48,580 nucleotides of DNA from a virus, in IMG/VR virus record IMGVR_UViG_3300036859_000170, positions 1 to 48,580 of that record; one strand, written 5' to 3'. The first letter of the stretch is position 1. Each line of letters starts with the position of its first letter. The translations under genes and the position numbers were made by a program. The notes beneath the pieces were generated by a model, which saw nothing but the letters and a program-made list of their open reading frames with translations, was not told the origin of the DNA and did no database searches. Positions 1 to 48,580 of the stretch are shown one piece after another.

Positions 1-127
1 GCGTCGTCGATCGTAGCTGTCAGCGGAACTATCGACGGCATCGACCTCTACGGTCGAGCCGTCTCTGAAGCGTGGGATATCACCGCCGGCGGTACATCGA
101 AGACCTTCGTAGGCAAAAAGGCCTTCG
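1..127. repeat. Terminal redundancy, left copy (assembly overlap of a circular genome)
   Basis: Bases 1-127 are identical to bases 48454-48580. The repeat lies inside a protein-coding gene whose frame continues without a break across the junction, so it marks a circular or circularly permuted molecule and is not a gene boundary. The exact length of 127 equals a common largest k-mer of short-read assemblers, which favours an assembly overlap over a genuine direct terminal repeat. Confidence 0.95.
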
Positions 128-408
128 TACGCATCAACTCTATCACGATCACGTCGGCTGGGAATGCTACAACCGACACGTTGAAACTCGGCACTACGAA
201 CGTGTTCGGTCTACCATTTCCGTGCTCATCTGTGGACGTTGTGTCTGAAATGCAGGATGGTGCCGTCGTTACGACTGAAGGGCTCCTCGTCGCTGCTTCG
301 TCCGTCTCCACTGCTGATCGTCGTGGCACGTACGCTCCGAACGCTGCTCCTGACGGTGCAAAGGATTTCGTAGTCTACTACATCTCCGACGATCCGACAG
401 GAATCTGA
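1..408 (+). CDS. Capsid-proximal virion protein, 3' part of the junction-spanning gene
   Basis: This is the last 135 codons of a 236-residue protein that begins at 48151; position 1 is the first base of codon 102, so the frame is intact when the ends are joined. The protein directly follows the major capsid gene and has the Ser/Thr/Gly/Val-rich, beta-strand-like make-up of small head or head-tail proteins. No catalytic motif is visible. Its place after the capsid gene suggests a minor head component. A family name cannot be given from sequence alone. The stop TGA (406-408) is followed directly by a palindromic element (409-428). Confidence 0.75.
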   Translation, partial: ASSIVAVSGTIDGIDLYGRAVSEAWDITAGGTSKTFVGKKAFVRINSITITSAGNATTDTLKLGTTNVFGLPFPCSSVDVVSEMQDGAVVTTEGLLVAASSVSTADRRGTYAPNAAPDGAKDFVVYYISDDPTGI

Positions 409-428
409 GGTATTCACAAATGGATACC
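409..428 (+). repeat. Dispersed 20-bp palindromic element, copy 1 (divergent ends)
   Basis: GGTATTCACAAATGGATACC is an imperfect palindrome with arms GGTATTCA and TGGATACC around CAAA. It keeps the invariant core TATTCACAAATG of the family, but its outer bases changed in a paired way (CT to GG at the left end, AG to CC at the right), so the dyad symmetry is preserved. It starts one base after a stop codon, and the ATG inside it (420-422) is the start of the next gene. Confidence 0.8.
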
Positions 429-725
429 TCACGATCGTCTCGTCTCGCACTCGTCGATGTAGTGGGTACGTTCGACGGTCCGTGGATGTGCCCTCGTGGT
501 GGGGAGACCCTCGTACGTATCTCTGCTCTAGGACCTGCCGAGACGATCGTCCTAGAAGTCGAGAACCCTGCCCGCCGTCAGCCGTTCGCGGGGCCCCTTC
601 GTGCGCCTGGCGAGTACCCCATCCGCTTCATGCTCGCTCAGGCCACGCGATTCAGGTTCCGTAAGCTCTCCCCCGATCCAGCCTCGTCGCCGCCTACTAC
701 CGTGGAGCTCCTTTCCGATGGCTAG
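420..725 (+). CDS. Small hypothetical virion-region protein
   Basis: A 101-residue protein of unknown function. The start ATG lies inside the palindromic element, with GAGG about 10 bases upstream as ribosome binding site. The protein has short alternating hydrophobic stretches that suggest a beta fold and a Pro-rich C-terminus. No domain is recognised. It overlaps the next gene by 8 bases, so the two are probably translationally coupled. Position in the capsid-to-tail module suggests a minor head or tail component. Confidence 0.7.
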   Translation: MDTSRSSRLALVDVVGTFDGPWMCPRGGETLVRISALGPAETIVLEVENPARRQPFAGPLRAPGEYPIRFMLAQATRFRFRKLSPDPASSPPTTVELLSDG

Positions 726-1056
726 ATCGCCAGTGACGTTCGACCCGCTAGTGATCTTAAACACAGCGACGGATAGTAACTTGCTCATCAACCGCGTCGG
801 CTTCGGGAACCTCGTGGACTTCATTGTCTATGCTCCTGCTACCCTCCCTGAGACCGTTACGGTTTACGTCTCGAATGTCCGTGCAACGGCTTGGTCGCAG
901 ATGCGTCAGTTGATCGTGAACGGCTCTGCGGTCACAGTCGCTGCCGGCAAAGCCGTCCAAGTCCCTGTAGCTGCATTCAAGACTCTTGGTCTCAAGTCCG
1001 CGTCCGCAGTCGGTGCTGATCGGACGTTCCCCGTCGTTGGTCAGGTTGACCAGTGA
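718..1056 (+). CDS. Hypothetical structural protein
   Basis: A 112-residue protein. I chose the ATG at 718 because a GGAG site lies 11 bases upstream and because it overlaps the end of the preceding gene by 8 bases, as most genes here do. Hydrophobic and beta-branched residues dominate (VIL, TVTVYV, VPVAAF), which fits a beta-sandwich decoration or tail protein. No motif identifies it. Confidence 0.7.
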   Translation: MARSPVTFDPLVILNTATDSNLLINRVGFGNLVDFIVYAPATLPETVTVYVSNVRATAWSQMRQLIVNGSAVTVAAGKAVQVPVAAFKTLGLKSASAVGADRTFPVVGQVDQ

Positions 1057-1067
1057 GGTAACTCACG

Positions 1068-1487
1068 ATGGCTGTACGACTCTCTACAGGCCTCAGGGCG
1101 TACCTCCAGGACTCTGGTCTCAAGACCGCGTTCGATGGGGGAACGTTAAAAATCTACTCCGGCTCGCAACCAGCGGCAGCTGACGACGCTCCATCTGGGA
1201 CACTCCTCGCATCCATTACGTTGCCTGGTACGGCCTTCGGCGCGTCCACTAATGGTGTCATGGCTAAGGCTGGTACATGGCAGGATGCCTCCGCTGACGC
1301 GACTGGCACTGCTGGTTGGTTCCGCGTGGCACATTCAGGTGACTCCGGTGGATCGTCTACGACAGATCGTCGCATAGATGGTGCTGTGGCAGCGTCAGGC
1401 TCTGACCTCAACCTCAACACCGTTGCCATCGTCGCTGGACAGCAAGTAACGATCACAACCTTCACAGTGACGCAGCCAGCGTCGTGA
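1068..1487 (+). CDS. Phage virion protein of the 'IYSGSQPA' type
   Basis: 139 residues. The N-terminal segment (residues about 26-55) reads LKIYSGSQPAAADDAPSGTL, a pattern I know from small hypothetical proteins of the capsid/tail region in many tailed phages. The rest is Gly/Ser/Thr/Ala-rich and beta-like. The function is unknown; it is presumably a structural component. ATG follows a GAGG site. Confidence 0.75.
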   Translation: MAVRLSTGLRAYLQDSGLKTAFDGGTLKIYSGSQPAAADDAPSGTLLASITLPGTAFGASTNGVMAKAGTWQDASADATGTAGWFRVAHSGDSGGSSTTDRRIDGAVAASGSDLNLNTVAIVAGQQVTITTFTVTQPAS

Positions 1488-1496
1488 GGACTGGAC

Positions 1497-1952
1497 ATGC
1501 ATAGATACTCAGCTCAGCTCCCGGCGACTGTCAGTCTCACTGGAACGACTGTCCGGACTGTGATGCAGCTGGTCACGCCTGCAACTCGTTGGGCTCGCGT
1601 ATTGGAGTTTGGAGTCTCGTTCAAGTCGATTACGAGCACTGAAGTCGCTGCCCTGGTCGAGGTCATTCGACAGACTAGCGTGGGCACTACCGGTGCGAGC
1701 GTGACTCCTCGTCCGATCAATCCAGCTCACCCTGCGGCTCTCTGCACTGTTGCGATCACGTTCTCCGGTACGGAGCCGACTGACAGCGGTGAACTCTTGT
1801 TCTCCACTCTCGTTCCTGTCCAGGGAGGTGTTTTAGTCTATCAGCCCATGCCTGGTGAGTGGTGGGAATCGAAGGAGTCGACTCGCATCGGCTTCCGAAT
1901 CACACCACCGCAGACTCAGTCTGTGATGTTTGGGATTAAGTACGAGGAGTAG
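1497..1952 (+). CDS. Hypothetical structural protein
   Basis: 151 residues beginning MHRYSAQLPATVSL. Alternating polar and hydrophobic residues suggest a beta-rich virion protein. The segment EWWESKESTRIGFRI near the end resembles receptor- or fibre-associated small phage proteins, but no firm family is recognised. It sits between small virion genes and an Ig-like protein. Confidence 0.7.
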   Translation: MHRYSAQLPATVSLTGTTVRTVMQLVTPATRWARVLEFGVSFKSITSTEVAALVEVIRQTSVGTTGASVTPRPINPAHPAALCTVAITFSGTEPTDSGELLFSTLVPVQGGVLVYQPMPGEWWESKESTRIGFRITPPQTQSVMFGIKYEE

Positions 1953-1956
1953 TCTC

Positions 1957-2241
1957 TTGCCTCGTATCATGAGTGGTGGAGGGGGCCTGTTCCGTGGAGG
2001 AGCTAGCGGAAAGCTCGCCTTCAGTGTGTCGAGGGTTGATGCGGTCGTTGGCACGCCTGTCGTAGTGCAAGCTACGTACACCGACGCTAATGATGTGCCT
2101 ATCCCTGGACGAACCTTCGTCTGGTCACTAACCAATCCGGCTCTCGGTCAGATCGGTCCAGACTCTGGCAATCCCACGCACCAGGTGACTATCACTCCCC
2201 TCGTCGCTGGTAACGCTGACGTCTCCGTCGTGGTGTCCTGA
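1957..2241 (+). CDS. Single-domain Ig-like virion protein
   Basis: 94 residues. I chose the TTG at 1957, seven bases after a GAGGAG site; the ATG at 1969 is the alternative. After a Gly-rich lead, residues about 25-94 have the layout of a bacterial Ig-like (Big_2/invasin-type) domain: GTPVVVQATYTDANDVPIPG, then FVWSLTNP, ending in ADVSVVVS. Such domains decorate phage capsids and tails and can bind surface sugars. Its stop overlaps the next start (TGATG), so it is coupled to a second Ig-like gene. Confidence 0.75.
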   Translation: MPRIMSGGGGLFRGGASGKLAFSVSRVDAVVGTPVVVQATYTDANDVPIPGRTFVWSLTNPALGQIGPDSGNPTHQVTITPLVAGNADVSVVVS

Positions 2242-2564
2242 TGGGGACGCTCGTACAGGTTCCACCCTTTCAAGTTCCAGGGACTGGACTGACCATGGCA
2301 ATCACGCTCGACATATCCGTGTCCCAGGGTGTCCCAGTGGCTACGACCTTGGATACACCATACACTGGTCCCGTTCCGATTCAAGTCGAGCAGGGAAAGA
2401 CGGTGTTTCTCCCTGTCAACAATGTGCTCGACCAGTATGGACAACCAATGGCTTCCTGGACCCTGTCGTCGAGCAACACTGCCATCGTGAAGGTTGCTAA
2501 AGTCTCCGGCGGTATCAACATCGTCGGAGTTGATAAAGGCTCCTGTCAACTTGTGATTTCCTGA
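2241..2564 (+). CDS. Second Ig-like (Big_2-type) virion protein
   Basis: 107 residues. Residues about 45-107 read GKTVFLPVNNVLDQYGQPM, then WTLSSSNTAIVKV and IVGVDKGSCQLVIS, the usual strand pattern of a Big_2 domain. It is joined to its neighbours by TGATG stop-start overlaps on both sides. Together with the preceding gene it looks like one multi-domain surface protein split into separately translated units. Probably a decoration or fibre accessory protein. Confidence 0.75.
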   Translation: MGTLVQVPPFQVPGTGLTMAITLDISVSQGVPVATTLDTPYTGPVPIQVEQGKTVFLPVNNVLDQYGQPMASWTLSSSNTAIVKVAKVSGGINIVGVDKGSCQLVIS

Positions 2565-3382
2565 TGTCGCTAATTTCTGGCTCCATTCCGATCAGTGTAA
2601 CCGATCCGCCTCCTGGCGCTAACCCTTGGCGTGAGGTTGTGTACGGCAACTACGCAGGCCTTGGTGTGGACGGTGGTGCGACAAATTCGACTCTACTCTT
2701 GCAAGACAACGCGACGTGGACTACCGGAGGCAGTGAGCGTTGGGCAACTAACAAAATCAGCCTGGTGACTGTAACTGATCTCCCGTCTATCAGCTCGAAG
2801 GCGATGCGCTACACTTGGGATGTAGCGAATCTGAGCTGTTCATCAGATATCGCTATCGGACTCAATATGAGTCTCCCTGGTGGCGCTCATGTGCAGGAAC
2901 TTTGGATTGAGGAGTACATACTCTTCTCATCCAACTTCCAGATCGACGGCGGATGTGTCACGGCTGGTCGTGGTCTCAAGCATGTCTTTGGCCGAACAGA
3001 CTCAGGCCAAGGTATGAGGACGCAGTGGACAGACGACCTACGGATGGCTGCCCTCTGGCCTAACTTGAACTATCTGAGTGGAGTTGACTATGGCCAGACT
3101 ATGAATAAGTCTGTCGTGTTTGACGGACTCCCTCACAGACATCGTATCCACTTCAAGTTGGGTAGTGGTGCATCTGGTCTGAATCCAGACGGGATTGTGC
3201 GTTACATGTTTGATGACACGTTCTTCTACAACAAGAACGTCATCCCGACTGGAGGAACCTACATGTGGGGTGTTGCGTTAGGCCGCAACCTCAATCGTGG
3301 ACCCGACGCCGCTCATGCCGGGATGTACTGCCAACGTTACCGAACGCGTATTTGGAATGCCGATCCGGGTTGGGGTTGGTAA
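2564..3382 (+). CDS. Lectin-like / jelly-roll virion protein
   Basis: 272 residues, rich in aromatic residues and Asn. It has no signal peptide or catalytic motif. The many strands with exposed Trp/Tyr (HVQELWIEEYILFSS, HRHRIHFKL, YMWGVALGR) and the overall length fit a concanavalin-A-like jelly roll, as found in polysaccharide-binding or polysaccharide-lyase-like tail components. Its place between Ig-like genes and fibre genes supports a role in recognising host surface glycans. Function is inferred from composition and context only. Confidence 0.65.
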   Translation: MSLISGSIPISVTDPPPGANPWREVVYGNYAGLGVDGGATNSTLLLQDNATWTTGGSERWATNKISLVTVTDLPSISSKAMRYTWDVANLSCSSDIAIGLNMSLPGGAHVQELWIEEYILFSSNFQIDGGCVTAGRGLKHVFGRTDSGQGMRTQWTDDLRMAALWPNLNYLSGVDYGQTMNKSVVFDGLPHRHRIHFKLGSGASGLNPDGIVRYMFDDTFFYNKNVIPTGGTYMWGVALGRNLNRGPDAAHAGMYCQRYRTRIWNADPGWGW

Positions 3383-3398
3383 ACTCAGGAGGCTGCCC

Positions 3399-3599
3399 GT
3401 GGCTGACTCACCTATTCCTGATCTCCAGTTGGTAGCCGTCAAGTTTGTATTCACTGCGAAGCAGATTGAGGCAGCTCGTGTGTGGGCTGCTAATCAGGCG
3501 CGATACTTCACTGGCGACGGGGAGATTCTAGTCTACGCAGCTCTCGCTGGTATAGTCTCGCCAGGTGTGGACAACATCGTACTGAGCATCACCGGATGA
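3399..3599 (+). CDS. Small hypothetical virion-region protein
   Basis: 66 residues starting at GTG 3399, six bases after a strong AGGAGG site. The start is well supported although the frame is open further upstream. The sequence (FTAKQIEAARVWAANQARYF, later ILVYAALAGIV) suggests a short helix followed by a hydrophobic strand. ATGA overlap with the next gene indicates coupling. No family recognised. Confidence 0.65.
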   Translation: MADSPIPDLQLVAVKFVFTAKQIEAARVWAANQARYFTGDGEILVYAALAGIVSPGVDNIVLSITG

Positions 3600-4417
3600 C
3601 TGCTCCCATCCTCCACGGCGGCACGTTGTATGATCCTGTAGGCAAGACAGGGAGTACGTACACTAGTACTGCCTCCTTTGGTGCTACTCCTCACGTGAAG
3701 GGCAGCTATACTACCGCCATCGCCAGTACACCCTTCGCATGTTCTGGAGTTTGGGTGACGCTCCATCAGCTTGCTTCCTCTGGCTTGACCTTGTACGATG
3801 TTGCAGTCGGAGCAAGCAACGATATCATCCTTCCCAATCTTCCCCTCGACGGACCAGTAGCTGGTCATGGATGGAGAGGATACTTTCCAGTCGCTATTCC
3901 AGCAGGAGTAGCAATCTCTGCTCGTGTCCAGTCCGCGGGGGTTAGTGGTACAGTCAGAATTGCTTTTGATTTAGTTGCTCGTCATCCATTCTGGCCTGTC
4001 GGATTCCAACGGGCGGACCACTACGGAGTCGATACAGCCACAACTCGTTTGACTGCTTACGACACTGGTGCGACTATCAACACAAAGAATGGATGGACCC
4101 AGATAGTCGCATCAACGAGTGCACCTGCGAAGTTGCTATACGTATTCATCGGAAACCAGGGACGAGGCTCGTTGTCCGCTAACGGTTTCATCCTATTTGA
4201 CATAGGAGTTGGAGGTGCTGGTAGCGAGGTCGTCGTGATTCCTAACCAGTTCGTGACTGGTACTGCCAACTACGACGTTCCGATGCCTTCAGTGCTCGGA
4301 CCATTCCCTGTAGACATTCCTACTGGTTCGCGTCTGTCGGTGAATGCTCAGTGTAATGTTGCCACTGACACTACGACGATGCGTGACTTCGACATCAGCA
4401 TCCTAGCGCTAGGATAA
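3596..4417 (+). CDS. Tandem-domain virion protein
   Basis: 273 residues made of two related halves of about 120 residues. Both halves have the same order of elements: a Ser-rich lead, then LYDVAVG (first) or LFDIGVG (second), then VVIPN-like strands, then YFPVAIPAG versus PFPVDIPTG, ending in RIAFDLVA versus DFDISILAL. This is an internal duplication of a beta-sandwich domain. It overlaps the preceding gene (ATGA). A fibre or decoration role is inferred from context. Confidence 0.75.
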   Translation: MTAPILHGGTLYDPVGKTGSTYTSTASFGATPHVKGSYTTAIASTPFACSGVWVTLHQLASSGLTLYDVAVGASNDIILPNLPLDGPVAGHGWRGYFPVAIPAGVAISARVQSAGVSGTVRIAFDLVARHPFWPVGFQRADHYGVDTATTRLTAYDTGATINTKNGWTQIVASTSAPAKLLYVFIGNQGRGSLSANGFILFDIGVGGAGSEVVVIPNQFVTGTANYDVPMPSVLGPFPVDIPTGSRLSVNAQCNVATDTTTMRDFDISILALG

Positions 4418-4421
4418 CCAC

Positions 4422-4751
4422 ATGGCTATCTCCGTCAAGTCCTCAGGAACCGTCACGACTGATGGAACGGAACAGGTCCTGCTCTCCACTGTGTCTCCTG
4501 GAAGCTACGTCGTGATCGTTGACGTGACTGCGAACGCCAGTGGAGATCAGATTGAGATAGCCATCAAAAAGAAGGTTCTCACTGCCGGGACTGTCCGTGA
4601 GCAGATCCGTTGGTCGTTGCAGAACGCTCAGGCATCGCTGATCTTCGAGTCCATCGCCGTGTCGTGTCCGTTTGGCCTCGATGTGACAATCAAGAAAGTC
4701 GCCGGCACGAACCGTGACTATCCCTGGTCCGTGGTTCAGCTCGACTCCTGA
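4422..4751 (+). CDS. Hypothetical virion protein
   Basis: 109 residues, beta-rich and compact: VKSSGTVTTDGTEQVLLST, then GSYVVIVDVTANASGDQIE and VKKVAGTNRDYPWSVVQLD. It resembles small adsorption-module proteins with one beta-sandwich. No enzyme motif. The start codon sits in a short imperfect dyad (GATAnCCAnnTGGnTATC). The next gene begins in its stop codon. Confidence 0.7.
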   Translation: MAISVKSSGTVTTDGTEQVLLSTVSPGSYVVIVDVTANASGDQIEIAIKKKVLTAGTVREQIRWSLQNAQASLIFESIAVSCPFGLDVTIKKVAGTNRDYPWSVVQLDS

Positions 4752-5251
4752 TGTCTTACTTCCTTAAGACCACCCCGAAGTACATCACCAGCGGTACTGG
4801 TGGTGGTGCTGTCACGTTGCCGATGCTTACGTTGTCGGCTTCGGGAGAGGTCACCACTCCAACGATCGCAACGCATCCAGTCTGGAGGAGTATAACAGTA
4901 ACTCGTACTCCCGCCGTTGCGTACACAGTACTGGCTCCGAAGAAGTCTGGACTACAGATAACGTTCGCCATCCTGCCGTCGCCAGTTCTAGGTGACGGTG
5001 CAATAACGATACCGCTCTTTACAATCAACGGTGTTGGCTCAGTAGACACAATCACTGGTGATGCAGCGTTAACGACTCCGGCGTCGACACTCGTGGCGGA
5101 CGGTTCAGTTTCTGCAGGAATCACTGGTGATGCTGCACTCACGGTCCCGATGATGGCCCTAGTTGCATTCGGAGAATCTATCACTCCTACTGTCCCTGGT
5201 GCTGGTGGTGAGGATGACTGGTTCTTCCGTCGTAGGAGGCGTGCTGGATGA
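4751..5251 (+). CDS. Repeat-containing virion protein with basic C-terminus
   Basis: 166 residues. It contains four related 17-residue units, two of which are GDAALTTPASTLVADGS and GDAALTVPMMALVAFGE; the other two (residues about 17-33 and 76-93) are more diverged. The pattern G-x-A-(hydrophobic)-T-x-P-x-x-x-L-x-A-x-G suggests short stacked strands of a shaft. The C-terminus changes abruptly to EDDWFFRRRRRAG, a strongly basic tail. It probably belongs to the tail-fibre or decoration set. Coupled by ATGA to a 52-residue gene downstream. Confidence 0.7.
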   Translation: MSYFLKTTPKYITSGTGGGAVTLPMLTLSASGEVTTPTIATHPVWRSITVTRTPAVAYTVLAPKKSGLQITFAILPSPVLGDGAITIPLFTINGVGSVDTITGDAALTTPASTLVADGSVSAGITGDAALTVPMMALVAFGESITPTVPGAGGEDDWFFRRRRRAG

Positions 5252-5406
5252 CGACACCAGTGATTCCAGCTCCGATCGTGCCGACGCTTCCACAGACACT
5301 CGTGGTGCCCAATCCGAGTGTGAGTGCTCCTACTGCGACCTACATCGTTTGGTTCGCTGGAGGCTACATCAAGGCTGACGGAATATACAGAGCAGGTGGA
5401 CCATGA
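5248..5406 (+). CDS. 52-residue Pro/Val-rich small protein
   Basis: MTTPVIPAPIVPTLPQTL and so on, ending YIKADGIYRAGGP. It is below the usual length cutoff but well supported: a strong AGGAGG lies upstream, its ATG overlaps the stop of the gene before (ATGA), and its stop overlaps the start of the tail spike after it (ATGA). A Pro-rich extended N-half followed by YIVWFAGGYIKADG suggests a small tail-associated linker. Function unknown. Confidence 0.7.
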   Translation: MTTPVIPAPIVPTLPQTLVVPNPSVSAPTATYIVWFAGGYIKADGIYRAGGP

Positions 5407-6989
5407 CTGCTCCCCGTTACGTTCGCTTTGATGAGTTGATGACTGGTGCTGGACATCCTAATCCAGCACTTCCGGATACGCTCAATCGTGCGCTACGTGA
5501 TGTACTCACCGCGAGCGGCATCAATCCTGACACGGCGTTTCCTGGATTCCTTCCACTTAGTGGAGCTCCCTTCGGTTGGGTTTGGGTAAGTCCATCTGGA
5601 GGAGACGACACTGCTAATATTCAGGCGAAGGTTGATGCAGGAGGACTTATAGTTCTAGGTCCTGGAACGTTCAATCTAAAGCCTGTTCTTATTACTAAAA
5701 CTGGTACGATTATCCTTGGGTCTGGAAAGATGAATACCTTCATCAATTTCACACCCACGGCTAATAGTACAGCTTTTGAGTTCCACAATGGATCGTCTCT
5801 CATACGTCACTGTTTCATCGGAGAGATGACATTTCTGTCGTCTGACACACTATTCACCAAGACGATGATAAAGATCGTTGATGGGGTTGAGTGTACAGTC
5901 TCCAACATACAATCGGATGATACTCAGTGGACTGGTATGGGTAGTATAGGTGTTCACGTGCTTGGACGGGAGAACATCAAGCTTCTCGACTTGTACATCT
6001 ACGCTGACAAGAACGTAGTGTACGACATCAACCCAAACTACGCACCCAATTCGCTCGATCTTGCTAGAATAGAGCGATGTACTCTAGTAGTATCTGCTAC
6101 ACTGACAAACTCTGCAATCACGTTCGTGGACGGCTCCATCGTATCGCGTTTTTCTTGTGATGATGTTGTAGGTGTACGTGGTGGATCGGTGGTCTACTTC
6201 GACAACACCATTGCTGTGAACTCTTCTATCGGAATGCAGTTTAGGAACGTGATGCACGAGCAGGGTGTGGGTACTGGATACTCGTTCCGATTCTCGTCAA
6301 GCAACGCTGAGTTGCAACAGATCACTTTGGAAAACTGCACACCAGCTATAGAGACGAATGGTGTCTACTTACGAAAGACGAAGTACGTAGACATTCGAAA
6401 CTTGTTCTATGCCGCGACGAGTGGAGTAGCATTGAACGTCGATTCAACGGTTCTCAATTTGACCATTGATACGATGTTCTATCAAACTGGGACGACTATA
6501 AGTGGTCTGAGTGATGTGAATGGACTAGTTGCTTTAAATCTAGCCAGCGGTTCAGGACAGCCAGGGATTAATCTATTTAGTAAGGACATAGATGCTGGTG
6601 GAGGTTACAGGCAAACAGCAGATGGGTGGTATCAGGATAATATAGCTGCTAGTCAGACGAACGTTGAACTGACTAGATCGACTGGAAGGTTTAGAGCAGC
6701 CAGAGCTGGTTCAGTTACTGGCCTGATTGCTACTCTTACCGGAGCTCGGACGGCTGGCACAGCGACCTTTACTGTTTATAAGAACACAGATCTTGCAGGT
6801 GCAGCTGGCTCAGCACTAGCATTGACGGCTGTGATAGACGGTACGAACACATCTCGCAAGGCAACGACTGTAGCTAAGGATACATTAACTTACGCTGCCG
6901 GTGACGAGTTGTACGTACTCATGACTACTGATAGCTCGTGGGCTCCGACTACGTCTGATGTCCGTTGCGCAATTGAGATCGAGGACTGA
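5403..6989 (+). CDS. Tail spike with right-handed beta-helix
   Basis: 528 residues. The N-terminal ~70 residues (VRFDELMTGAGHPNPALPDT) look like a virion-anchoring region. Residues about 70-400 show the repeated short-strand, Asn/Gly-turn pattern of a pectate-lyase-like beta-helix, beginning with GGDDTANIQAKVDAGGLIVLG, a common start of phage spike helices. The last ~130 residues form a different domain (GLIATLTGARTAGTATFTVY) like the C-terminal trimerisation or carbohydrate-binding domains of tail proteins. Likely role: binding and perhaps cleaving host surface polysaccharide. No catalytic residues can be assigned by eye. Confidence 0.85.
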   Translation: MTAPRYVRFDELMTGAGHPNPALPDTLNRALRDVLTASGINPDTAFPGFLPLSGAPFGWVWVSPSGGDDTANIQAKVDAGGLIVLGPGTFNLKPVLITKTGTIILGSGKMNTFINFTPTANSTAFEFHNGSSLIRHCFIGEMTFLSSDTLFTKTMIKIVDGVECTVSNIQSDDTQWTGMGSIGVHVLGRENIKLLDLYIYADKNVVYDINPNYAPNSLDLARIERCTLVVSATLTNSAITFVDGSIVSRFSCDDVVGVRGGSVVYFDNTIAVNSSIGMQFRNVMHEQGVGTGYSFRFSSSNAELQQITLENCTPAIETNGVYLRKTKYVDIRNLFYAATSGVALNVDSTVLNLTIDTMFYQTGTTISGLSDVNGLVALNLASGSGQPGINLFSKDIDAGGGYRQTADGWYQDNIAASQTNVELTRSTGRFRAARAGSVTGLIATLTGARTAGTATFTVYKNTDLAGAAGSALALTAVIDGTNTSRKATTVAKDTLTYAAGDELYVLMTTDSSWAPTTSDVRCAIEIED

Positions 6990-7448
6990 ATGGCTACGGT
7001 CTTCCCATTAGTTGAAGCAGAAAGTCGTCACAAGAAGGTTACTGACGGTGACTCTCTGGCGATGCCCTTCAGTGCGAGTGCATCGCTAAAACTTGTTCAC
7101 GGGCTGCTCGGTTCACTCACTGGCGCTGACATGAACACAACTAGCGACCAGTCTATACATATCGCTGCGTCACAGTACGTCCTCGATCGGATTGTTGTCG
7201 TTGGTGCAACTGCGTCACTGACACTTGCCGCTGGTGGGATCTACACTGCAACTGGTAAGGGTGGTTCTGTAATCGTTGCAGCAGGTCAACTCTACTCTGG
7301 TCTAGTCGCTTCCGACGACGCGCTACAGTTGACTCTCGCCATCACAACGAAGCGTTTCGCAGTGACTCCAATCTACTTGTCACTGACTGTTGCGCAAGGC
7401 ACCGCTGCGACGGCTGACTTTTACATCTTCGGATACAGGATAGTGTGA
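6990..7448 (+). CDS. Hypothetical tail-fibre-associated protein
   Basis: 152 residues starting directly after the tail-spike stop. Ala/Val/Thr/Gly-rich and beta-like (VLDRIVVVGATASLTLAAGGI). It resembles the C-terminal domain of the spike in style, so it may be a cap or accessory subunit. Overlaps the next gene by TGATG. Confidence 0.65.
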   Translation: MATVFPLVEAESRHKKVTDGDSLAMPFSASASLKLVHGLLGSLTGADMNTTSDQSIHIAASQYVLDRIVVVGATASLTLAAGGIYTATGKGGSVIVAAGQLYSGLVASDDALQLTLAITTKRFAVTPIYLSLTVAQGTAATADFYIFGYRIV

Positions 7449-8224
7449 TGGCGTTCACTCGCGTCTGGTCCAACGGCACTCCAGGCAACGTCAAGGCACG
7501 AGACCTTGATAATTGGATTCGTGACACAAAGCTCGACATTGACGAGCGAGTTTCTCAGGTGCTCGGAATTGCAACGATCAGTGGAAAAGATCCACTAGTC
7601 GATGGAACTATTGTCAAGTCCATTGCTGCACTCGTGTCGGAGATCAACAACAAAGCGACTCTGAATCCCACGGCGAACACGATCCCGAAGCGTTCAGGTG
7701 CCGCATTCGTAGATTCAGGCCTCGTTGATGACGGTGTAACAGCGACGCTGACTCGCGATCTGGTTGTTGGTACTGGCAGAGTTGTGAAATCGTTATCACT
7801 TCCATACGCGAAAGTTTACAACGCAACTCCACAAACTGTTGTGACCGGTTCTGGAGTGAATAAGATTCTCGTAGATACCATTGATGGGACGTTACAAACA
7901 CTCTCGTTCTCGTCAAATCGAGTCAACGTACCGAGTGTGAGTTCGTCTCCTGGTGTCTACGTTGTGTACGGTGCGATAGATGTGACGCTGTCTGTTAATC
8001 TCAAGTGGCTACAAATTTTGCTTCGTAAGAACGGTTCAACCATTCGTGGTGGGCAGTCGTATACACTCACTGATGGAAGCACGACGTTCTCGTCTGCTGG
8101 TTTTTCGTGTTCAGTACCAGTTGTGTTGACTGGAGGCGATTATATAGAACTCTTCGTGACGCTCAATGGTACTGGTGGATCAGAGACCGTCAGCGGTGTG
8201 TTGAGTGTACACAAGGTGATGTAA
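7448..8224 (+). CDS. Tail-fibre-like protein
   Basis: 258 residues. The start ATG 7448 (the GTG at 7445 is the alternative) overlaps the upstream stop. The N-terminal part (VWSNGTPGNVKARDLDNWIR, then DTKLDIDERVSQVLG) is a recurrent start of phage fibre proteins. The middle is fibre-like with Asn/Thr-rich segments. The C-terminal ~120 residues resemble a C1q/TNF-like head domain (VYVVYGAIDVTLSVN, YIELFVTLNGTGG). Likely a receptor-binding fibre. Coupled by TAATG to the adaptor gene. Confidence 0.75.
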   Translation: MAFTRVWSNGTPGNVKARDLDNWIRDTKLDIDERVSQVLGIATISGKDPLVDGTIVKSIAALVSEINNKATLNPTANTIPKRSGAAFVDSGLVDDGVTATLTRDLVVGTGRVVKSLSLPYAKVYNATPQTVVTGSGVNKILVDTIDGTLQTLSFSSNRVNVPSVSSSPGVYVVYGAIDVTLSVNLKWLQILLRKNGSTIRGGQSYTLTDGSTTFSSAGFSCSVPVVLTGGDYIELFVTLNGTGGSETVSGVLSVHKVM

Positions 8225-8910
8225 TGAATCTCGTAACGATGTGTGGACGGCTACGACGGATGATCGGGAATCCGACTACTGCTGCCGTCACTGATAGCAC
8301 TCTCAACGAAGCTATCAACGATGCAGTCGTTGAGATTAGTGATGAGTTCAACTTCCAGAAAGTGAAGCGTATCGGAACGTTCTCGACCGTGATTGGAACG
8401 GATAAGTATCAGCTTATCACGTCGAACGTCGTGGCGATCCTTCACTTGTGGGATGAGACGAACAAGCGACGCATACGCAAGCGGGCTGTCAACACGTTCG
8501 CGGAGATAGGTGGGCAACCGACACGGAGAGGAAAGCCGCTGTGGTACATTCGTCAGGAGGACTACACGATACTAGTTCCAGTCCCTGACGGGGTGTACAG
8601 TATCTCCTACTTTGCCAAGACCACTGCAGCCGCACTCGTGAACGATACGGACGAGCCCTCGTTGCCGCCAGCGTGGCATATCGGAGCTGTCCGTCTCGCG
8701 CGACACATCTATTGGGACTCCGTGGGCGACGTTCCTCGTGCGCAGTACGCTTTCAACAACTACCGTCTCTGGATTCAACGTAAGCCCAGTGAGGAGGCTG
8801 AGGAGTCACTCGACGAAGAAACTGGAGTCGAACTCCCCACGCTCAATCAGATCATCCGTGGCGACATCAGTACAGCTCAGGAGATTTGGGCTGAGGAAGA
8901 CTCTCGATGA
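8224..8910 (+). CDS. Head-tail adaptor protein
   Basis: 228 residues. The protein is acidic and mostly helical, with a central block of short strands (GTFSTVIGTDKYQL, IRQEDYTILVPVPDGVYSIS) and a long helical C-terminus ending in Glu-rich SEEAEESLDEE. This layout matches the adaptor/tail-accessory proteins that bind under the portal in short-tailed phages (P22 gp4 / T7 gp11-like role). The start ATG overlaps the fibre gene stop. It is the last native gene before a GC-rich island. Confidence 0.7.
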   Translation: MNLVTMCGRLRRMIGNPTTAAVTDSTLNEAINDAVVEISDEFNFQKVKRIGTFSTVIGTDKYQLITSNVVAILHLWDETNKRRIRKRAVNTFAEIGGQPTRRGKPLWYIRQEDYTILVPVPDGVYSISYFAKTTAAALVNDTDEPSLPPAWHIGAVRLARHIYWDSVGDVPRAQYAFNNYRLWIQRKPSEEAEESLDEETGVELPTLNQIIRGDISTAQEIWAEEDSR

Positions 8911-8960
8911 TCCCCCCGCTAAGGTACGACCTGGTCCGGGACGGCGAGGTCCGGGGCTGA
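8907..8960 (+). pseudogene. 17-codon remnant of a gene homologous to the one at 10855
   Basis: The reading frame MIPPLRYDLVRDGEVRG then stops. It begins in the stop codon of the adaptor gene (ATGA), as native genes here do. It matches the start of the 97-residue protein at 10855, MRLPQRYNLVRGGEVRA. Over 36 bases from the TAC codon the DNA matches at about 28 positions by hand count. It looks like the broken upstream end of that gene, separated from the intact copy by the 1.9-kb island between them. Confidence 0.7.
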
Positions 8961-8962
8961 GG

Positions 8963-9457
8963 ATGACGGACTGGTGGGATCTTTCGGCGCAAACTCCCGG
9001 CTTCGAGGACGTTCCCCCGTGGTTTCGTCTGCTTGTGCTGGGCGTGGTGATCGGAGCGGGGGTGGCGATGTGGTTCGTCGGGCGTCGCTCGGGCCGCAAC
9101 GGCCCGAAGGTCGCCGAGTTAGACCGGCGGCTGGAGGAGCGCTGGACGATGGCGGAAGCGGCCCGGGAGACGCTTCGGACGGGAGTGACCCGATTAGAGG
9201 ACGCGGTTTTCGGACGGCCGGGACGCGCCGGCATGGAAGCCCAGCTCGTGGAGACTCAAACCCGGATAGAAACGTTGGGAAGCCGACTCGGGTCGCAGCT
9301 CGGCGCGACTACTGGTAGGATCGAAACTGACCTGAAGGAGTGGCGGAAGGAGATGGCCCGGGAGGTGGCCAGAATCCAGGACCGCCTCAGCTTGATCGAG
9401 CACGTGTTGAGGGTCCGGCAAGAGCCGAGAGCGAAGAACGAGGAGGACGAAGGATGA
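8963..9457 (+). CDS. Membrane-anchored coiled-coil protein (island gene 1)
   Basis: 164 residues. After a short acidic/aromatic lead (WWDLSAQTPGFEDVPPW), residues about 21-41 form one transmembrane helix (FRLLVLGVVIGAGVAMWFVG), followed by a basic RRSGR stop-transfer signal. Residues about 50-155 are strongly helical and charged with heptad character (VAELDRRLEERWTMAEAA, ARIQDRLSLIEHVLRV). It is probably an inner-membrane protein with a cytoplasmic coiled coil. GC-rich codons differ from phage structural genes. It overlaps the secreted beta-helix gene by ATGA, so the two travel and are expressed together. Function unknown. Confidence 0.75.
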   Translation: MTDWWDLSAQTPGFEDVPPWFRLLVLGVVIGAGVAMWFVGRRSGRNGPKVAELDRRLEERWTMAEAARETLRTGVTRLEDAVFGRPGRAGMEAQLVETQTRIETLGSRLGSQLGATTGRIETDLKEWRKEMAREVARIQDRLSLIEHVLRVRQEPRAKNEEDEG

Positions 9458-10836
9458 GGGTTTCGCTTGGTCTCATTGGATTGTTAGTACCGGGGCTGGG
9501 GTGGGGCCAAGCCCCACCATACACCAGAGGAGAGCGTGTACGCGTCGCCGTGACGAGCGCGACGGTGCGGTGCGCACCGACAGTGTTAGGCACGAGCCGG
9601 GGACGCCAGGCGCTGGGGAGGAAGGGGACGGTGAGCACCGGCCCCCTGATCGACAAGATTTCGGATCAGTTGAACCGGTACCAAGTCAACTTTGACTCGG
9701 GACCAGACGGCTGGGTGTTGGCAACCGACCTCGCCAAGGTAACCCCGGCGCCCGTGCCGCCTCCTGTACCGCCTCCAGCTCCGCTCCCGCCGCCCCCGGC
9801 ACCGATCTGTGCGCCGACCGGGTCCGGGACCTGCCGCTACGCCGACCCCGCAAACCTGCAGGCCATCGCCGACCAGGCCAACCCGGGCGATGTCGTCGTG
9901 GTGCGGAGCGGGACCTACACCGGGGGCGCCACCATTCTCGACATCACCCGCAGCGGCACGGCGGCAAACCCCATCGTCTTCAAGGCGGAGACGCGCGGCG
10001 GGGCGGTGATCGACGGTCAGAATAATCACTCTGCTATCGGCATCGAGGTGAACGGCAGTTACGTTCGGGTCCAGGGCTTCGAGGTCCGGGGCACCAGCCA
10101 CTACGGGATCGAAGTCTACCGCGGCCACGACGTCGTCATCGCGCAGAACCACGTCCACGACGTGGGCCACTACTGCACCAGCACCTCGAACGGCATTGTC
10201 GGAATCAATGCCTACGTGCCCAACCTGGTCATTGAGCAGAACGTGGTCCACGACGTCGGCCGTTGGGCCCATGGGCAGAACGGGTGCGTGACCAGCAACG
10301 CCTACTGGCAGAACCACGACCACGGCGTCTATCACGGGCAGGGCGACAACGTCGTCATCCGCAACAACGTCTTTTACAACTTCACCCGGGGTTGGGCGAT
10401 CCAGCGATACGACGGAGACGGAGTCGTCGCCCGGAACCTCCAGATTGTCAACAATACGTTCGTCGGCGCCAATCCGAATAAGGATGGACAGGTCATCGTT
10501 GCGACCCCGGTGTTAGGCTTGGTCGTCAGTAACAACATCTTCTACCAGCCCCGGACGGCCGGCGTCTGGTTCGAGGTCGGGGGCAGCTCGGGCGTGGTGA
10601 GCAACAACCTCACGTACGGCGCCAGCCTCACCATCGGTAGCACCGCCGGTCTCACGTTCGTGGGGAACCTCATGGGCGATCCCAAGTTCGTGGATGCGGC
10701 GGGGCGCGACTTCTTTTTGCAAGCGGGGAGCCCCGCCATCGACCGAGGCGTGACGTTGCCGTCCGTGTTCGACGACTTCCTGGGAACCCGACGCCCGCGC
10801 GGTGCGGGCGTGGACATCGGAGCCTATGAGCAATGA
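9454..10836 (+). CDS. Secreted SH3 plus right-handed beta-helix protein (island gene 2)
   Basis: 460 residues. The N-terminal ~20 residues form a signal peptide (MRVSLGLIGLLVPGLGWGQA). Residues about 25-90 resemble a bacterial SH3 domain (GERVRVAVTSATVRCAPTV, ending in DGWVLATDL). A Pro-rich linker (VPPPVPPPAPLPPPP) leads to a right-handed beta-helix (about 130-440) with repeated NNVF/NNTF/NNIF turns, and the C-terminus ends GAGVDIGAYEQ, the usual end of such secreted proteins in environmental bacteria. High G+C and a signal peptide make it unlike the virion spikes. It is more likely a host-derived export product that modifies or binds surface glycan, i.e. a lysis-adjacent moron. Confidence 0.8.
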   Translation: MRVSLGLIGLLVPGLGWGQAPPYTRGERVRVAVTSATVRCAPTVLGTSRGRQALGRKGTVSTGPLIDKISDQLNRYQVNFDSGPDGWVLATDLAKVTPAPVPPPVPPPAPLPPPPAPICAPTGSGTCRYADPANLQAIADQANPGDVVVVRSGTYTGGATILDITRSGTAANPIVFKAETRGGAVIDGQNNHSAIGIEVNGSYVRVQGFEVRGTSHYGIEVYRGHDVVIAQNHVHDVGHYCTSTSNGIVGINAYVPNLVIEQNVVHDVGRWAHGQNGCVTSNAYWQNHDHGVYHGQGDNVVIRNNVFYNFTRGWAIQRYDGDGVVARNLQIVNNTFVGANPNKDGQVIVATPVLGLVVSNNIFYQPRTAGVWFEVGGSSGVVSNNLTYGASLTIGSTAGLTFVGNLMGDPKFVDAAGRDFFLQAGSPAIDRGVTLPSVFDDFLGTRRPRGAGVDIGAYEQ

Positions 10837-10854
10837 TGAGGAGGAGGAGAATCA

Positions 10855-11148
10855 ATGAGACTACCGCAACGCTACAACCTGGTGCGAGGCGGCGAGGTCC
10901 GCGCTCAGATTGTGGTGTTCAGCTCTGGCCGATGCGTTGTCAGTTGGCCAACCTCGACTATTGTCTATGATTCTGAGGCAGCCGCACGTCTAGTACACAT
11001 TGAGCATATGGGTGGCCGAGGCGAGGAGACTAAGTTCGTACCTCTCGAACCCGCGACCTGCTTCTGCGGCGCTGTCCCTTTCGATGGCCGCTGCCTGGAA
11101 CTGGGGTGTGAGGCTCACCACGTACCAGTACGGGTCATGGTCGGATGA
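10855..11148 (+). CDS. Small conserved phage protein with RYNLVR start and IHIEHM-type motif
   Basis: 97 residues. It starts MRLPQRYNLVRGGEVRA behind a GGAGGAGGA site. The middle contains ARLVHIEHMGGRGEETKFV, a pattern I recognise from small uncharacterised phage proteins, and the end has CFCG, C and CEAHH, possibly metal-binding. G+C is ordinary (31 of 60 in 10921-10980), in contrast to the island before it. ATGA overlap with the next gene. Confidence 0.75.
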   Translation: MRLPQRYNLVRGGEVRAQIVVFSSGRCVVSWPTSTIVYDSEAAARLVHIEHMGGRGEETKFVPLEPATCFCGAVPFDGRCLELGCEAHHVPVRVMVG

Positions 11149-11498
11149 GCATCCGCGCGACGTTGCTCGTGACCTGGGGGCCGGACCAACCAGAGGACCC
11201 CCGGCCCGTGGTGCTCCGCTATAACTGGTTCTCGCGGCTGGCATGCTGGGTGGTGCGCCACCAGTACTTCGCGCTGCGGCGGACCGTTAGGACAAACGTG
11301 GAGGACGCGGTGCTCCATCCCGAGCTACACGCCCCCAGCATCCGGCACGAGCTGCGGCATGTGTGGCAGCAGGCACGCGACGGCCTGGTCACGTTCCTCC
11401 GCCGCTACTGGTTTGTGGAGGGCGCAGCGGCCGAATACGAGGCCGACGCGAAGACGGTGCAGGACGCTTTCTGGCCGCAGTGGAGGGTCGTCTCGTGA
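11145..11498 (+). CDS. Small HExxH (zincin-like) protein in the lysis region
   Basis: 117 residues. Residues 68-72 are HELRH, a complete HExxH zinc-protease motif, followed ~25 residues later by VEGAAAEYEADA, which offers a Glu as third ligand as in gluzincins. N-terminal residues 1-60 contain an aromatic, amphipathic stretch (NWFSRLACWVVRHQYFAL). It is very GC-rich (44 of 60 in 11161-11220), so it is likely a transferred gene. It sits directly before the holin candidate and is coupled by overlaps on both sides. It could be a peptidoglycan- or protein-cleaving accessory enzyme; activity is unproven. Confidence 0.65.
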   Translation: MSIRATLLVTWGPDQPEDPRPVVLRYNWFSRLACWVVRHQYFALRRTVRTNVEDAVLHPELHAPSIRHELRHVWQQARDGLVTFLRRYWFVEGAAAEYEADAKTVQDAFWPQWRVVS

Positions 11499-11794
11499 CG
11501 GACATCGAATCCACCGCGGAGCGCAAACACTTGCGTCGAAAGGAGGATCGCATCCGCCGCACGGTGAGCCTGGTGATCCGAGTGGGGCTGGCGGTCTTCA
11601 TCGCCTATCTAGCTCTACTCCATGTGCAATCACACTACCAGGTCTCCCCACCGGCCAAGTTGGATGCAGCGGATATGCTCTACATCCTAGCACTCATCAC
11701 TATCATGGCAGTAATCTGGTTCGCACACGAGATCATGCTATGGCTAGGCGGCGTCGCTGGACTAATTCGGGCACGCTTTAGGGGAACCAAGTGA
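11495..11794 (+). CDS. Holin candidate
   Basis: 99 residues, GTG start overlapping the upstream stop (GTGA). A basic N-terminus (ERKHLRRKEDRIRR) precedes two hydrophobic segments: residues about 23-45 (TVSLVIRVGLAVFIAYLALL) and 60-90 (MLYILALITIMAVIWFAHEI). The C-terminus is basic (RARFRGTK). Size, two membrane segments, charged tails and coupling to the endolysin by a GTGA overlap fit a class II holin. The assignment is by topology and context only. Confidence 0.65.
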   Translation: MTDIESTAERKHLRRKEDRIRRTVSLVIRVGLAVFIAYLALLHVQSHYQVSPPAKLDAADMLYILALITIMAVIWFAHEIMLWLGGVAGLIRARFRGTK

Positions 11795-12189
11795 TCACCT
11801 GGCGAACCGTGGACCGATCACTCCTCAATCCAGGCTTCAGCCTTGATGTACATAACTTGCTCGAAGCTTCACCCCATTCGTGGACCATCACTCATGGCTT
11901 CCGCAACCGCGCTACACAGCAGTCCTTGTGGGAGAAGTTCCAACAAGGAGGTCCTCGTGCTGCACCTCCAGGCAAGAGTCCTCACGAGTATGGCCTGGCA
12001 GTGGATGTTGCACTCGACGGCTCCACAGAGCCTGGTCTACAGCCTGATTGGAACACTTCACATGAAGGCTGGCTCTGGTTGTTTGATGCGATCTGGAAGC
12101 ATCCTCGCCTACATTCGGGTCGCACGTTCAATGACGCAGATCACATTGAGCAGCTCGGCTGGAAGCGTAATAAAGACTGGAATGTGTGA
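11791..12189 (+). CDS. Endolysin, M15 family L-Ala-D-Glu peptidase type
   Basis: 132 residues, the usual size of single-domain phage M15 endolysins. Visible signature: GFRNRATQQSLWEKF (36-50), PHEYGLAVDV with zinc ligands H65 and D72, and DADH with H118 as third ligand. These are the VanY/M15C features. It would cut the peptide stems of peptidoglycan. It has no signal peptide, so it needs the holin encoded just upstream. GTG start coupled to the holin stop; its own stop overlaps the spanin start (TGATG). Confidence 0.88.
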   Translation: MITWRTVDRSLLNPGFSLDVHNLLEASPHSWTITHGFRNRATQQSLWEKFQQGGPRAAPPGKSPHEYGLAVDVALDGSTEPGLQPDWNTSHEGWLWLFDAIWKHPRLHSGRTFNDADHIEQLGWKRNKDWNV

Positions 12190-12716
12190 TGAAGACCAGT
12201 GACGCCGTGGTTGCAGTTGGTGCCTTGATCGGACTGCTTGCGTTGAGCTACATGGCTGGTTGTCTGCGTGAGCGTGAGAATCAGGCTGAAGCGATCAGGA
12301 GGGCTGTCGACGAGACTGCATCGCTCGCAGACTCGATCAGGTACACGAGGCATGTCATAGATTCGCTTCGCTCCGTCGAACGTGCTGACACCGTGCTACT
12401 CATGCGCTGGCGTGATCGGTGGCGCGTATCGGTAGACACGCTCGAACTCTCTGATACTATCGTAGTCCCTGGCCCTGTCGTCCGGGAGATCGTCTATGTC
12501 GCTGACTCGACCATCAGGGCTTGCACGACTGCACTGGCGACTTGCCAAGTGCGTGCGAGCGAGGCGGAGAAACTGGTTAGTTTATACACGAGTCGGGATA
12601 CGATCCAGCTTCAGCGAATCGGACAGCTTTCACGATCAGGCAGGATCAGACTCGGTGGTGGCACGCTTGTCGGCGCAGCCGTCGGAGTGCTCGCAACCCT
12701 TCTTATCCACAAATGA
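12189..12716 (+). CDS. Unimolecular spanin candidate
   Basis: 175 residues, immediately after the endolysin. The N-terminus has a lipoprotein-type signal: hydrophobic residues 7-24 ending YMAGC, a plausible lipobox with the Cys as lipid site. The periplasmic part is helical and charged (residues 30-85) with an extended Pro/Val segment (DTIVVPGPVVREIVYV). The last ~20 residues are one transmembrane helix (LVGAAVGVLATLLIHK). An outer-membrane lipoprotein end plus an inner-membrane C-terminal helix is the topology of the phage T1 u-spanin, which fuses the two membranes at lysis. This implies a Gram-negative host. The last four codons and the stop lie within a palindromic element. Confidence 0.65.
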   Translation: MKTSDAVVAVGALIGLLALSYMAGCLRERENQAEAIRRAVDETASLADSIRYTRHVIDSLRSVERADTVLLMRWRDRWRVSVDTLELSDTIVVPGPVVREIVYVADSTIRACTTALATCQVRASEAEKLVSLYTSRDTIQLQRIGQLSRSGRIRLGGGTLVGAAVGVLATLLIHK

Positions 12717-12721
12717 ATAAG
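12702..12721 (+). repeat. Dispersed 20-bp palindromic element, copy 2
   Basis: CTTATCCACAAATGAATAAG. Contains TTATCCACA, the strict DnaA-box consensus. It covers the end and the TGA stop (12714-12716) of the spanin gene, and the next start ATG follows at 12723. It is oriented with transcription. Confidence 0.85.
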
Positions 12722-12722
12722 T

Positions 12723-14327
12723 ATGGCTCGAGCCCTGACGAATCGTCCAGTTGAACTTGACCAGTACGAACCTGGTCCTGGAAACACGGTCGAGTCTGGG
12801 GCCCTGTTTACGCCTCCAAAGGGAGTCACGTATTCGCTAGCTCCGGAGCAGGTCCCACCTGAGTATTCCACAGACCAGTTCAACCTCCTGGCGCGTTACG
12901 GACGCTACGAATCGAAGACCCCAGTCAATGTACTAGGTGGTGCTGCGCCTAGTCAGATAGTCTACGCTTGTGAATTCTCCAAAGGTGACGGTACGCGCTA
13001 CCCAACGCGGTTCCTGACTAACAAGGTCCAAGTATACGACGGCTCAACCTGGAACGACGTTGCTGGAATCGTTCTCACTGGCTCAATTACCGATCGTATA
13101 GCGATTACCAGCTTCAACAACAAGCTGATCTTCTCTAACAACAAAGACGGCCTATTCGAGATCGACCCCTCAGTGCCGAGTGGATCACTGATCGCGGCTG
13201 GACCGTCGTGTAAGCAGCTCACTACCCTCGCAGGACGTGTAATCGCTTCTGGTGTACTAGGCTTCGTGAACCGAATTAAGTGGTCAGCTAAGAACGATCA
13301 CACAGTCTGGACCGGCACTGGCACTGGTTTCGAGGACATGCTATCGACTCCTGGCGGGGAGATTGATCAGCAGTTTGGAGTGTGGCCTGTCAGTGATGAC
13401 ACTGGTGTGATCCTTCGGGCGTCGAGCATCTGGGGCATCAATACGACTGGGAACGTTGACGTTCCGTTCACATTTTCGAGGCTCGTCCCTAAGATCGGTG
13501 GAACGAGTCGATTCGCTGTCGTGCCGATTCCTGGTGGAATCGTATTTCTCGGCAACGACAAGATTTATCGCTATATCCTTGGTCAACCCCCTGAAGACAT
13601 AGCTCCACAGATCAATGATCGAGTGATCGGTTCCATCCTCGATCGTGATGGCTGCTACATGGCGCTCGATACGAAGTTCAATGAGGTTGCACTGTTTACA
13701 CCTAGTGGTCTCACAAAGTCTGTAGTCTACATCGGAAGCTTGAGCACACTCGGGTGGATGCCTCTTCAGTACCAGTTCCCGATCTACTCACTTTCTACTG
13801 GTCGTCGAATTCAGTACGTCAACGTCGATGATCTCGTAGGTGACGTTGACGATCTCGAGGGTGACGTGGACGATCTCGGGGTGTCGATAGGTCGTCCTGG
13901 TTACATGTTCGCTATGGATGATCCTGGACGGCATGTCGTAGTCAACGATAACAGTCTCGGGAGCGATTCGCTGCAAGACATAACAGTCACTGGCTCCCGA
14001 TCTCAGCACGACATCCTCATTGCGTCTGGGCTCATCACGTCTCCGTCTAGACTTGACAAGATCGCTGTACTGTATGTACAGATAGCTTACAAGTCCTCCG
14101 TTGACGTGTCTGGAGTTGTTGAGTACTCACTCGACCAGGGTCAGACCTGGCAGATGTACTCTCAAGCGTTCCTTCCAGCGGCGATAACGGTCAATGTAGT
14201 GACGCTACGCTACTCCGCGTACGCCGATGAGATGATGCTACGCCTCAGGGCGCCTAGCTCTGCTACGTTCGAACTTTTTGGCGTTCATGTGTATAAGCAA
14301 GCTGGTCCACGTCGGGGGTTGTCGTGA
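12723..14327 (+). CDS. Tail hub / DNA-stabilisation protein, P22 gp10-like
   Basis: 534 residues with repeated blade-like blocks: ITSFNNKLIFSNNKDGLFEI, WSAKNDHTVWTGTG, SSIWGINTTG, PGGIVFLGNDKIYRY, then a C-terminal beta domain (VVEYSLDQGQTWQMYSQAFL). This is the propeller-like layout of the hub protein that plugs the portal channel in P22-type podoviruses. A three-unit heptapeptide repeat VDDLxGD lies at residues about 368-388. It follows the lysis cassette directly; no ribosome binding site other than the palindrome region is evident upstream. Confidence 0.7.
   Translation: MARALTNRPVELDQYEPGPGNTVESGALFTPPKGVTYSLAPEQVPPEYSTDQFNLLARYGRYESKTPVNVLGGAAPSQIVYACEFSKGDGTRYPTRFLTNKVQVYDGSTWNDVAGIVLTGSITDRIAITSFNNKLIFSNNKDGLFEIDPSVPSGSLIAAGPSCKQLTTLAGRVIASGVLGFVNRIKWSAKNDHTVWTGTGTGFEDMLSTPGGEIDQQFGVWPVSDDTGVILRASSIWGINTTGNVDVPFTFSRLVPKIGGTSRFAVVPIPGGIVFLGNDKIYRYILGQPPEDIAPQINDRVIGSILDRDGCYMALDTKFNEVALFTPSGLTKSVVYIGSLSTLGWMPLQYQFPIYSLSTGRRIQYVNVDDLVGDVDDLEGDVDDLGVSIGRPGYMFAMDDPGRHVVVNDNSLGSDSLQDITVTGSRSQHDILIASGLITSPSRLDKIAVLYVQIAYKSSVDVSGVVEYSLDQGQTWQMYSQAFLPAAITVNVVTLRYSAYADEMMLRLRAPSSATFELFGVHVYKQAGPRRGLS
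13824..13886 (+). repeat. Three 21-bp tandem repeats in the tail-hub gene
   Basis: Units begin at 13824, 13845 and 13866 and share GAyGATCTCG followed by GGGTGAC-like ends. They encode VDDLVGD, VDDLEGD and VDDLGVS, so the frame is kept. A likely replication-slippage expansion giving an acidic, calcium-loop-like insert. Confidence 0.85.
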
Positions 14328-14626
14328 AGATCGACCCAGCAATTGTCGACAACACCGTGACGCTCCGCCGCCTTGTACGTGCAATGCAGCGGGATGTCTC
14401 CCTCAACGAGAATCTATCGTGTGACATCGTAACTGTGGCTGATACTGGTACTGCTGATGTATCGTTCACAGTGACTCACGCTCTCGGTCGGATTCCACTA
14501 GCCTACTTCTGGAACATCTCCAAAAGTGGCTTCGTCTACGATTACCAGAGGTCCCTATGGACAACCACGCAGCTGACACTGAAGTGCTCAGCCGCGAATG
14601 CGTCACTGACACTGGTGATATTCTGA
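14324..14626 (+). CDS. Hypothetical tail-associated protein
   Basis: 100 residues, GTG start overlapping the hub gene stop. The first half is helical (VTLRRLVRAMQRDVSLNENL). The second half has strands typical of small phage virion domains (ADVSFTVTHALGRIPLAYFW, then LWTTTQLTLKCSAANASLTL). The GRIP-AYFW segment is common in receptor-proximal small proteins. Overlaps the next gene by about 70 bases in another frame. Confidence 0.65.
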   Translation: MKIDPAIVDNTVTLRRLVRAMQRDVSLNENLSCDIVTVADTGTADVSFTVTHALGRIPLAYFWNISKSGFVYDYQRSLWTTTQLTLKCSAANASLTLVIF

Positions 14627-15114
14627 AGCACGGTCAGTGGACAGTACGTGAGATGATACTGTCCCTGGAGAAGATTCGTTGGCTGTGGACTGAATGTAAT
14701 AAGTATCGGTCACTGTTTAGTGACTTCACTCGTGGACACGTTGATAATTTCGTAGCGTTGTTGATGAACGGCGGAACGTTCTGGATGGAAGTCGTGAACG
14801 AACAAGGGACGATCGTGGGGGTGATCTACCTCACTGACCTCCGTCAGATCATTGACTACGGAGTGCACATCATCTTCTTCGACTGCAAACTCTCAGAGAA
14901 GGTCCCGTTGTGTAAGGTCGTTGCGAAGTGGATCTTCGACGAATTCCCCTGTCATCGACTCACCGCGATTATTCCTGGGAAGTACTACACAACCCTCAGG
15001 TTCATTCGTAAGCTCGGATTCGTCGAGGAAGGGCGCAAACGTCAGTCTCAGTTGATGAGCTCACGTTGGGACGATGAAGTGATTTTCGGTCTCTTGAGAA
15101 GTGAGGTGGCCTGA
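14557..15114 (+). CDS. GNAT-family acetyltransferase-like protein
   Basis: 185 residues. ATG 14557 has an AGAGG site five bases upstream but overlaps the previous gene by 70 bases; ATG 14654 is a shorter alternative. The central and C-terminal parts follow the GNAT fold: a strand pair (FWMEVVNEQGTIVGVIYLTD), a helix (VAKWIFDEFPCHRLTAIIPG), then YYTTLRFIRKLGFVEEGRKR, where the N-x-x-x-x-x-x-x-x-GF pattern matches the acceptor end of GNAT proteins. It lies in the ejection-protein module, as similar genes do in other podoviruses. Substrate unknown; a role in virion or host protein modification is possible. Confidence 0.75.
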   Translation: MDNHAADTEVLSRECVTDTGDILKHGQWTVREMILSLEKIRWLWTECNKYRSLFSDFTRGHVDNFVALLMNGGTFWMEVVNEQGTIVGVIYLTDLRQIIDYGVHIIFFDCKLSEKVPLCKVVAKWIFDEFPCHRLTAIIPGKYYTTLRFIRKLGFVEEGRKRQSQLMSSRWDDEVIFGLLRSEVA

Positions 15115-16292
15115 TGGGCGGGAGCACGAAGGTTGTCGATACGACTCCGAAAGACATCACAGGGCTGCGAAGTATGATTACGCAGTACTTGATGGGCTCG
15201 CCTGGACAGGCTGCGGCGGGAGGAGGGCCACGAACGGGTGGGCCAATGAGTGCAACGCCAGGAGCACTTCCAGGTGGAGGTTTTGAGGACCAGTTCAGAC
15301 ATCTCCTCGGGATCGTTCCGACTGCTCCTGGAGGTCCGCAGCCAGGAGCAGCGAGCCCGCTCGACAGGATCAACGCGGGGGGTGTACCACTGCCAGGACG
15401 TGTCGAGCTCGGAGGTGCCCCAACTATCGGTCCGGGAGACATCTCTCGGATTGGTGGACTGCCACAAGCGACGACTGACTATCAGGGACTACTGGGTCCG
15501 AACGTTGGTCGTGGAGCAGTCCGTGATATCACTGCTCCTGGAATTGGTGGGGTTGGTACGCAGTCTGTCGATCAGCTCGGTGGAGTGAATAGTGCGTTCT
15601 TCAACAACATGGTAGCGCAACTCGCTCCGCTGTTCAACCAGCAACGTGCGCAGGCTATCGCGCAGGCGAAGGAAGGCGCGGGGAACCTGACTGGAAGTGG
15701 ATTTGGTAACATCCTAGGTGAGGCGGTGAATAGATCACTAGGTCAGCAGCAGGCTACGCTCGCTGACTATGCTTCGCGTGGTCTGGACACTGAGGTCAAT
15801 CGTCAGCTCGGTCTTGCTGGACTCAATACACAACGCGACCTCGAACAAGCCAGGCTGCAGTTTGGAGCTGGTCAGGGTAACCAACAGGCTGATCAGGCAT
15901 TCCTTCAGTATATGTTGAGCCGAGGCGCTACCGGCGCTGAACTCGGTCAGCGTGGAGAATTCGCTAATATCGACACTGCGCTGCGTGGCTCGTTGGCGAA
16001 TCAGCAGACTGATCTACAGCGGATGCTTGCTAATCAGGGTATACAGGGTCAGTACGGTCTGACTCAGGCCCAGCTCGACCAAGCCCGCAATATGGGAATC
16101 TTCGGCACGCAGTCTGACATCGCTAATCAGAACGCACAGCGGTTCTTCCAGCTGCTCCAGGCGATGGGTCTGGGTGGAGTCGGACCGGGGACGGTGACAC
16201 AGAGTGGTGGAATCGGCTCGATCCTTGGACCGATCGGAAGCATCCTCGGTACCGCGCTCGGTCCTGGCGGAGCCATCGCAAAACACATCTAG
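15114..16292 (+). CDS. Internal virion (ejection) protein 1
   Basis: 392 residues. The first ~140 are Gly/Pro-rich and disordered, the middle is a long Gln/Ala/Asn-rich helical region (RAQAIAQAKEGAGNLTG, LANQQTDLQRMLANQGIQ), and the last ~40 are Gly-rich and hydrophobic (GSILGPIGSILGTALGPGG), a possible membrane-active end. This is the composition of podovirus ejection proteins that leave the capsid with the DNA to form a conduit. It is the first of three consecutive genes of this kind. Confidence 0.75.
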   Translation: MGGSTKVVDTTPKDITGLRSMITQYLMGSPGQAAAGGGPRTGGPMSATPGALPGGGFEDQFRHLLGIVPTAPGGPQPGAASPLDRINAGGVPLPGRVELGGAPTIGPGDISRIGGLPQATTDYQGLLGPNVGRGAVRDITAPGIGGVGTQSVDQLGGVNSAFFNNMVAQLAPLFNQQRAQAIAQAKEGAGNLTGSGFGNILGEAVNRSLGQQQATLADYASRGLDTEVNRQLGLAGLNTQRDLEQARLQFGAGQGNQQADQAFLQYMLSRGATGAELGQRGEFANIDTALRGSLANQQTDLQRMLANQGIQGQYGLTQAQLDQARNMGIFGTQSDIANQNAQRFFQLLQAMGLGGVGPGTVTQSGGIGSILGPIGSILGTALGPGGAIAKHI

Positions 16293-16301
16293 GAAACTTC
16301 T

Positions 16302-17564
16302 ATGCCCTACGGTCGTGACATCGAAGTCCCGAGCATCTGGGACTACATTGCACAGGGTTTAGGTGCTGGCGTTGAAGGCTATCGAGGCGCTCAACGTCGT
16401 GGAGACGTACTCGATGCGCAGAAGCGTGAGGAAGACTTCCGGAAGTGGCAAGCCCTGATGCAGCTTCATCAACAGGGTACGCTTCCTGAAGATCAGAACA
16501 AGGCGCTGAGTGACCTGACCCAGAAGGTCACAGGGGCACCTATAGCGATAGGTCCGTCACCAGCGCAGGTTAAGGCGAAGCTCGCGTTGTCGCCTGCTCA
16601 GGGATTCGCCACACCGCAGGCTGTGTTGCCTGGAGGCACCCTGTTGCCTTCGATCAAAGTTCAGGGAACCGAAGGTGTCCCTGGACGACAGTTCAAGTTC
16701 GCTGGACTACAGACTCCAGAGGAAGAGAAGGCTACGACGCTCGAGCTCGGAGCTGAGAGTGCATTGAATCAAGCCAGGATTCGTGTTGCGTCTGGTCAGG
16801 GCCTACCTGAGGACTACGCAGCACTGAATGTTAAGTCCCCAGAGCAGATTCGTCTTGACCGTATCACACAGCTTCAACCAATCCTTGACAACGCAGCACA
16901 GCGGCACATTCTCGCTGCTGTGTCGAAGACTAAGGGTCGACTCGATCCTCGATCGTTGTCACAGACTGGCGACATTGCGTTCAACAACTTCATCGCTAGT
17001 GATAAGCAGGCTAAGAATCTTGCGTTGAATCCTGCTGAGATGGCTGATGTTCAGAATGCATTCCGTGCGAAGGCGACGGAGCTGTATCTCGATCAACACA
17101 AGCAAGATGTGATGGAGCAGTTAAGGCGTCTTGAGGTCTCGGCGAGGTTTAGTCAGTCGCGTGCTGGACAGACTGCTAGTACGTTGGGGAAGATGTTGGT
17201 GAGCTTCGATTCGGAGTTGAGGACCCTTGGAGTGACTGCTGCATTAATTCCACAGCTCAAAGATCGCTACGATAGCTTATTGACTGCCAAGGCCCAAGTA
17301 ATCAACGCTCTTGGTAATGTAGCGAGCGAAGACTTCGAGTCCAGTGGGCAGCGGACTATACAGCAACTGAGTCCTCTACTTAAGCCAGAACCACAAGCTG
17401 GTAATGTGCTAGCACCTAGTGGTGCTCCAGGGATGCAACCAGCTTCTGGTGCTGCTGTGGCTGGCAAGCGTCAACAGATTACCGCAGACCAGGCCGAATT
17501 CCTGAAGGCTAAGAACGGCTTCCAGTGGTGGGACGCTAACAAGAATCGCTATGAGGTCAAGTGA
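16302..17564 (+). CDS. Internal virion (ejection) protein 2
   Basis: 420 residues, highly helical and Gln/Ala/Lys-rich. The N-terminus (SIWDYIAQGLGAGVEGYRGA, then QRRGDVLDAQKREEDFRKWQ) is a common start of ejection proteins. No catalytic motif. The C-terminus KNGFQWWDANKNRYEVK is aromatic and basic. Placement between two other ejection-type genes makes an internal capsid location likely. Stop overlaps the next start (TGATG). Confidence 0.75.
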   Translation: MPYGRDIEVPSIWDYIAQGLGAGVEGYRGAQRRGDVLDAQKREEDFRKWQALMQLHQQGTLPEDQNKALSDLTQKVTGAPIAIGPSPAQVKAKLALSPAQGFATPQAVLPGGTLLPSIKVQGTEGVPGRQFKFAGLQTPEEEKATTLELGAESALNQARIRVASGQGLPEDYAALNVKSPEQIRLDRITQLQPILDNAAQRHILAAVSKTKGRLDPRSLSQTGDIAFNNFIASDKQAKNLALNPAEMADVQNAFRAKATELYLDQHKQDVMEQLRRLEVSARFSQSRAGQTASTLGKMLVSFDSELRTLGVTAALIPQLKDRYDSLLTAKAQVINALGNVASEDFESSGQRTIQQLSPLLKPEPQAGNVLAPSGAPGMQPASGAAVAGKRQQITADQAEFLKAKNGFQWWDANKNRYEVK

Positions 17565-20500
17565 TGCCTAACGGCGAAGATCAAGACCCACTGTCGGGGT
17601 ATACTCCAGACTGGCGACTGGGCTCACAGGACGTTGGACTCACTGGATATACCCCTGATTGGCGTAAACAACTTGGAGTCAGTGACCAGCGTGCATTCTC
17701 CGCGAGGGGTCGTGCTACGATCGAACAGGAGTCGATCATGCGCACGATTGCGAAGATGCAGGAGATCGCTGCACGGCCGAAAACGACTCCGGAGCAGCGT
17801 GCACGGATTCAGGAACTCCTCAAAACGATTCAGAAAGGTCCTGTCATGGGACAACCAGCTGGGGAGGAGCTGGGAGCCACGTTCGAGTCACAACCTCGTC
17901 GTGCGAAAGCGGTTCTTGGAGGGATAGGTAAGGGCGCCCTTGGCGCTCTCGACATCACTGCAGCGATAGGTAACGTCGCGCTTCCAGGTCGTCCACTACA
18001 ACGCTTCCGTGATATCGCCGCTGAAGGTCGTGCTGCGATTGAGGAAGCACAGGGACGACAGACGTTACCTGAGCAGGCTCTTGGGCTGGGCGCTGAGCTG
18101 ATCTCTGCCGGTCCTATCTACGGAAAGGTGTCTCAAGTAGTTGCGGCTCCTGTCCTTGCTGGACTTGCACGATTCCTCCCGAAGGGTTCAAAGCTCGTTG
18201 GAATGCTGCAGAGTGCCTTGGAGTCGCCTAGTCGTGTCAAGCGTGCAGTGGGCACGGCTATTGCTGGCGCACCGCTGGACGTGCTTCAAGGGACCACACT
18301 TGAGGAAGCAACTCCTGAGCAAAAGCTCAAGCAAGTCGGAATTGGTCTAGCTGCGGACCTAGTTGGTGGAGCGATTTTGTCGGGAGGGAAGCGAAAGGTG
18401 AAGATCGAGGCTCCGACTGCGCCCGTCGTCGCTGGCGAGGCAACTCCGTCTACCCTCGACATCCGTGGCAACGCACTTATGCAGATATATGTACTACGTG
18501 TGGAGTACGACGACAAGATTAAGCTCGCTCAGAAAGCTGCTCGTATGCAGTGGCGTACGGAGAACCCTGGGGCGAAGTGGTCAGAACTGAAGCCGACCGA
18601 ACAACGTAAGATCATGGACGACGCTGTGAAACCACTCCGTGACGAGCGCGCAGCACGGATCAGACAGATCATAGAGAATCCGCAGACTGCGCCGGTGGTC
18701 ACTCCAGTGGAGGCGCCGAAGGTTGCAGCGGAAATTCAGGAGGACTTGTTCGCCGCGCGACAAACACCTCCGGAGACTGCTGCACCTCCACCTGATGTAG
18801 CTTCACCGAAGGTTCAGGAGCTTCTCGCCGATAAGGACCTCAACGCATCCCTAGTTAAGGTCGAGGAAGCCCACGCAGCGAACAATGTGGCAGCTGGAGA
18901 GAAGGCAGCGGGGGAAGTTGCGTTGAAGTTGCAGCAGGTTGATGATCTAGCTGCGCAGGAGTTCCTTGCGCATAAGGCCAAGGCAGCTAGGCCGACTCCG
19001 GAAGCTGAGGTTGTGAAACCTGCAGTCAAGCGCATCAAACTTACGAATGTCACTTCCCTCAATGAGATCGACAGACTGAAGGATGCAGTCTTCACAAAGC
19101 TCGAGAAGACGATTGCTGGAACTCCGGAATACGAGAAGCTCCAAAAGCAGATTGAGCTACTTGCGAAGCGGACAAGGGAACTTCATGAAGATAAACCAGC
19201 ACCACGACCTGTTGCTGTAGTTCCTCAGGAGCAGCTAGTGACGCTGCCGTTGTCGAAGCCACTATCGCAACACACTCTTGACGAACTCAGAAACTTGGGA
19301 GCAACCCTTGGTGAATCGTCCCACGTCCAAGGCATATCCGACAAGGACCTCGCGACTATTCAGAGTGACATGTTCCGTGTGCGATCGGCGATACAAGTAC
19401 TTCGCACATCTGGACAGGTCGCAGCGTTGAAGGGACCACAACCGAAGGCAGGACCAGAACAACCCTTCAACGAACTTCGACGACTCTACAAGCCAGCTTC
19501 ACCCCGTGGACCAGCGAAGTTCATAGGGTCGAATACACAGCTCGATCGCACAATCAGTCTGATCGACTACGAGCGTGCTGCTCTCGTCAGGGGTGATCCT
19601 GCCCTGCCGATTCTCGACCAGATGCTCGACGACCTGCAAAAGATTAGAGGCGTACGACGGACTCCAGGACCGACGGAAGTCAAGCTCGAATCGAGTCCTG
19701 AAGTCGCCGGCGGAATCGGTGGAGCGATTATTGGCTCCGTGATTCCCGCTGACGACGATCAAGAACGATTCAAGCATATGGCACTCGGAGCGTTGATCGG
19801 AGCGGGGGCGGGCTTCGGACTACGGAGGCTCGATGTGAAGCAACAGGCGACGAAGTATTTCTCTCCTGAAGCTGCACGAATCGACAAGGCTATCGTCGAT
19901 CATGAGGGAATGAAGGAACTCGGAACGCGTCGGACGTTTCGTCAGTGGCTATTCGAGCGGTACGTGCAGACCACGCGACCCTCGGAGCCTGCTGGATTCG
20001 CTGAGGAAGCGATCATAGGAAGGAAGGGGCGTCTGCCTCCGCAGCTGAGTGCTTACTTCCGTATGTCACGTGCAGGAAACTACATCGGACTCGCAGACGA
20101 GTGGATGCTAGGCACTCCAACTATCGAGCGTCCAGACGGTACACGGGTCCAGATTCCTGGTGTGAAGAATCTACAACAGATTGGAGCGATGGTCAACGGC
20201 GATATCAAGAATTTCCGCTCGTATCTAGTCGCAGCGACCGCGATTGAGAAGTGGGCTCTATATGGACGGAGGACTCCAGGAGTTGACCTGAACGATGCAC
20301 GACAAGTATTTTCCACTGCTCCACAGATTTACAAAGACGCTGGAGAGGAGTTTCGCAAGCTGCATCGTGCGCTGCTGGACGTTGCACTCAATGCGGGTAT
20401 GATCTCGAAACAAGCTTATGACAAGATGGCTGCGGAACAGTACTACTCTCCACTCGCGAGGTTTTTCGGAAAGCTTACGGATCGTCCGCAGGTGATAGGT

Positions 20501-22648
20501 ACGAAGACTAGTAAAGTCGTCAGTGGAGCGCCTACGGTCGTGCACCCTCGTAAGGGTGGTGGAGTCGATGTCAAGATCATCGACCCGTTTGAGCAAACGA
20601 TCGTGATGATTCCACGGATGCTCAAGGCAGCGCAGCTGAATCTAGCGAAGAGTGATCTCATTGCGCTGTCGCAGGCGAACCCAAAGGTTGGAAGGTGGTT
20701 TCTGAGGCCAGCTGAGAAGGTCGTCTTCGATTCACGGATGCAGACTAGGATTACTGCGATCAAGGGATTGATGCAGGGGACGACTGAAGATGCTCAACGG
20801 ATGCTCGCTGTGATGGGCTCGGAGCCATCAAGGGCTGATCCGACGCTGTTGTGGTGGAACAACGGAATATTGAGTCGATGGAAGGTGAATCCTATAATGG
20901 GAGAAGCTTTTCATGCGCTGAGTCCACAGCAGATGCGTGACTCCGAGCAGCTTATCTCACGGTTCCTAGATGTGACTGCAGGACTAACGAATGTCGCACG
21001 CTCTGGTATTGTCCGTAATCCAGTGTTCGTTGCTCGTATGTTCATCAACGACATGTTCCAGACTGCAGTTAACTCACAGTATGGAGTACGCCCAGGGATA
21101 GACAATCTCCTAGGCTGGTATGAGAACATGCGACAGGGACAGGCGTGGAAGGAGTTGCGACTCTATGGAGGCGCTGCGGAACGTTTCGCTATCAAGACTG
21201 GAGTGAGTCCGACACAAGCTCTGAGGGAGCTTGAGACTCGTAAAGGTACAGCGCTGACTTCGGCTGGCAATCAGCTCATGAAGGCTATCAGGGATCATGA
21301 GTTCAAGTCGCTAGTCGATGCGTACGATACGCTGGTTTCGCCGCTGTTTGAGGCTGGACGGATGGCTGAGTATCTAGCCGCCCGTCGTCGTGGAGTGGGG
21401 CCCGTTGAGGCTGCGTATGCTGCTGCGGAAGTTGTAGGGAACTTCCAGCAGACTGGCGCAGCGATGAATACACTAGCACGAGCAACATTATTCCTACGGC
21501 CGTCGATAGCTGCACTCGATCAGTCGTGGTTCTCATCTGGGCTGCATCCGTTCAGAACGTACGCGAAGCATACGGAAGGAATCAGACTTGGGGGAACTAC
21601 CCTAGTTCCGAGTCTGGAAGGTCGTCAAGCCGCTGCGGCGAACTACTTCATCAAGGGCATACTCGGTATTACGCTACCGACTATGACACTGTGGGCTCTG
21701 TATCACGACGATGAGGAGTTGCAGAGTCATCAACGGAGTGAGTACGGCTCACGGTGGATATACTTCAGAGACTGGGAGGGAAATCTACAGAAGGGTCCGA
21801 ATCCGATCTTCGAAGGTCAAATCTTTGGTACGACGATGCGAAACATCCTGGACTGGTGGAAAGGCACAAACCCTCCCGAGCTCGATGCGTGGGTCAGGTC
21901 AATAGTCAACGACGCGTCATTCAACCTCCTGCCACTGGCTCTCGCAGTCCCCATGTCTGTGTGGGCAAATCAGAACGTCGGAATCGGTGGGAAGATCGTA
22001 CCTAAGTCAGTCGAGGACCTTTCTGGTGAGCTTCAGTACACAGACAACACCACGGTTCCTGGACGAGTGATTGGACGCTATGCGAGCCGTGCAGCGGAAG
22101 CTGTCGGAATTAAACCTAACACGTTCTTCGGTAGGGCCCTAACCCCCGCTGGAATGGACTTCCTGATCCGTGCGATGGGAGGGACTAACGCTTACGAGGC
22201 TGCCGCTGCAATCAAGGTCGCGTCCGATTACGTCAATGAGGGATACGTTCCACCGCTTAATGAACTTCCTATCATCAGACGTGCGCTGGTCCAGGACGCA
22301 TCGCTGAACATAGAACCAGTTGAAAAGTTTTACGAGAAAGCCGACGAGGTTGATCGTGCAGCTAAGAGTCTGTCTGTTATGGCTACCGACCACCCTGATC
22401 AGGTACCTGACTTTTACGAACGGAACAAGACGCTGCTTGCCATGACTGATCTGTACGGTGATTTTCGCAAGCGGATCAGCGACCTGCGAGCTGGAATCCA
22501 CGACGTGGAGATAGCTCAAGACTTCCCTCGGGACCAGAAAGAGCGGACTAAGAAGGAACTCAGGCGTGCGATCATCGAGGCGAGCATCGCTGCGTATACA
22601 GTCACGAGGTCGATTGAGACCAGTATGCAGAATGCGAGGACGCAATAG
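17564..22648 (+). CDS. Giant internal virion protein with LPD38-like C-terminal region
   Basis: 1694 residues, the largest gene. The start ATG 17564 overlaps the upstream stop; the GTG at 17561 is the alternative. The N-terminus carries the motif GYTPDWR twice (residues about 11-33). Residues about 100-260 contain Gly/Ala hydrophobic stretches able to insert in membranes, and 270-700 are charged and helical with a Pro-rich linker. From about residue 1080 the pattern LSRWKVNPIMGEAFHALSP, then IVRNPVFVARMFINDM and FQQTGAAMNTLARATLFLRP, matches my memory of the 'large polyvalent protein-associated domain 38' found at the end of giant phage ejection proteins. No lytic transglycosylase motif was found. 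Likely role: DNA ejection across the cell envelope. Confidence 0.8.
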   Translation: MPNGEDQDPLSGYTPDWRLGSQDVGLTGYTPDWRKQLGVSDQRAFSARGRATIEQESIMRTIAKMQEIAARPKTTPEQRARIQELLKTIQKGPVMGQPAGEELGATFESQPRRAKAVLGGIGKGALGALDITAAIGNVALPGRPLQRFRDIAAEGRAAIEEAQGRQTLPEQALGLGAELISAGPIYGKVSQVVAAPVLAGLARFLPKGSKLVGMLQSALESPSRVKRAVGTAIAGAPLDVLQGTTLEEATPEQKLKQVGIGLAADLVGGAILSGGKRKVKIEAPTAPVVAGEATPSTLDIRGNALMQIYVLRVEYDDKIKLAQKAARMQWRTENPGAKWSELKPTEQRKIMDDAVKPLRDERAARIRQIIENPQTAPVVTPVEAPKVAAEIQEDLFAARQTPPETAAPPPDVASPKVQELLADKDLNASLVKVEEAHAANNVAAGEKAAGEVALKLQQVDDLAAQEFLAHKAKAARPTPEAEVVKPAVKRIKLTNVTSLNEIDRLKDAVFTKLEKTIAGTPEYEKLQKQIELLAKRTRELHEDKPAPRPVAVVPQEQLVTLPLSKPLSQHTLDELRNLGATLGESSHVQGISDKDLATIQSDMFRVRSAIQVLRTSGQVAALKGPQPKAGPEQPFNELRRLYKPASPRGPAKFIGSNTQLDRTISLIDYERAALVRGDPALPILDQMLDDLQKIRGVRRTPGPTEVKLESSPEVAGGIGGAIIGSVIPADDDQERFKHMALGALIGAGAGFGLRRLDVKQQATKYFSPEAARIDKAIVDHEGMKELGTRRTFRQWLFERYVQTTRPSEPAGFAEEAIIGRKGRLPPQLSAYFRMSRAGNYIGLADEWMLGTPTIERPDGTRVQIPGVKNLQQIGAMVNGDIKNFRSYLVAATAIEKWALYGRRTPGVDLNDARQVFSTAPQIYKDAGEEFRKLHRALLDVALNAGMISKQAYDKMAAEQYYSPLARFFGKLTDRPQVIGTKTSKVVSGAPTVVHPRKGGGVDVKIIDPFEQTIVMIPRMLKAAQLNLAKSDLIALSQANPKVGRWFLRPAEKVVFDSRMQTRITAIKGLMQGTTEDAQRMLAVMGSEPSRADPTLLWWNNGILSRWKVNPIMGEAFHALSPQQMRDSEQLISRFLDVTAGLTNVARSGIVRNPVFVARMFINDMFQTAVNSQYGVRPGIDNLLGWYENMRQGQAWKELRLYGGAAERFAIKTGVSPTQALRELETRKGTALTSAGNQLMKAIRDHEFKSLVDAYDTLVSPLFEAGRMAEYLAARRRGVGPVEAAYAAAEVVGNFQQTGAAMNTLARATLFLRPSIAALDQSWFSSGLHPFRTYAKHTEGIRLGGTTLVPSLEGRQAAAANYFIKGILGITLPTMTLWALYHDDEELQSHQRSEYGSRWIYFRDWEGNLQKGPNPIFEGQIFGTTMRNILDWWKGTNPPELDAWVRSIVNDASFNLLPLALAVPMSVWANQNVGIGGKIVPKSVEDLSGELQYTDNTTVPGRVIGRYASRAAEAVGIKPNTFFGRALTPAGMDFLIRAMGGTNAYEAAAAIKVASDYVNEGYVPPLNELPIIRRALVQDASLNIEPVEKFYEKADEVDRAAKSLSVMATDHPDQVPDFYERNKTLLAMTDLYGDFRKRISDLRAGIHDVEIAQDFPRDQKERTKKELRRAIIEASIAAYTVTRSIETSMQNARTQ

Positions 22649-22666
22649 AAGATGAACGTTGTCATA

Positions 22667-22686
22667 CTTATTCATTTGTGAATAAG
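22667..22686 (-). repeat. Dispersed 20-bp palindromic element, copy 3 (perfect arms)
   Basis: On the minus strand CTTATTCACAAATGAATAAG: 8-bp perfect arms around CAAA, with TTATTCACA as an embedded DnaA box. It encodes the end and stop of the minus-strand gene at 22668-22799 and lies in the 19-base gap between the converging late and early transcripts. Confidence 0.85.
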
Positions 22687-22799
22687 CGTCGAATCTTGTC
22701 GATGAGTATCTGCAGTCCACCCCAGAGAGTCCATAACGCTAGGCCGACGACGATGATGGCTACTCCCGTGAGTGCAACCGTGAGTGGTCCGATAGTCAT
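22668..22799 (-). CDS. 43-residue single-pass membrane protein
   Basis: MTIGPLTVALTGVAIIVVGL is followed by ALWTLWGGLQILIDKIRRLF and a short polar end. Residues about 5-30 make one transmembrane helix, followed by an amphipathic basic helix. The ATG overlaps the stop of the upstream gene (ATGA), which supports real translation. It is the last gene of the early arm. The final five codons and the stop are the palindromic element. Function unknown; possibly an inner-membrane modulator. Confidence 0.7.
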   Translation of the reverse strand: MTIGPLTVALTGVAIIVVGLALWTLWGGLQILIDKIRRLFTNE

Positions 22800-23017
22800 T
22801 GTACAATCCTCGCTGTTATCATCCTGAGATCGTCTGCTAGCTTCCGAAGACCGTTGGCTAGGATAGTGGCTCGATAGTGTTCAGGATTTCGTATGACCTG
22901 GTCGAGCAGACACAGAATACCTATCTCGGTTGGGCTGTACCCTTCTACTAGAAGTCTCTTGATCTCGGCGTTGATCTCGGTGACTTCGAGAAGGTCTACG
23001 AGGCTAGTTCGTGGCAT
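22796..23017 (-). CDS. Small hypothetical early protein
   Basis: 73 residues, helical and charged. Starts at ATG 23017, five bases after GGGAGG, and overlaps the end of the ATPase gene by 14 bases. The segment EGYSPTEIGILCLLDQVIRN has an HTH-like helix-turn-helix spacing but is not convincing. No family recognised. Confidence 0.65.
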   Translation of the reverse strand: MPRTSLVDLLEVTEINAEIKRLLVEGYSPTEIGILCLLDQVIRNPEHYRATILANGLRKLADDLRMITARIVQ

Positions 23018-24143
23018 AGAACCTCCCATTACGTAGAACTACTTTCCCTTCCTCTATGAGAGTATCTAACACTTCTGCCAGTTCATCCTTCCGAACGTTG
23101 TGCTTGAAGCGTCCGATGATTTCTCCGAACTCCACACCCTCAGGTTGATTCAACAACGCTCCGAGGACCTCGACATACTCATACGCCAGTGGATTGCGTC
23201 CAACGGATGCGTACACTTTGGGCATGTCAGCTTCGATAGATGCAAGGAGCGACTGGGCCAAGAAATAGTCCTTCTCCGTGATGACTAGCTCATCTCGTCT
23301 CGATGCCGCGAGGCACATCGCTACCTTGATAACGTGGATGGGCTTTCGAGAGAAGTATCCAGCCAGTCGTGGATCAGCTCCGGATGACTCATTCAATCGT
23401 TCGTGTTCGTACCAGTTGCCAAACTCGTAGTCGGCATGTTCGTCAAATACGTACTCCCCTGCGAGTGCAGACATCTTCTCAAGATCAGCCGACAGGAGCT
23501 TATGCATCTCCTTCTGGGCGTCACTCAATTTAGGTCGCCAGGGCTTAGCTCGCGGTGTTGTACTGAAGACGAACAAGACTCGACTCGATAGTCCAATGCC
23601 GGTCGAGTCAATTGGAACAGACTTTATGATTCCCTCCGGAGTTGTGCAACCGACGAGGTTGAGGCAAGGAGCGGTGATCTCCTGAATACCACCTCCTTTA
23701 GAACGATGTTCCCACTTGTCAGGTGAATCGTAGACATCCGTCAGGAAGATTACCATCTCCATCCCGGATGTGGAGAATAGCGATCCAAACTCTGAGGAGT
23801 TTGCAGTCATCGACGAGTGGCCATCGACTAGGGTCTGTGACAGGTCGAGGATTAGACGCTCTCGTGACGTAGAATCGACTGAGAACTTCATTCCAGGGAC
23901 TGTAGCTAGCAAGCGCCTCCCCACTCGCATCGCCGTAGACTTCTTACACACTCCTGGAGGCGACACGAGCACGATGTACATGTTTGGGTAGACGTTGAAG
24001 TAAGCCATGTCGAACCAAACTTTACGACGTAACACGCCTGCTATTGTAGAGAGTCCGATCCAGAGGTGATAGGTTTCTGGGGACTCACTCTCGTTTGTGT
24101 AAACCAAGTACGATTCAAGCCAGTTTTCCAGTAGTCGAGGCAC
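23004..24143 (-). CDS. DUF3987-like replication ATPase
   Basis: 379 residues, GTG start directly after the polymerase stop. A P-loop-like segment lies at residues 61-70 (SPPGVCKKST) after a strand (YPNMYIVLV), in the arrangement of DUF3987 proteins, which are helicase- or primase-associated ATPases of phages and mobile elements. Later blocks (VIFLTDVYDSPDKWE, CLNLVGCTTPEGI, LSSRVLFVFSTTPR with an Arg finger-like RVLF) support an AAA/RecA core. The C-terminal ~70 residues look like a small winged-helix domain (IIGRFKHNVRKDELAEVLDT). Probably loads or drives DNA unwinding for the adjacent polymerase. Confidence 0.75.
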   Translation of the reverse strand: MPRLLENWLESYLVYTNESESPETYHLWIGLSTIAGVLRRKVWFDMAYFNVYPNMYIVLVSPPGVCKKSTAMRVGRRLLATVPGMKFSVDSTSRERLILDLSQTLVDGHSSMTANSSEFGSLFSTSGMEMVIFLTDVYDSPDKWEHRSKGGGIQEITAPCLNLVGCTTPEGIIKSVPIDSTGIGLSSRVLFVFSTTPRAKPWRPKLSDAQKEMHKLLSADLEKMSALAGEYVFDEHADYEFGNWYEHERLNESSGADPRLAGYFSRKPIHVIKVAMCLAASRRDELVITEKDYFLAQSLLASIEADMPKVYASVGRNPLAYEYVEVLGALLNQPEGVEFGEIIGRFKHNVRKDELAEVLDTLIEEGKVVLRNGRFYATN

Positions 24144-26504
24144 TCAAGCTGCCTTCCTCAAACCCTGTGGGTTGTTGTCTGAATGCTTTTCCCAGTTCTG
24201 GCCGACTGTGAAGTCGGTTGGAATGACTAGGGTCATGTTGTTGATGATGAGAGGAATATGCATAGCTTCCGTGACCACAGCTCGTACTTCCTCCACACTG
24301 TCTGCCAAGCACTGCACGAGAAGGGAATCGTGTACGTTAAGCAGTACTTCCGCCCCCAGTTCCAGGCGTCTGGAGAATGCTTCATAGCAACGGACTAGAG
24401 CCTTACAACACAAGTCACCAACGGTGGACTGTGGGATATATGCGTAGGCCTCCATGAGGAACTTATCAGACCACCGACCGAAGAACGTTCGCTTGCGTCC
24501 GAATGGGGTGTTGAGAGTGAGTGATTTACGAAGCTCCTGTTCGACCTCTCGCCAGTAGTTTGATCTAATCTCGGGATACAGAAGGAAGTACGAGTCGATG
24601 AGCTTCCGTGCGATTGACGAAGTTATCCTGACTCCAGTCTCGTCTGCGTCCTCGTTGATGACAGCAGCGGCCTTATCTTCGCGCATACCATAATTGGAAG
24701 CGTGAATGATCCGCTTTGCGAGGTAGCGTTCCTCGTACGTGACTGCCTGTGGAGGCTTATGGAAGATTCGTGAGGCATTCTCGCGGTGAACATCTCGTGT
24801 CGGGTCGTTGAACAGGTCTATCAGTCGTTGACAGCGTGCGAGGTATGCTACGACCCTGGCTTCGGCTTGGGAGTAGTCTGCGGAGATGAAGACCTTACCT
24901 TCATCAGGAATGAACATCCGTCTCATCGACTCAGGGATGTTCTGGAGGTTCGTGCCGGAGCCGAAGATTGACTGACGACTAGACAGTCGTCCAGTGCGAG
25001 TGCCAGTTATGTCCCATGAGCAGCGCATCCGACCGTCGGAGTCGACTGCTGCATCGAGATAACGTTCAATCAGGTCGCGCTTCTGCCTGATCTCAACGAT
25101 GCAGTGGAGAAGCTTGTTTTGTGATGTGCCTGCGAGCTCATTGATTACGAACTTGTCGGCGCTGGGTTTGCCAGTCTTCTCACTACGTTTCACGACGGGG
25201 AGCTTAAGCTTGTCGAACAAGAGAGCAGCAACAGCAGGATTCGACTTAACGTTTATCGCCTCCCCTGCGCTACCGTCGAGCCAGCGTTGAAGATTACCAA
25301 TCTCTGTTTCTAGCTTAGAGCGAATCGAATCACGAACTTTGAGATCGACTCGGATGCCACGGAACGTGGACTGTAGAAGGGGAGCAACCAAAGCCATCTC
25401 GTGCCTAAGTATATCACGTGTACCGAAGGCGTGGAGTTCTTCTTCCTGTCGATCCCTGATCTCCCGTGTGACTGACACATCCTTCGCGTTGTAAGTCCAG
25501 AACATCTGGAGGTCGTTCGTGGCTTTCCACAGCTTTCCATCCGTTTTGTAGAATGGCTCTTCCGTGTAGATCGAGGTCTGGAAGGCGAGCCCCTTCGCTA
25601 GCGCAGCTTGGCGCTTCTTCCCAGCCATCCGGGAAGCTTCATCTTCGCCTGCTGCACATTCGGGAAACAGCGCATGGTGCGCAAGCATCGTGTCCCAGGC
25701 GAAGTTGACTACATGGATGCCTGTGCGAAGCAAGATAGTCGTATCGAACGTCCCATTCTGCATTATCTTAGGGACATTCGACTCACACAACGTCCGAATG
25801 GCAATCATGTCAGCTTCACCACGAACTGGTATAGTCATCGCGCGGTCTGACCGGTCGCTGAAGCCGACGCAAGCGAGTTTCCAGTCCTGATGACATTCGA
25901 TGTCGATAGCGAGCCAGTCGGCCTTGAGCATCTCCGCAACGATTCGATTGCGGGTCTCCGGATCAGGGTCGAGAAAGAACTCACGCTTCGGTAGAACGAT
26001 CTCGGGAAACTTAGCTTGCACCGCTGCGCGTCGGAGATCGAACTCGACAAGGACTTTGTAGTCCCAGACGCGCATAACGCCAGCGGGGTGATAGGTGCTG
26101 ATGACCTTTAGCCCTGGAACGAGTGTTGACTCTAGAATGCTCCCACGCCAGTCGCTGATCGGTGTCTTGTTGCAGAGTACTCGGAGGGGTTGACCGCCCA
26201 GTGCGATAACGAGGTTGGGTCGTATCGCTTCGAGGTCAGTTTTGAGCTGAATAATCCCAGCTGCGAGGTGGGGAAAGTTCGTTTTACGGAAGAACCAAGA
26301 AAACTCGTTATCTGGAGGACGTATGTGTGCGATGTTCGTAACGAAACACTGCGAACGGTCTATCCCAGCGGCGCCGAACAGCTTGTTCATCAGCCACCCA
26401 GCGCCTCCTTGGAAGGGCTTGCCGGTCTCGTCTTCGGTCTTGCCTGGAGCTTCTCCGACGACGACTATCCGGGCGTCACGGGGACCCTCCTGGATTAGCC
26501 TCAT
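24144..26504 (-). CDS. Uracil-DNA glycosylase-like domain fused to family A DNA polymerase
   Basis: 786 residues. Residues 1-165 form a family 4-type uracil-DNA glycosylase domain: VVVGEAPGKTEDETGKPFQG (15-33) and TYHPAGVMR (137-145). The N-terminal Cys pair that holds the iron-sulphur cluster in that family is absent; only C53 and C111 remain here. Residues about 180-370 are a 3'-5' exonuclease (AIDIECH, 199-205; YNAKDVSVT at 338-346). Residues 370-786 are a PolA palm: motif A DYSQAEAR (543-550), motif B KRIIHASNYGM (597-607), motif C NVHDS (723-727). It is the replicative polymerase of the phage, in one operon with the methyltransferase and the ATPase. Fusion of the glycosylase to the polymerase suggests uracil removal or sensing during synthesis. 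Confidence 0.9.
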   Translation of the reverse strand: MRLIQEGPRDARIVVVGEAPGKTEDETGKPFQGGAGWLMNKLFGAAGIDRSQCFVTNIAHIRPPDNEFSWFFRKTNFPHLAAGIIQLKTDLEAIRPNLVIALGGQPLRVLCNKTPISDWRGSILESTLVPGLKVISTYHPAGVMRVWDYKVLVEFDLRRAAVQAKFPEIVLPKREFFLDPDPETRNRIVAEMLKADWLAIDIECHQDWKLACVGFSDRSDRAMTIPVRGEADMIAIRTLCESNVPKIMQNGTFDTTILLRTGIHVVNFAWDTMLAHHALFPECAAGEDEASRMAGKKRQAALAKGLAFQTSIYTEEPFYKTDGKLWKATNDLQMFWTYNAKDVSVTREIRDRQEEELHAFGTRDILRHEMALVAPLLQSTFRGIRVDLKVRDSIRSKLETEIGNLQRWLDGSAGEAINVKSNPAVAALLFDKLKLPVVKRSEKTGKPSADKFVINELAGTSQNKLLHCIVEIRQKRDLIERYLDAAVDSDGRMRCSWDITGTRTGRLSSRQSIFGSGTNLQNIPESMRRMFIPDEGKVFISADYSQAEARVVAYLARCQRLIDLFNDPTRDVHRENASRIFHKPPQAVTYEERYLAKRIIHASNYGMREDKAAAVINEDADETGVRITSSIARKLIDSYFLLYPEIRSNYWREVEQELRKSLTLNTPFGRKRTFFGRWSDKFLMEAYAYIPQSTVGDLCCKALVRCYEAFSRRLELGAEVLLNVHDSLLVQCLADSVEEVRAVVTEAMHIPLIINNMTLVIPTDFTVGQNWEKHSDNNPQGLRKAA

Positions 26505-26507
26505 TCT

Positions 26508-27761
26508 TCAATCTGCAGTATGTGCCTTAATCTTCTTGATAGCGACTGCACGTCGCTCTGGGTTGAGTTCACATCCCCACCAGCGGCGCTTGAGTGCTGC
26601 TGCCGCTGCGAGGCATGATCCACTGCCAGCAAAGAAGTCTGCCACAATCTGGCCTGGGATGGTGAGGCGGCGGATGAGCTCCTGGTAGAGTCCGACTGGG
26701 CGTTCAACGGTCAGCTCTCTTTCTTGAACCGAGACGGGTGTGACTCGGATGATATTAGGAAGGTTCTTCTGCACGAGGATTGGATTGCCCTTCACACAGT
26801 GAAGTGCAATATCATAGGCCTTCGTAAACCAGCGGTCTGGATACGTACAGAACGTTCTTCCATCGGAACGGTCCCAGACAATCGGCACTGGATCGACAAG
26901 GAATCCAGCGTCACGGAAAATTCCCTTACAGCGCTCGAACCAGTCGTGTCCCAAGAACCAGACGAGCCAGGAGTCTGGCTTGAGGACACGATGGAGTTCA
27001 GGCGCGATTGTAAGGATACGTTCGTACGAGGCTTTCGAATCTTCGTACGAGCTGAGTGCTGACGACGTGTCGCGTTTTTGGTCATCGTAGTCTATTCCAA
27101 ATGGAGGGTCAGTGATAATCGCGTGGAAGGACTCATCAGTAATGTTCTTGATCAGTTCCACGCTGTCTCCGAGCCACAAGCGATCCTCGATCTCAGCGAA
27201 CTCATCCTTCGCACTAGCGACTTCTGCAATACGATTGATCGACTTGACACGCTCACGAGCCCATCGTACAGCCTGTCGTATCGAGTCCGCACGCTGAAGC
27301 TCCGGAAATACTGGAAGAAGCTTCGTAATCATCACGGCTTCGCTTACGTCTCGCTGCGCAGTTTTCCCTCCAGCGAGCGCCGCAGTCATGCCTTGAGTCC
27401 AGTTTGGATCACGCTCCTGGCGAATCCTGTTCAGCTCCGTGAGTGCCTTTGCACGCTCCTGCCAGGTCATCTGCTCGCGTTGGATGTTCTCCTCGAGTTC
27501 GACTTCACGGGAGAACAGCTCGTCGAGCTGATGAGTCCTGACCGCTGCGATGGTGGTCCAGTTGAGAGCACGGGCTGCGGAGACACGACGGAAGCCGGCG
27601 ACGAGGCTGTACGTACCGTCCGCTCCTGCCTCGACTATGATCGGCTGGAGCTGCCCGAAGTATTCGAGGGACTCCCGTAGCCCGTCCATGTCACCAGTCG
27701 CCTCACGGAAGCGTTCACGCGAGACAACTATTGAAGAGAGTGGAATCGACTCGACGTTCAC
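26508..27761 (-). CDS. ParB-like domain fused to a DNA methyltransferase
   Basis: 417 residues, GTG start overlapping the upstream stop (GTGA). Residues 1-100 are a ParB/Srx-type domain: IPLSSIVVSRERFRE, AGFRRVSAARAL (55-66) and ENIQRE (91-96). Residues 190-417 form a beta-class N6-adenine/N4-cytosine methyltransferase: LWLGDSVELIKNI, catalytic DPPF (218-221), then the SAM-binding ADFFAGSGS (374-382). It probably methylates the phage DNA, for protection or to mark replication or packaging sites. No partner restriction enzyme lies nearby. The ParB part may give sequence targeting or bind CTP; that is inference. Confidence 0.88.
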   Translation of the reverse strand: MNVESIPLSSIVVSRERFREATGDMDGLRESLEYFGQLQPIIVEAGADGTYSLVAGFRRVSAARALNWTTIAAVRTHQLDELFSREVELEENIQREQMTWQERAKALTELNRIRQERDPNWTQGMTAALAGGKTAQRDVSEAVMITKLLPVFPELQRADSIRQAVRWARERVKSINRIAEVASAKDEFAEIEDRLWLGDSVELIKNITDESFHAIITDPPFGIDYDDQKRDTSSALSSYEDSKASYERILTIAPELHRVLKPDSWLVWFLGHDWFERCKGIFRDAGFLVDPVPIVWDRSDGRTFCTYPDRWFTKAYDIALHCVKGNPILVQKNLPNIIRVTPVSVQERELTVERPVGLYQELIRRLTIPGQIVADFFAGSGSCLAAAAALKRRWWGCELNPERRAVAIKKIKAHTAD

Positions 27762-28102
27762 CGCTGGCTGCCTCCACCGGAGTCGGAGACTCGAGGAGTG
27801 GTGAGGGCTTCCTCCTGCTGGAGTGTGCGGCGGGCTCGATTCTCCAGGATGTGTTCACGGATTGAGTCTGCGACGGCTTGACCGTGATTTCTCCATAGGT
27901 GATCGAAGCGGAACCCACTACTGCAGATGATGTCGTACGTTACTCGCTGGCCGAAGTATCCATGAATATTGAAACTGTCGCTTGTTATCACCATCAGGAA
28001 GCACTTTCTATCAGAAATACTTCCGATCTTCTGAGTCAGCAACCTATCTTCCTCTTCAGGAGTCAGAATGTCGAGGATTTCTACTATGTTACCGAGATTC
28101 AT
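27758..28102 (-). CDS. Hypothetical early protein
   Basis: 114 residues with a strong GAGGAGGA site before ATG 28102. A beta-type core (CFLMVITSDSFNIHGYFGQR, VTYDIICSSGFRFDHLW) is followed by a basic helix and a Ser/Gly-rich end. Overlaps both neighbours. Function unknown. Confidence 0.7.
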   Translation of the reverse strand: MNLGNIVEILDILTPEEEDRLLTQKIGSISDRKCFLMVITSDSFNIHGYFGQRVTYDIICSSGFRFDHLWRNHGQAVADSIREHILENRARRTLQQEEALTTPRVSDSGGGSQR

Positions 28103-28874
28103 ACTTCCTCCTCATGAGTTGAATAGCACCAAGGGCAAGCAAACCCGTTGCTAGGAGTCCCCATGTTGCTGGCTCGGGGGTGGAGATAGTCTGAACACAC
28201 TCTGGAGAGCTGAAGTTACATCCTACGTCCGGTTCAACGAAGCCCACGAACGGTGCGAGGTCTTGAGCGGTAAATAGCGCTCCCGACCGGAAGCTAAATG
28301 ACACCGTCGCGTTGGAGCCACATGTCTGTAGTATTCGTCCGTAGGGTGTGACCCACGGGGAGATTGGCAACGATCCGCAACCGATGATGGCTCCCTCAGA
28401 GAGTCCATAGAAGGATGCGAAGTCTGGTGGGCCAGATGACGCGAAAAACTCCCAGTAGTTCTCTGACTCCCCACCACGTTCTGAAGGTCCCTGAGAGATG
28501 TCCAATGCTCCGCCAGTGAGAAAGCCCGTCATACCACCTTGTGTAGTTGAGCCTGGATACGTGATATCCCCAATCTGACTCGGATTAGCTAGCGGAGTGT
28601 AGAGTCCACGACCGTAGCGGTCCCAAACGCTGATGAAGGTGATGGCACTTGGAGTGTTTGCGTTGGGATTGGTGCCGAAGAGGTTCGTCACCTGCAACGT
28701 GACCAGCGTTCCCCAGAAGAGTCCACCAGTGAACTGCTGGGCGATCACCGCAAGCGAGACGCAACCCCGGAGGGGGCCCGTGGTACAATAGTTAGTGTAG
28801 TCAACTCGCGAGGACTGTGCGACCAGGCCCGTAGGAAGCGACAAACTGAGAAGGAGAGCAAGTGACCTTTTCAT
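28089..28874 (-). CDS. Secreted PEP-CTERM cargo protein
   Basis: 261 residues with a strong GGAGGAACC site before ATG 28874. N-terminal signal peptide MKRSLALLLSLSLPTGLVAQ. C-terminal sorting signal: TPEPATWGLLATGLLALGAI followed by QLMRRKYESR, i.e. the PEP motif, a hydrophobic helix and basic residues, as recognised by exosortase/EpsH systems. The body is Gly/Ser/Thr-rich and beta-like with four paired Cys. In bacteria such proteins are exported and anchored with exopolysaccharide. Here it is a phage-borne accessory gene in the middle of the early operon, most probably acquired from the host lineage. Confidence 0.85.
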   Translation of the reverse strand: MKRSLALLLSLSLPTGLVAQSSRVDYTNYCTTGPLRGCVSLAVIAQQFTGGLFWGTLVTLQVTNLFGTNPNANTPSAITFISVWDRYGRGLYTPLANPSQIGDITYPGSTTQGGMTGFLTGGALDISQGPSERGGESENYWEFFASSGPPDFASFYGLSEGAIIGCGSLPISPWVTPYGRILQTCGSNATVSFSFRSGALFTAQDLAPFVGFVEPDVGCNFSSPECVQTISTPEPATWGLLATGLLALGAIQLMRRKYESR

Positions 28875-29332
28875 GGTTCCTCCGGCAGGGCCCAAATCGC
28901 GGCACTGTGGCAGATAAGCCCGCCGCCACTATGGAATTGAGGATTGGCCGTTAAGGGCAGTCCATCCCTACATCGGGCGCAGGTTGCCTTCGCACACCGC
29001 TCCCGCTCACGGCTACGAATTACTCGCTCGCTCCACCCGGGCTCCAACCTCTTGTTGTTGTCAAGCGCTCGGCAGGCTGGGCACTCCTCACCGCTGGCTT
29101 CCTCGTTCCACCAGACCGGAGGGTGACCGTCCCTGCACATGTGCTGGAAGTTTTGCTCCAGTTCCCGCACCCGCTGCACGAGGGCGATGGCGTCTTGGCC
29201 TACGACCTGCAAGCGGTCAAGGGCGAGAGACGACTTCATCCACGGTGTAGCTTGCAAGAAATCATGAGCATCTTGCTCCATCTGCTCCAGCGTCCGCTGT
29301 GGCACTCGTGCGGGCTCGAAATCCTCAATCAT
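28871..29332 (-). CDS. Cys-rich hypothetical protein, GC-rich
   Basis: 153 residues. A helical first half (EQMEQDAHDFLQATPWMKSS, later DAIALVQRVRELEQNFQHM) is followed by C-x13/14-type cysteines (HMCRDGHPP, GEECPACRALD, CAKATCARCRDG, LICHSAA), likely zinc sites. G+C is high (39 of 60 in 28981-29040), as expected of a recent arrival travelling with the PEP-CTERM gene, with which it overlaps (ATGA). No family recognised. Confidence 0.65.
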   Translation of the reverse strand: MIEDFEPARVPQRTLEQMEQDAHDFLQATPWMKSSLALDRLQVVGQDAIALVQRVRELEQNFQHMCRDGHPPVWWNEEASGEECPACRALDNNKRLEPGWSERVIRSRERERCAKATCARCRDGLPLTANPQFHSGGGLICHSAAIWALPEEP

Positions 29333-29667
29333 TAGTGCCTCCTCTTCGCTTCCTGCGCTGCAATCGCTGCGAGCACTCGCGGATCGGCTTGTGCTTGCAT
29401 GATCTCGCCCTGCTTAGGCCACGGACCGACGAAGAGGCCAGCGATCTTAGTTGGGACGAATGCGAGCGCACATGGCGCGTTGTTGTCCGCCCTACCGACA
29501 ATGAAGACTGGCCGATCGGGTGAGGCTGTGGAGATTAGCTTTTCTACAAGCTTCACCACTTCCTCCATGGGCTTGTCGGTCTTCACGTCCCCGATCTGGC
29601 CATTGTCGAAGATGACACGGACTAGGGTATCGATGATGGGGACGATTGTGAGCTCGTCGTTAGACAT
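29332..29667 (-). CDS. Hypothetical early protein
   Basis: 111 residues, acidic/helical with an alpha/beta pattern (VRVIFDNGQIGDVKTDKPME, FIVGRADNNAPCALAFV). Begins 11 bases downstream of a palindromic element that ends the previous gene. Its stop overlaps the next start (TAATG). Function unknown. Confidence 0.65.
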   Translation of the reverse strand: MSNDELTIVPIIDTLVRVIFDNGQIGDVKTDKPMEEVVKLVEKLISTASPDRPVFIVGRADNNAPCALAFVPTKIAGLFVGPWPKQGEIMQAQADPRVLAAIAAQEAKRRH

Positions 29668-29677
29668 GTGGGGGCTC

Positions 29678-29697
29678 CTTATACATTTGTGGATAAG
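29678..29697 (-). repeat. Dispersed 20-bp palindromic element, copy 4
   Basis: On the minus strand CTTATCCACAAATGTATAAG, one base different from the consensus right arm. It includes TTATCCACA (DnaA box). It encodes the last codons (LSTNV) and the TAA stop of the SLOG-like gene, and lies 11 bases before the next start. Confidence 0.85.
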
Positions 29698-30128
29698 TCG
29701 ATGTGTGACACAATCAGAATCTTCACAGGCTTCCCTAACGCTCGTGCAAACTTGACAGTCCAGCAGCCTCCAGACTTAACGTGGTCGGCTGTCTTACAGT
29801 GGTAGCACGACTCGAAGCGCATTCCAGTATACCCTGGAGGTAGTTCTCTGACTGTAATACAAACTACCGTGTCGCTATCGTAAGCGATTAGCTGATTTCT
29901 CTGCTTGTAGCCACCGTTCCAAGTCCTGGCCTTGGGAAGGTGCTCGATGTACTGGAGACCGAGAAGCTTCGCCTCCTCTACTGTCCAGATGTCAATGCCT
30001 CCAAGGTGACAACCTCCGGAGATCACTATGTCTCCAGGCCTGAGGAGTCCTCGTATTATCTTACGAGCGGCTTCTTCAGTCTGTGGAGTAAACTTAGCTG
30101 CTTCTGCCCCAACGATTCCGATTCTCAT
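29679..30128 (-). CDS. SLOG / Rossmann-type nucleotide-binding-like protein
   Basis: 149 residues. Starts MRIGIVGAEAAKFTP, followed by RPGDIVISGGCHLGGIDIWT and VEEAKLLG. The GxxGxxxx lead, a DIVISGG strand-loop and a helix are typical of SLOG-superfamily proteins (DprA/LOG/YspA-like) that bind nucleotides or ligands. Four Cys/His (CYHCKTADH, GGCW) may bind metal. Its start has no visible Shine-Dalgarno sequence and follows directly on a tRNA-like element, which may influence expression. SLOG proteins occur in nucleotide-signalling immunity systems, but nothing else of such a system is seen here. Confidence 0.65.
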   Translation of the reverse strand: MRIGIVGAEAAKFTPQTEEAARKIIRGLLRPGDIVISGGCHLGGIDIWTVEEAKLLGLQYIEHLPKARTWNGGYKQRNQLIAYDSDTVVCITVRELPPGYTGMRFESCYHCKTADHVKSGGCWTVKFARALGKPVKILIVSHIDLSTNV

Positions 30129-30130
30129 AA

Positions 30131-30204
30131 AAGTGTCGGAGAGGATTTGAACCTCACTTGGGAATAACCCTTCCGACCGGCCGTCGCGTCGCGGCCCGAC
30201 ACTC
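30131..30204 (-). tRNA. tRNA-like element (degenerate or unusual tRNA)
   Basis: On the minus strand a 7-bp acceptor stem GTGTCGG/CCGACAC encloses about 70 nt. The 3' part has a T arm with GAGG-TTCAAAT-CCTC, matching the B box GTTCRAnYC, and a strong GGCCG/CGGCC stem sits at the D-arm position. The anticodon arm is not canonical: GGAA/TTCC closes only a six-base loop, so no anticodon can be called. It is followed by four T's and sits between two early genes. It could be a decaying tRNA or a tRNA mimic. Confidence 0.45.
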
Positions 30205-30209
30205 TTCTC

Positions 30210-30593
30210 CTACGCCTTCAAGAACCGTTGGACCCTGTCCACGATACGGTTCTCGTAGGGCTCGTTCTCGATCGTGACCTGGAGCCGTTGACCGACGAGC
30301 TGGTCCGTATCGAACGGAACGTCGTCTCCAGCACGCATCCGATCAGCGATGTCGTCGAAGCGACACGCTCGTAGGAGCTCGTCGAACCTGAACGCTCCCT
30401 TGCCGGTGATGAGTAGGAACGCATCCCTGCTGACGACTTCCCCGTCGACCTCGACTCCGAACGTCGGAACGATCATTGGGTTGTCGCTCTTTGAGGTCTT
30501 GGTCTCGCACTTCGTGATCGACGCTTTGTACGTTCCAGGCTTGATTGGCTGGAACTCCTTCACGTCCTTAAGGTTCGGATAGATCGTGGGCAC
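30210..30593 (-). CDS. ssDNA-binding / DUF669-like recombination partner
   Basis: 127 residues, GTG start. The compact beta-rich sequence (PIKPGTYKASITKCETKTSK, VEVDGEVVSRDAFLLITGKG, LVGQRLQVTIENEPYENRIV) resembles OB-fold or DUF669-type proteins that accompany phage Sak4/ERF recombinases. It directly follows the Sak4-like gene. Likely coats single-stranded DNA in replication and recombination. Confidence 0.65.
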   Translation of the reverse strand: MPTIYPNLKDVKEFQPIKPGTYKASITKCETKTSKSDNPMIVPTFGVEVDGEVVSRDAFLLITGKGAFRFDELLRACRFDDIADRMRAGDDVPFDTDQLVGQRLQVTIENEPYENRIVDRVQRFLKA

Positions 30594-30595
30594 GA

Positions 30596-31432
30596 CTAGG
30601 CTCCCTTCGCTGTGGTGAGACTACGGATCTGCTCGTCGACTGACTTGAACTCCCTGTCCAGCGCAGGCCAGGACCACTCCGTCCCGTTGGGAATCCCTGA
30701 CCGGCTCCCTGCGAGGTCGATGCCCGTTGCTTGGGTGACAAGCTTTCGCGTTAGCCCCGAGCCACTCGGGACAGCAACGAGGCGATAGACCTCATCGAAC
30801 ATGAGGGGGACGCGTTCCGCGGATTGACCAGTGAGGAGTGGTACCCTTTGGATGACGGACCCTTTGTCGTCGGAGACCTCCTTTTCGTGACACAACACTA
30901 CAATATGCTTGTCGGTGTCGAGAAGCATCCGTATGAATTGCTCGACCATGCTCCGCTCTGCGCCATAGTCCTGGATGCGCGGAATCAGAAGTCCGGACTT
31001 CACGGCCTGACTGTGAGTGAACGAGAGCGGCTTCGGCCCGAAGGCTGTACTTCCGAGGAGAATCACTCCCTTGTTCATCGCGGCTTCGGAGAGTGTAGTG
31101 CCGGTGTCGAGTACCCATGTGTCGAACTGCGTGCGCTTCCCTGTGGTCATCCAGTCGTCAAACCACTTACATGCTGCATCGAAGGCATTGTGAGTCGTGA
31201 CGACTCCCCCAGGTCCGCGGGCGCCTTCGTGAAATTGGCCGACAGGATACTCTGGGTGCCAACCGTACAGATCAACGAATGCTTTCGACCTCAGGGTTAG
31301 CGTCCCCTTATCGAAGTCGATGAAGTTTGGCCGCGGCCACGAGCCAGCGCCGAACGTCTTGCCAACCTTCGACTTGCCGTAGACCAGAACGCGGCGATGT
31401 GGATTGAGCTTGATGCCGCCGAGGGTGGTCAT
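30596..31432 (-). CDS. Sak4-like RecA-fold ATPase (single-strand annealing)
   Basis: 278 residues. Walker A is YGKSKVGKTF (18-27), preceded by the HRRVLVYG strand. Walker B-like TWVLDTGTT lies at 105-113. DKHIVVLCHEKEVSD (a sensor-type strand followed by H) and the overall length are typical of phage Sak4/'AAA_24' ATPases, which anneal single strands together with an SSB-like protein. The next gene downstream is such a candidate partner. Overlaps its upstream neighbour by ATGA. Confidence 0.82.
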   Translation of the reverse strand: MTTLGGIKLNPHRRVLVYGKSKVGKTFGAGSWPRPNFIDFDKGTLTLRSKAFVDLYGWHPEYPVGQFHEGARGPGGVVTTHNAFDAACKWFDDWMTTGKRTQFDTWVLDTGTTLSEAAMNKGVILLGSTAFGPKPLSFTHSQAVKSGLLIPRIQDYGAERSMVEQFIRMLLDTDKHIVVLCHEKEVSDDKGSVIQRVPLLTGQSAERVPLMFDEVYRLVAVPSGSGLTRKLVTQATGIDLAGSRSGIPNGTEWSWPALDREFKSVDEQIRSLTTAKGA

Positions 31433-31638
31433 TGTGGCGTGGCTTCTGGTGCTACTTCTTCGAAGTACTCGGATTCGGCCTCGGAAACCTCGCTGTCCGA
31501 CCAGAAACGGTCGTTGATGTCATCGTGTTCCTCTGCAATCTTCACTGCTGCCTCGTACGCGAGCTCCTCGTTGTCTGCCTCGACTTCTACCTCCGAGACT
31601 TGGACAACGGTTCTGGTGAGTCCTACCTTCCATTTCAT
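31429..31638 (-). CDS. Small very acidic early protein
   Basis: 69 residues. After VGLTRTVVQVSEVEVEADNE it becomes Glu/Asp-rich (AEEHDDINDRFWSDSEVSEA). Its strong negative charge and small size resemble DNA-mimic inhibitors, but no family is recognised, so this is only a resemblance. Coupled to both neighbours by overlaps (ATGA). Confidence 0.65.
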   Translation of the reverse strand: MKWKVGLTRTVVQVSEVEVEADNEELAYEAAVKIAEEHDDINDRFWSDSEVSEAESEYFEEVAPEATPQ

Positions 31639-32015
31639 TGTGGAGACTCTCCTTTCAGTACTTGTTCGACTACGTCCTGGAATCCTCCGTAGTCGTACCG
31701 CGTGAGCTGTTGTGGATCACGAAGTTCGATGAAGTACCTAGCCTTATCTAGTTCTTGTGCCACGTCGAGCATCCAACGAAGACGAGTCGAGATCAGGGCA
31801 TTACGTACACGACGGAACTGGACGAGTGTCTCTTCGCTCCCTAAGTCACTGTGCGCACTGCTAACGGAAGTGACCAGTGCTTCGTCGTGGTCATCTGCAT
31901 CGAGCGCACCACGCTCCACGAGGTCGCGTACGTCTTCAGCGATCAGCTCCGCGTCGACTTTGGACGGAGCTTTGAAGACTATACGGAGCGTGGCGATGAA
32001 GGTTTGGTCAGCCAC
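31635..32015 (-). CDS. Hypothetical early protein
   Basis: 126 residues: an N-terminal alpha/beta block (TFIATLRIVFKAPSKVDAEL) similar in style to its downstream neighbour, followed by helices. No motif identified. The start overlaps the upstream gene by 8 bases. Confidence 0.65.
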   Translation of the reverse strand: MADQTFIATLRIVFKAPSKVDAELIAEDVRDLVERGALDADDHDEALVTSVSSAHSDLGSEETLVQFRRVRNALISTRLRWMLDVAQELDKARYFIELRDPQQLTRYDYGGFQDVVEQVLKGESPQ

Positions 32016-32631
32016 GAGTTAGTCCACTGTAGTTCCTCATCGTCGCTTGAGTGCGTACAATATCGTCGTACGCACGTGCCAACTGACTCAACGTCTGTCT
32101 ACTTTCTTGCAACTCCTTGAGACTGTCCGTAGATCCGAGTTCCAGAAACCTGTGGAGCTTGTCTACCGGAATCCAATAGCGATCTCCTGGGGCATTGGCG
32201 TCGAGCAATAAAAGTTCTTCGCAGATATACCCTGGTTTCATTTTAACCTCCTGTTCTGCTCCGTGATAGTTGACCTGACGCAGCAGGGCCATGACTTCTT
32301 CTGGGCGCGACTCGTCGAGTACATCTTCGATGAACTTACGAAGATCGCCTTTCGACATCAACGTACTGAGTCCATCAAAGGTGTAATAGACGTTCCTGAT
32401 CTGAACTCGAGTCCGTAGACCAAGCTTCTTCATGAGAATACGCTCTGGGAATCCAGTCTGGAGATTACACTCCCCCTGATATGCTCGTGCGAAGAAACAT
32501 TCCCCCCAACTCGACGCTCCATCCTCGAACGCGGTGAGTCCCTTCTCAATCCTCTCCGGTCCCATCCGCTGAAGAACCTCTCGAATCGACTGTCTGATTC
32601 CGTGGTAGAATATGTCTCTGATGTCTGGCAT
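32008..32631 (-). CDS. Hypothetical early protein
   Basis: 207 residues, mostly helical with acidic stretches (LRKFIEDVLDESRPEEVMAL). The central block KMKPGYICEELLLLDANAPG then DRYWIPVDKLHRF may be a small beta domain. The start ATG lies inside the 3' end of the gene before, giving an 86-base overlap. Function unknown. Confidence 0.65.
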   Translation of the reverse strand: MPDIRDIFYHGIRQSIREVLQRMGPERIEKGLTAFEDGASSWGECFFARAYQGECNLQTGFPERILMKKLGLRTRVQIRNVYYTFDGLSTLMSKGDLRKFIEDVLDESRPEEVMALLRQVNYHGAEQEVKMKPGYICEELLLLDANAPGDRYWIPVDKLHRFLELGSTDSLKELQESRQTLSQLARAYDDIVRTQATMRNYSGLTRG

Positions 32632-32836
32632 GACGGCGACCTTCCTTCCTGACGAATCGTGAGTGTTCCTGCCTCGTTGCGAGCTCGAAGTCGATGAGTG
32701 TGTGGGTCAGCGACTCGACACATGTGAAGAAGTCCGCAGGAGACGTGGATCCTCTAGGGAAGACGTTCTCCCGGAGCCAGTCTTCAGCCATCCGTCTACA
32801 GCGTTCCCGACGGACCCTAGGAGCATCTCTTGTCAT
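32546..32836 (-). CDS. Hypothetical basic/helical early protein
   Basis: 96 residues, ATG overlapping the upstream stop (ATGA). The first ~65 residues (RRMAEDWLRENVFPRGSTSP, ADFFTCVESLTHTLIDFELA) look like a real helical domain. The last ~28 residues are read from the same DNA as the start of the next gene in another frame, so they are probably not under independent constraint. Confidence 0.55.
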   Translation of the reverse strand: MTRDAPRVRRERCRRMAEDWLRENVFPRGSTSPADFFTCVESLTHTLIDFELATRQEHSRFVRKEGRRHARHQRHILPRNQTVDSRGSSADGTGED

Positions 32837-33030
32837 TTCTGACTCCGTGCCTCTTGCTCGCGCTTGGTCCATTCGGCTTCGAGACGTTGCCTTTCCATGA
32901 GCGCTGACTCGCCGTGTAGATCGCAGTAACAGCCCAGTTCCTCGTTTCGGTTGCCTATGAGTTGCTGGATCGCGAGCCGCTTGCATGCTGCTGCCACGCA
33001 GCGCCGCTGGATATCGCGAAAGTAGGCCAT
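32833..33030 (-). CDS. Small Cys/His helical early protein
   Basis: 65 residues: FRDIQRRCVAAACKRLAIQQ, LGCYCDLHGES, then a Glu/Arg-rich helix. C-x4-C and CYCDLH could form a zinc site. No family recognised. Follows the nuclease gene with only a few bases between. Confidence 0.6.
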   Translation of the reverse strand: MAYFRDIQRRCVAAACKRLAIQQLIGNRNEELGCYCDLHGESALMERQRLEAEWTKREQEARSQK

Positions 33031-33034
33031 TAGT

Positions 33035-33928
33035 TCATTCTCCCTTCCCTGTGACTTCGACGGTATCTCTACGTTCGTGATCCCATGGGTGCTTCACGTA
33101 GTTCTGATCGAGCATCCGCTCACGATCATTCGGATGCATGGAGCAAACGCCATGATACTCACACAGTCCGTACATCGTACAGGACTGTGTCCGCATAGGC
33201 CAGTAGCCGTTGCGTTCATGGAACTTGATCTCATCACAGACGGATTTGACGTTGCGCTTCCACTCGTCAATCTCTGCAGGGGCCCGTGATGTGATGTGGC
33301 GCTCGAACCGCGTAGCACTAGCCTTGTAGATTCCGATAGCGTTGATGAGCGCGCCGCCGACCTGACGACCAGTGAGTTGTTGGAGTCCCCAGATGTAGCC
33401 AGTGATCTGGTTGTTGGGTTTGAACTGGTGAAAGTAGTACGAGCTCAACTGGGAAGTTGTCTTGTGTTCGAGGGTATACACTAGGTCGTTGAACTGGATG
33501 CCCCCGTCGAGAATCATTCCGTACTCGATGGGCTCCCCATCGTCACAGGTCAGTCCGAGGTCGATGGTAGCGACACGCTCGATCAGCGCTGATCCGTTAC
33601 CGCCTCCGAGGAACTCGAATGACTCGTCTGGATAGTGTTTAGCATAGTCCCTCATGACTCCGAGACACTTATCCAGCGTTCGATGGTCGTCAACGTGACC
33701 GTGATCCTCCCACTTCGCAGCCATCGCCTCCATCGAAGCGAGGAGTGACGCCTCCCAGTTGTCTCCTGTAGATCGTCGCCGGTACCATTCAGCGAGTCCA
33801 TAGTGAACGTTCGCTCCTGCAGACAACGCTGGACTCTTCCCGCGGCCAGTCCACGCCTCGACGATTCGCCTGCGGTACTTCGTCGGGCAGGTCTGGTGAG
33901 TGACGAGAGTGAAGTTGTCGATGATCAT
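33035..33928 (-). CDS. PD-(D/E)XK nuclease of the RecB/Cas4 type
   Basis: 297 residues starting at ATG 33928 (ATGA overlap with the upstream stop). Active-site pattern: GMILDGGIQF, then LEHKTT with the E-x-K pair. Iron-sulphur-type Cys ligands: C14 in HQTCPTKYRRR near the N-terminus and C250, C256 and C262 (SCTMYGLCEYHGVC) near the C-terminus, as in Cas4/AddB/RecB-like nucleases. No cas1 or CRISPR array is present, so it is most likely a phage recombination/end-processing exonuclease working with the Sak4-like annealing protein. Confidence 0.85.
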   Translation of the reverse strand: MIIDNFTLVTHQTCPTKYRRRIVEAWTGRGKSPALSAGANVHYGLAEWYRRRSTGDNWEASLLASMEAMAAKWEDHGHVDDHRTLDKCLGVMRDYAKHYPDESFEFLGGGNGSALIERVATIDLGLTCDDGEPIEYGMILDGGIQFNDLVYTLEHKTTSQLSSYYFHQFKPNNQITGYIWGLQQLTGRQVGGALINAIGIYKASATRFERHITSRAPAEIDEWKRNVKSVCDEIKFHERNGYWPMRTQSCTMYGLCEYHGVCSMHPNDRERMLDQNYVKHPWDHERRDTVEVTGKGE

Positions 33929-34206
33929 GAGGATGGGCCAGTCTGTTGAGGGACAAGAACTCGATAGTTCTGCCACATCTGGACTGCCTTATCCATGGCT
34001 TGGACCGCGGCGAGCTCGGTGACTTGTATGGAGTAGATGAGAACCTGACGGCGGACACTCGTCTGAGTAGGTCCGGCTGGCGTCTCGTCTGCGTGAGGCT
34101 TGTTTCGCTCGCGCTTCAGCGCGTGGAGCGCCTCAAACAAGTCATGCGCTTCCCGAAGTGCCTGCTCTGCTATGTTCCGGTAAGCTTCCGGGTGAGTCTC
34201 TGACAT
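33925..34206 (-). CDS. Hypothetical helical early protein
   Basis: 93 residues: IAEQALREAHDLFEALHALK, then LIYSIQVTELAAVQAMDKAV. Two long amphipathic helices that could dimerise. Directly upstream of and overlapping the nuclease gene, so perhaps an accessory factor. Function unknown. Confidence 0.65.
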   Translation of the reverse strand: MSETHPEAYRNIAEQALREAHDLFEALHALKRERNKPHADETPAGPTQTSVRRQVLIYSIQVTELAAVQAMDKAVQMWQNYRVLVPQQTGPSS

Positions 34207-34228
34207 GTCATGTTCCGATGTGGTGTGG

Positions 34229-34432
34229 TCACTTCTCGACTACCTTCAGGACGGCCCACTTAGCGGCGTTGTACTTCGCGCTTGTGCCAACGACATTCCC
34301 AGCCAGGATTTGTCTACCGAGTTCCTGTCGGAATGGTTTCATCTTCGTCTGGTACGCTAGGCGCTGCTGATTCGTCAACGTGCGATAGCGTTCGAGGAAG
34401 TCTTCGTCGGTCACCCACTGTCGTTCAGTCAT
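34229..34432 (-). CDS. Small basic early protein
   Basis: 67 residues, start at ATG 34432 overlapping the previous stop by 8 bases. Helical and basic: DEDFLERYRTLTNQQRLAYQ, TKMKPFRQELGRQILAGNVV. A DNA-associated role is possible from charge only. Confidence 0.6.
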   Translation of the reverse strand: MTERQWVTDEDFLERYRTLTNQQRLAYQTKMKPFRQELGRQILAGNVVGTSAKYNAAKWAVLKVVEK

Positions 34433-34598
34433 ACTGGTCTCTCTCAAGGATGTACTCTCTGATCTTTCTAGAGAATAGTAAAAGGTCGCGCTTCTTGTTG
34501 CTAGAGAGGGACTCAAACTGGACTCCTACTATCTCATCCGCTATGAGCTTAGCGATGAGATTCTCTTCCTGTTGATTTACGACGATCACTCTCTTCAC
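34425..34598 (-). CDS. Small hypothetical early protein
   Basis: 57 residues, GTG start at 34598 behind AGGAGGGA. Begins VKRVIVVNQQEENLIAKLIA and ends with a basic helix (NKKRDLLLFSRKIREYILER). Its ribosome site can pair with the CCTCC-rich 3' part of the structured region just upstream, so its translation may be regulated by that RNA. Confidence 0.6.
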   Translation of the reverse strand: MKRVIVVNQQEENLIAKLIADEIVGVQFESLSSNKKRDLLLFSRKIREYILERDQYD

Positions 34599-34615
34599 CG
34601 TGCGTCCCTCCTGTT

Positions 34616-34812
34616 TGTCTGCTATGGAGGAGGGAGGAATCGAACCTCCCATAGACCAGCCTGAAGGAGCGACCTTCAGGATCAATCCCCCAAAGGTGGC
34701 GACGCTGACACCGAAGATCGGCTGCCGACGCTGCAGGCGTCCAGGAACGCATCTCGTGTCTCACCACGTCGCCACGGTAGGGCCCCGGCTCGGATGAGGT
34801 CATGTCAACCTC
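34616..34812 (-). ncRNA. Structured non-coding region with tRNA T-arm-like hairpin
   Basis: No gene fits here. On the minus strand there are three strong structures: an 80-nt element bounded by GTGGCGACG/CGTCGCCAC (34696-34775), an 8-bp hairpin CCTGAAGG/CCTTCAGG with a 5-nt loop (34660-34680), and a T-arm-like hairpin GGGAGG-TTCGATT-CCTCCC (34632-34650). The last matches the tRNA B box, but no matching acceptor 5' strand or D arm was found. It may be an unusual structured RNA, a defective tRNA or a leader controlling the next gene. Confidence 0.5.
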
Positions 34813-34818
34813 GGCACA

Positions 34819-34847
34819 AGTATCGTATCCCTCATTCCCTGTGCCAA
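34819..34847 (-). promoter_or_regulatory. Candidate promoter before the structured RNA
   Basis: On the minus strand TTGGCA (34847-34842), 17 bases, GATACT (34824-34819). It matches the -35 at 5 of 6 and the -10 at 4 of 6 positions. It is flanked by GGCACA/TGTGCC inverted arms that could be an operator. Weaker than the other promoters. Confidence 0.4.
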
Positions 34848-34863
34848 CGCCGGGATGGATACG

Positions 34864-35298
34864 TTAGTCGACTGACGGTAGCGTCACGCGACCTTCCGCG
34901 AGCGCCTTGAGGAACGCCGCGAGCTCGTCACCGTCCGCACCCGCCTCTACAGCCTTCGCGGCCATGCCGCGAGCACGACTCACTGGAGTCGACACGCCGA
35001 CAGCCTTCGCTCCAGGCCGGAACTTGATCTGCGCCTCCGCGATCTCGTCGTCGGACTTACCGGCGATGCGCATCCGGCGAGCGATGCCCTGAAATGACAC
35101 GATCAAAGACGTTCCGTTCACGACGTTCAGGACTCCCTGGTCGCCGTAGAACTCTCGTGCCTTATCCAGGTCGTCCCACTCCAACAGCGGCACATCACCT
35201 AGTGACTGCGTCCCGCGGGCGGTCTTGACTTCGTCGTAGTTGAAGTGTGCACCGTCCGGAGCACGAACTGTGAGACCTTCACTGATTCCTGCGGTCAT
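34864..35298 (-). CDS. Early protein, paralogue of the one at 39743
   Basis: 144 residues with a GGAG site before ATG 35298. The region LDKAREFYGDQGVLNVVNGT, then SLIVSFQGIARRMRIAGKSD and DDEIAEAQI, aligns with the 160-residue protein at 39743-40225 (DLAREAFGDSAIMFGVNNTS, EGVVREMIVKNRKVTNAELE). Both are therefore likely distant duplicates. The C-terminus is Ala/Gly-rich and helical. No known motif; possibly an abundant early DNA- or RNA-associated protein. Confidence 0.7.
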   Translation of the reverse strand: MTAGISEGLTVRAPDGAHFNYDEVKTARGTQSLGDVPLLEWDDLDKAREFYGDQGVLNVVNGTSLIVSFQGIARRMRIAGKSDDEIAEAQIKFRPGAKAVGVSTPVSRARGMAAKAVEAGADGDELAAFLKALAEGRVTLPSVD

Positions 35299-35379
35299 GA
35301 TGATACTCCTTGGAGGTTGAGGAACGGGCCGATGGCCCCAAGGAAGGGGAGTGGATGTCCCCTGCCAGTGATGAGACTG

Positions 35380-35679
35380 TCATGGCCACTGTAATCCTGA
35401 GATTCGTTCAACTACACTACCGTCTTCTCTGATAGTCAGTCGACCGGAGGCTATGCCTCGTAGGAACTTAGTAAAAGCATCCTCGTCGACGTAATCATGA
35501 GGAGAGAATGGCTGGGAATAAGCAAAGGCGTGTTGAGCTTGCTTCTCGAGATACCGCCGTTCGTTCTCAGTCCAAGGCTTAAGATATGACTTCTGTTTGA
35601 ACCATGATCCGAACCGTGGAACGAATATCGAGATGGTGCCGACTGCGACTGACGAGAGGAAAAGCCTACGATCTGGCAT
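35380..35679 (-). CDS. Small protein with Tat-like signal sequence
   Basis: 99 residues. The N-terminus MPDRRLFLSSVAVGTISIFV carries RRLFL, which resembles the twin-arginine (RRxFL) export motif, followed by a hydrophobic stretch. The rest is charged, with FSPHDYVDEDAFTKFLRGIA resembling a small helical domain. The first gene after a strong promoter (35719-35747). If exported, it would be an early phage product acting outside the cytoplasm. Confidence 0.6.
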   Translation of the reverse strand: MPDRRLFLSSVAVGTISIFVPRFGSWFKQKSYLKPWTENERRYLEKQAQHAFAYSQPFSPHDYVDEDAFTKFLRGIASGRLTIREDGSVVERISGLQWP

Positions 35680-35718
35680 GTTGTGTCCCCTTCCGATCCG
35701 ATTCCGAAAACCTGATGC

Positions 35719-35747
35719 AATATAACACTACTCACGTCCCTTGTCAA
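35719..35747 (-). promoter_or_regulatory. Early sigma-70 promoter P4
   Basis: On the minus strand TTGACA (35747-35742), 17 bases ending in TGT, then TATATT (35724-35719): a perfect -35, a 5-of-6 -10 and an extended -10. It lies over the stop of the gene at 35728 and starts RNA about 33 bases before the Tat-like gene. Confidence 0.8.
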
Positions 35748-35934
35748 TGGGAATTGACAGGGTTTGTGCTGTCCTCGCGCAGAGTTGACACTCCAACTTG
35801 AACCTATATGGATACGACCGTTCGATCCAGTCGGAGGTCACCCTGCGCCCGCAGAATGTGAGTGGCTCCGTAGGGGACTTGAAGTGAATCAGTCCTGGTC
35901 CACGTGGAGCCTCGACTAGAATGAAGTTATTCAT
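35728..35934 (-). CDS. Small Cys-containing early protein
   Basis: 68 residues beginning MNNFILVEAPRGPGLIHF. Cys residues in LTFCGRRV and LECQLCART suggest a zinc-binding knuckle of the kind common in small phage proteins. The start ATG is the ATG inside palindromic element copy 5, and it overlaps the preceding gene's stop by 8 bases. Confidence 0.65.
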   Translation of the reverse strand: MNNFILVEAPRGPGLIHFKSPTEPLTFCGRRVTSDWIERSYPYRFKLECQLCARTAQTLSIPIDKGRE

Positions 35935-35945
35935 TTGTGGATAAG
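35926..35945 (-). repeat. Dispersed 20-bp palindromic element, copy 5
   Basis: On the minus strand CTTATCCACAAATGAATAAC, with the DnaA box TTATCCACA. It contains both the TAA stop of the 57-residue gene upstream (its last codons read LSTNE) and the ATG start of the next gene. Confidence 0.85.
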
Positions 35946-36100
35946 CGCGTGGAGAGTTCCTCCCACTCGCGTCGCAGTGTGTAGAGCGAATCCAACGTCC
36001 TGTAAGCTTGCTCACGCGTCTTAGCACTCGACGCGTTTGACACCTTTCCTTGTAGGAAGGAAATGAATCTGTTGATTTCTTCGAGTTGTTCTTTGGTCAT
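35927..36100 (-). CDS. 57-residue helical early protein
   Basis: MTKEQLEEINRFISFLQGKV, then charged helix to LSTNE. Its ATG overlaps the stop of the upstream 29-residue gene (ATGA). It is below the usual length cutoff, but the start/stop overlaps on both sides and the even codon use support it. The last codons and the stop lie in the palindromic element. Confidence 0.65.
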   Translation of the reverse strand: MTKEQLEEINRFISFLQGKVSNASSAKTREQAYRTLDSLYTLRREWEELSTRLSTNE

Positions 36101-36186
36101 CTTCGTTTCCCCTTATCGTCTTCGACTCCAAGGAGTCCATTGACTATCAGCCACGCTCCGATGGCAGCGACGATTGTGGAGATCAT
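36097..36186 (-). CDS. 29-residue membrane micropeptide
   Basis: MISTIVAAIGAWLIVNGLLG followed by VEDDKGKRR: one hydrophobic helix and a charged tail. ATG overlaps the upstream stop and TGA overlaps the downstream start, so it fits the coupled operon exactly. Function unknown. Confidence 0.55.
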   Translation of the reverse strand: MISTIVAAIGAWLIVNGLLGVEDDKGKRR

Positions 36187-36494
36187 CGTGTCTTGAAGAC
36201 TTTCAGTGGATGCGGTGCGTACTCCGTTCGACTCTCCTCGGACCAGCCTGGAAGCGTGGCACACCACGCGAGGAGCTTATCAACCTGTTCAACTGTCAGC
36301 CAGGCTGGTTCCCAGAACGGAAGATACGCTGGCCTTGACACGTAGTTACGTGCTGCTGCGTGCCACCAGTCGTGACATCTGAAGTCTACACACTCCCGAT
36401 CTGGTCCGATCAACACTTGCGTCGTCCCTGGAGGCCAGCGACTATACATCTCTTCATGTGACATATCTCCGGGGTCAGGTCCAGCGTGGCTCAT
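36183..36494 (-). CDS. Hypothetical early protein
   Basis: 103 residues, His/Trp-rich (EEMYSRWPPGTTQVLIGPDR, RCHDWWHAAARNYVSRPAYL). A possible HNH-like Cys/His grouping was considered but the motif is not complete. ATGA overlaps with both neighbours. Confidence 0.6.
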   Translation of the reverse strand: MSHAGPDPGDMSHEEMYSRWPPGTTQVLIGPDRECVDFRCHDWWHAAARNYVSRPAYLPFWEPAWLTVEQVDKLLAWCATLPGWSEESRTEYAPHPLKVFKTR

Positions 36495-36772
36495 GGTTGA
36501 ACCTCCTTCTTGAAGACGAACGTGCACTGCTGTCCTTCAGAGACGATCTCAACTAGCCTAAACTTCCTGCTGAGGATCCTGACAGTCTTGAGGAATAGTG
36601 GAATCGCTCTTATCATCGACGACATTGCGCAGACCATCGTGAGCTGGTCACGATTCATCTCCGTCAGATCATCTGGCATCCTGGTGAGGAACTCATCAGT
36701 AGCCTCTTCACTTGACAGAACTCTCGCAGTGTTCTCCGCGAGGATGACGACAGTTTCAGTCTCCGTAGTCAT
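36491..36772 (-). CDS. Hypothetical early protein
   Basis: 93 residues: acidic N-terminal half (TDEFLTRMPDDLTEMNRDQL) and a basic C-terminal half (LKTVRILSRKFRLVEIVSEG). No recognised family; overlaps neighbours. Confidence 0.6.
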   Translation of the reverse strand: MTTETETVVILAENTARVLSSEEATDEFLTRMPDDLTEMNRDQLTMVCAMSSMIRAIPLFLKTVRILSRKFRLVEIVSEGQQCTFVFKKEVQP

Positions 36773-37058
36773 AGTTCAGTCCCCAACGACGTGCTTCACC
36801 GTCCACCCTGTCCATACCTCGTTCCTGGAACATCCAATCTGGTAAGGGGCAACAATCTCTGGTAATTTCGGGCAACGCGTCTGCCAGCTCTCTCCCCTCA
36901 GCCGCGAACAGCGCGAGTCTGGCATATGCCATGCGGGCCTTCATCCTACTCCAACTGGGAAGAGTTACGAAATAGCTCGGCTTCCTACATAGTTGATGAT
37001 ACTGTAGACACGTATCGAGATACTCGACTACCGCTCTGTCATACTTGTTGAATCTCAT
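36756..37058 (-). CDS. Hypothetical early protein
   Basis: 100 residues, aromatic and basic: MRFNKYDRAVVEYLDTCLQY, then SRMKARMAYARLALFAAEGR. Mostly helical. ATG overlaps the upstream stop (ATGA). Function unknown. Confidence 0.6.
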   Translation of the reverse strand: MRFNKYDRAVVEYLDTCLQYHQLCRKPSYFVTLPSWSRMKARMAYARLALFAAEGRELADALPEITRDCCPLPDWMFQERGMDRVDGEARRWGLNYDYGD

Positions 37059-37228
37059 AGTCCGATCTCCGCTGGCAGAATGTGAATATACTCTTCTCCG
37101 TCGTCCGTTGAAATCCTCACGACGACTAACATGACGTGCCGCGTTCGAGTTGTCGAGCCCCTGAATCCAACTACGGAGCCGCTCCCTAGAGGGGTTTGGA
37201 CTTGTTGACCAAGTCTGATGGGAGTCAC
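37055..37228 (-). CDS. 57-residue hypothetical early protein
   Basis: Begins at GTG in a GTGA overlap with the gene before: VTPIRLGQQVQTPLGSGSVV, later RHVMLVVVRISTDDGEEYIH. The short beta-rich, SH3-barrel-like sequence ends in an ATGA overlap with the next gene. Too short for usual gene callers, but the context supports it. Confidence 0.65.
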   Translation of the reverse strand: MTPIRLGQQVQTPLGSGSVVGFRGSTTRTRHVMLVVVRISTDDGEEYIHILPAEIGL

Positions 37229-37425
37229 TCGACCACCTCCACAGTCACGGAGATACGTCGTGGTTTCTCGTTCTCCCCGAATGCGCTCTTTTGTATGTAC
37301 AACACTCCTATCACCGTGTTGGAGTCGCTAGAGAGCGGAGCGACGTTGTCGCCTTCAGCGACTTCCTCTGCGAATCTGTACGTGTTCTTCGTCTCGCGCT
37401 CGAACGTGAACATTCGCTTCAACAT
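37225..37425 (-). CDS. Small conserved-type early protein
   Basis: 66 residues: FERETKNTYRFAEEVAEGDN, then VIGVLYIQKSAFGENEKPRR. The 'ERETKNTxRF ... VIGxLYIQK' pattern is one I recognise from small uncharacterised phage proteins. Strong GGAGG site. Confidence 0.7.
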   Translation of the reverse strand: MLKRMFTFERETKNTYRFAEEVAEGDNVAPLSSDSNTVIGVLYIQKSAFGENEKPRRISVTVEVVE

Positions 37426-37446
37426 GAGGACCTCCGAAGTGGATTG

Positions 37447-37560
37447 TTACCTTGACAGGACGATGAGCTGTTCGATAATGCCTGCATCGCTGTCTCCCGT
37501 GAGCCAGTACACGATCTCGTGGCTCCACGGATGGCCCCTGGGGACGTGGCTAATCCTCAT
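37447..37560 (-). CDS. 37-residue candidate peptide
   Basis: MRISHVPRGHPWSHEIVYWL, then a short helix. It begins in the stop codon of the upstream gene (ATGA). It may be real by context; no other evidence. Confidence 0.45.
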   Translation of the reverse strand: MRISHVPRGHPWSHEIVYWLTGDSDAGIIEQLIVLSR

Positions 37561-37784
37561 TCTGTACGCTCCGTGTCTATGTACCTCTTAATCTTGTTGG
37601 CCAGATCGAGGAGTTTAATGAAGTCAAGGGTTGGACCGTCATCCATATGTCCCATGAGAGAACAGGGGCGGCAGATGAAAGAAGGGCCGTAGTCTGTGAA
37701 TTTGACGGCCACGGCGGTATGAGGGCATGGATCGTCTTTATGCCCCCAATCTTCACATTCGCACTTCGCCCTGGTCTTGTGCAT
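37557..37784 (-). CDS. Cys/His-rich early protein (likely zinc-binding)
   Basis: 75 residues with C-x1-C (KCECED), H and a second C-x2-C pair (FICRPCSLMGH), suggesting a zinc site, then a helical acidic/basic tail. GGAGA site before ATG 37784. Unknown role. Confidence 0.65.
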   Translation of the reverse strand: MHKTRAKCECEDWGHKDDPCPHTAVAVKFTDYGPSFICRPCSLMGHMDDGPTLDFIKLLDLANKIKRYIDTERTE

Positions 37785-37815
37785 TGCCGTCTCCGATCGT
37801 GTGGTTTGTTGAACC

Positions 37816-38022
37816 TCATCCCATCATCAATCTTCCCAGATTGAGAAGCACTGGAGCTTTGCGACAGACTGACGTAGGTCCCGTTTTCCAGGATTCGACT
37901 TTCTTGATCTCCCACCAGGAGTTGTCACTCACGTTGTGTCGAGGAAGGACCCTGACCTCGACTTCTGCGTCAGGGTCATGCCCACAGTTCTGAAGGGCCT
38001 CGATGAGTTGTTGAACAGTCAT
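37816..38022 (-). CDS. Small hypothetical early protein
   Basis: 68 residues starting at ATG 38022 after GAGGTG. TVQQLIEALQNCGHDPDAEV then EVRVLPRHNVSDNSWWEIKK: this resembles small phage proteins with a 'L-I-E-x-L ... D-P-D-A-x-V' start. Basic C-terminus. Confidence 0.65.
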   Translation of the reverse strand: MTVQQLIEALQNCGHDPDAEVEVRVLPRHNVSDNSWWEIKKVESWKTGPTSVCRKAPVLLNLGRLMMG

Positions 38023-38084
38023 ACGTGTCACCTCGGATTGTGTGTGTCTTTCGCACACCACTACGACGTGGATTAACATGGTCC

Positions 38085-38603
38085 TCATGGGCTGTTGACC
38101 TGTTCGCATCGTGGACACTTCCTAGCACGAACGGCTCCATAGACACATCCACATCCTGAACACGAGATGCGCTTCATCCACTGGAGACGTGGCTTACCCC
38201 TCGTCGCCAGCGGGGTCCGCGAATCATCATGCGTTGCGTTTCGACTCAACGCCGCAGCCATCCCCGGTGCGAATGTTGGAGGTATGCATTTGTGAATAAG
38301 GCGAGGATCGCTGCGGTCTATGGGACTAGGGGTCCCCGGTTGGACGGTTGGAACGTACTCAAATGTTGCGAGGATCTTCACGTCATGGTTTGGTTTGTAG
38401 AATATTGGCTCATCTGCGTCTGATGGGATGAACATCTTTACGACGTTGGAGATGTTGAGTCCACACGCCGCGCACAGGATGCGCTGCCGCACGGAGTCAC
38501 GTCCCCAGTTACGTTCTGCCCAGGTGTATACCCCGAGCGCGGGCGTTCCGCACGTCGCACAAGGAATGACTTGTGCATTGCTTGGAATGTTGATAGTTGC
38601 CAT
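38085..38603 (-). CDS. Two-zinc-ribbon early protein
   Basis: 172 residues. First Cys cluster near the N-terminus (IPCATCG, then LCAACG), second at the C-terminus (SCSGCGC, later KCPRCE); each could bind one zinc. The middle (FYKPNHDVKILATFEYVPTV) is beta-like. Element copy 6 lies inside this gene, encoding RLIHKCIP. The ATG overlaps the upstream stop (TGATG). Confidence 0.65.
   Translation of the reverse strand: MATINIPSNAQVIPCATCGTPALGVYTWAERNWGRDSVRQRILCAACGLNISNVVKMFIPSDADEPIFYKPNHDVKILATFEYVPTVQPGTPSPIDRSDPRLIHKCIPPTFAPGMAAALSRNATHDDSRTPLATRGKPRLQWMKRISCSGCGCVYGAVRARKCPRCEQVNSP
38281..38300 (-). repeat. Dispersed 20-bp palindromic element, copy 6 (half-degenerate, intragenic)
   Basis: On the minus strand CTTATTCACAAATGCATACC: the left arm matches the consensus, the right arm ends like copy 1 (TACC). 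It retains TTATTCACA. Unlike the other copies it is internal to a gene, where a TGC codon replaces the TGA seen in copy 2 in the same frame. Confidence 0.75.
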
Positions 38604-38746
38604 CACGCCCGCCAATATGCAACGTCCGTCGACCCACAGCGAGGACATGTTGGGAGGTCAAACACCCACCCGAAGGCGAATTCAACTCGCTTTTGAAAGG
38701 CGTTGTGACATATCACGCAGACGAAATTGACCAGCTTCTCAGACAT
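38603..38746 (-). CDS. 47-residue zinc-ribbon protein
   Basis: MSEKLVNFVCVICHNAFQKR, later TCPRCGSTDVAYWRA: C-x2-C pairs at both ends make a clear zinc ribbon. GGGGGGA ribosome site. It stops in a TGATG overlap with the next, also zinc-ribbon, gene. First gene downstream of promoter P3. Confidence 0.75.
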   Translation of the reverse strand: MSEKLVNFVCVICHNAFQKRVEFAFGWVFDLPTCPRCGSTDVAYWRA

Positions 38747-38782
38747 GTTTTCCCCCCCGATGGATGATTCGATCATGCCCCC

Positions 38783-38811
38783 AACCTAACACCCGATCCC
38801 CAACTTGTCAA
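38783..38811 (-). promoter_or_regulatory. Early sigma-70 promoter P3
   Basis: On the minus strand TTGACA (38811-38806), 17 bases ending TGT, then TAGGTT (38788-38783). The -35 is perfect and overlaps the stop of the HTH gene. The -10 is weaker but preceded by the TGn extension. The predicted start lies about 30 bases before the zinc-ribbon gene. Confidence 0.7.
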
Positions 38812-39344
38812 GATCCCCTCGATCGCTTCGCACGAAGCTCCTCCAGCGACGGAAGCTTATCCACGACTTTTGGTTCTCGCGTCGCCTCGATCTCCCTCGC
38901 CTCCGCTGCGAGTCGCTTCGCTGCTTCTTCCACATTCGACGTGACACGTGCCACTCTAGCCGTTACCTCCTCTTCTTCGTACTTTCGTTTTCGCTCTTTG
39001 TCTTCCTTCTCCTTCTTCCCCCACGCAGCAACGAACTCCGTATTCGTCTTCACGCTTGCCAATCGTGTTCTCCGTGGTGGAATGTCTTCAGCGTATCCGT
39101 ACGCATCCGCTTCCCTAAGTTCTCCTGCCTGTTCCGCTGCCCGATCAACGCGTAGTGTCCTTCTCCTCTCCTCCCTCTTAATCCCTGTATATACCGTCGC
39201 TGGACTGACTCCCATCCGCTCCGCAATCTGAAACCCGCTCAGCCCGTCTTCGTAGTACATCTTCCAGTACGTCTCTTGTCTCTCCGCCGGCTTATATAAC
39301 CACTCCATTGGGTCTCTCGTCGACAGTCTTCGTCGTCGTGTCAT
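38808..39344 (-). CDS. Helix-turn-helix protein, candidate regulator
   Basis: 178 residues with a GGAGAGAAG site. Residues about 32-58 form an HTH: DGLSGFQIAERMGVSPATVY. A long charged coiled coil follows (KEKEDKERKRKYEEEEVTAR, EEAAKRLAAEAREIEATREP). The basic N-terminus (TRRRRLST) suggests DNA binding. Own promoter (P2) and position next to the divergent control region make it the best candidate in this genome for a transcription regulator, for instance of the dispersed palindromes. Alternative: a terminase-small-subunit-like or recombination accessory protein. Confidence 0.7.
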   Translation of the reverse strand: MTRRRRLSTRDPMEWLYKPAERQETYWKMYYEDGLSGFQIAERMGVSPATVYTGIKREERRRTLRVDRAAEQAGELREADAYGYAEDIPPRRTRLASVKTNTEFVAAWGKKEKEDKERKRKYEEEEVTARVARVTSNVEEAAKRLAAEAREIEATREPKVVDKLPSLEELRAKRSRGS

Positions 39345-39371
39345 CTTCTCTCCATATTTATGGCCTGACCT

Positions 39372-39400
39372 AATATAACATATCTCTGTCCCCTTCGCAA
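39372..39400 (-). promoter_or_regulatory. Early promoter P2
   Basis: On the minus strand TTGCGA (39400-39395), 17 bases ending TGT, then TATATT (39377-39372), with the extended TGn. The predicted start is ~20 bases before the HTH gene. Confidence 0.65.
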
Positions 39401-39678
39401 ATCATCCATTAGATAGTCCGCTAGTCCTCTAGGCAGCTCTCATATACCGTCCCCATACCCTGTCGTCTTGCGTCTTGTGTTGTTCCTTGTTCGTTGTGGG
39501 TTGTTTTTTACTAGAGATTTTTTTTTTGAGTAACAACAACAAAGGAAACGACTCGAAGAGAACAACTTCAACTTTCCAGGGTACGGGGACTCCCCCTAAG
39601 AGGCGACTGACTCACTATGCGACTATCGGAGATGATTTCAACTGAACGACCGCCGGAGATGATCCGCCTCATGAGCAC
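39401..39678. other. Non-coding region with imperfect inverted repeat around T-tracts
   Basis: No convincing gene on either strand. The plus strand reads GTTCCTTGTTCGTTG, then T6 and T10 tracts, then a CAACAACAAAGGAAAC-like arm, i.e. an imperfect inverted repeat (39483-39551) around an AT-rich centre. A GGGGACTCCCC hairpin (39583-39594) and two CGGAGATGAT direct repeats (39627 and 39653) follow. It could be an origin-like or RNA-structured region; nothing proves either. Confidence 0.45.
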
Positions 39679-39709
39679 AAAAAAAGGGGCGACCGTGGAG
39701 ATCGTCCCC
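39679..39709 (-). terminator. Rho-independent terminator
   Basis: On the minus strand a GGGGaCGA/TCGCCCC stem (one bulged A, loop about nine bases) is followed by seven T's. It lies 33 bases after the stop of the 39743-40225 gene and would end transcripts from promoter P1, leaving the HTH gene to its own promoter. Confidence 0.85.
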
Positions 39710-39742
39710 TGATGACGTGGTTCCGATGGGATGTCGTACGAC

Positions 39743-40225
39743 CTACAGACCGAGCCCCTTCACATACGCCGCTGCGAGACCCTGCGCGACCTCGACTGGG
39801 ACACCAACGTCCACGTACCCAGCGATGACGGCCGCTCCGATGGCGACGGAGTCACGATCTCCTACCCATCGAGTACCGTCCGGCAGCACGATTGACGGTG
39901 CCTGCCGCCCGTTCGCCCGGGCGCCCAACAGGCTGTCGATGCACGCGCGTTCGAGTTCGGCGTTCGTCACCTTCCGGTTCTTGACGATCATCTCCCGGAC
40001 GACACCCTCGCACTTCACGTCCCACGAGGTGTTGTTGACCCCGAACATAATGGCGGAGTCTCCGAACGCCTCACGGGCTAGGTCGATCTCCATGATGTGC
40101 AACCGCGGGGCGTTGTCGCGGAGTTGGACCTTATCCGAGCCCTTGCCCTTCGAGATCGGCTCGTAGACGAACTCCACCCCGCACGCGTCCAGGTTGGCGT
40201 GGATGTGTTCTGCGTTGTGCGACAT
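39743..40225 (-). CDS. First early gene product, paralogue of the one at 34864
   Basis: 160 residues from ATG 40225 behind GGAGGGAAC; an upstream in-frame extension lacks a ribosome site. Alpha/beta sequence with EIDLAREAFGDSAIMFGVNN and VREMIVKNRKVTNAELERAC shared with the 34864 protein. It stands alone between a strong promoter (P1) and a terminator, so it should be the earliest and most abundant early product. Function unknown; takeover or anti-defence roles are possible from position only. Confidence 0.75.
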   Translation of the reverse strand: MSHNAEHIHANLDACGVEFVYEPISKGKGSDKVQLRDNAPRLHIMEIDLAREAFGDSAIMFGVNNTSWDVKCEGVVREMIVKNRKVTNAELERACIDSLLGARANGRQAPSIVLPDGTRWVGDRDSVAIGAAVIAGYVDVGVPVEVAQGLAAAYVKGLGL

Positions 40226-40480
40226 GTTCCCTCCGATGTGATGTTGAACGATGTTGACACGACTCCGTCCCCATCCCATCGGAACCCTAGTCCACCCTCG
40301 ATCGTGGGGCGCCCGTGCCCGATATCGAGGTGTATGAGAATGAGCATCCCCAATATACCACCCGCCAGGGTCGATGTCAACATGCCATGCTCCACACCCC
40401 CGAACCAGCCGCGACATGCCACGAAGGTTGACTCTCACCAACTCGCCATCCTAAAACGATCCAAGTGTCGACAGCGCTGG
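40226..40480. promoter_or_regulatory. Divergent early/late control region
   Basis: About 255 non-coding bases between the first early gene (minus) and the terminase genes (plus). It holds P1 on the minus strand and a weaker plus-strand candidate TTGACT (40428-40433), 18 bases, TAAAAC (40452-40457). A 120-base untranslated leader precedes the early gene. Confidence 0.7.
40352..40380 (-). promoter_or_regulatory. Early sigma-70 promoter P1
   Basis: On the minus strand TTGACA (40380-40375), 17 bases ending TGG, then TATATT (40357-40352): a perfect -35, a 5-of-6 -10 and an extended -10 TG. It drives the first early gene. Confidence 0.85.
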
Positions 40481-40500
40481 CTTATTCACAAATGAATAAG
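40481..40500 (+). repeat. Dispersed 20-bp palindromic element, copy 7 (perfect arms)
   Basis: CTTATTCACAAATGAATAAG with perfect 8-bp arms and the DnaA box TTATTCACA. It lies 12 bases upstream of the -35 of promoter P5, centred about 57 bases before its predicted start, a position suited to an activator or operator. Confidence 0.85.
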
Positions 40501-40512
40501 GGATTGGAAGCA

Positions 40513-40541
40513 TTGACAAGGAAAGGAGAAGTTGTTATTAT
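40513..40541 (+). promoter_or_regulatory. Late promoter P5 before the terminase genes
   Basis: TTGACA (40513-40518), 17 bases ending TGT, then TATTAT (40536-40541). Perfect -35, 5-of-6 -10, extended -10. The spacer also contains AGGAGA, the ribosome site of the ATG at 40540, so promoter and ribosome site occupy the same DNA. Confidence 0.75.
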
Positions 40542-41095
40542 GGCCCATGATTGGGATGAGGTGTCGATCTTCAACGACGATCAGCTACGCACGCCAGCTA
40601 GAATACAGGCGTACGCGGAAGCCGAGCCCACGTCTGCGGATGGCAACGAGACTGTACGCAGCAGGAGCAGGGACGAAACGTGCGATAGCGCAGGCAGTAG
40701 GGATTCATCCGCAGACGTTATACTTCCAGACTATGCCATCTACCCAGAATCCACACATCAAGGCCATCATGGACAGCGTGGACTCGCAGATTCGTGAGAA
40801 GGTTGTGGACGTGAGCGTGCTCATAGAACGACTGTCTGAGCGTGCGATTGGGAAGCTCGGATCGCTGATGATGGCAGCACAAAGTGAAGTAGTACAGTTC
40901 CAAGCAGCGCGAGACTTAGCTGATCGTGGACTGCGGACTGCGAAGATTCAGCGACACCAAGTCGAAACGCTCACGCTCAACGGACGCGATGCGAAGGAGA
41001 TCGCCGATGCGATCGTGGCGGCAGCGAAGCTACGTGCACAGGCTGCGGAACATGGGGATCTTGTGTTGACGGAGGGCGACAATGGTCGACCCTGA
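40540..41095 (+). CDS. terS: Terminase small subunit, probably read with a +1 shift
   Basis: Two frames join to make one natural protein. The first starts at ATG 40540 (MAHDWDEVSIFNDDQLRTPA, then RIQAYAEAE); the second, one base ahead, continues MATRLYAAGAGTKRAIAQAV and GIHPQTLY, an HTH of the kind found in TerS, followed by a helical oligomerisation region. The join fits a CCC codon at 40627 followed by A. Either a programmed +1 shift or a sequencing error is possible. A start inside the second frame (40556 or 40640) is the alternative. It would recognise the packaging site and recruit the large subunit at 41498. Confidence 0.6.
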
Positions 41096-41315
41096 CGCGA
41101 CTCCGACGCCGTCGATTGGACGTATTGTGCATCATAGGGGAATCAGCTCCAACGGTACGAACGTCCATTCAGCGATCATCACACGAGTCTGGTCAAAGAC
41201 GTGTGTCAACGTCTTGGTATTCCCCGATGGTGGAGACCCTTCGCCGCAGTTTAGTCAGGAGTTAGTCGACCCTGACATGGATGTCTTAGGTTGGTTCTGG
41301 CCTACGAGGGTCTAA
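41082..41315 (+). CDS. Small conserved-type phage protein
   Basis: 77 residues: PTPSIGRIVHHRGISSNGTN, then VHSAIITRVWSKTCVNVLVF, ending DMDVLGWFWPTRV. The pattern GRIVHY...AIITRVWS...VNLxVF...WxWP is widespread in tailed phages; function unknown. It overlaps terS by 14 bases and the next gene by TAATG. Confidence 0.75.
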   Translation: MVDPDATPTPSIGRIVHHRGISSNGTNVHSAIITRVWSKTCVNVLVFPDGGDPSPQFSQELVDPDMDVLGWFWPTRV

Positions 41316-41482
41316 TGCCCTGGCGCGTGACGAAGGTCGGTTCGCAGTACGTTGTGGTGAAGAAGGGAACTGGTGCCCCTGTTCCGGGCGGTTCTCATGG
41401 AAGCCGCAAGGACGCCGTGAAACACATGCAAGCACTATACGTCAACGTTTCGGATGCGAAGCGTCATCCAAAGGGCCATTAG
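41315..41482 (+). CDS. Small conserved-type phage protein
   Basis: 55 residues, MPWRVTKVGSQYVVVKKGTG then GSRKDAVKHMQALYVNVSDA. The start ATG overlaps the upstream stop. The 'MPWR-(hydrophobic)-K ... A-x-x-H/Q-M-x-A-L-Y-A/V-N' form is a recurrent small phage protein of unknown role. Confidence 0.75.
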   Translation: MPWRVTKVGSQYVVVKKGTGAPVPGGSHGSRKDAVKHMQALYVNVSDAKRHPKGH

Positions 41483-41497
41483 GCCCTGTTGACCCCT

Positions 41498-43159
41498 ATG
41501 GCAACTGACTTACCTCTCCTCGATGATACAGTGACTCAGCTGCCGTCGGACGATCTCCACAACATGGCTGAGCTGGGACGGTCGTCGCTGTATTTCCTTG
41601 CGAAAGCGATCCTTCGTTATCGTGACATGACGGATCGCTTCCACGGGCGCTGTGCGGAGTGGTACGATCGCTGCAGGACGCAATTCAAACAGATTCTGTG
41701 GCCGCGGGACCACTACAAGACTTCCCTCATCACAATAGCAGGGACCGTACAGCGCGTCGTCCGTGACGTGAACAGGACTAGCCTGATCTGCAACGAGTCC
41801 GCAACGAACAGCGAGCTGATGCTCCGTGCGATACGGCTGCACGCAGAATCGAATCGAGTCTTCCGTGCAGTCTATTCCGACATCATTCCGCGTGACATCA
41901 AGCGTGTCCGATGGAATGACCAGATGCTCGATTTCGAGCGCTCGTTGATCAGTCCATCCCCCACGATCGACACCATCGGAATGACTGGCGCGGTAGTGTC
42001 ACGTCACTATCATCACATCACTTTCGACGACCCTGTGGGGGAGGAAGCTGCGGCATCCCAGAAAGTCATGGACGACACGATTCGACGGATGTCAGGACTC
42101 ACAGCATTGCTTGTGAAGCCTGAAGTCGATACGGTCGACTACGTGGGGACCCCCTGGCTGATGCACGATACGGTCAGCTGGTTCGCTCGGACATTCGAGT
42201 CACGTCTAGCTAAGCTCATCATTCCGGTCATGGTAGACGGGGAGATCGTATTCCCTGAGCTCATCACACCGGAAATGCTCGCAATCAAACGAAAGGCGCT
42301 AGGAGAGTATAGGTTTTCGTGTTGGTACCTCCTAAAGCCTCGTGACTCCGAGAAACAAAACTTAAACGTTCAAGATATCCGCTTCTGGGACTGGTCTGAC
42401 GCTTCCGAGTCCGCAATCAATCTCCTAAACCCCTCCGGAGAGGTCATAGATGTCTGGTCGACTTCGCAGCTTGACATCACCACTACAGTCGATCTTGCAG
42501 CAGCGGAGAAAGCTTCTTCAGACCGTAACGCAATCGTCACGGTCGGAGTTAGTCCGAAAGGTCAGGCCATTGTCCTCGATACGTTCGTTAAGCTCTGTAC
42601 GCCGATCGAGGTGATTGACCACCTATTCTGGCTAGCGAAGCGATACACTCCACGTTCGTTTGGGATCGAAGACGTGGCGTACCAAAAAGCGTTGAAGTAT
42701 TTCGTCCGTCAGCGTGCTATCGACGAGGAGATGTGGCTCCACGTCGTCCCGGTGCGCCCCCCTGCGAAGGCTAAGTCGCACATCCGTGGGCTGCAGCCTA
42801 TCATGGCAACGGGGCGACTCTACGTCCATCCTACACAGCACGTGCTCCGTAACGAGCTCGCTGAGTTCCCCCTCGGTGAACACGACGACGCAGCGGACGC
42901 TCTCGCGCTGCAGCTACAGCTGATGTCCGGTATGGTAGGTGAGGACGCTATCAAGCGTTCTATGGATCGAATCGAAGAGGTTGTCAAGAACCTCCTTAGG
43001 CCTCGTCAGGCTACACGAAGCGAGCAGATCGAGGCCGGGATCGGTCCGTTGTGGTCTTCTCCACTTCCCGAGGGTTCCGTTGACGATCTCGACGACTGGT
43101 CCCGTGAGCGCTTCCTGAACTGGGACGAGACTGTAATCGAGGAACGCCGTGTCGCGTAA
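41498..43159 (+). CDS. terL: Terminase large subunit
   Basis: 553 residues from ATG 41498; a TTG at 41489 would add three. ATPase: adenine-binding side WPRDHYKTS (68-76) serves as the Walker A-like loop, and HHITFDDPV (172-180) as Walker B. Nuclease: TTVDLAAAEKASSDRNAIVT (first Asp), FGIEDVAYQKALKYF (Glu) and GEHDDAADALA (C-terminal Asp) form an RNase H-like metal site. It packages DNA through the portal encoded at 43328. Typical size for headful-type podovirus terminases. Confidence 0.92.
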   Translation: MATDLPLLDDTVTQLPSDDLHNMAELGRSSLYFLAKAILRYRDMTDRFHGRCAEWYDRCRTQFKQILWPRDHYKTSLITIAGTVQRVVRDVNRTSLICNESATNSELMLRAIRLHAESNRVFRAVYSDIIPRDIKRVRWNDQMLDFERSLISPSPTIDTIGMTGAVVSRHYHHITFDDPVGEEAAASQKVMDDTIRRMSGLTALLVKPEVDTVDYVGTPWLMHDTVSWFARTFESRLAKLIIPVMVDGEIVFPELITPEMLAIKRKALGEYRFSCWYLLKPRDSEKQNLNVQDIRFWDWSDASESAINLLNPSGEVIDVWSTSQLDITTTVDLAAAEKASSDRNAIVTVGVSPKGQAIVLDTFVKLCTPIEVIDHLFWLAKRYTPRSFGIEDVAYQKALKYFVRQRAIDEEMWLHVVPVRPPAKAKSHIRGLQPIMATGRLYVHPTQHVLRNELAEFPLGEHDDAADALALQLQLMSGMVGEDAIKRSMDRIEEVVKNLLRPRQATRSEQIEAGIGPLWSSPLPEGSVDDLDDWSRERFLNWDETVIEERRVA

Positions 43160-43331
43160 CGTCGTTGCCGCGATGCGCCGACTGAAGGACGTAGTCGATG
43201 AGCAAACTGCAGACGAAGGTCTGTGGTTCAAGGCCGAGACTGCTCCAGAAGCGTACCTCCAGCGGGCGCTTCGGAAACTTCATACGCACATAGAAGCCGA
43301 GTTCGACGCTGCCGTGCAGGAACGTGTATGA
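43149..43331 (+). CDS. Small helical protein between terminase and portal
   Basis: 60 residues, GTG start, overlapping the terL end and coupled to the portal start by ATGA. NVVAAMRRLKDVVDEQTADE and LQRALRKLHTHIEAEFDAAV form two amphipathic helices. Similar small proteins occupy this place in many podoviruses; function unknown. Confidence 0.75.
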   Translation: MSRNVVAAMRRLKDVVDEQTADEGLWFKAETAPEAYLQRALRKLHTHIEAEFDAAVQERV

Positions 43332-45394
43332 CGTATCCTGGCGACGTTAAGTTTCACGAGCAAGCTGCTCCAGTTTCGCAGGAGTTCAACGTAGAGCAGG
43401 GTGACCTCCTTCCGCCACAGGCAGAGTTCCTCGACGACAACCCCTATCCTGCGCCAATCCTGAAGGGGATCAGGACAGAACGTCTCGAGGCCTTCAAACA
43501 GTGGATCGAGGGCTGGTTGACTGAACTTGACGAATCAATCCAACGGAAGCGTGATCAGTGGGCTGACGAGGAGCGAGCGTACCGTGCTGCTTCTGAAGGT
43601 CCTATGACCGAACCCTTCGTTGGTGCCTGTGGTGATGTGATTCCAGCTATAGCAATGGCTGTCGATCCTGTTCACGCCCGACTCGACACGGGAATCTTTA
43701 AGGCCGATCCAGTCATCAAACTGAAGGCTCTTCGGAAAGACCTGCTCGACACAATCCCTGGCATGGAGCGGTTCATTCAGTTCTATCAGAAGCACAAGTT
43801 GAATCTCCGCTCTATCGTGTCACCTCGACTTATGGAGTCATGTAAGCATGGCACGATGGTGCTGTGTACGGAGTACGACCACACGAAGTATGACATCATG
43901 ACGTACGACGAGCGGTGGAACCCTGTGAAGCGCGAAGTCACTACATTCAAGGGCCCACGAGTCTACGCCGTAGCATTGAGCGACTTCCTCTTCCCACCAC
44001 ACTATCAACACCTCCAAGACTGTCCTGTTGTCTTCGAGCGTGTCCGTACGACCCTAGACACGCTCCGGATCATGGAGGCGTCAAGTAAGATCGAGAACGT
44101 CGATGCACTCGTTGGTCAGGGACACGACCAGCGAACGACTACGGAAATCGAGACGGAACGCTCCACAGGTCACGAGGAGCACCGTATCGACCCAAACAAG
44201 GTCGTCGTCTACAAAGGTTGGTGTGACTACGACCTGAACGGTGACGAACTTCCAGAGCGTATCGCACTCCTGTATCACTGGGACACTCGTACCCTGTTGA
44301 TGCTCCGCTACAACTGGTACTTCCACCAACGGAAGCCCTACACAGTCATCCCATACATTGCCGTGACTGACTCCCTGTACGGTTTCGGTCTCGGTGAGAT
44401 GATCAAACCCCTCCAGGATATGTTGACGCAGTTTCACCGTCACGCAATGAATAATGCGTACCTTGTGAACTGCCGTATGTTCATCTCGTCGAAAGATTCC
44501 GGAGTCGAGCAGAAGCCTCGCCTCTTCTCCGGGCGAGTCTTCAAAGTCAACGATCCGACGAAGGATTTCATCCCGTTCTCGATGGCTGATGTCTATCCAT
44601 CGACGTTGACGGAACGACAGAATCTATTCGGTCTGATTGAGAAGCGAACTGGCATCAGCGACTACTTGACTGGTCGGGAGTCCCCGATCGTCGGCTCGCG
44701 TGCGACGGCTACATCCACCGTTGCACTGATTCAGGAAGGTACGAAACGTGTCGAGGAGGTCCTCGAGAACATCCGCGTTGGCATCGCTGAGGTTATCGAG
44801 AACTGCGTCTACATCTGGATCCAGTATGGCCTCGGCGAGATCGACGACCTCGTCTTCGGCGACGACGAAACTGCTCAACAGGTCCGGAAGTTCTTCTCAT
44901 CCGTCAACCAATCCAACGTCAACGGTTCCATCGCTATCGACCTCGCTGCTACCGATGCGATGAACAACAGGCAGATTCAGCAGCAGATCGCCCTCGCAAT
45001 CATCAATGTGATGATGCAGTACTACACGAAGCTCGTTGAAGCTGGCCAACTCGCGATGCAGGCCGCACAACAGATGCCTGACCTCGCGGAGCTGATTAAG
45101 GCGACGATGCACGCTTCGCGTGAACTGTTTAAGGACCTGTTGACGAAGTACGACATCCCAAACCCAGAAGACTACCTCCCTGCACTGGAGGACTTCCTTG
45201 CCCAACCTACCGCAGGACAAGGAGTCACGGGACTCCCTAGCGGAGGACCTGGCGGACCTGGAGGGGCTCCTGTCGTGGCAGGTCCTGCAGCAGCGCCTCC
45301 AGGAGTGGTTGGAAATGGAGGAACGCCTCCTTCTCGACTCCCAGGATTTAACTTTGGTCTTCCGGTCCCAGGGGGCGGTGCGAATGTTACGTAA
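43328..45394 (+). CDS. Portal protein
   Basis: 688 residues. I chose ATG 43328 because it overlaps the stop before it. Helical N-terminal wing region, then YTVIPYIAVTDSLYGFGLGE with MIKPLQDMLTQFHRHAMNNA, and GISDYLTGRESPIVGSRATA with TSTVALIQEGTKRVEEVLEN, the characteristic stem/clip helices of podovirus portals. The last ~60 residues are a Gly/Pro-rich tail. The DNA of the tail (45198-45394) also encodes part of the next gene in another frame. It forms the dodecameric DNA entry ring. Confidence 0.9.
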   Translation: MTYPGDVKFHEQAAPVSQEFNVEQGDLLPPQAEFLDDNPYPAPILKGIRTERLEAFKQWIEGWLTELDESIQRKRDQWADEERAYRAASEGPMTEPFVGACGDVIPAIAMAVDPVHARLDTGIFKADPVIKLKALRKDLLDTIPGMERFIQFYQKHKLNLRSIVSPRLMESCKHGTMVLCTEYDHTKYDIMTYDERWNPVKREVTTFKGPRVYAVALSDFLFPPHYQHLQDCPVVFERVRTTLDTLRIMEASSKIENVDALVGQGHDQRTTTEIETERSTGHEEHRIDPNKVVVYKGWCDYDLNGDELPERIALLYHWDTRTLLMLRYNWYFHQRKPYTVIPYIAVTDSLYGFGLGEMIKPLQDMLTQFHRHAMNNAYLVNCRMFISSKDSGVEQKPRLFSGRVFKVNDPTKDFIPFSMADVYPSTLTERQNLFGLIEKRTGISDYLTGRESPIVGSRATATSTVALIQEGTKRVEEVLENIRVGIAEVIENCVYIWIQYGLGEIDDLVFGDDETAQQVRKFFSSVNQSNVNGSIAIDLAATDAMNNRQIQQQIALAIINVMMQYYTKLVEAGQLAMQAAQQMPDLAELIKATMHASRELFKDLLTKYDIPNPEDYLPALEDFLAQPTAGQGVTGLPSGGPGGPGGAPVVAGPAAAPPGVVGNGGTPPSRLPGFNFGLPVPGGGANVT

Positions 45395-45464
45395 GGTTCT
45401 TCGTGCGCGAAGCGATTTGCGTACAGAGCTACTAAATACACCTGGAGAGACTCCCAATGTCTGA
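45198..45464 (+). CDS. Overprinted small helical protein
   Basis: 88 residues from TTG 45198, six bases after GGAGG. DSLAEDLADLEGLLSWQVLQ, then ERLLLDSQDLTLVFRSQGAV and RMLRKVLRARSDL: a clean amphipathic helical protein. Its first 197 bases lie inside the portal gene in another frame, and its stop overlaps the scaffold start, so it fills the gap between the two. In the portal frame the same DNA is low-complexity Gly/Pro. Possibly a head-assembly accessory; function unknown. Confidence 0.7.
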   Translation: MPNLPQDKESRDSLAEDLADLEGLLSWQVLQQRLQEWLEMEERLLLDSQDLTLVFRSQGAVRMLRKVLRARSDLRTELLNTPGETPNV

Positions 45465-46332
45465 CGAGCGGCCAGAAGAGATCGTGATCGAAGGCGCAAA
45501 CGACCCAGGACCGACTGCGGAAGAACTCCTCGGCTTCGGTCGTGTGGACATCGACGCGCTGGAAAGTCCACCTAAGGAGGAGTCGACTCCTCCCACGAAG
45601 GTCGATCCGAAGACTGTCAAGCTCGACGGGGATGACTTCCCAGAGGAGTTCAGGGGAAAGTCCCTCGCTGACGTACTTGAGCACACTCGTCGGCTCGAGT
45701 CTGCGCTCCGTATCAGCGAACAGGGCCGTGTCGCGGCACAGCATCAACCTCCACCGGCCGCGTCAGCCCCTGTACCAGTCGCTGACGAACCTGATCTGAA
45801 CCGTGAAGAGCTCGCACAGCTCCTTCAGACCGACGCCGTAGCTGGTGTTCAGGCGCTGATTGACCGTGCGATGACACGTGCAGAGAAGCATCTCGAACGT
45901 CGTCTCGGTGGGATCACTGCAGGTGCAGCCTCTACAGCTGAGGCACATGCGCGTCAGCTGTATCCAATGGAGTTCGAGCTGTTCGGTTCGCAGATCAAGC
46001 GCTTCGTGGAGTTGATGCCCGACAAGTCCCCCCTGTCGTCCGTTGATGGCTGGGACAACGCTATCGCGTACATTCGAGGCCTCCGAGGTAACATCGAGCA
46101 GTACATGGAGGCCGTCTCGAAGAAGAATGGAAAAGATACAACGATCCCTCCTGGTCCGACACGTGAGGCTGCCGTGGCTGGTCCAGTCCTTCGTAGTCAA
46201 CGTGCCCCAGTCGGCGGCCCCTCCGCTCGCATCACCGATCCGACTGAGCGCGAAGTCATGATCGAACTCAACTTCAATCCCGACGATCCGAAGTCTGTTC
46301 GGGAGTGGAACTACTGGAAAGGACAGAAGTAA
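45457..46332 (+). CDS. Scaffold protein candidate
   Basis: 291 residues, acidic N-terminus (EEIVIEGANDPGPTAEELLG), helical middle with Gln/Ala/Glu (FRGKSLADVLEHTRRLESAL, AEKHLERRLGG), and a mixed-charge C-terminus (VREWNYWKGQK). This acidic-helical composition between portal and capsid genes is typical of phage scaffolding proteins that guide procapsid assembly and then leave or are cleaved. Confidence 0.75.
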   Translation: MSDERPEEIVIEGANDPGPTAEELLGFGRVDIDALESPPKEESTPPTKVDPKTVKLDGDDFPEEFRGKSLADVLEHTRRLESALRISEQGRVAAQHQPPPAASAPVPVADEPDLNREELAQLLQTDAVAGVQALIDRAMTRAEKHLERRLGGITAGAASTAEAHARQLYPMEFELFGSQIKRFVELMPDKSPLSSVDGWDNAIAYIRGLRGNIEQYMEAVSKKNGKDTTIPPGPTREAAVAGPVLRSQRAPVGGPSARITDPTEREVMIELNFNPDDPKSVREWNYWKGQK

Positions 46333-46335
46333 CCC

Positions 46336-46758
46336 ATGCCCACGCCTGGCGAGATCAAGAAGGAAGTCGACGCGCTCGAACGGAAGACTGGCCCCTCCGG
46401 AGCCGTTCCGAACGACCGCAAGACCGACATGCTCGACTTCACTGATGTCGAGAAGCGTCACCCCGACAAGCACATCCGTCTGGTGAACGTCTCCGACTCA
46501 ACCAACGTCGGGCGGAAGCAACGCAGACAGTACGAACGTCTCCCTGCCGAGCAGGGTGGCAAGCAGGTCGGAAACCTCGTTTTGTTTGCTCAGCCAAAAG
46601 CAGAGCACGAACGTCGCTTGGCCGAGAACAAACGCATCCGAGAGAGTCGCCTCAGCGTCTACAAGGACAAGCAGCAGCAGCTCGCCGAAGGCATGGCACG
46701 AGAGCTTCGTGACAAGCACGGCCTCCACATCGACCCTGAACGCCTAATCCGAGGCTAG
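46336..46758 (+). CDS. Highly charged head-module protein
   Basis: 140 residues rich in Lys/Arg/Glu/Gln (AEHERRLAENKRIRESRLSV). No membrane or enzyme motif. Between scaffold and capsid genes; perhaps a minor capsid or assembly cofactor. Confidence 0.65.
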   Translation: MPTPGEIKKEVDALERKTGPSGAVPNDRKTDMLDFTDVEKRHPDKHIRLVNVSDSTNVGRKQRRQYERLPAEQGGKQVGNLVLFAQPKAEHERRLAENKRIRESRLSVYKDKQQQLAEGMARELRDKHGLHIDPERLIRG

Positions 46759-46764
46759 ACTCTC

Positions 46765-47229
46765 ATGGCAAGCTCGTTTCCTGCGTACATCGCGTGGGGA
46801 CGCAAGTCGGACCGCGTTGAGGAGTTCGTTCCGTCACAAACCGCTGGTCAGACATTCGGCGTGGCACAGTTCGTCTACTACGACACGTCCACGAACGTCA
46901 TCCGACTTTGCGGTGCAGACCCTGCGCTGATTGCAGGGTTCAGTGAGGTCGACTCCGAAGCGAACCGTGTCATCACTCCTAACGGTAAGGTTCCGATCTA
47001 CCTCCTGGAGACCGTGACGATGCTCGCGCTGTCGTCCACGACAACTCCAGCGGAGTCCCACGTCGGGGATCAGCACGGAATCACTCGTACCGCGGGTGGC
47101 ATCTGGCAACTCGACACCGCGAAGACTGGTGCCGATGCCAGGATGATCGTCCGCCGCGTTGACATCCCTAACGGGATCTTCTACTGTCAACCCCTCAACG
47201 ACCAGTTGCAGTTCGCAACCATCGCTTAA
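46765..47229 (+). CDS. Capsid decoration-type protein
   Basis: 154 residues, beta-rich: GVAQFVYYDTSTNVIRLCGA, IAGFSEVDSEANRVITPNGK and MLALSSTTTPAESHVGDQHG. Strand pattern and position immediately before the major capsid gene resemble trimeric head-decoration proteins (lambda gpD-like or 'DUF2190'-like). Assignment by context. Confidence 0.65.
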   Translation: MASSFPAYIAWGRKSDRVEEFVPSQTAGQTFGVAQFVYYDTSTNVIRLCGADPALIAGFSEVDSEANRVITPNGKVPIYLLETVTMLALSSTTTPAESHVGDQHGITRTAGGIWQLDTAKTGADARMIVRRVDIPNGIFYCQPLNDQLQFATIA

Positions 47230-47241
47230 GGAGCGACTCTC

Positions 47242-48147
47242 ATGGCTTCGTTTCGTGGTGCATTCAGTAAGCACCTCGCTCCTGGATTCCGAAAGATCGT
47301 TACGGAATCTTACCGCGAGCGCCCTATGGAGGGCGACAAGCTGGTGAACATGAACACCAGCAAGCGTGCTTACGAGGAAGATTTCAACGTCGCGGGCTTC
47401 ACGAATCTGTACAAGAAGCCCGAGGGCGCTTCCGTGGCATTCCAAGACCCTATCGAAGGTAACAAGAAGCGTTATACTTGGGACACCTTCGCTAGTGCCT
47501 TCCGGATCACGGAGGAGATGGGTGAGGACAATCTGTACGGTCTGATCGGTGCAAAGTGGTCTCGATTCCTTGGCCGCGCAGCGCGGTACAACAAGGAAAT
47601 CGTGATGCACTCGCCGTACAACAACGCTTTCGATACAGCGTACACAGGAATCCTAGCTACATCCACAGCCGAATCCCTGTGTGACACACACGCGCTGCTG
47701 CGTGGTGGCTCGATCCGTAATCGGCCAACTACCGATGCCGACTTCGATCTACTCACGTTCCAGGCCGCGATCGAACACTTTCACTCACTGACAGACGAGT
47801 CCGGGATTCCCGCTGTCTTCATCCCGAAGATCGTCGTCCACTCTGCTCAGCTCGAGTGGATCGTGAACCAGGTCTTGAAGACTCCTGCTGGTCTCCAGAC
47901 CACAGCTCAGGACATCAACGTCGCGGCACGTCAGGGTGTCAACCCACACCTATCGCACTTCCTGACCGACGCCGATTCGTGGTACGTCATTTGCGACGAG
48001 CATGATGTGAACTACTTCGACCGTCGCCCGTTCGTGTTCTCCAACTCCGATGACTGGTACACCGGTGATGCACTATTCAAGGGTACTCGTCGTAACGGTG
48101 CTGGTCATGGTGACTGGCGTGGAATCTACGGCAGCGCAGGAGAGTAA
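47242..48147 (+). CDS. Major capsid protein
   Basis: 301 residues, with a ribosome site AAGGAGCG. N-arm helix (MASFRGAFSKHLAPGFRKIV), E-loop-like FTNLYKKPEGASVAFQDPIE, then AFRITEEMGEDNLYGLIGAK, and the A-domain KIVVHSAQLEWIVNQVLK followed by WYVICDEHDVNYFDRRPFVF. The order and length fit the HK97 fold of phage capsid proteins that need a separate scaffold, which is encoded upstream. Confidence 0.85.
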   Translation: MASFRGAFSKHLAPGFRKIVTESYRERPMEGDKLVNMNTSKRAYEEDFNVAGFTNLYKKPEGASVAFQDPIEGNKKRYTWDTFASAFRITEEMGEDNLYGLIGAKWSRFLGRAARYNKEIVMHSPYNNAFDTAYTGILATSTAESLCDTHALLRGGSIRNRPTTDADFDLLTFQAAIEHFHSLTDESGIPAVFIPKIVVHSAQLEWIVNQVLKTPAGLQTTAQDINVAARQGVNPHLSHFLTDADSWYVICDEHDVNYFDRRPFVFSNSDDWYTGDALFKGTRRNGAGHGDWRGIYGSAGE

Positions 48148-48150
48148 CCC

Positions 48151-48580
48151 ATGCCCCTCGACTCTCAGTTCCTCGGTTCGAGGTTGCCCACTCCGTGGAC
48201 GGTCGCTAACGTCAAGAAAGCGACCGATCCAGGGAAGCAGATCGCGTGCACTGCTGCGCTGCTGCTGAAGTACTCACTCGTCGATCCTGCGCTGGGGAGT
48301 GCTACGGCGTACATCAGCACGGGACTGACCTCCACGAAGCTCCCCAACGCCGCGACGCTGACGAACACTCGCAATGCTACAGACTGGGACGGAACGCTCG
48401 GAACGACAGGAGTTCCGGACTATCCACGTACGGCGCTGATCACAGTTACTCATGCGTCGTCGATCGTAGCTGTCAGCGGAACTATCGACGGCATCGACCT
48501 CTACGGTCGAGCCGTCTCTGAAGCGTGGGATATCACCGCCGGCGGTACATCGAAGACCTTCGTAGGCAAAAAGGCCTTCG
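48151..48580 (+). CDS. Capsid-proximal virion protein, 5' part of the junction-spanning gene
   Basis: First part of the 236-residue gene that continues at 1-408. ATG 48151 follows the capsid stop after a few bases, with a GGAGAG site. MPLDSQFLGSRLPTPWTVAN is followed by Ala/Leu/Thr-rich beta segments. The window end is not its natural end. Confidence 0.8.
   Translation, partial: MPLDSQFLGSRLPTPWTVANVKKATDPGKQIACTAALLLKYSLVDPALGSATAYISTGLTSTKLPNAATLTNTRNATDWDGTLGTTGVPDYPRTALITVTHASSIVAVSGTIDGIDLYGRAVSEAWDITAGGTSKTFVGKKAF
48454..48580. repeat. Terminal redundancy, right copy
   Basis: Identical to 1-127. See the left copy: 48,453 bp is the unique circular length. Confidence 0.95.

Follow-up and report, generated by a model that had tools for sequence, protein, structure and literature searches.

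The stretch of DNA analyzed here (the window) is the 48,580-bp IMG/VR record IMGVR_UViG_3300036859_000170 of an uncultured phage, which looks complete, has a direct terminal repeat of 127 bp, and encodes an SU10-type portal and adaptor, TerL, a PolI-type polymerase, a primase/ATPase, Sak4, SSB, and a ParB-like methyltransferase. The window carries seven copies of a palindrome, TATYCACAAATGNATA (20-bp form CTTATTCACAAATGAATAAG), for which the expected number of 20-mers is 0 (Table 1). Scanning the window with the 20-mer and up to 3 mismatches gave 6 matches, compared with 0.00 in shuffled sequences, and the 16-bp core has 7 exact matches; the seven copies are not a product of chance. All seven are oriented in the direction of local transcription. 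In copy 1, the outer bases are exchanged symmetrically (GG..CC in place of CT..AG). Copy 2 directly precedes the ATG of a virion gene (12723-14327), copy 3 lies between the tail-to-tail stops of the late operon (+ strand, 22648) and the early operon (- strand), and copy 6 falls within a low-scoring ORF (38085-38648), where TGA has become TGC and the element is read through as LIHKC.

Table 1. Copies of the Palindrome and the Candidate Reader in the Window, and Palindrome Families of Related Genomes
Feature	Position	Strand	Sequence	Remark
Copy 1	409..428	+	GGTATTCACAAATGGATACC	Contains ATG of gene 420-725
Copy 2	12702..12721	+	CTTATCCACAAATGAATAAG	Gives stop of gene 12189-12716 (LLIHK-stop)
Copy 3	22667..22686	-	CTTATTCACAAATGAATAAG	Perfect; gives stop of gene 22668-22799 (LFTNE-stop)
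Copy 4	29678..29697	-	CTTATCCACAAATGTATAAG	Gives stop of gene 29679-30128 (LSTNV-stop)
Copy 5	35926..35945	-	CTTATCCACAAATGAATAAC	Gives stop of ORF 35927-36100 (LSTNE-stop)
Copy 6	38281..38300	-	CTTATTCACAAATGCATACC	Right arm degenerate
Copy 7	40481..40500	+	CTTATTCACAAATGAATAAG	Perfect; divergent early/late region, upstream of terS
Candidate reader, 417 aa	26508..27761	-		ParB-CTPase ~1-100, ParB/Noc-type HTH ~120-155, beta-class DNA methyltransferase ~195-417
Family in G002			TGATTCA-N4-TGAATCA	11 sites
Family in G003			TTATCAnAATTTTGATAA	9 sites
Family in G005			TTGTCC-N6-GGACAA	6 sites
Family in G007			TTGTTCAAAATTTGAACAA	12 sites
Family in G008			TGATTCATTTTTTGAATCA	14 sites
Family in G010			TGTTCGAAATTTGAACA	20 sites
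Family in L016			TGTCCCAAATTGGGACA	9 sites
Family in L033			TGTTTCATTAAATGAAACA	6 sites

Stop and Start Codons at the Copies

An earlier note on this DNA described the palindrome as fused to stop and start codons. Re-translation bears out its statement that copies 2-5 themselves encode the last codons and the stop of a gene (Table 1). The note also placed the start of the next gene at the internal ATG of copies 1 and 5. For copy 1, the ATG at 420, which begins MDTSRSSRLA..., is a plausible start because the orthologues of this gene in two relatives (G003 and G005) begin 6-7 nt past their own, different palindromes; for copy 5, whose ATG opens the frame MNNFILVEAP..., the start is plausible and was not picked by the gene caller. 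A third such assignment, that the ATG of copy 7 opens the frame running into terS, has to be given up: this ATG (40492) sits in the 40465-40797 frame, and homologues of terS match the frame 40532-41095 alone.

The view that the last residues common to these genes reflect a constraint on the nucleic acid rather than on the proteins holds, because relatives carry different palindromes at the same junctions. At the gene junction of copy 1, other palindromes are found in G003 (39487) and G005 (9680), and G005 also has a site of its own at the start of the gene orthologous to the virion gene near copy 2. Read forward, the element has a TGA or TAA in two of its frames and an ATG in the third (the readings are L-F/S-T-N-x-stop, L-I-H-K-stop, and an ATG-bearing frame), so that the shared C-terminal residues follow automatically from stops built into two of the three frames. 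We put it at about an even chance that the stop/start overlaps are by-products of fitting a TGA/TAA/ATG-bearing element into very small gaps. It should be noted, as a caution, that common C-terminal residues in unrelated genes can arise in this manner as by-products of DNA sites.

Palindromes in Related Genomes

Polymerase-based searches for relatives of the window yielded 83 IMG/VR loci together with several relatives in GenBank; with TerL alone as query, only a near-identical fragment was matched, and megablast of the window against phages returned no matches. The window's own palindrome sequence was found as a set in none of the relatives, and an exact-pattern scan of IMG/VR returned only L008, an AT-rich phage that is unrelated and has a single copy by chance. 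A dispersed palindrome of its own, different sequence is present in 19 of the 24 related genomes (window included), a count that pools several scans of differing sensitivity over genomes that are not independent of each other (examples in Table 1). The sets in G004, G015, and L011 were added by an intergenic-only scan, G004 and G015, whose families are degenerate, having been missed by whole-genome word scans; a clear set is missing from the remaining five genomes (G014, G016, L012, L014, and L017). The sites are perfect or near-perfect palindromes of two half-sites, and the elements of the relatives share no core sequence and are not oriented in a fixed way, the orientation relative to transcription not being kept in, e.g., G009 and L033.

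With gene calls from our own simple codon-score script, which makes the placement counts approximate, 123 of 147 sites in 16 genomes lie outside called genes (19.8 expected from random positions), and a stop codon is found within 15 bp of 79 of the 147 (9.1 expected). A whole stop codon lies inside only 19 sites and a start codon inside three. Because so many sites are outside genes but so few contain a stop or a start, what is preferred is the gap and not the overlap with stop or start codons. A site is found 3' of primase in 10 of the 16 genomes, in several of them coinciding with the early/late tail-to-tail junction, and copy 3 of the window occupies this same region; likewise, the region 5' of terS carries a site in the window and in G002, G003, G005, G007, and L016.

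The inter-site distances have a smaller maximum and a lower coefficient of variation than those of an equal number of random gene junctions (pooled p ~1e-12) or of uniform positions (pooled p ~1e-9 and ~1e-10); these pooled values overstate independence because the genomes are related. For the window alone, the evenness is marginal (p ~0.05-0.08). In G006, most sites are inside genes, yet their spacing is very even, and very even spacing is also seen in G009 and L016, whose site sequences are unrelated.

A ParB-Methyltransferase Fusion as Candidate Reader

Adjoining the polymerase gene is a gene for a fusion of a ParB-CTPase/HTH part and a methyltransferase (Table 1), with 71 full-length proteins encoded in the 83 loci; no other conserved protein with suitable domains was seen in the element-bearing genomes. 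Residues invariant in the nucleotide boxes include G56, R59, E88, N92, and R95. Sequence profiles match Noc (7ng0; residues 5-191), Spo0J, ParB, and KorB, as well as DpnA/CcrM-type methylases. The AlphaFold2 model of the 417-residue protein has a pLDDT of 91, and Foldseek agrees in finding ParB-type folds together with M1.HpyAVI/CcrM; the C-terminal dimerization domain of ParB is replaced by the methyltransferase. The ParB part is present in all 19 element-bearing genomes and in two of the five element-free ones (Fisher p = 0.005): G016 and L014 have the ParB-methyltransferase and no clear element, and G014 has the methylase half only, likewise with no clear element.

The canonical parS half-site is TGTTTCAC. 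Half-sites in the lineage commonly end in TTCA or TCCA, and some, such as TGTTTCA, TATTTCA, and TTGTTCA, resemble it, the likeness being close in L033, G006, G007, G010, and G011 and weaker in G003, G012, L016, and G005. No correlation was seen between divergence of the HTH and divergence of the half-sites (Mantel rho -0.07, p = 0.72).

Outside the lineage, the cultured Vibrio phage VS-ABTNL-3 (MF497422), picked solely for its ParB-methyltransferase, has four exact copies of CAATCG-N6-CGATTG, one of them at a tail-to-tail junction. Among six ParB-like phages outside the lineage, one was clearly positive: the Aphanizomenon phage Yong-DA (ON073792), a cyanophage whose ParB stands alone, carries five scattered copies of GTTCAGACNTCTGAAC / TGTTCAGACNTCTGAAC, one inside parB. 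The outgroup ParB phages phiAH14a, Meyran, ctl617, and Maja were negative in the element scan, and in the ParB-like DirtyBoi the scan was dominated by GC-rich coding words. No convincing palindrome set was found in seven methylase-only control phages, where Mushu has three unexplained dyads and two others gave GC-rich coding words. About 16 copies of GTGCGACA-N3-TGTCGCAC are present in the fecal record MT835532, which encodes ParAB; we do not count these as support because the GC-rich stem could be something else. From the co-occurrence, the parS-like half-sites, and the two out-of-sample hits, we infer that the conserved ParB-CTPase/HTH-methyltransferase fusion is the best candidate partner of the palindromes. 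As the out-of-sample checks were mixed and the test for covariation of specificity was null, the pairing is favored rather than demonstrated.

Loading Sites, Operators, Promoters, or Hairpins

To the dyads, their dispersal, their preference for junctions, the conserved positions with changing sequence, the evenness pooled over the lineage, and the lack of pairing covariation described below, one may add the proposal that each dyad is a parS-like site at which the phage loads its own ParB-type protein. That the element is one of a genome-wide series of evenly spaced palindromic protein sites, acting as parS-like loaders for the ParB-methyltransferase, seems to us about equally likely to be right or wrong.

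A different role for a protein bound to the dyads would be that of a repressor or silencer, encoded by phage or host, that sits at promoters and between genes and blocks transcription initiation or elongation, a possible though rather doubtful reading that has its models in the stoperators of Cluster A actinophages and in KorB on plasmid RK2 and in which the dyads might be read by the same ParB-type protein or by another one. KorB, a relative of ParB, loads at operators, slides, and silences at a distance (PMC11790492); a reference cited there names 12 KorB binding sites on RK2. The Cluster A stoperators are an example of dispersed sites that may extend over gene ends and that differ from phage to phage (PMC13313380, PMC9283540), and the elements described here have in common with those of Cluster A/CA, which number about 20, the dispersal, the intergenic or gene-terminus-overlapping placement (PMC13313380), and a consensus that differs between related phages. 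Stoperators are, however, asymmetric, transcription-oriented sequences of 13-14 bp and, in the temperate phages that carry them, are recognized by an HTH repressor acting as a monomer (PMC9283540, PMC13313380), whereas the present elements are dyads and not asymmetric 13-mers. The sites upstream of terS and between operons and the co-orientation of all seven window copies with transcription speak for such a role; against it, the relatives do not keep the orientation, and neither even spacing nor tail-to-tail sites are predicted by it. Moreover, a tyrosine integrase (PF00589) was found in 0 of 20 genomes, HTH_3 (PF01381, CI-like repressor) did not score above the cut-off in any element-bearing genome, leaving no repressor that matches, and a search of 124 early proteins for a shared HTH regulator found none.

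The phiEco32 gp36 promoter consensus is tAATGTAtA, of which the element core AATGNATA is reminiscent, and the copies might be phage-specific promoters read by the phage's own sigma-like factor. The window copies are co-oriented with transcription, copy 7 precedes terS, and an HTH protein (38808-39344) matches Sigma70_r4 weakly, but transcription from copy 3 would run antisense into the late operon and the Sigma70_r4-like ORF is not shared among the relatives. We consider this reading improbable and, because the relatives' elements lack a common core and a fixed orientation, reject it as a lineage-wide explanation.

Still less probable is an RNA hairpin at the stop/start junctions that controls re-initiation, processing, or the stability of mRNA ends, which the earlier note had suggested in the form of re-initiation control or mRNA-end protection. 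The element is palindromic, four copies touch stops, and, folded as RNA, copies 1 and 2, alone among the seven, do markedly better than shuffled sequences (z -4.3 and -2.8). The element hairpin is seen in window copies 1-3 and 7; that of copy 4 is weak and no better than in shuffles, and copies 5 and 6 form none, so that the hairpin is not stable in copies 4-6 (-2 to -3 kcal/mol, close to shuffled sequences). In a covariation test carried out per genome, in which pairing at variable arm positions was compared with independent columns, pairing kept through compensatory change was not found: arm positions are fixed or vary independently, all families but the window's are at or below expectation, and the excess in the window is marginal (p = 0.044). 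In addition, several relatives have dyad centers of only 1-3 nt, tail-to-tail sites exist where re-initiation is impossible, the junction counts point to gaps and not to stop/start codons, and a role at mRNA junctions leaves the regular genome-wide spacing unexplained. Uncoupled arms and short centers are expected if a dimeric protein recognizes each half-site independently; the data fit DNA dyads for a protein and not an mRNA hairpin, and the palindrome is probably an evenly spaced protein-docking site in gene junctions rather than an mRNA signal. Host DnaA boxes, suggested by TTATYCACA in six of the seven copies and by TTATNCACA occurring seven times in the genome, six of them inside elements (0.9 expected), are the least credible reading and are rejected lineage-wide, since the box is absent from the relatives' elements and conservation covers 16-18 bp.

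If the dyads are loading sites, the sites would be lodged in gene junctions as the only room that a dense phage genome leaves free. Dimers of the ParB-methyltransferase would bind the palindrome via the HTH, undergo nucleotide-dependent closure, and then move off the site by sliding or spreading over several kilobases, and with a handful of sites no part of the phage DNA would be more than about 5-6 kb from a point of loading. Tethered in this way, the methyltransferase could mark phage rather than host DNA, e.g., against restriction, and the bound or sliding ParB-type protein may also affect transcription. The loading-site reading would explain both the regular spacing and the placement in gene junctions. 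More tentatively, parS-like tiling would let the clamp carry the methyltransferase in cis such that the phage methylates itself and not its host, with specificities diverging rapidly between relatives.

Noc sites are dispersed on chromosomes, and the present system has in common with parS and the ParB/Noc clamps a palindromic site and, as candidate reader, a ParB-type CTPase with an HTH. It differs in that the protein ends in a DNA methyltransferase and not in a dimerization domain, in that the half-sites are separated by a spacer of 3-6 compared with 2 in canonical parS, and in that the candidate sites are evenly spaced over a phage genome in which no tyrosine integrase was found. Phages commonly encode ParB-methyltransferase fusions, for which neither a DNA target nor a function has been established, and an evenly tiled palindrome of its own in nearly every member of the lineage provides candidate targets for them. 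A PNAS 2025 survey reports that phage fusions of a ParB-CTPase with an N6_N4 methyltransferase, the identical domain fusion to that of the candidate reader, are enriched, and suggests an anti-defense role (PMC12704722); the passages searched name no DNA sites for the fusions, for which the dispersed palindromes would be candidates. In this lineage, the idea of a sliding clamp that would bring a DNA-modifying enzyme in cis can be put to a direct test.

An ORF spanning copy 6 and the early genes

The junction between the two zinc-ribbon-like halves of the ORF coincides exactly with degenerate copy 6 of the dispersed palindrome, where TGC is found in place of the element's TGA, and the ORF may represent two genes that were fused through loss of the element's stop. 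No counterpart of the early HTH protein was found in the relatives, and conservation of the first early gene is limited to two related genomes, G002 and G005.

Features on the minus strand of the window
Feature	Position	Strand
ORF, two cysteine-rich, zinc-ribbon-like halves	38085-38648	-
Early HTH protein, likeness to Sigma70_r4/TerS-like HTH	38808-39344	-
First early gene	39743-40279	-

Repeats in other genomes

At the sites of three relatives (G007, G008, and G010), the core dyad is flanked on both sides, at a distance of 4-7 bp, by a trinucleotide that reads CT[AC] or, as the complement, [TG]AG; the orientation of this trinucleotide is either way in G007 and G010 and is fixed, inverted, in G008.

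A non-palindromic repeat, ACCCCCCCGTCAGAC, is spread in both orientations over ∼19 places in the methanogen-associated virus L017 (BK063670, vir526), in which no ParB-methyltransferase was found. The fecal phage record L142 (MT835532) encodes an integrase and ParAB and carries ∼16 copies of GTGCGACA-N3-TGTCGCAC (4560-33829).
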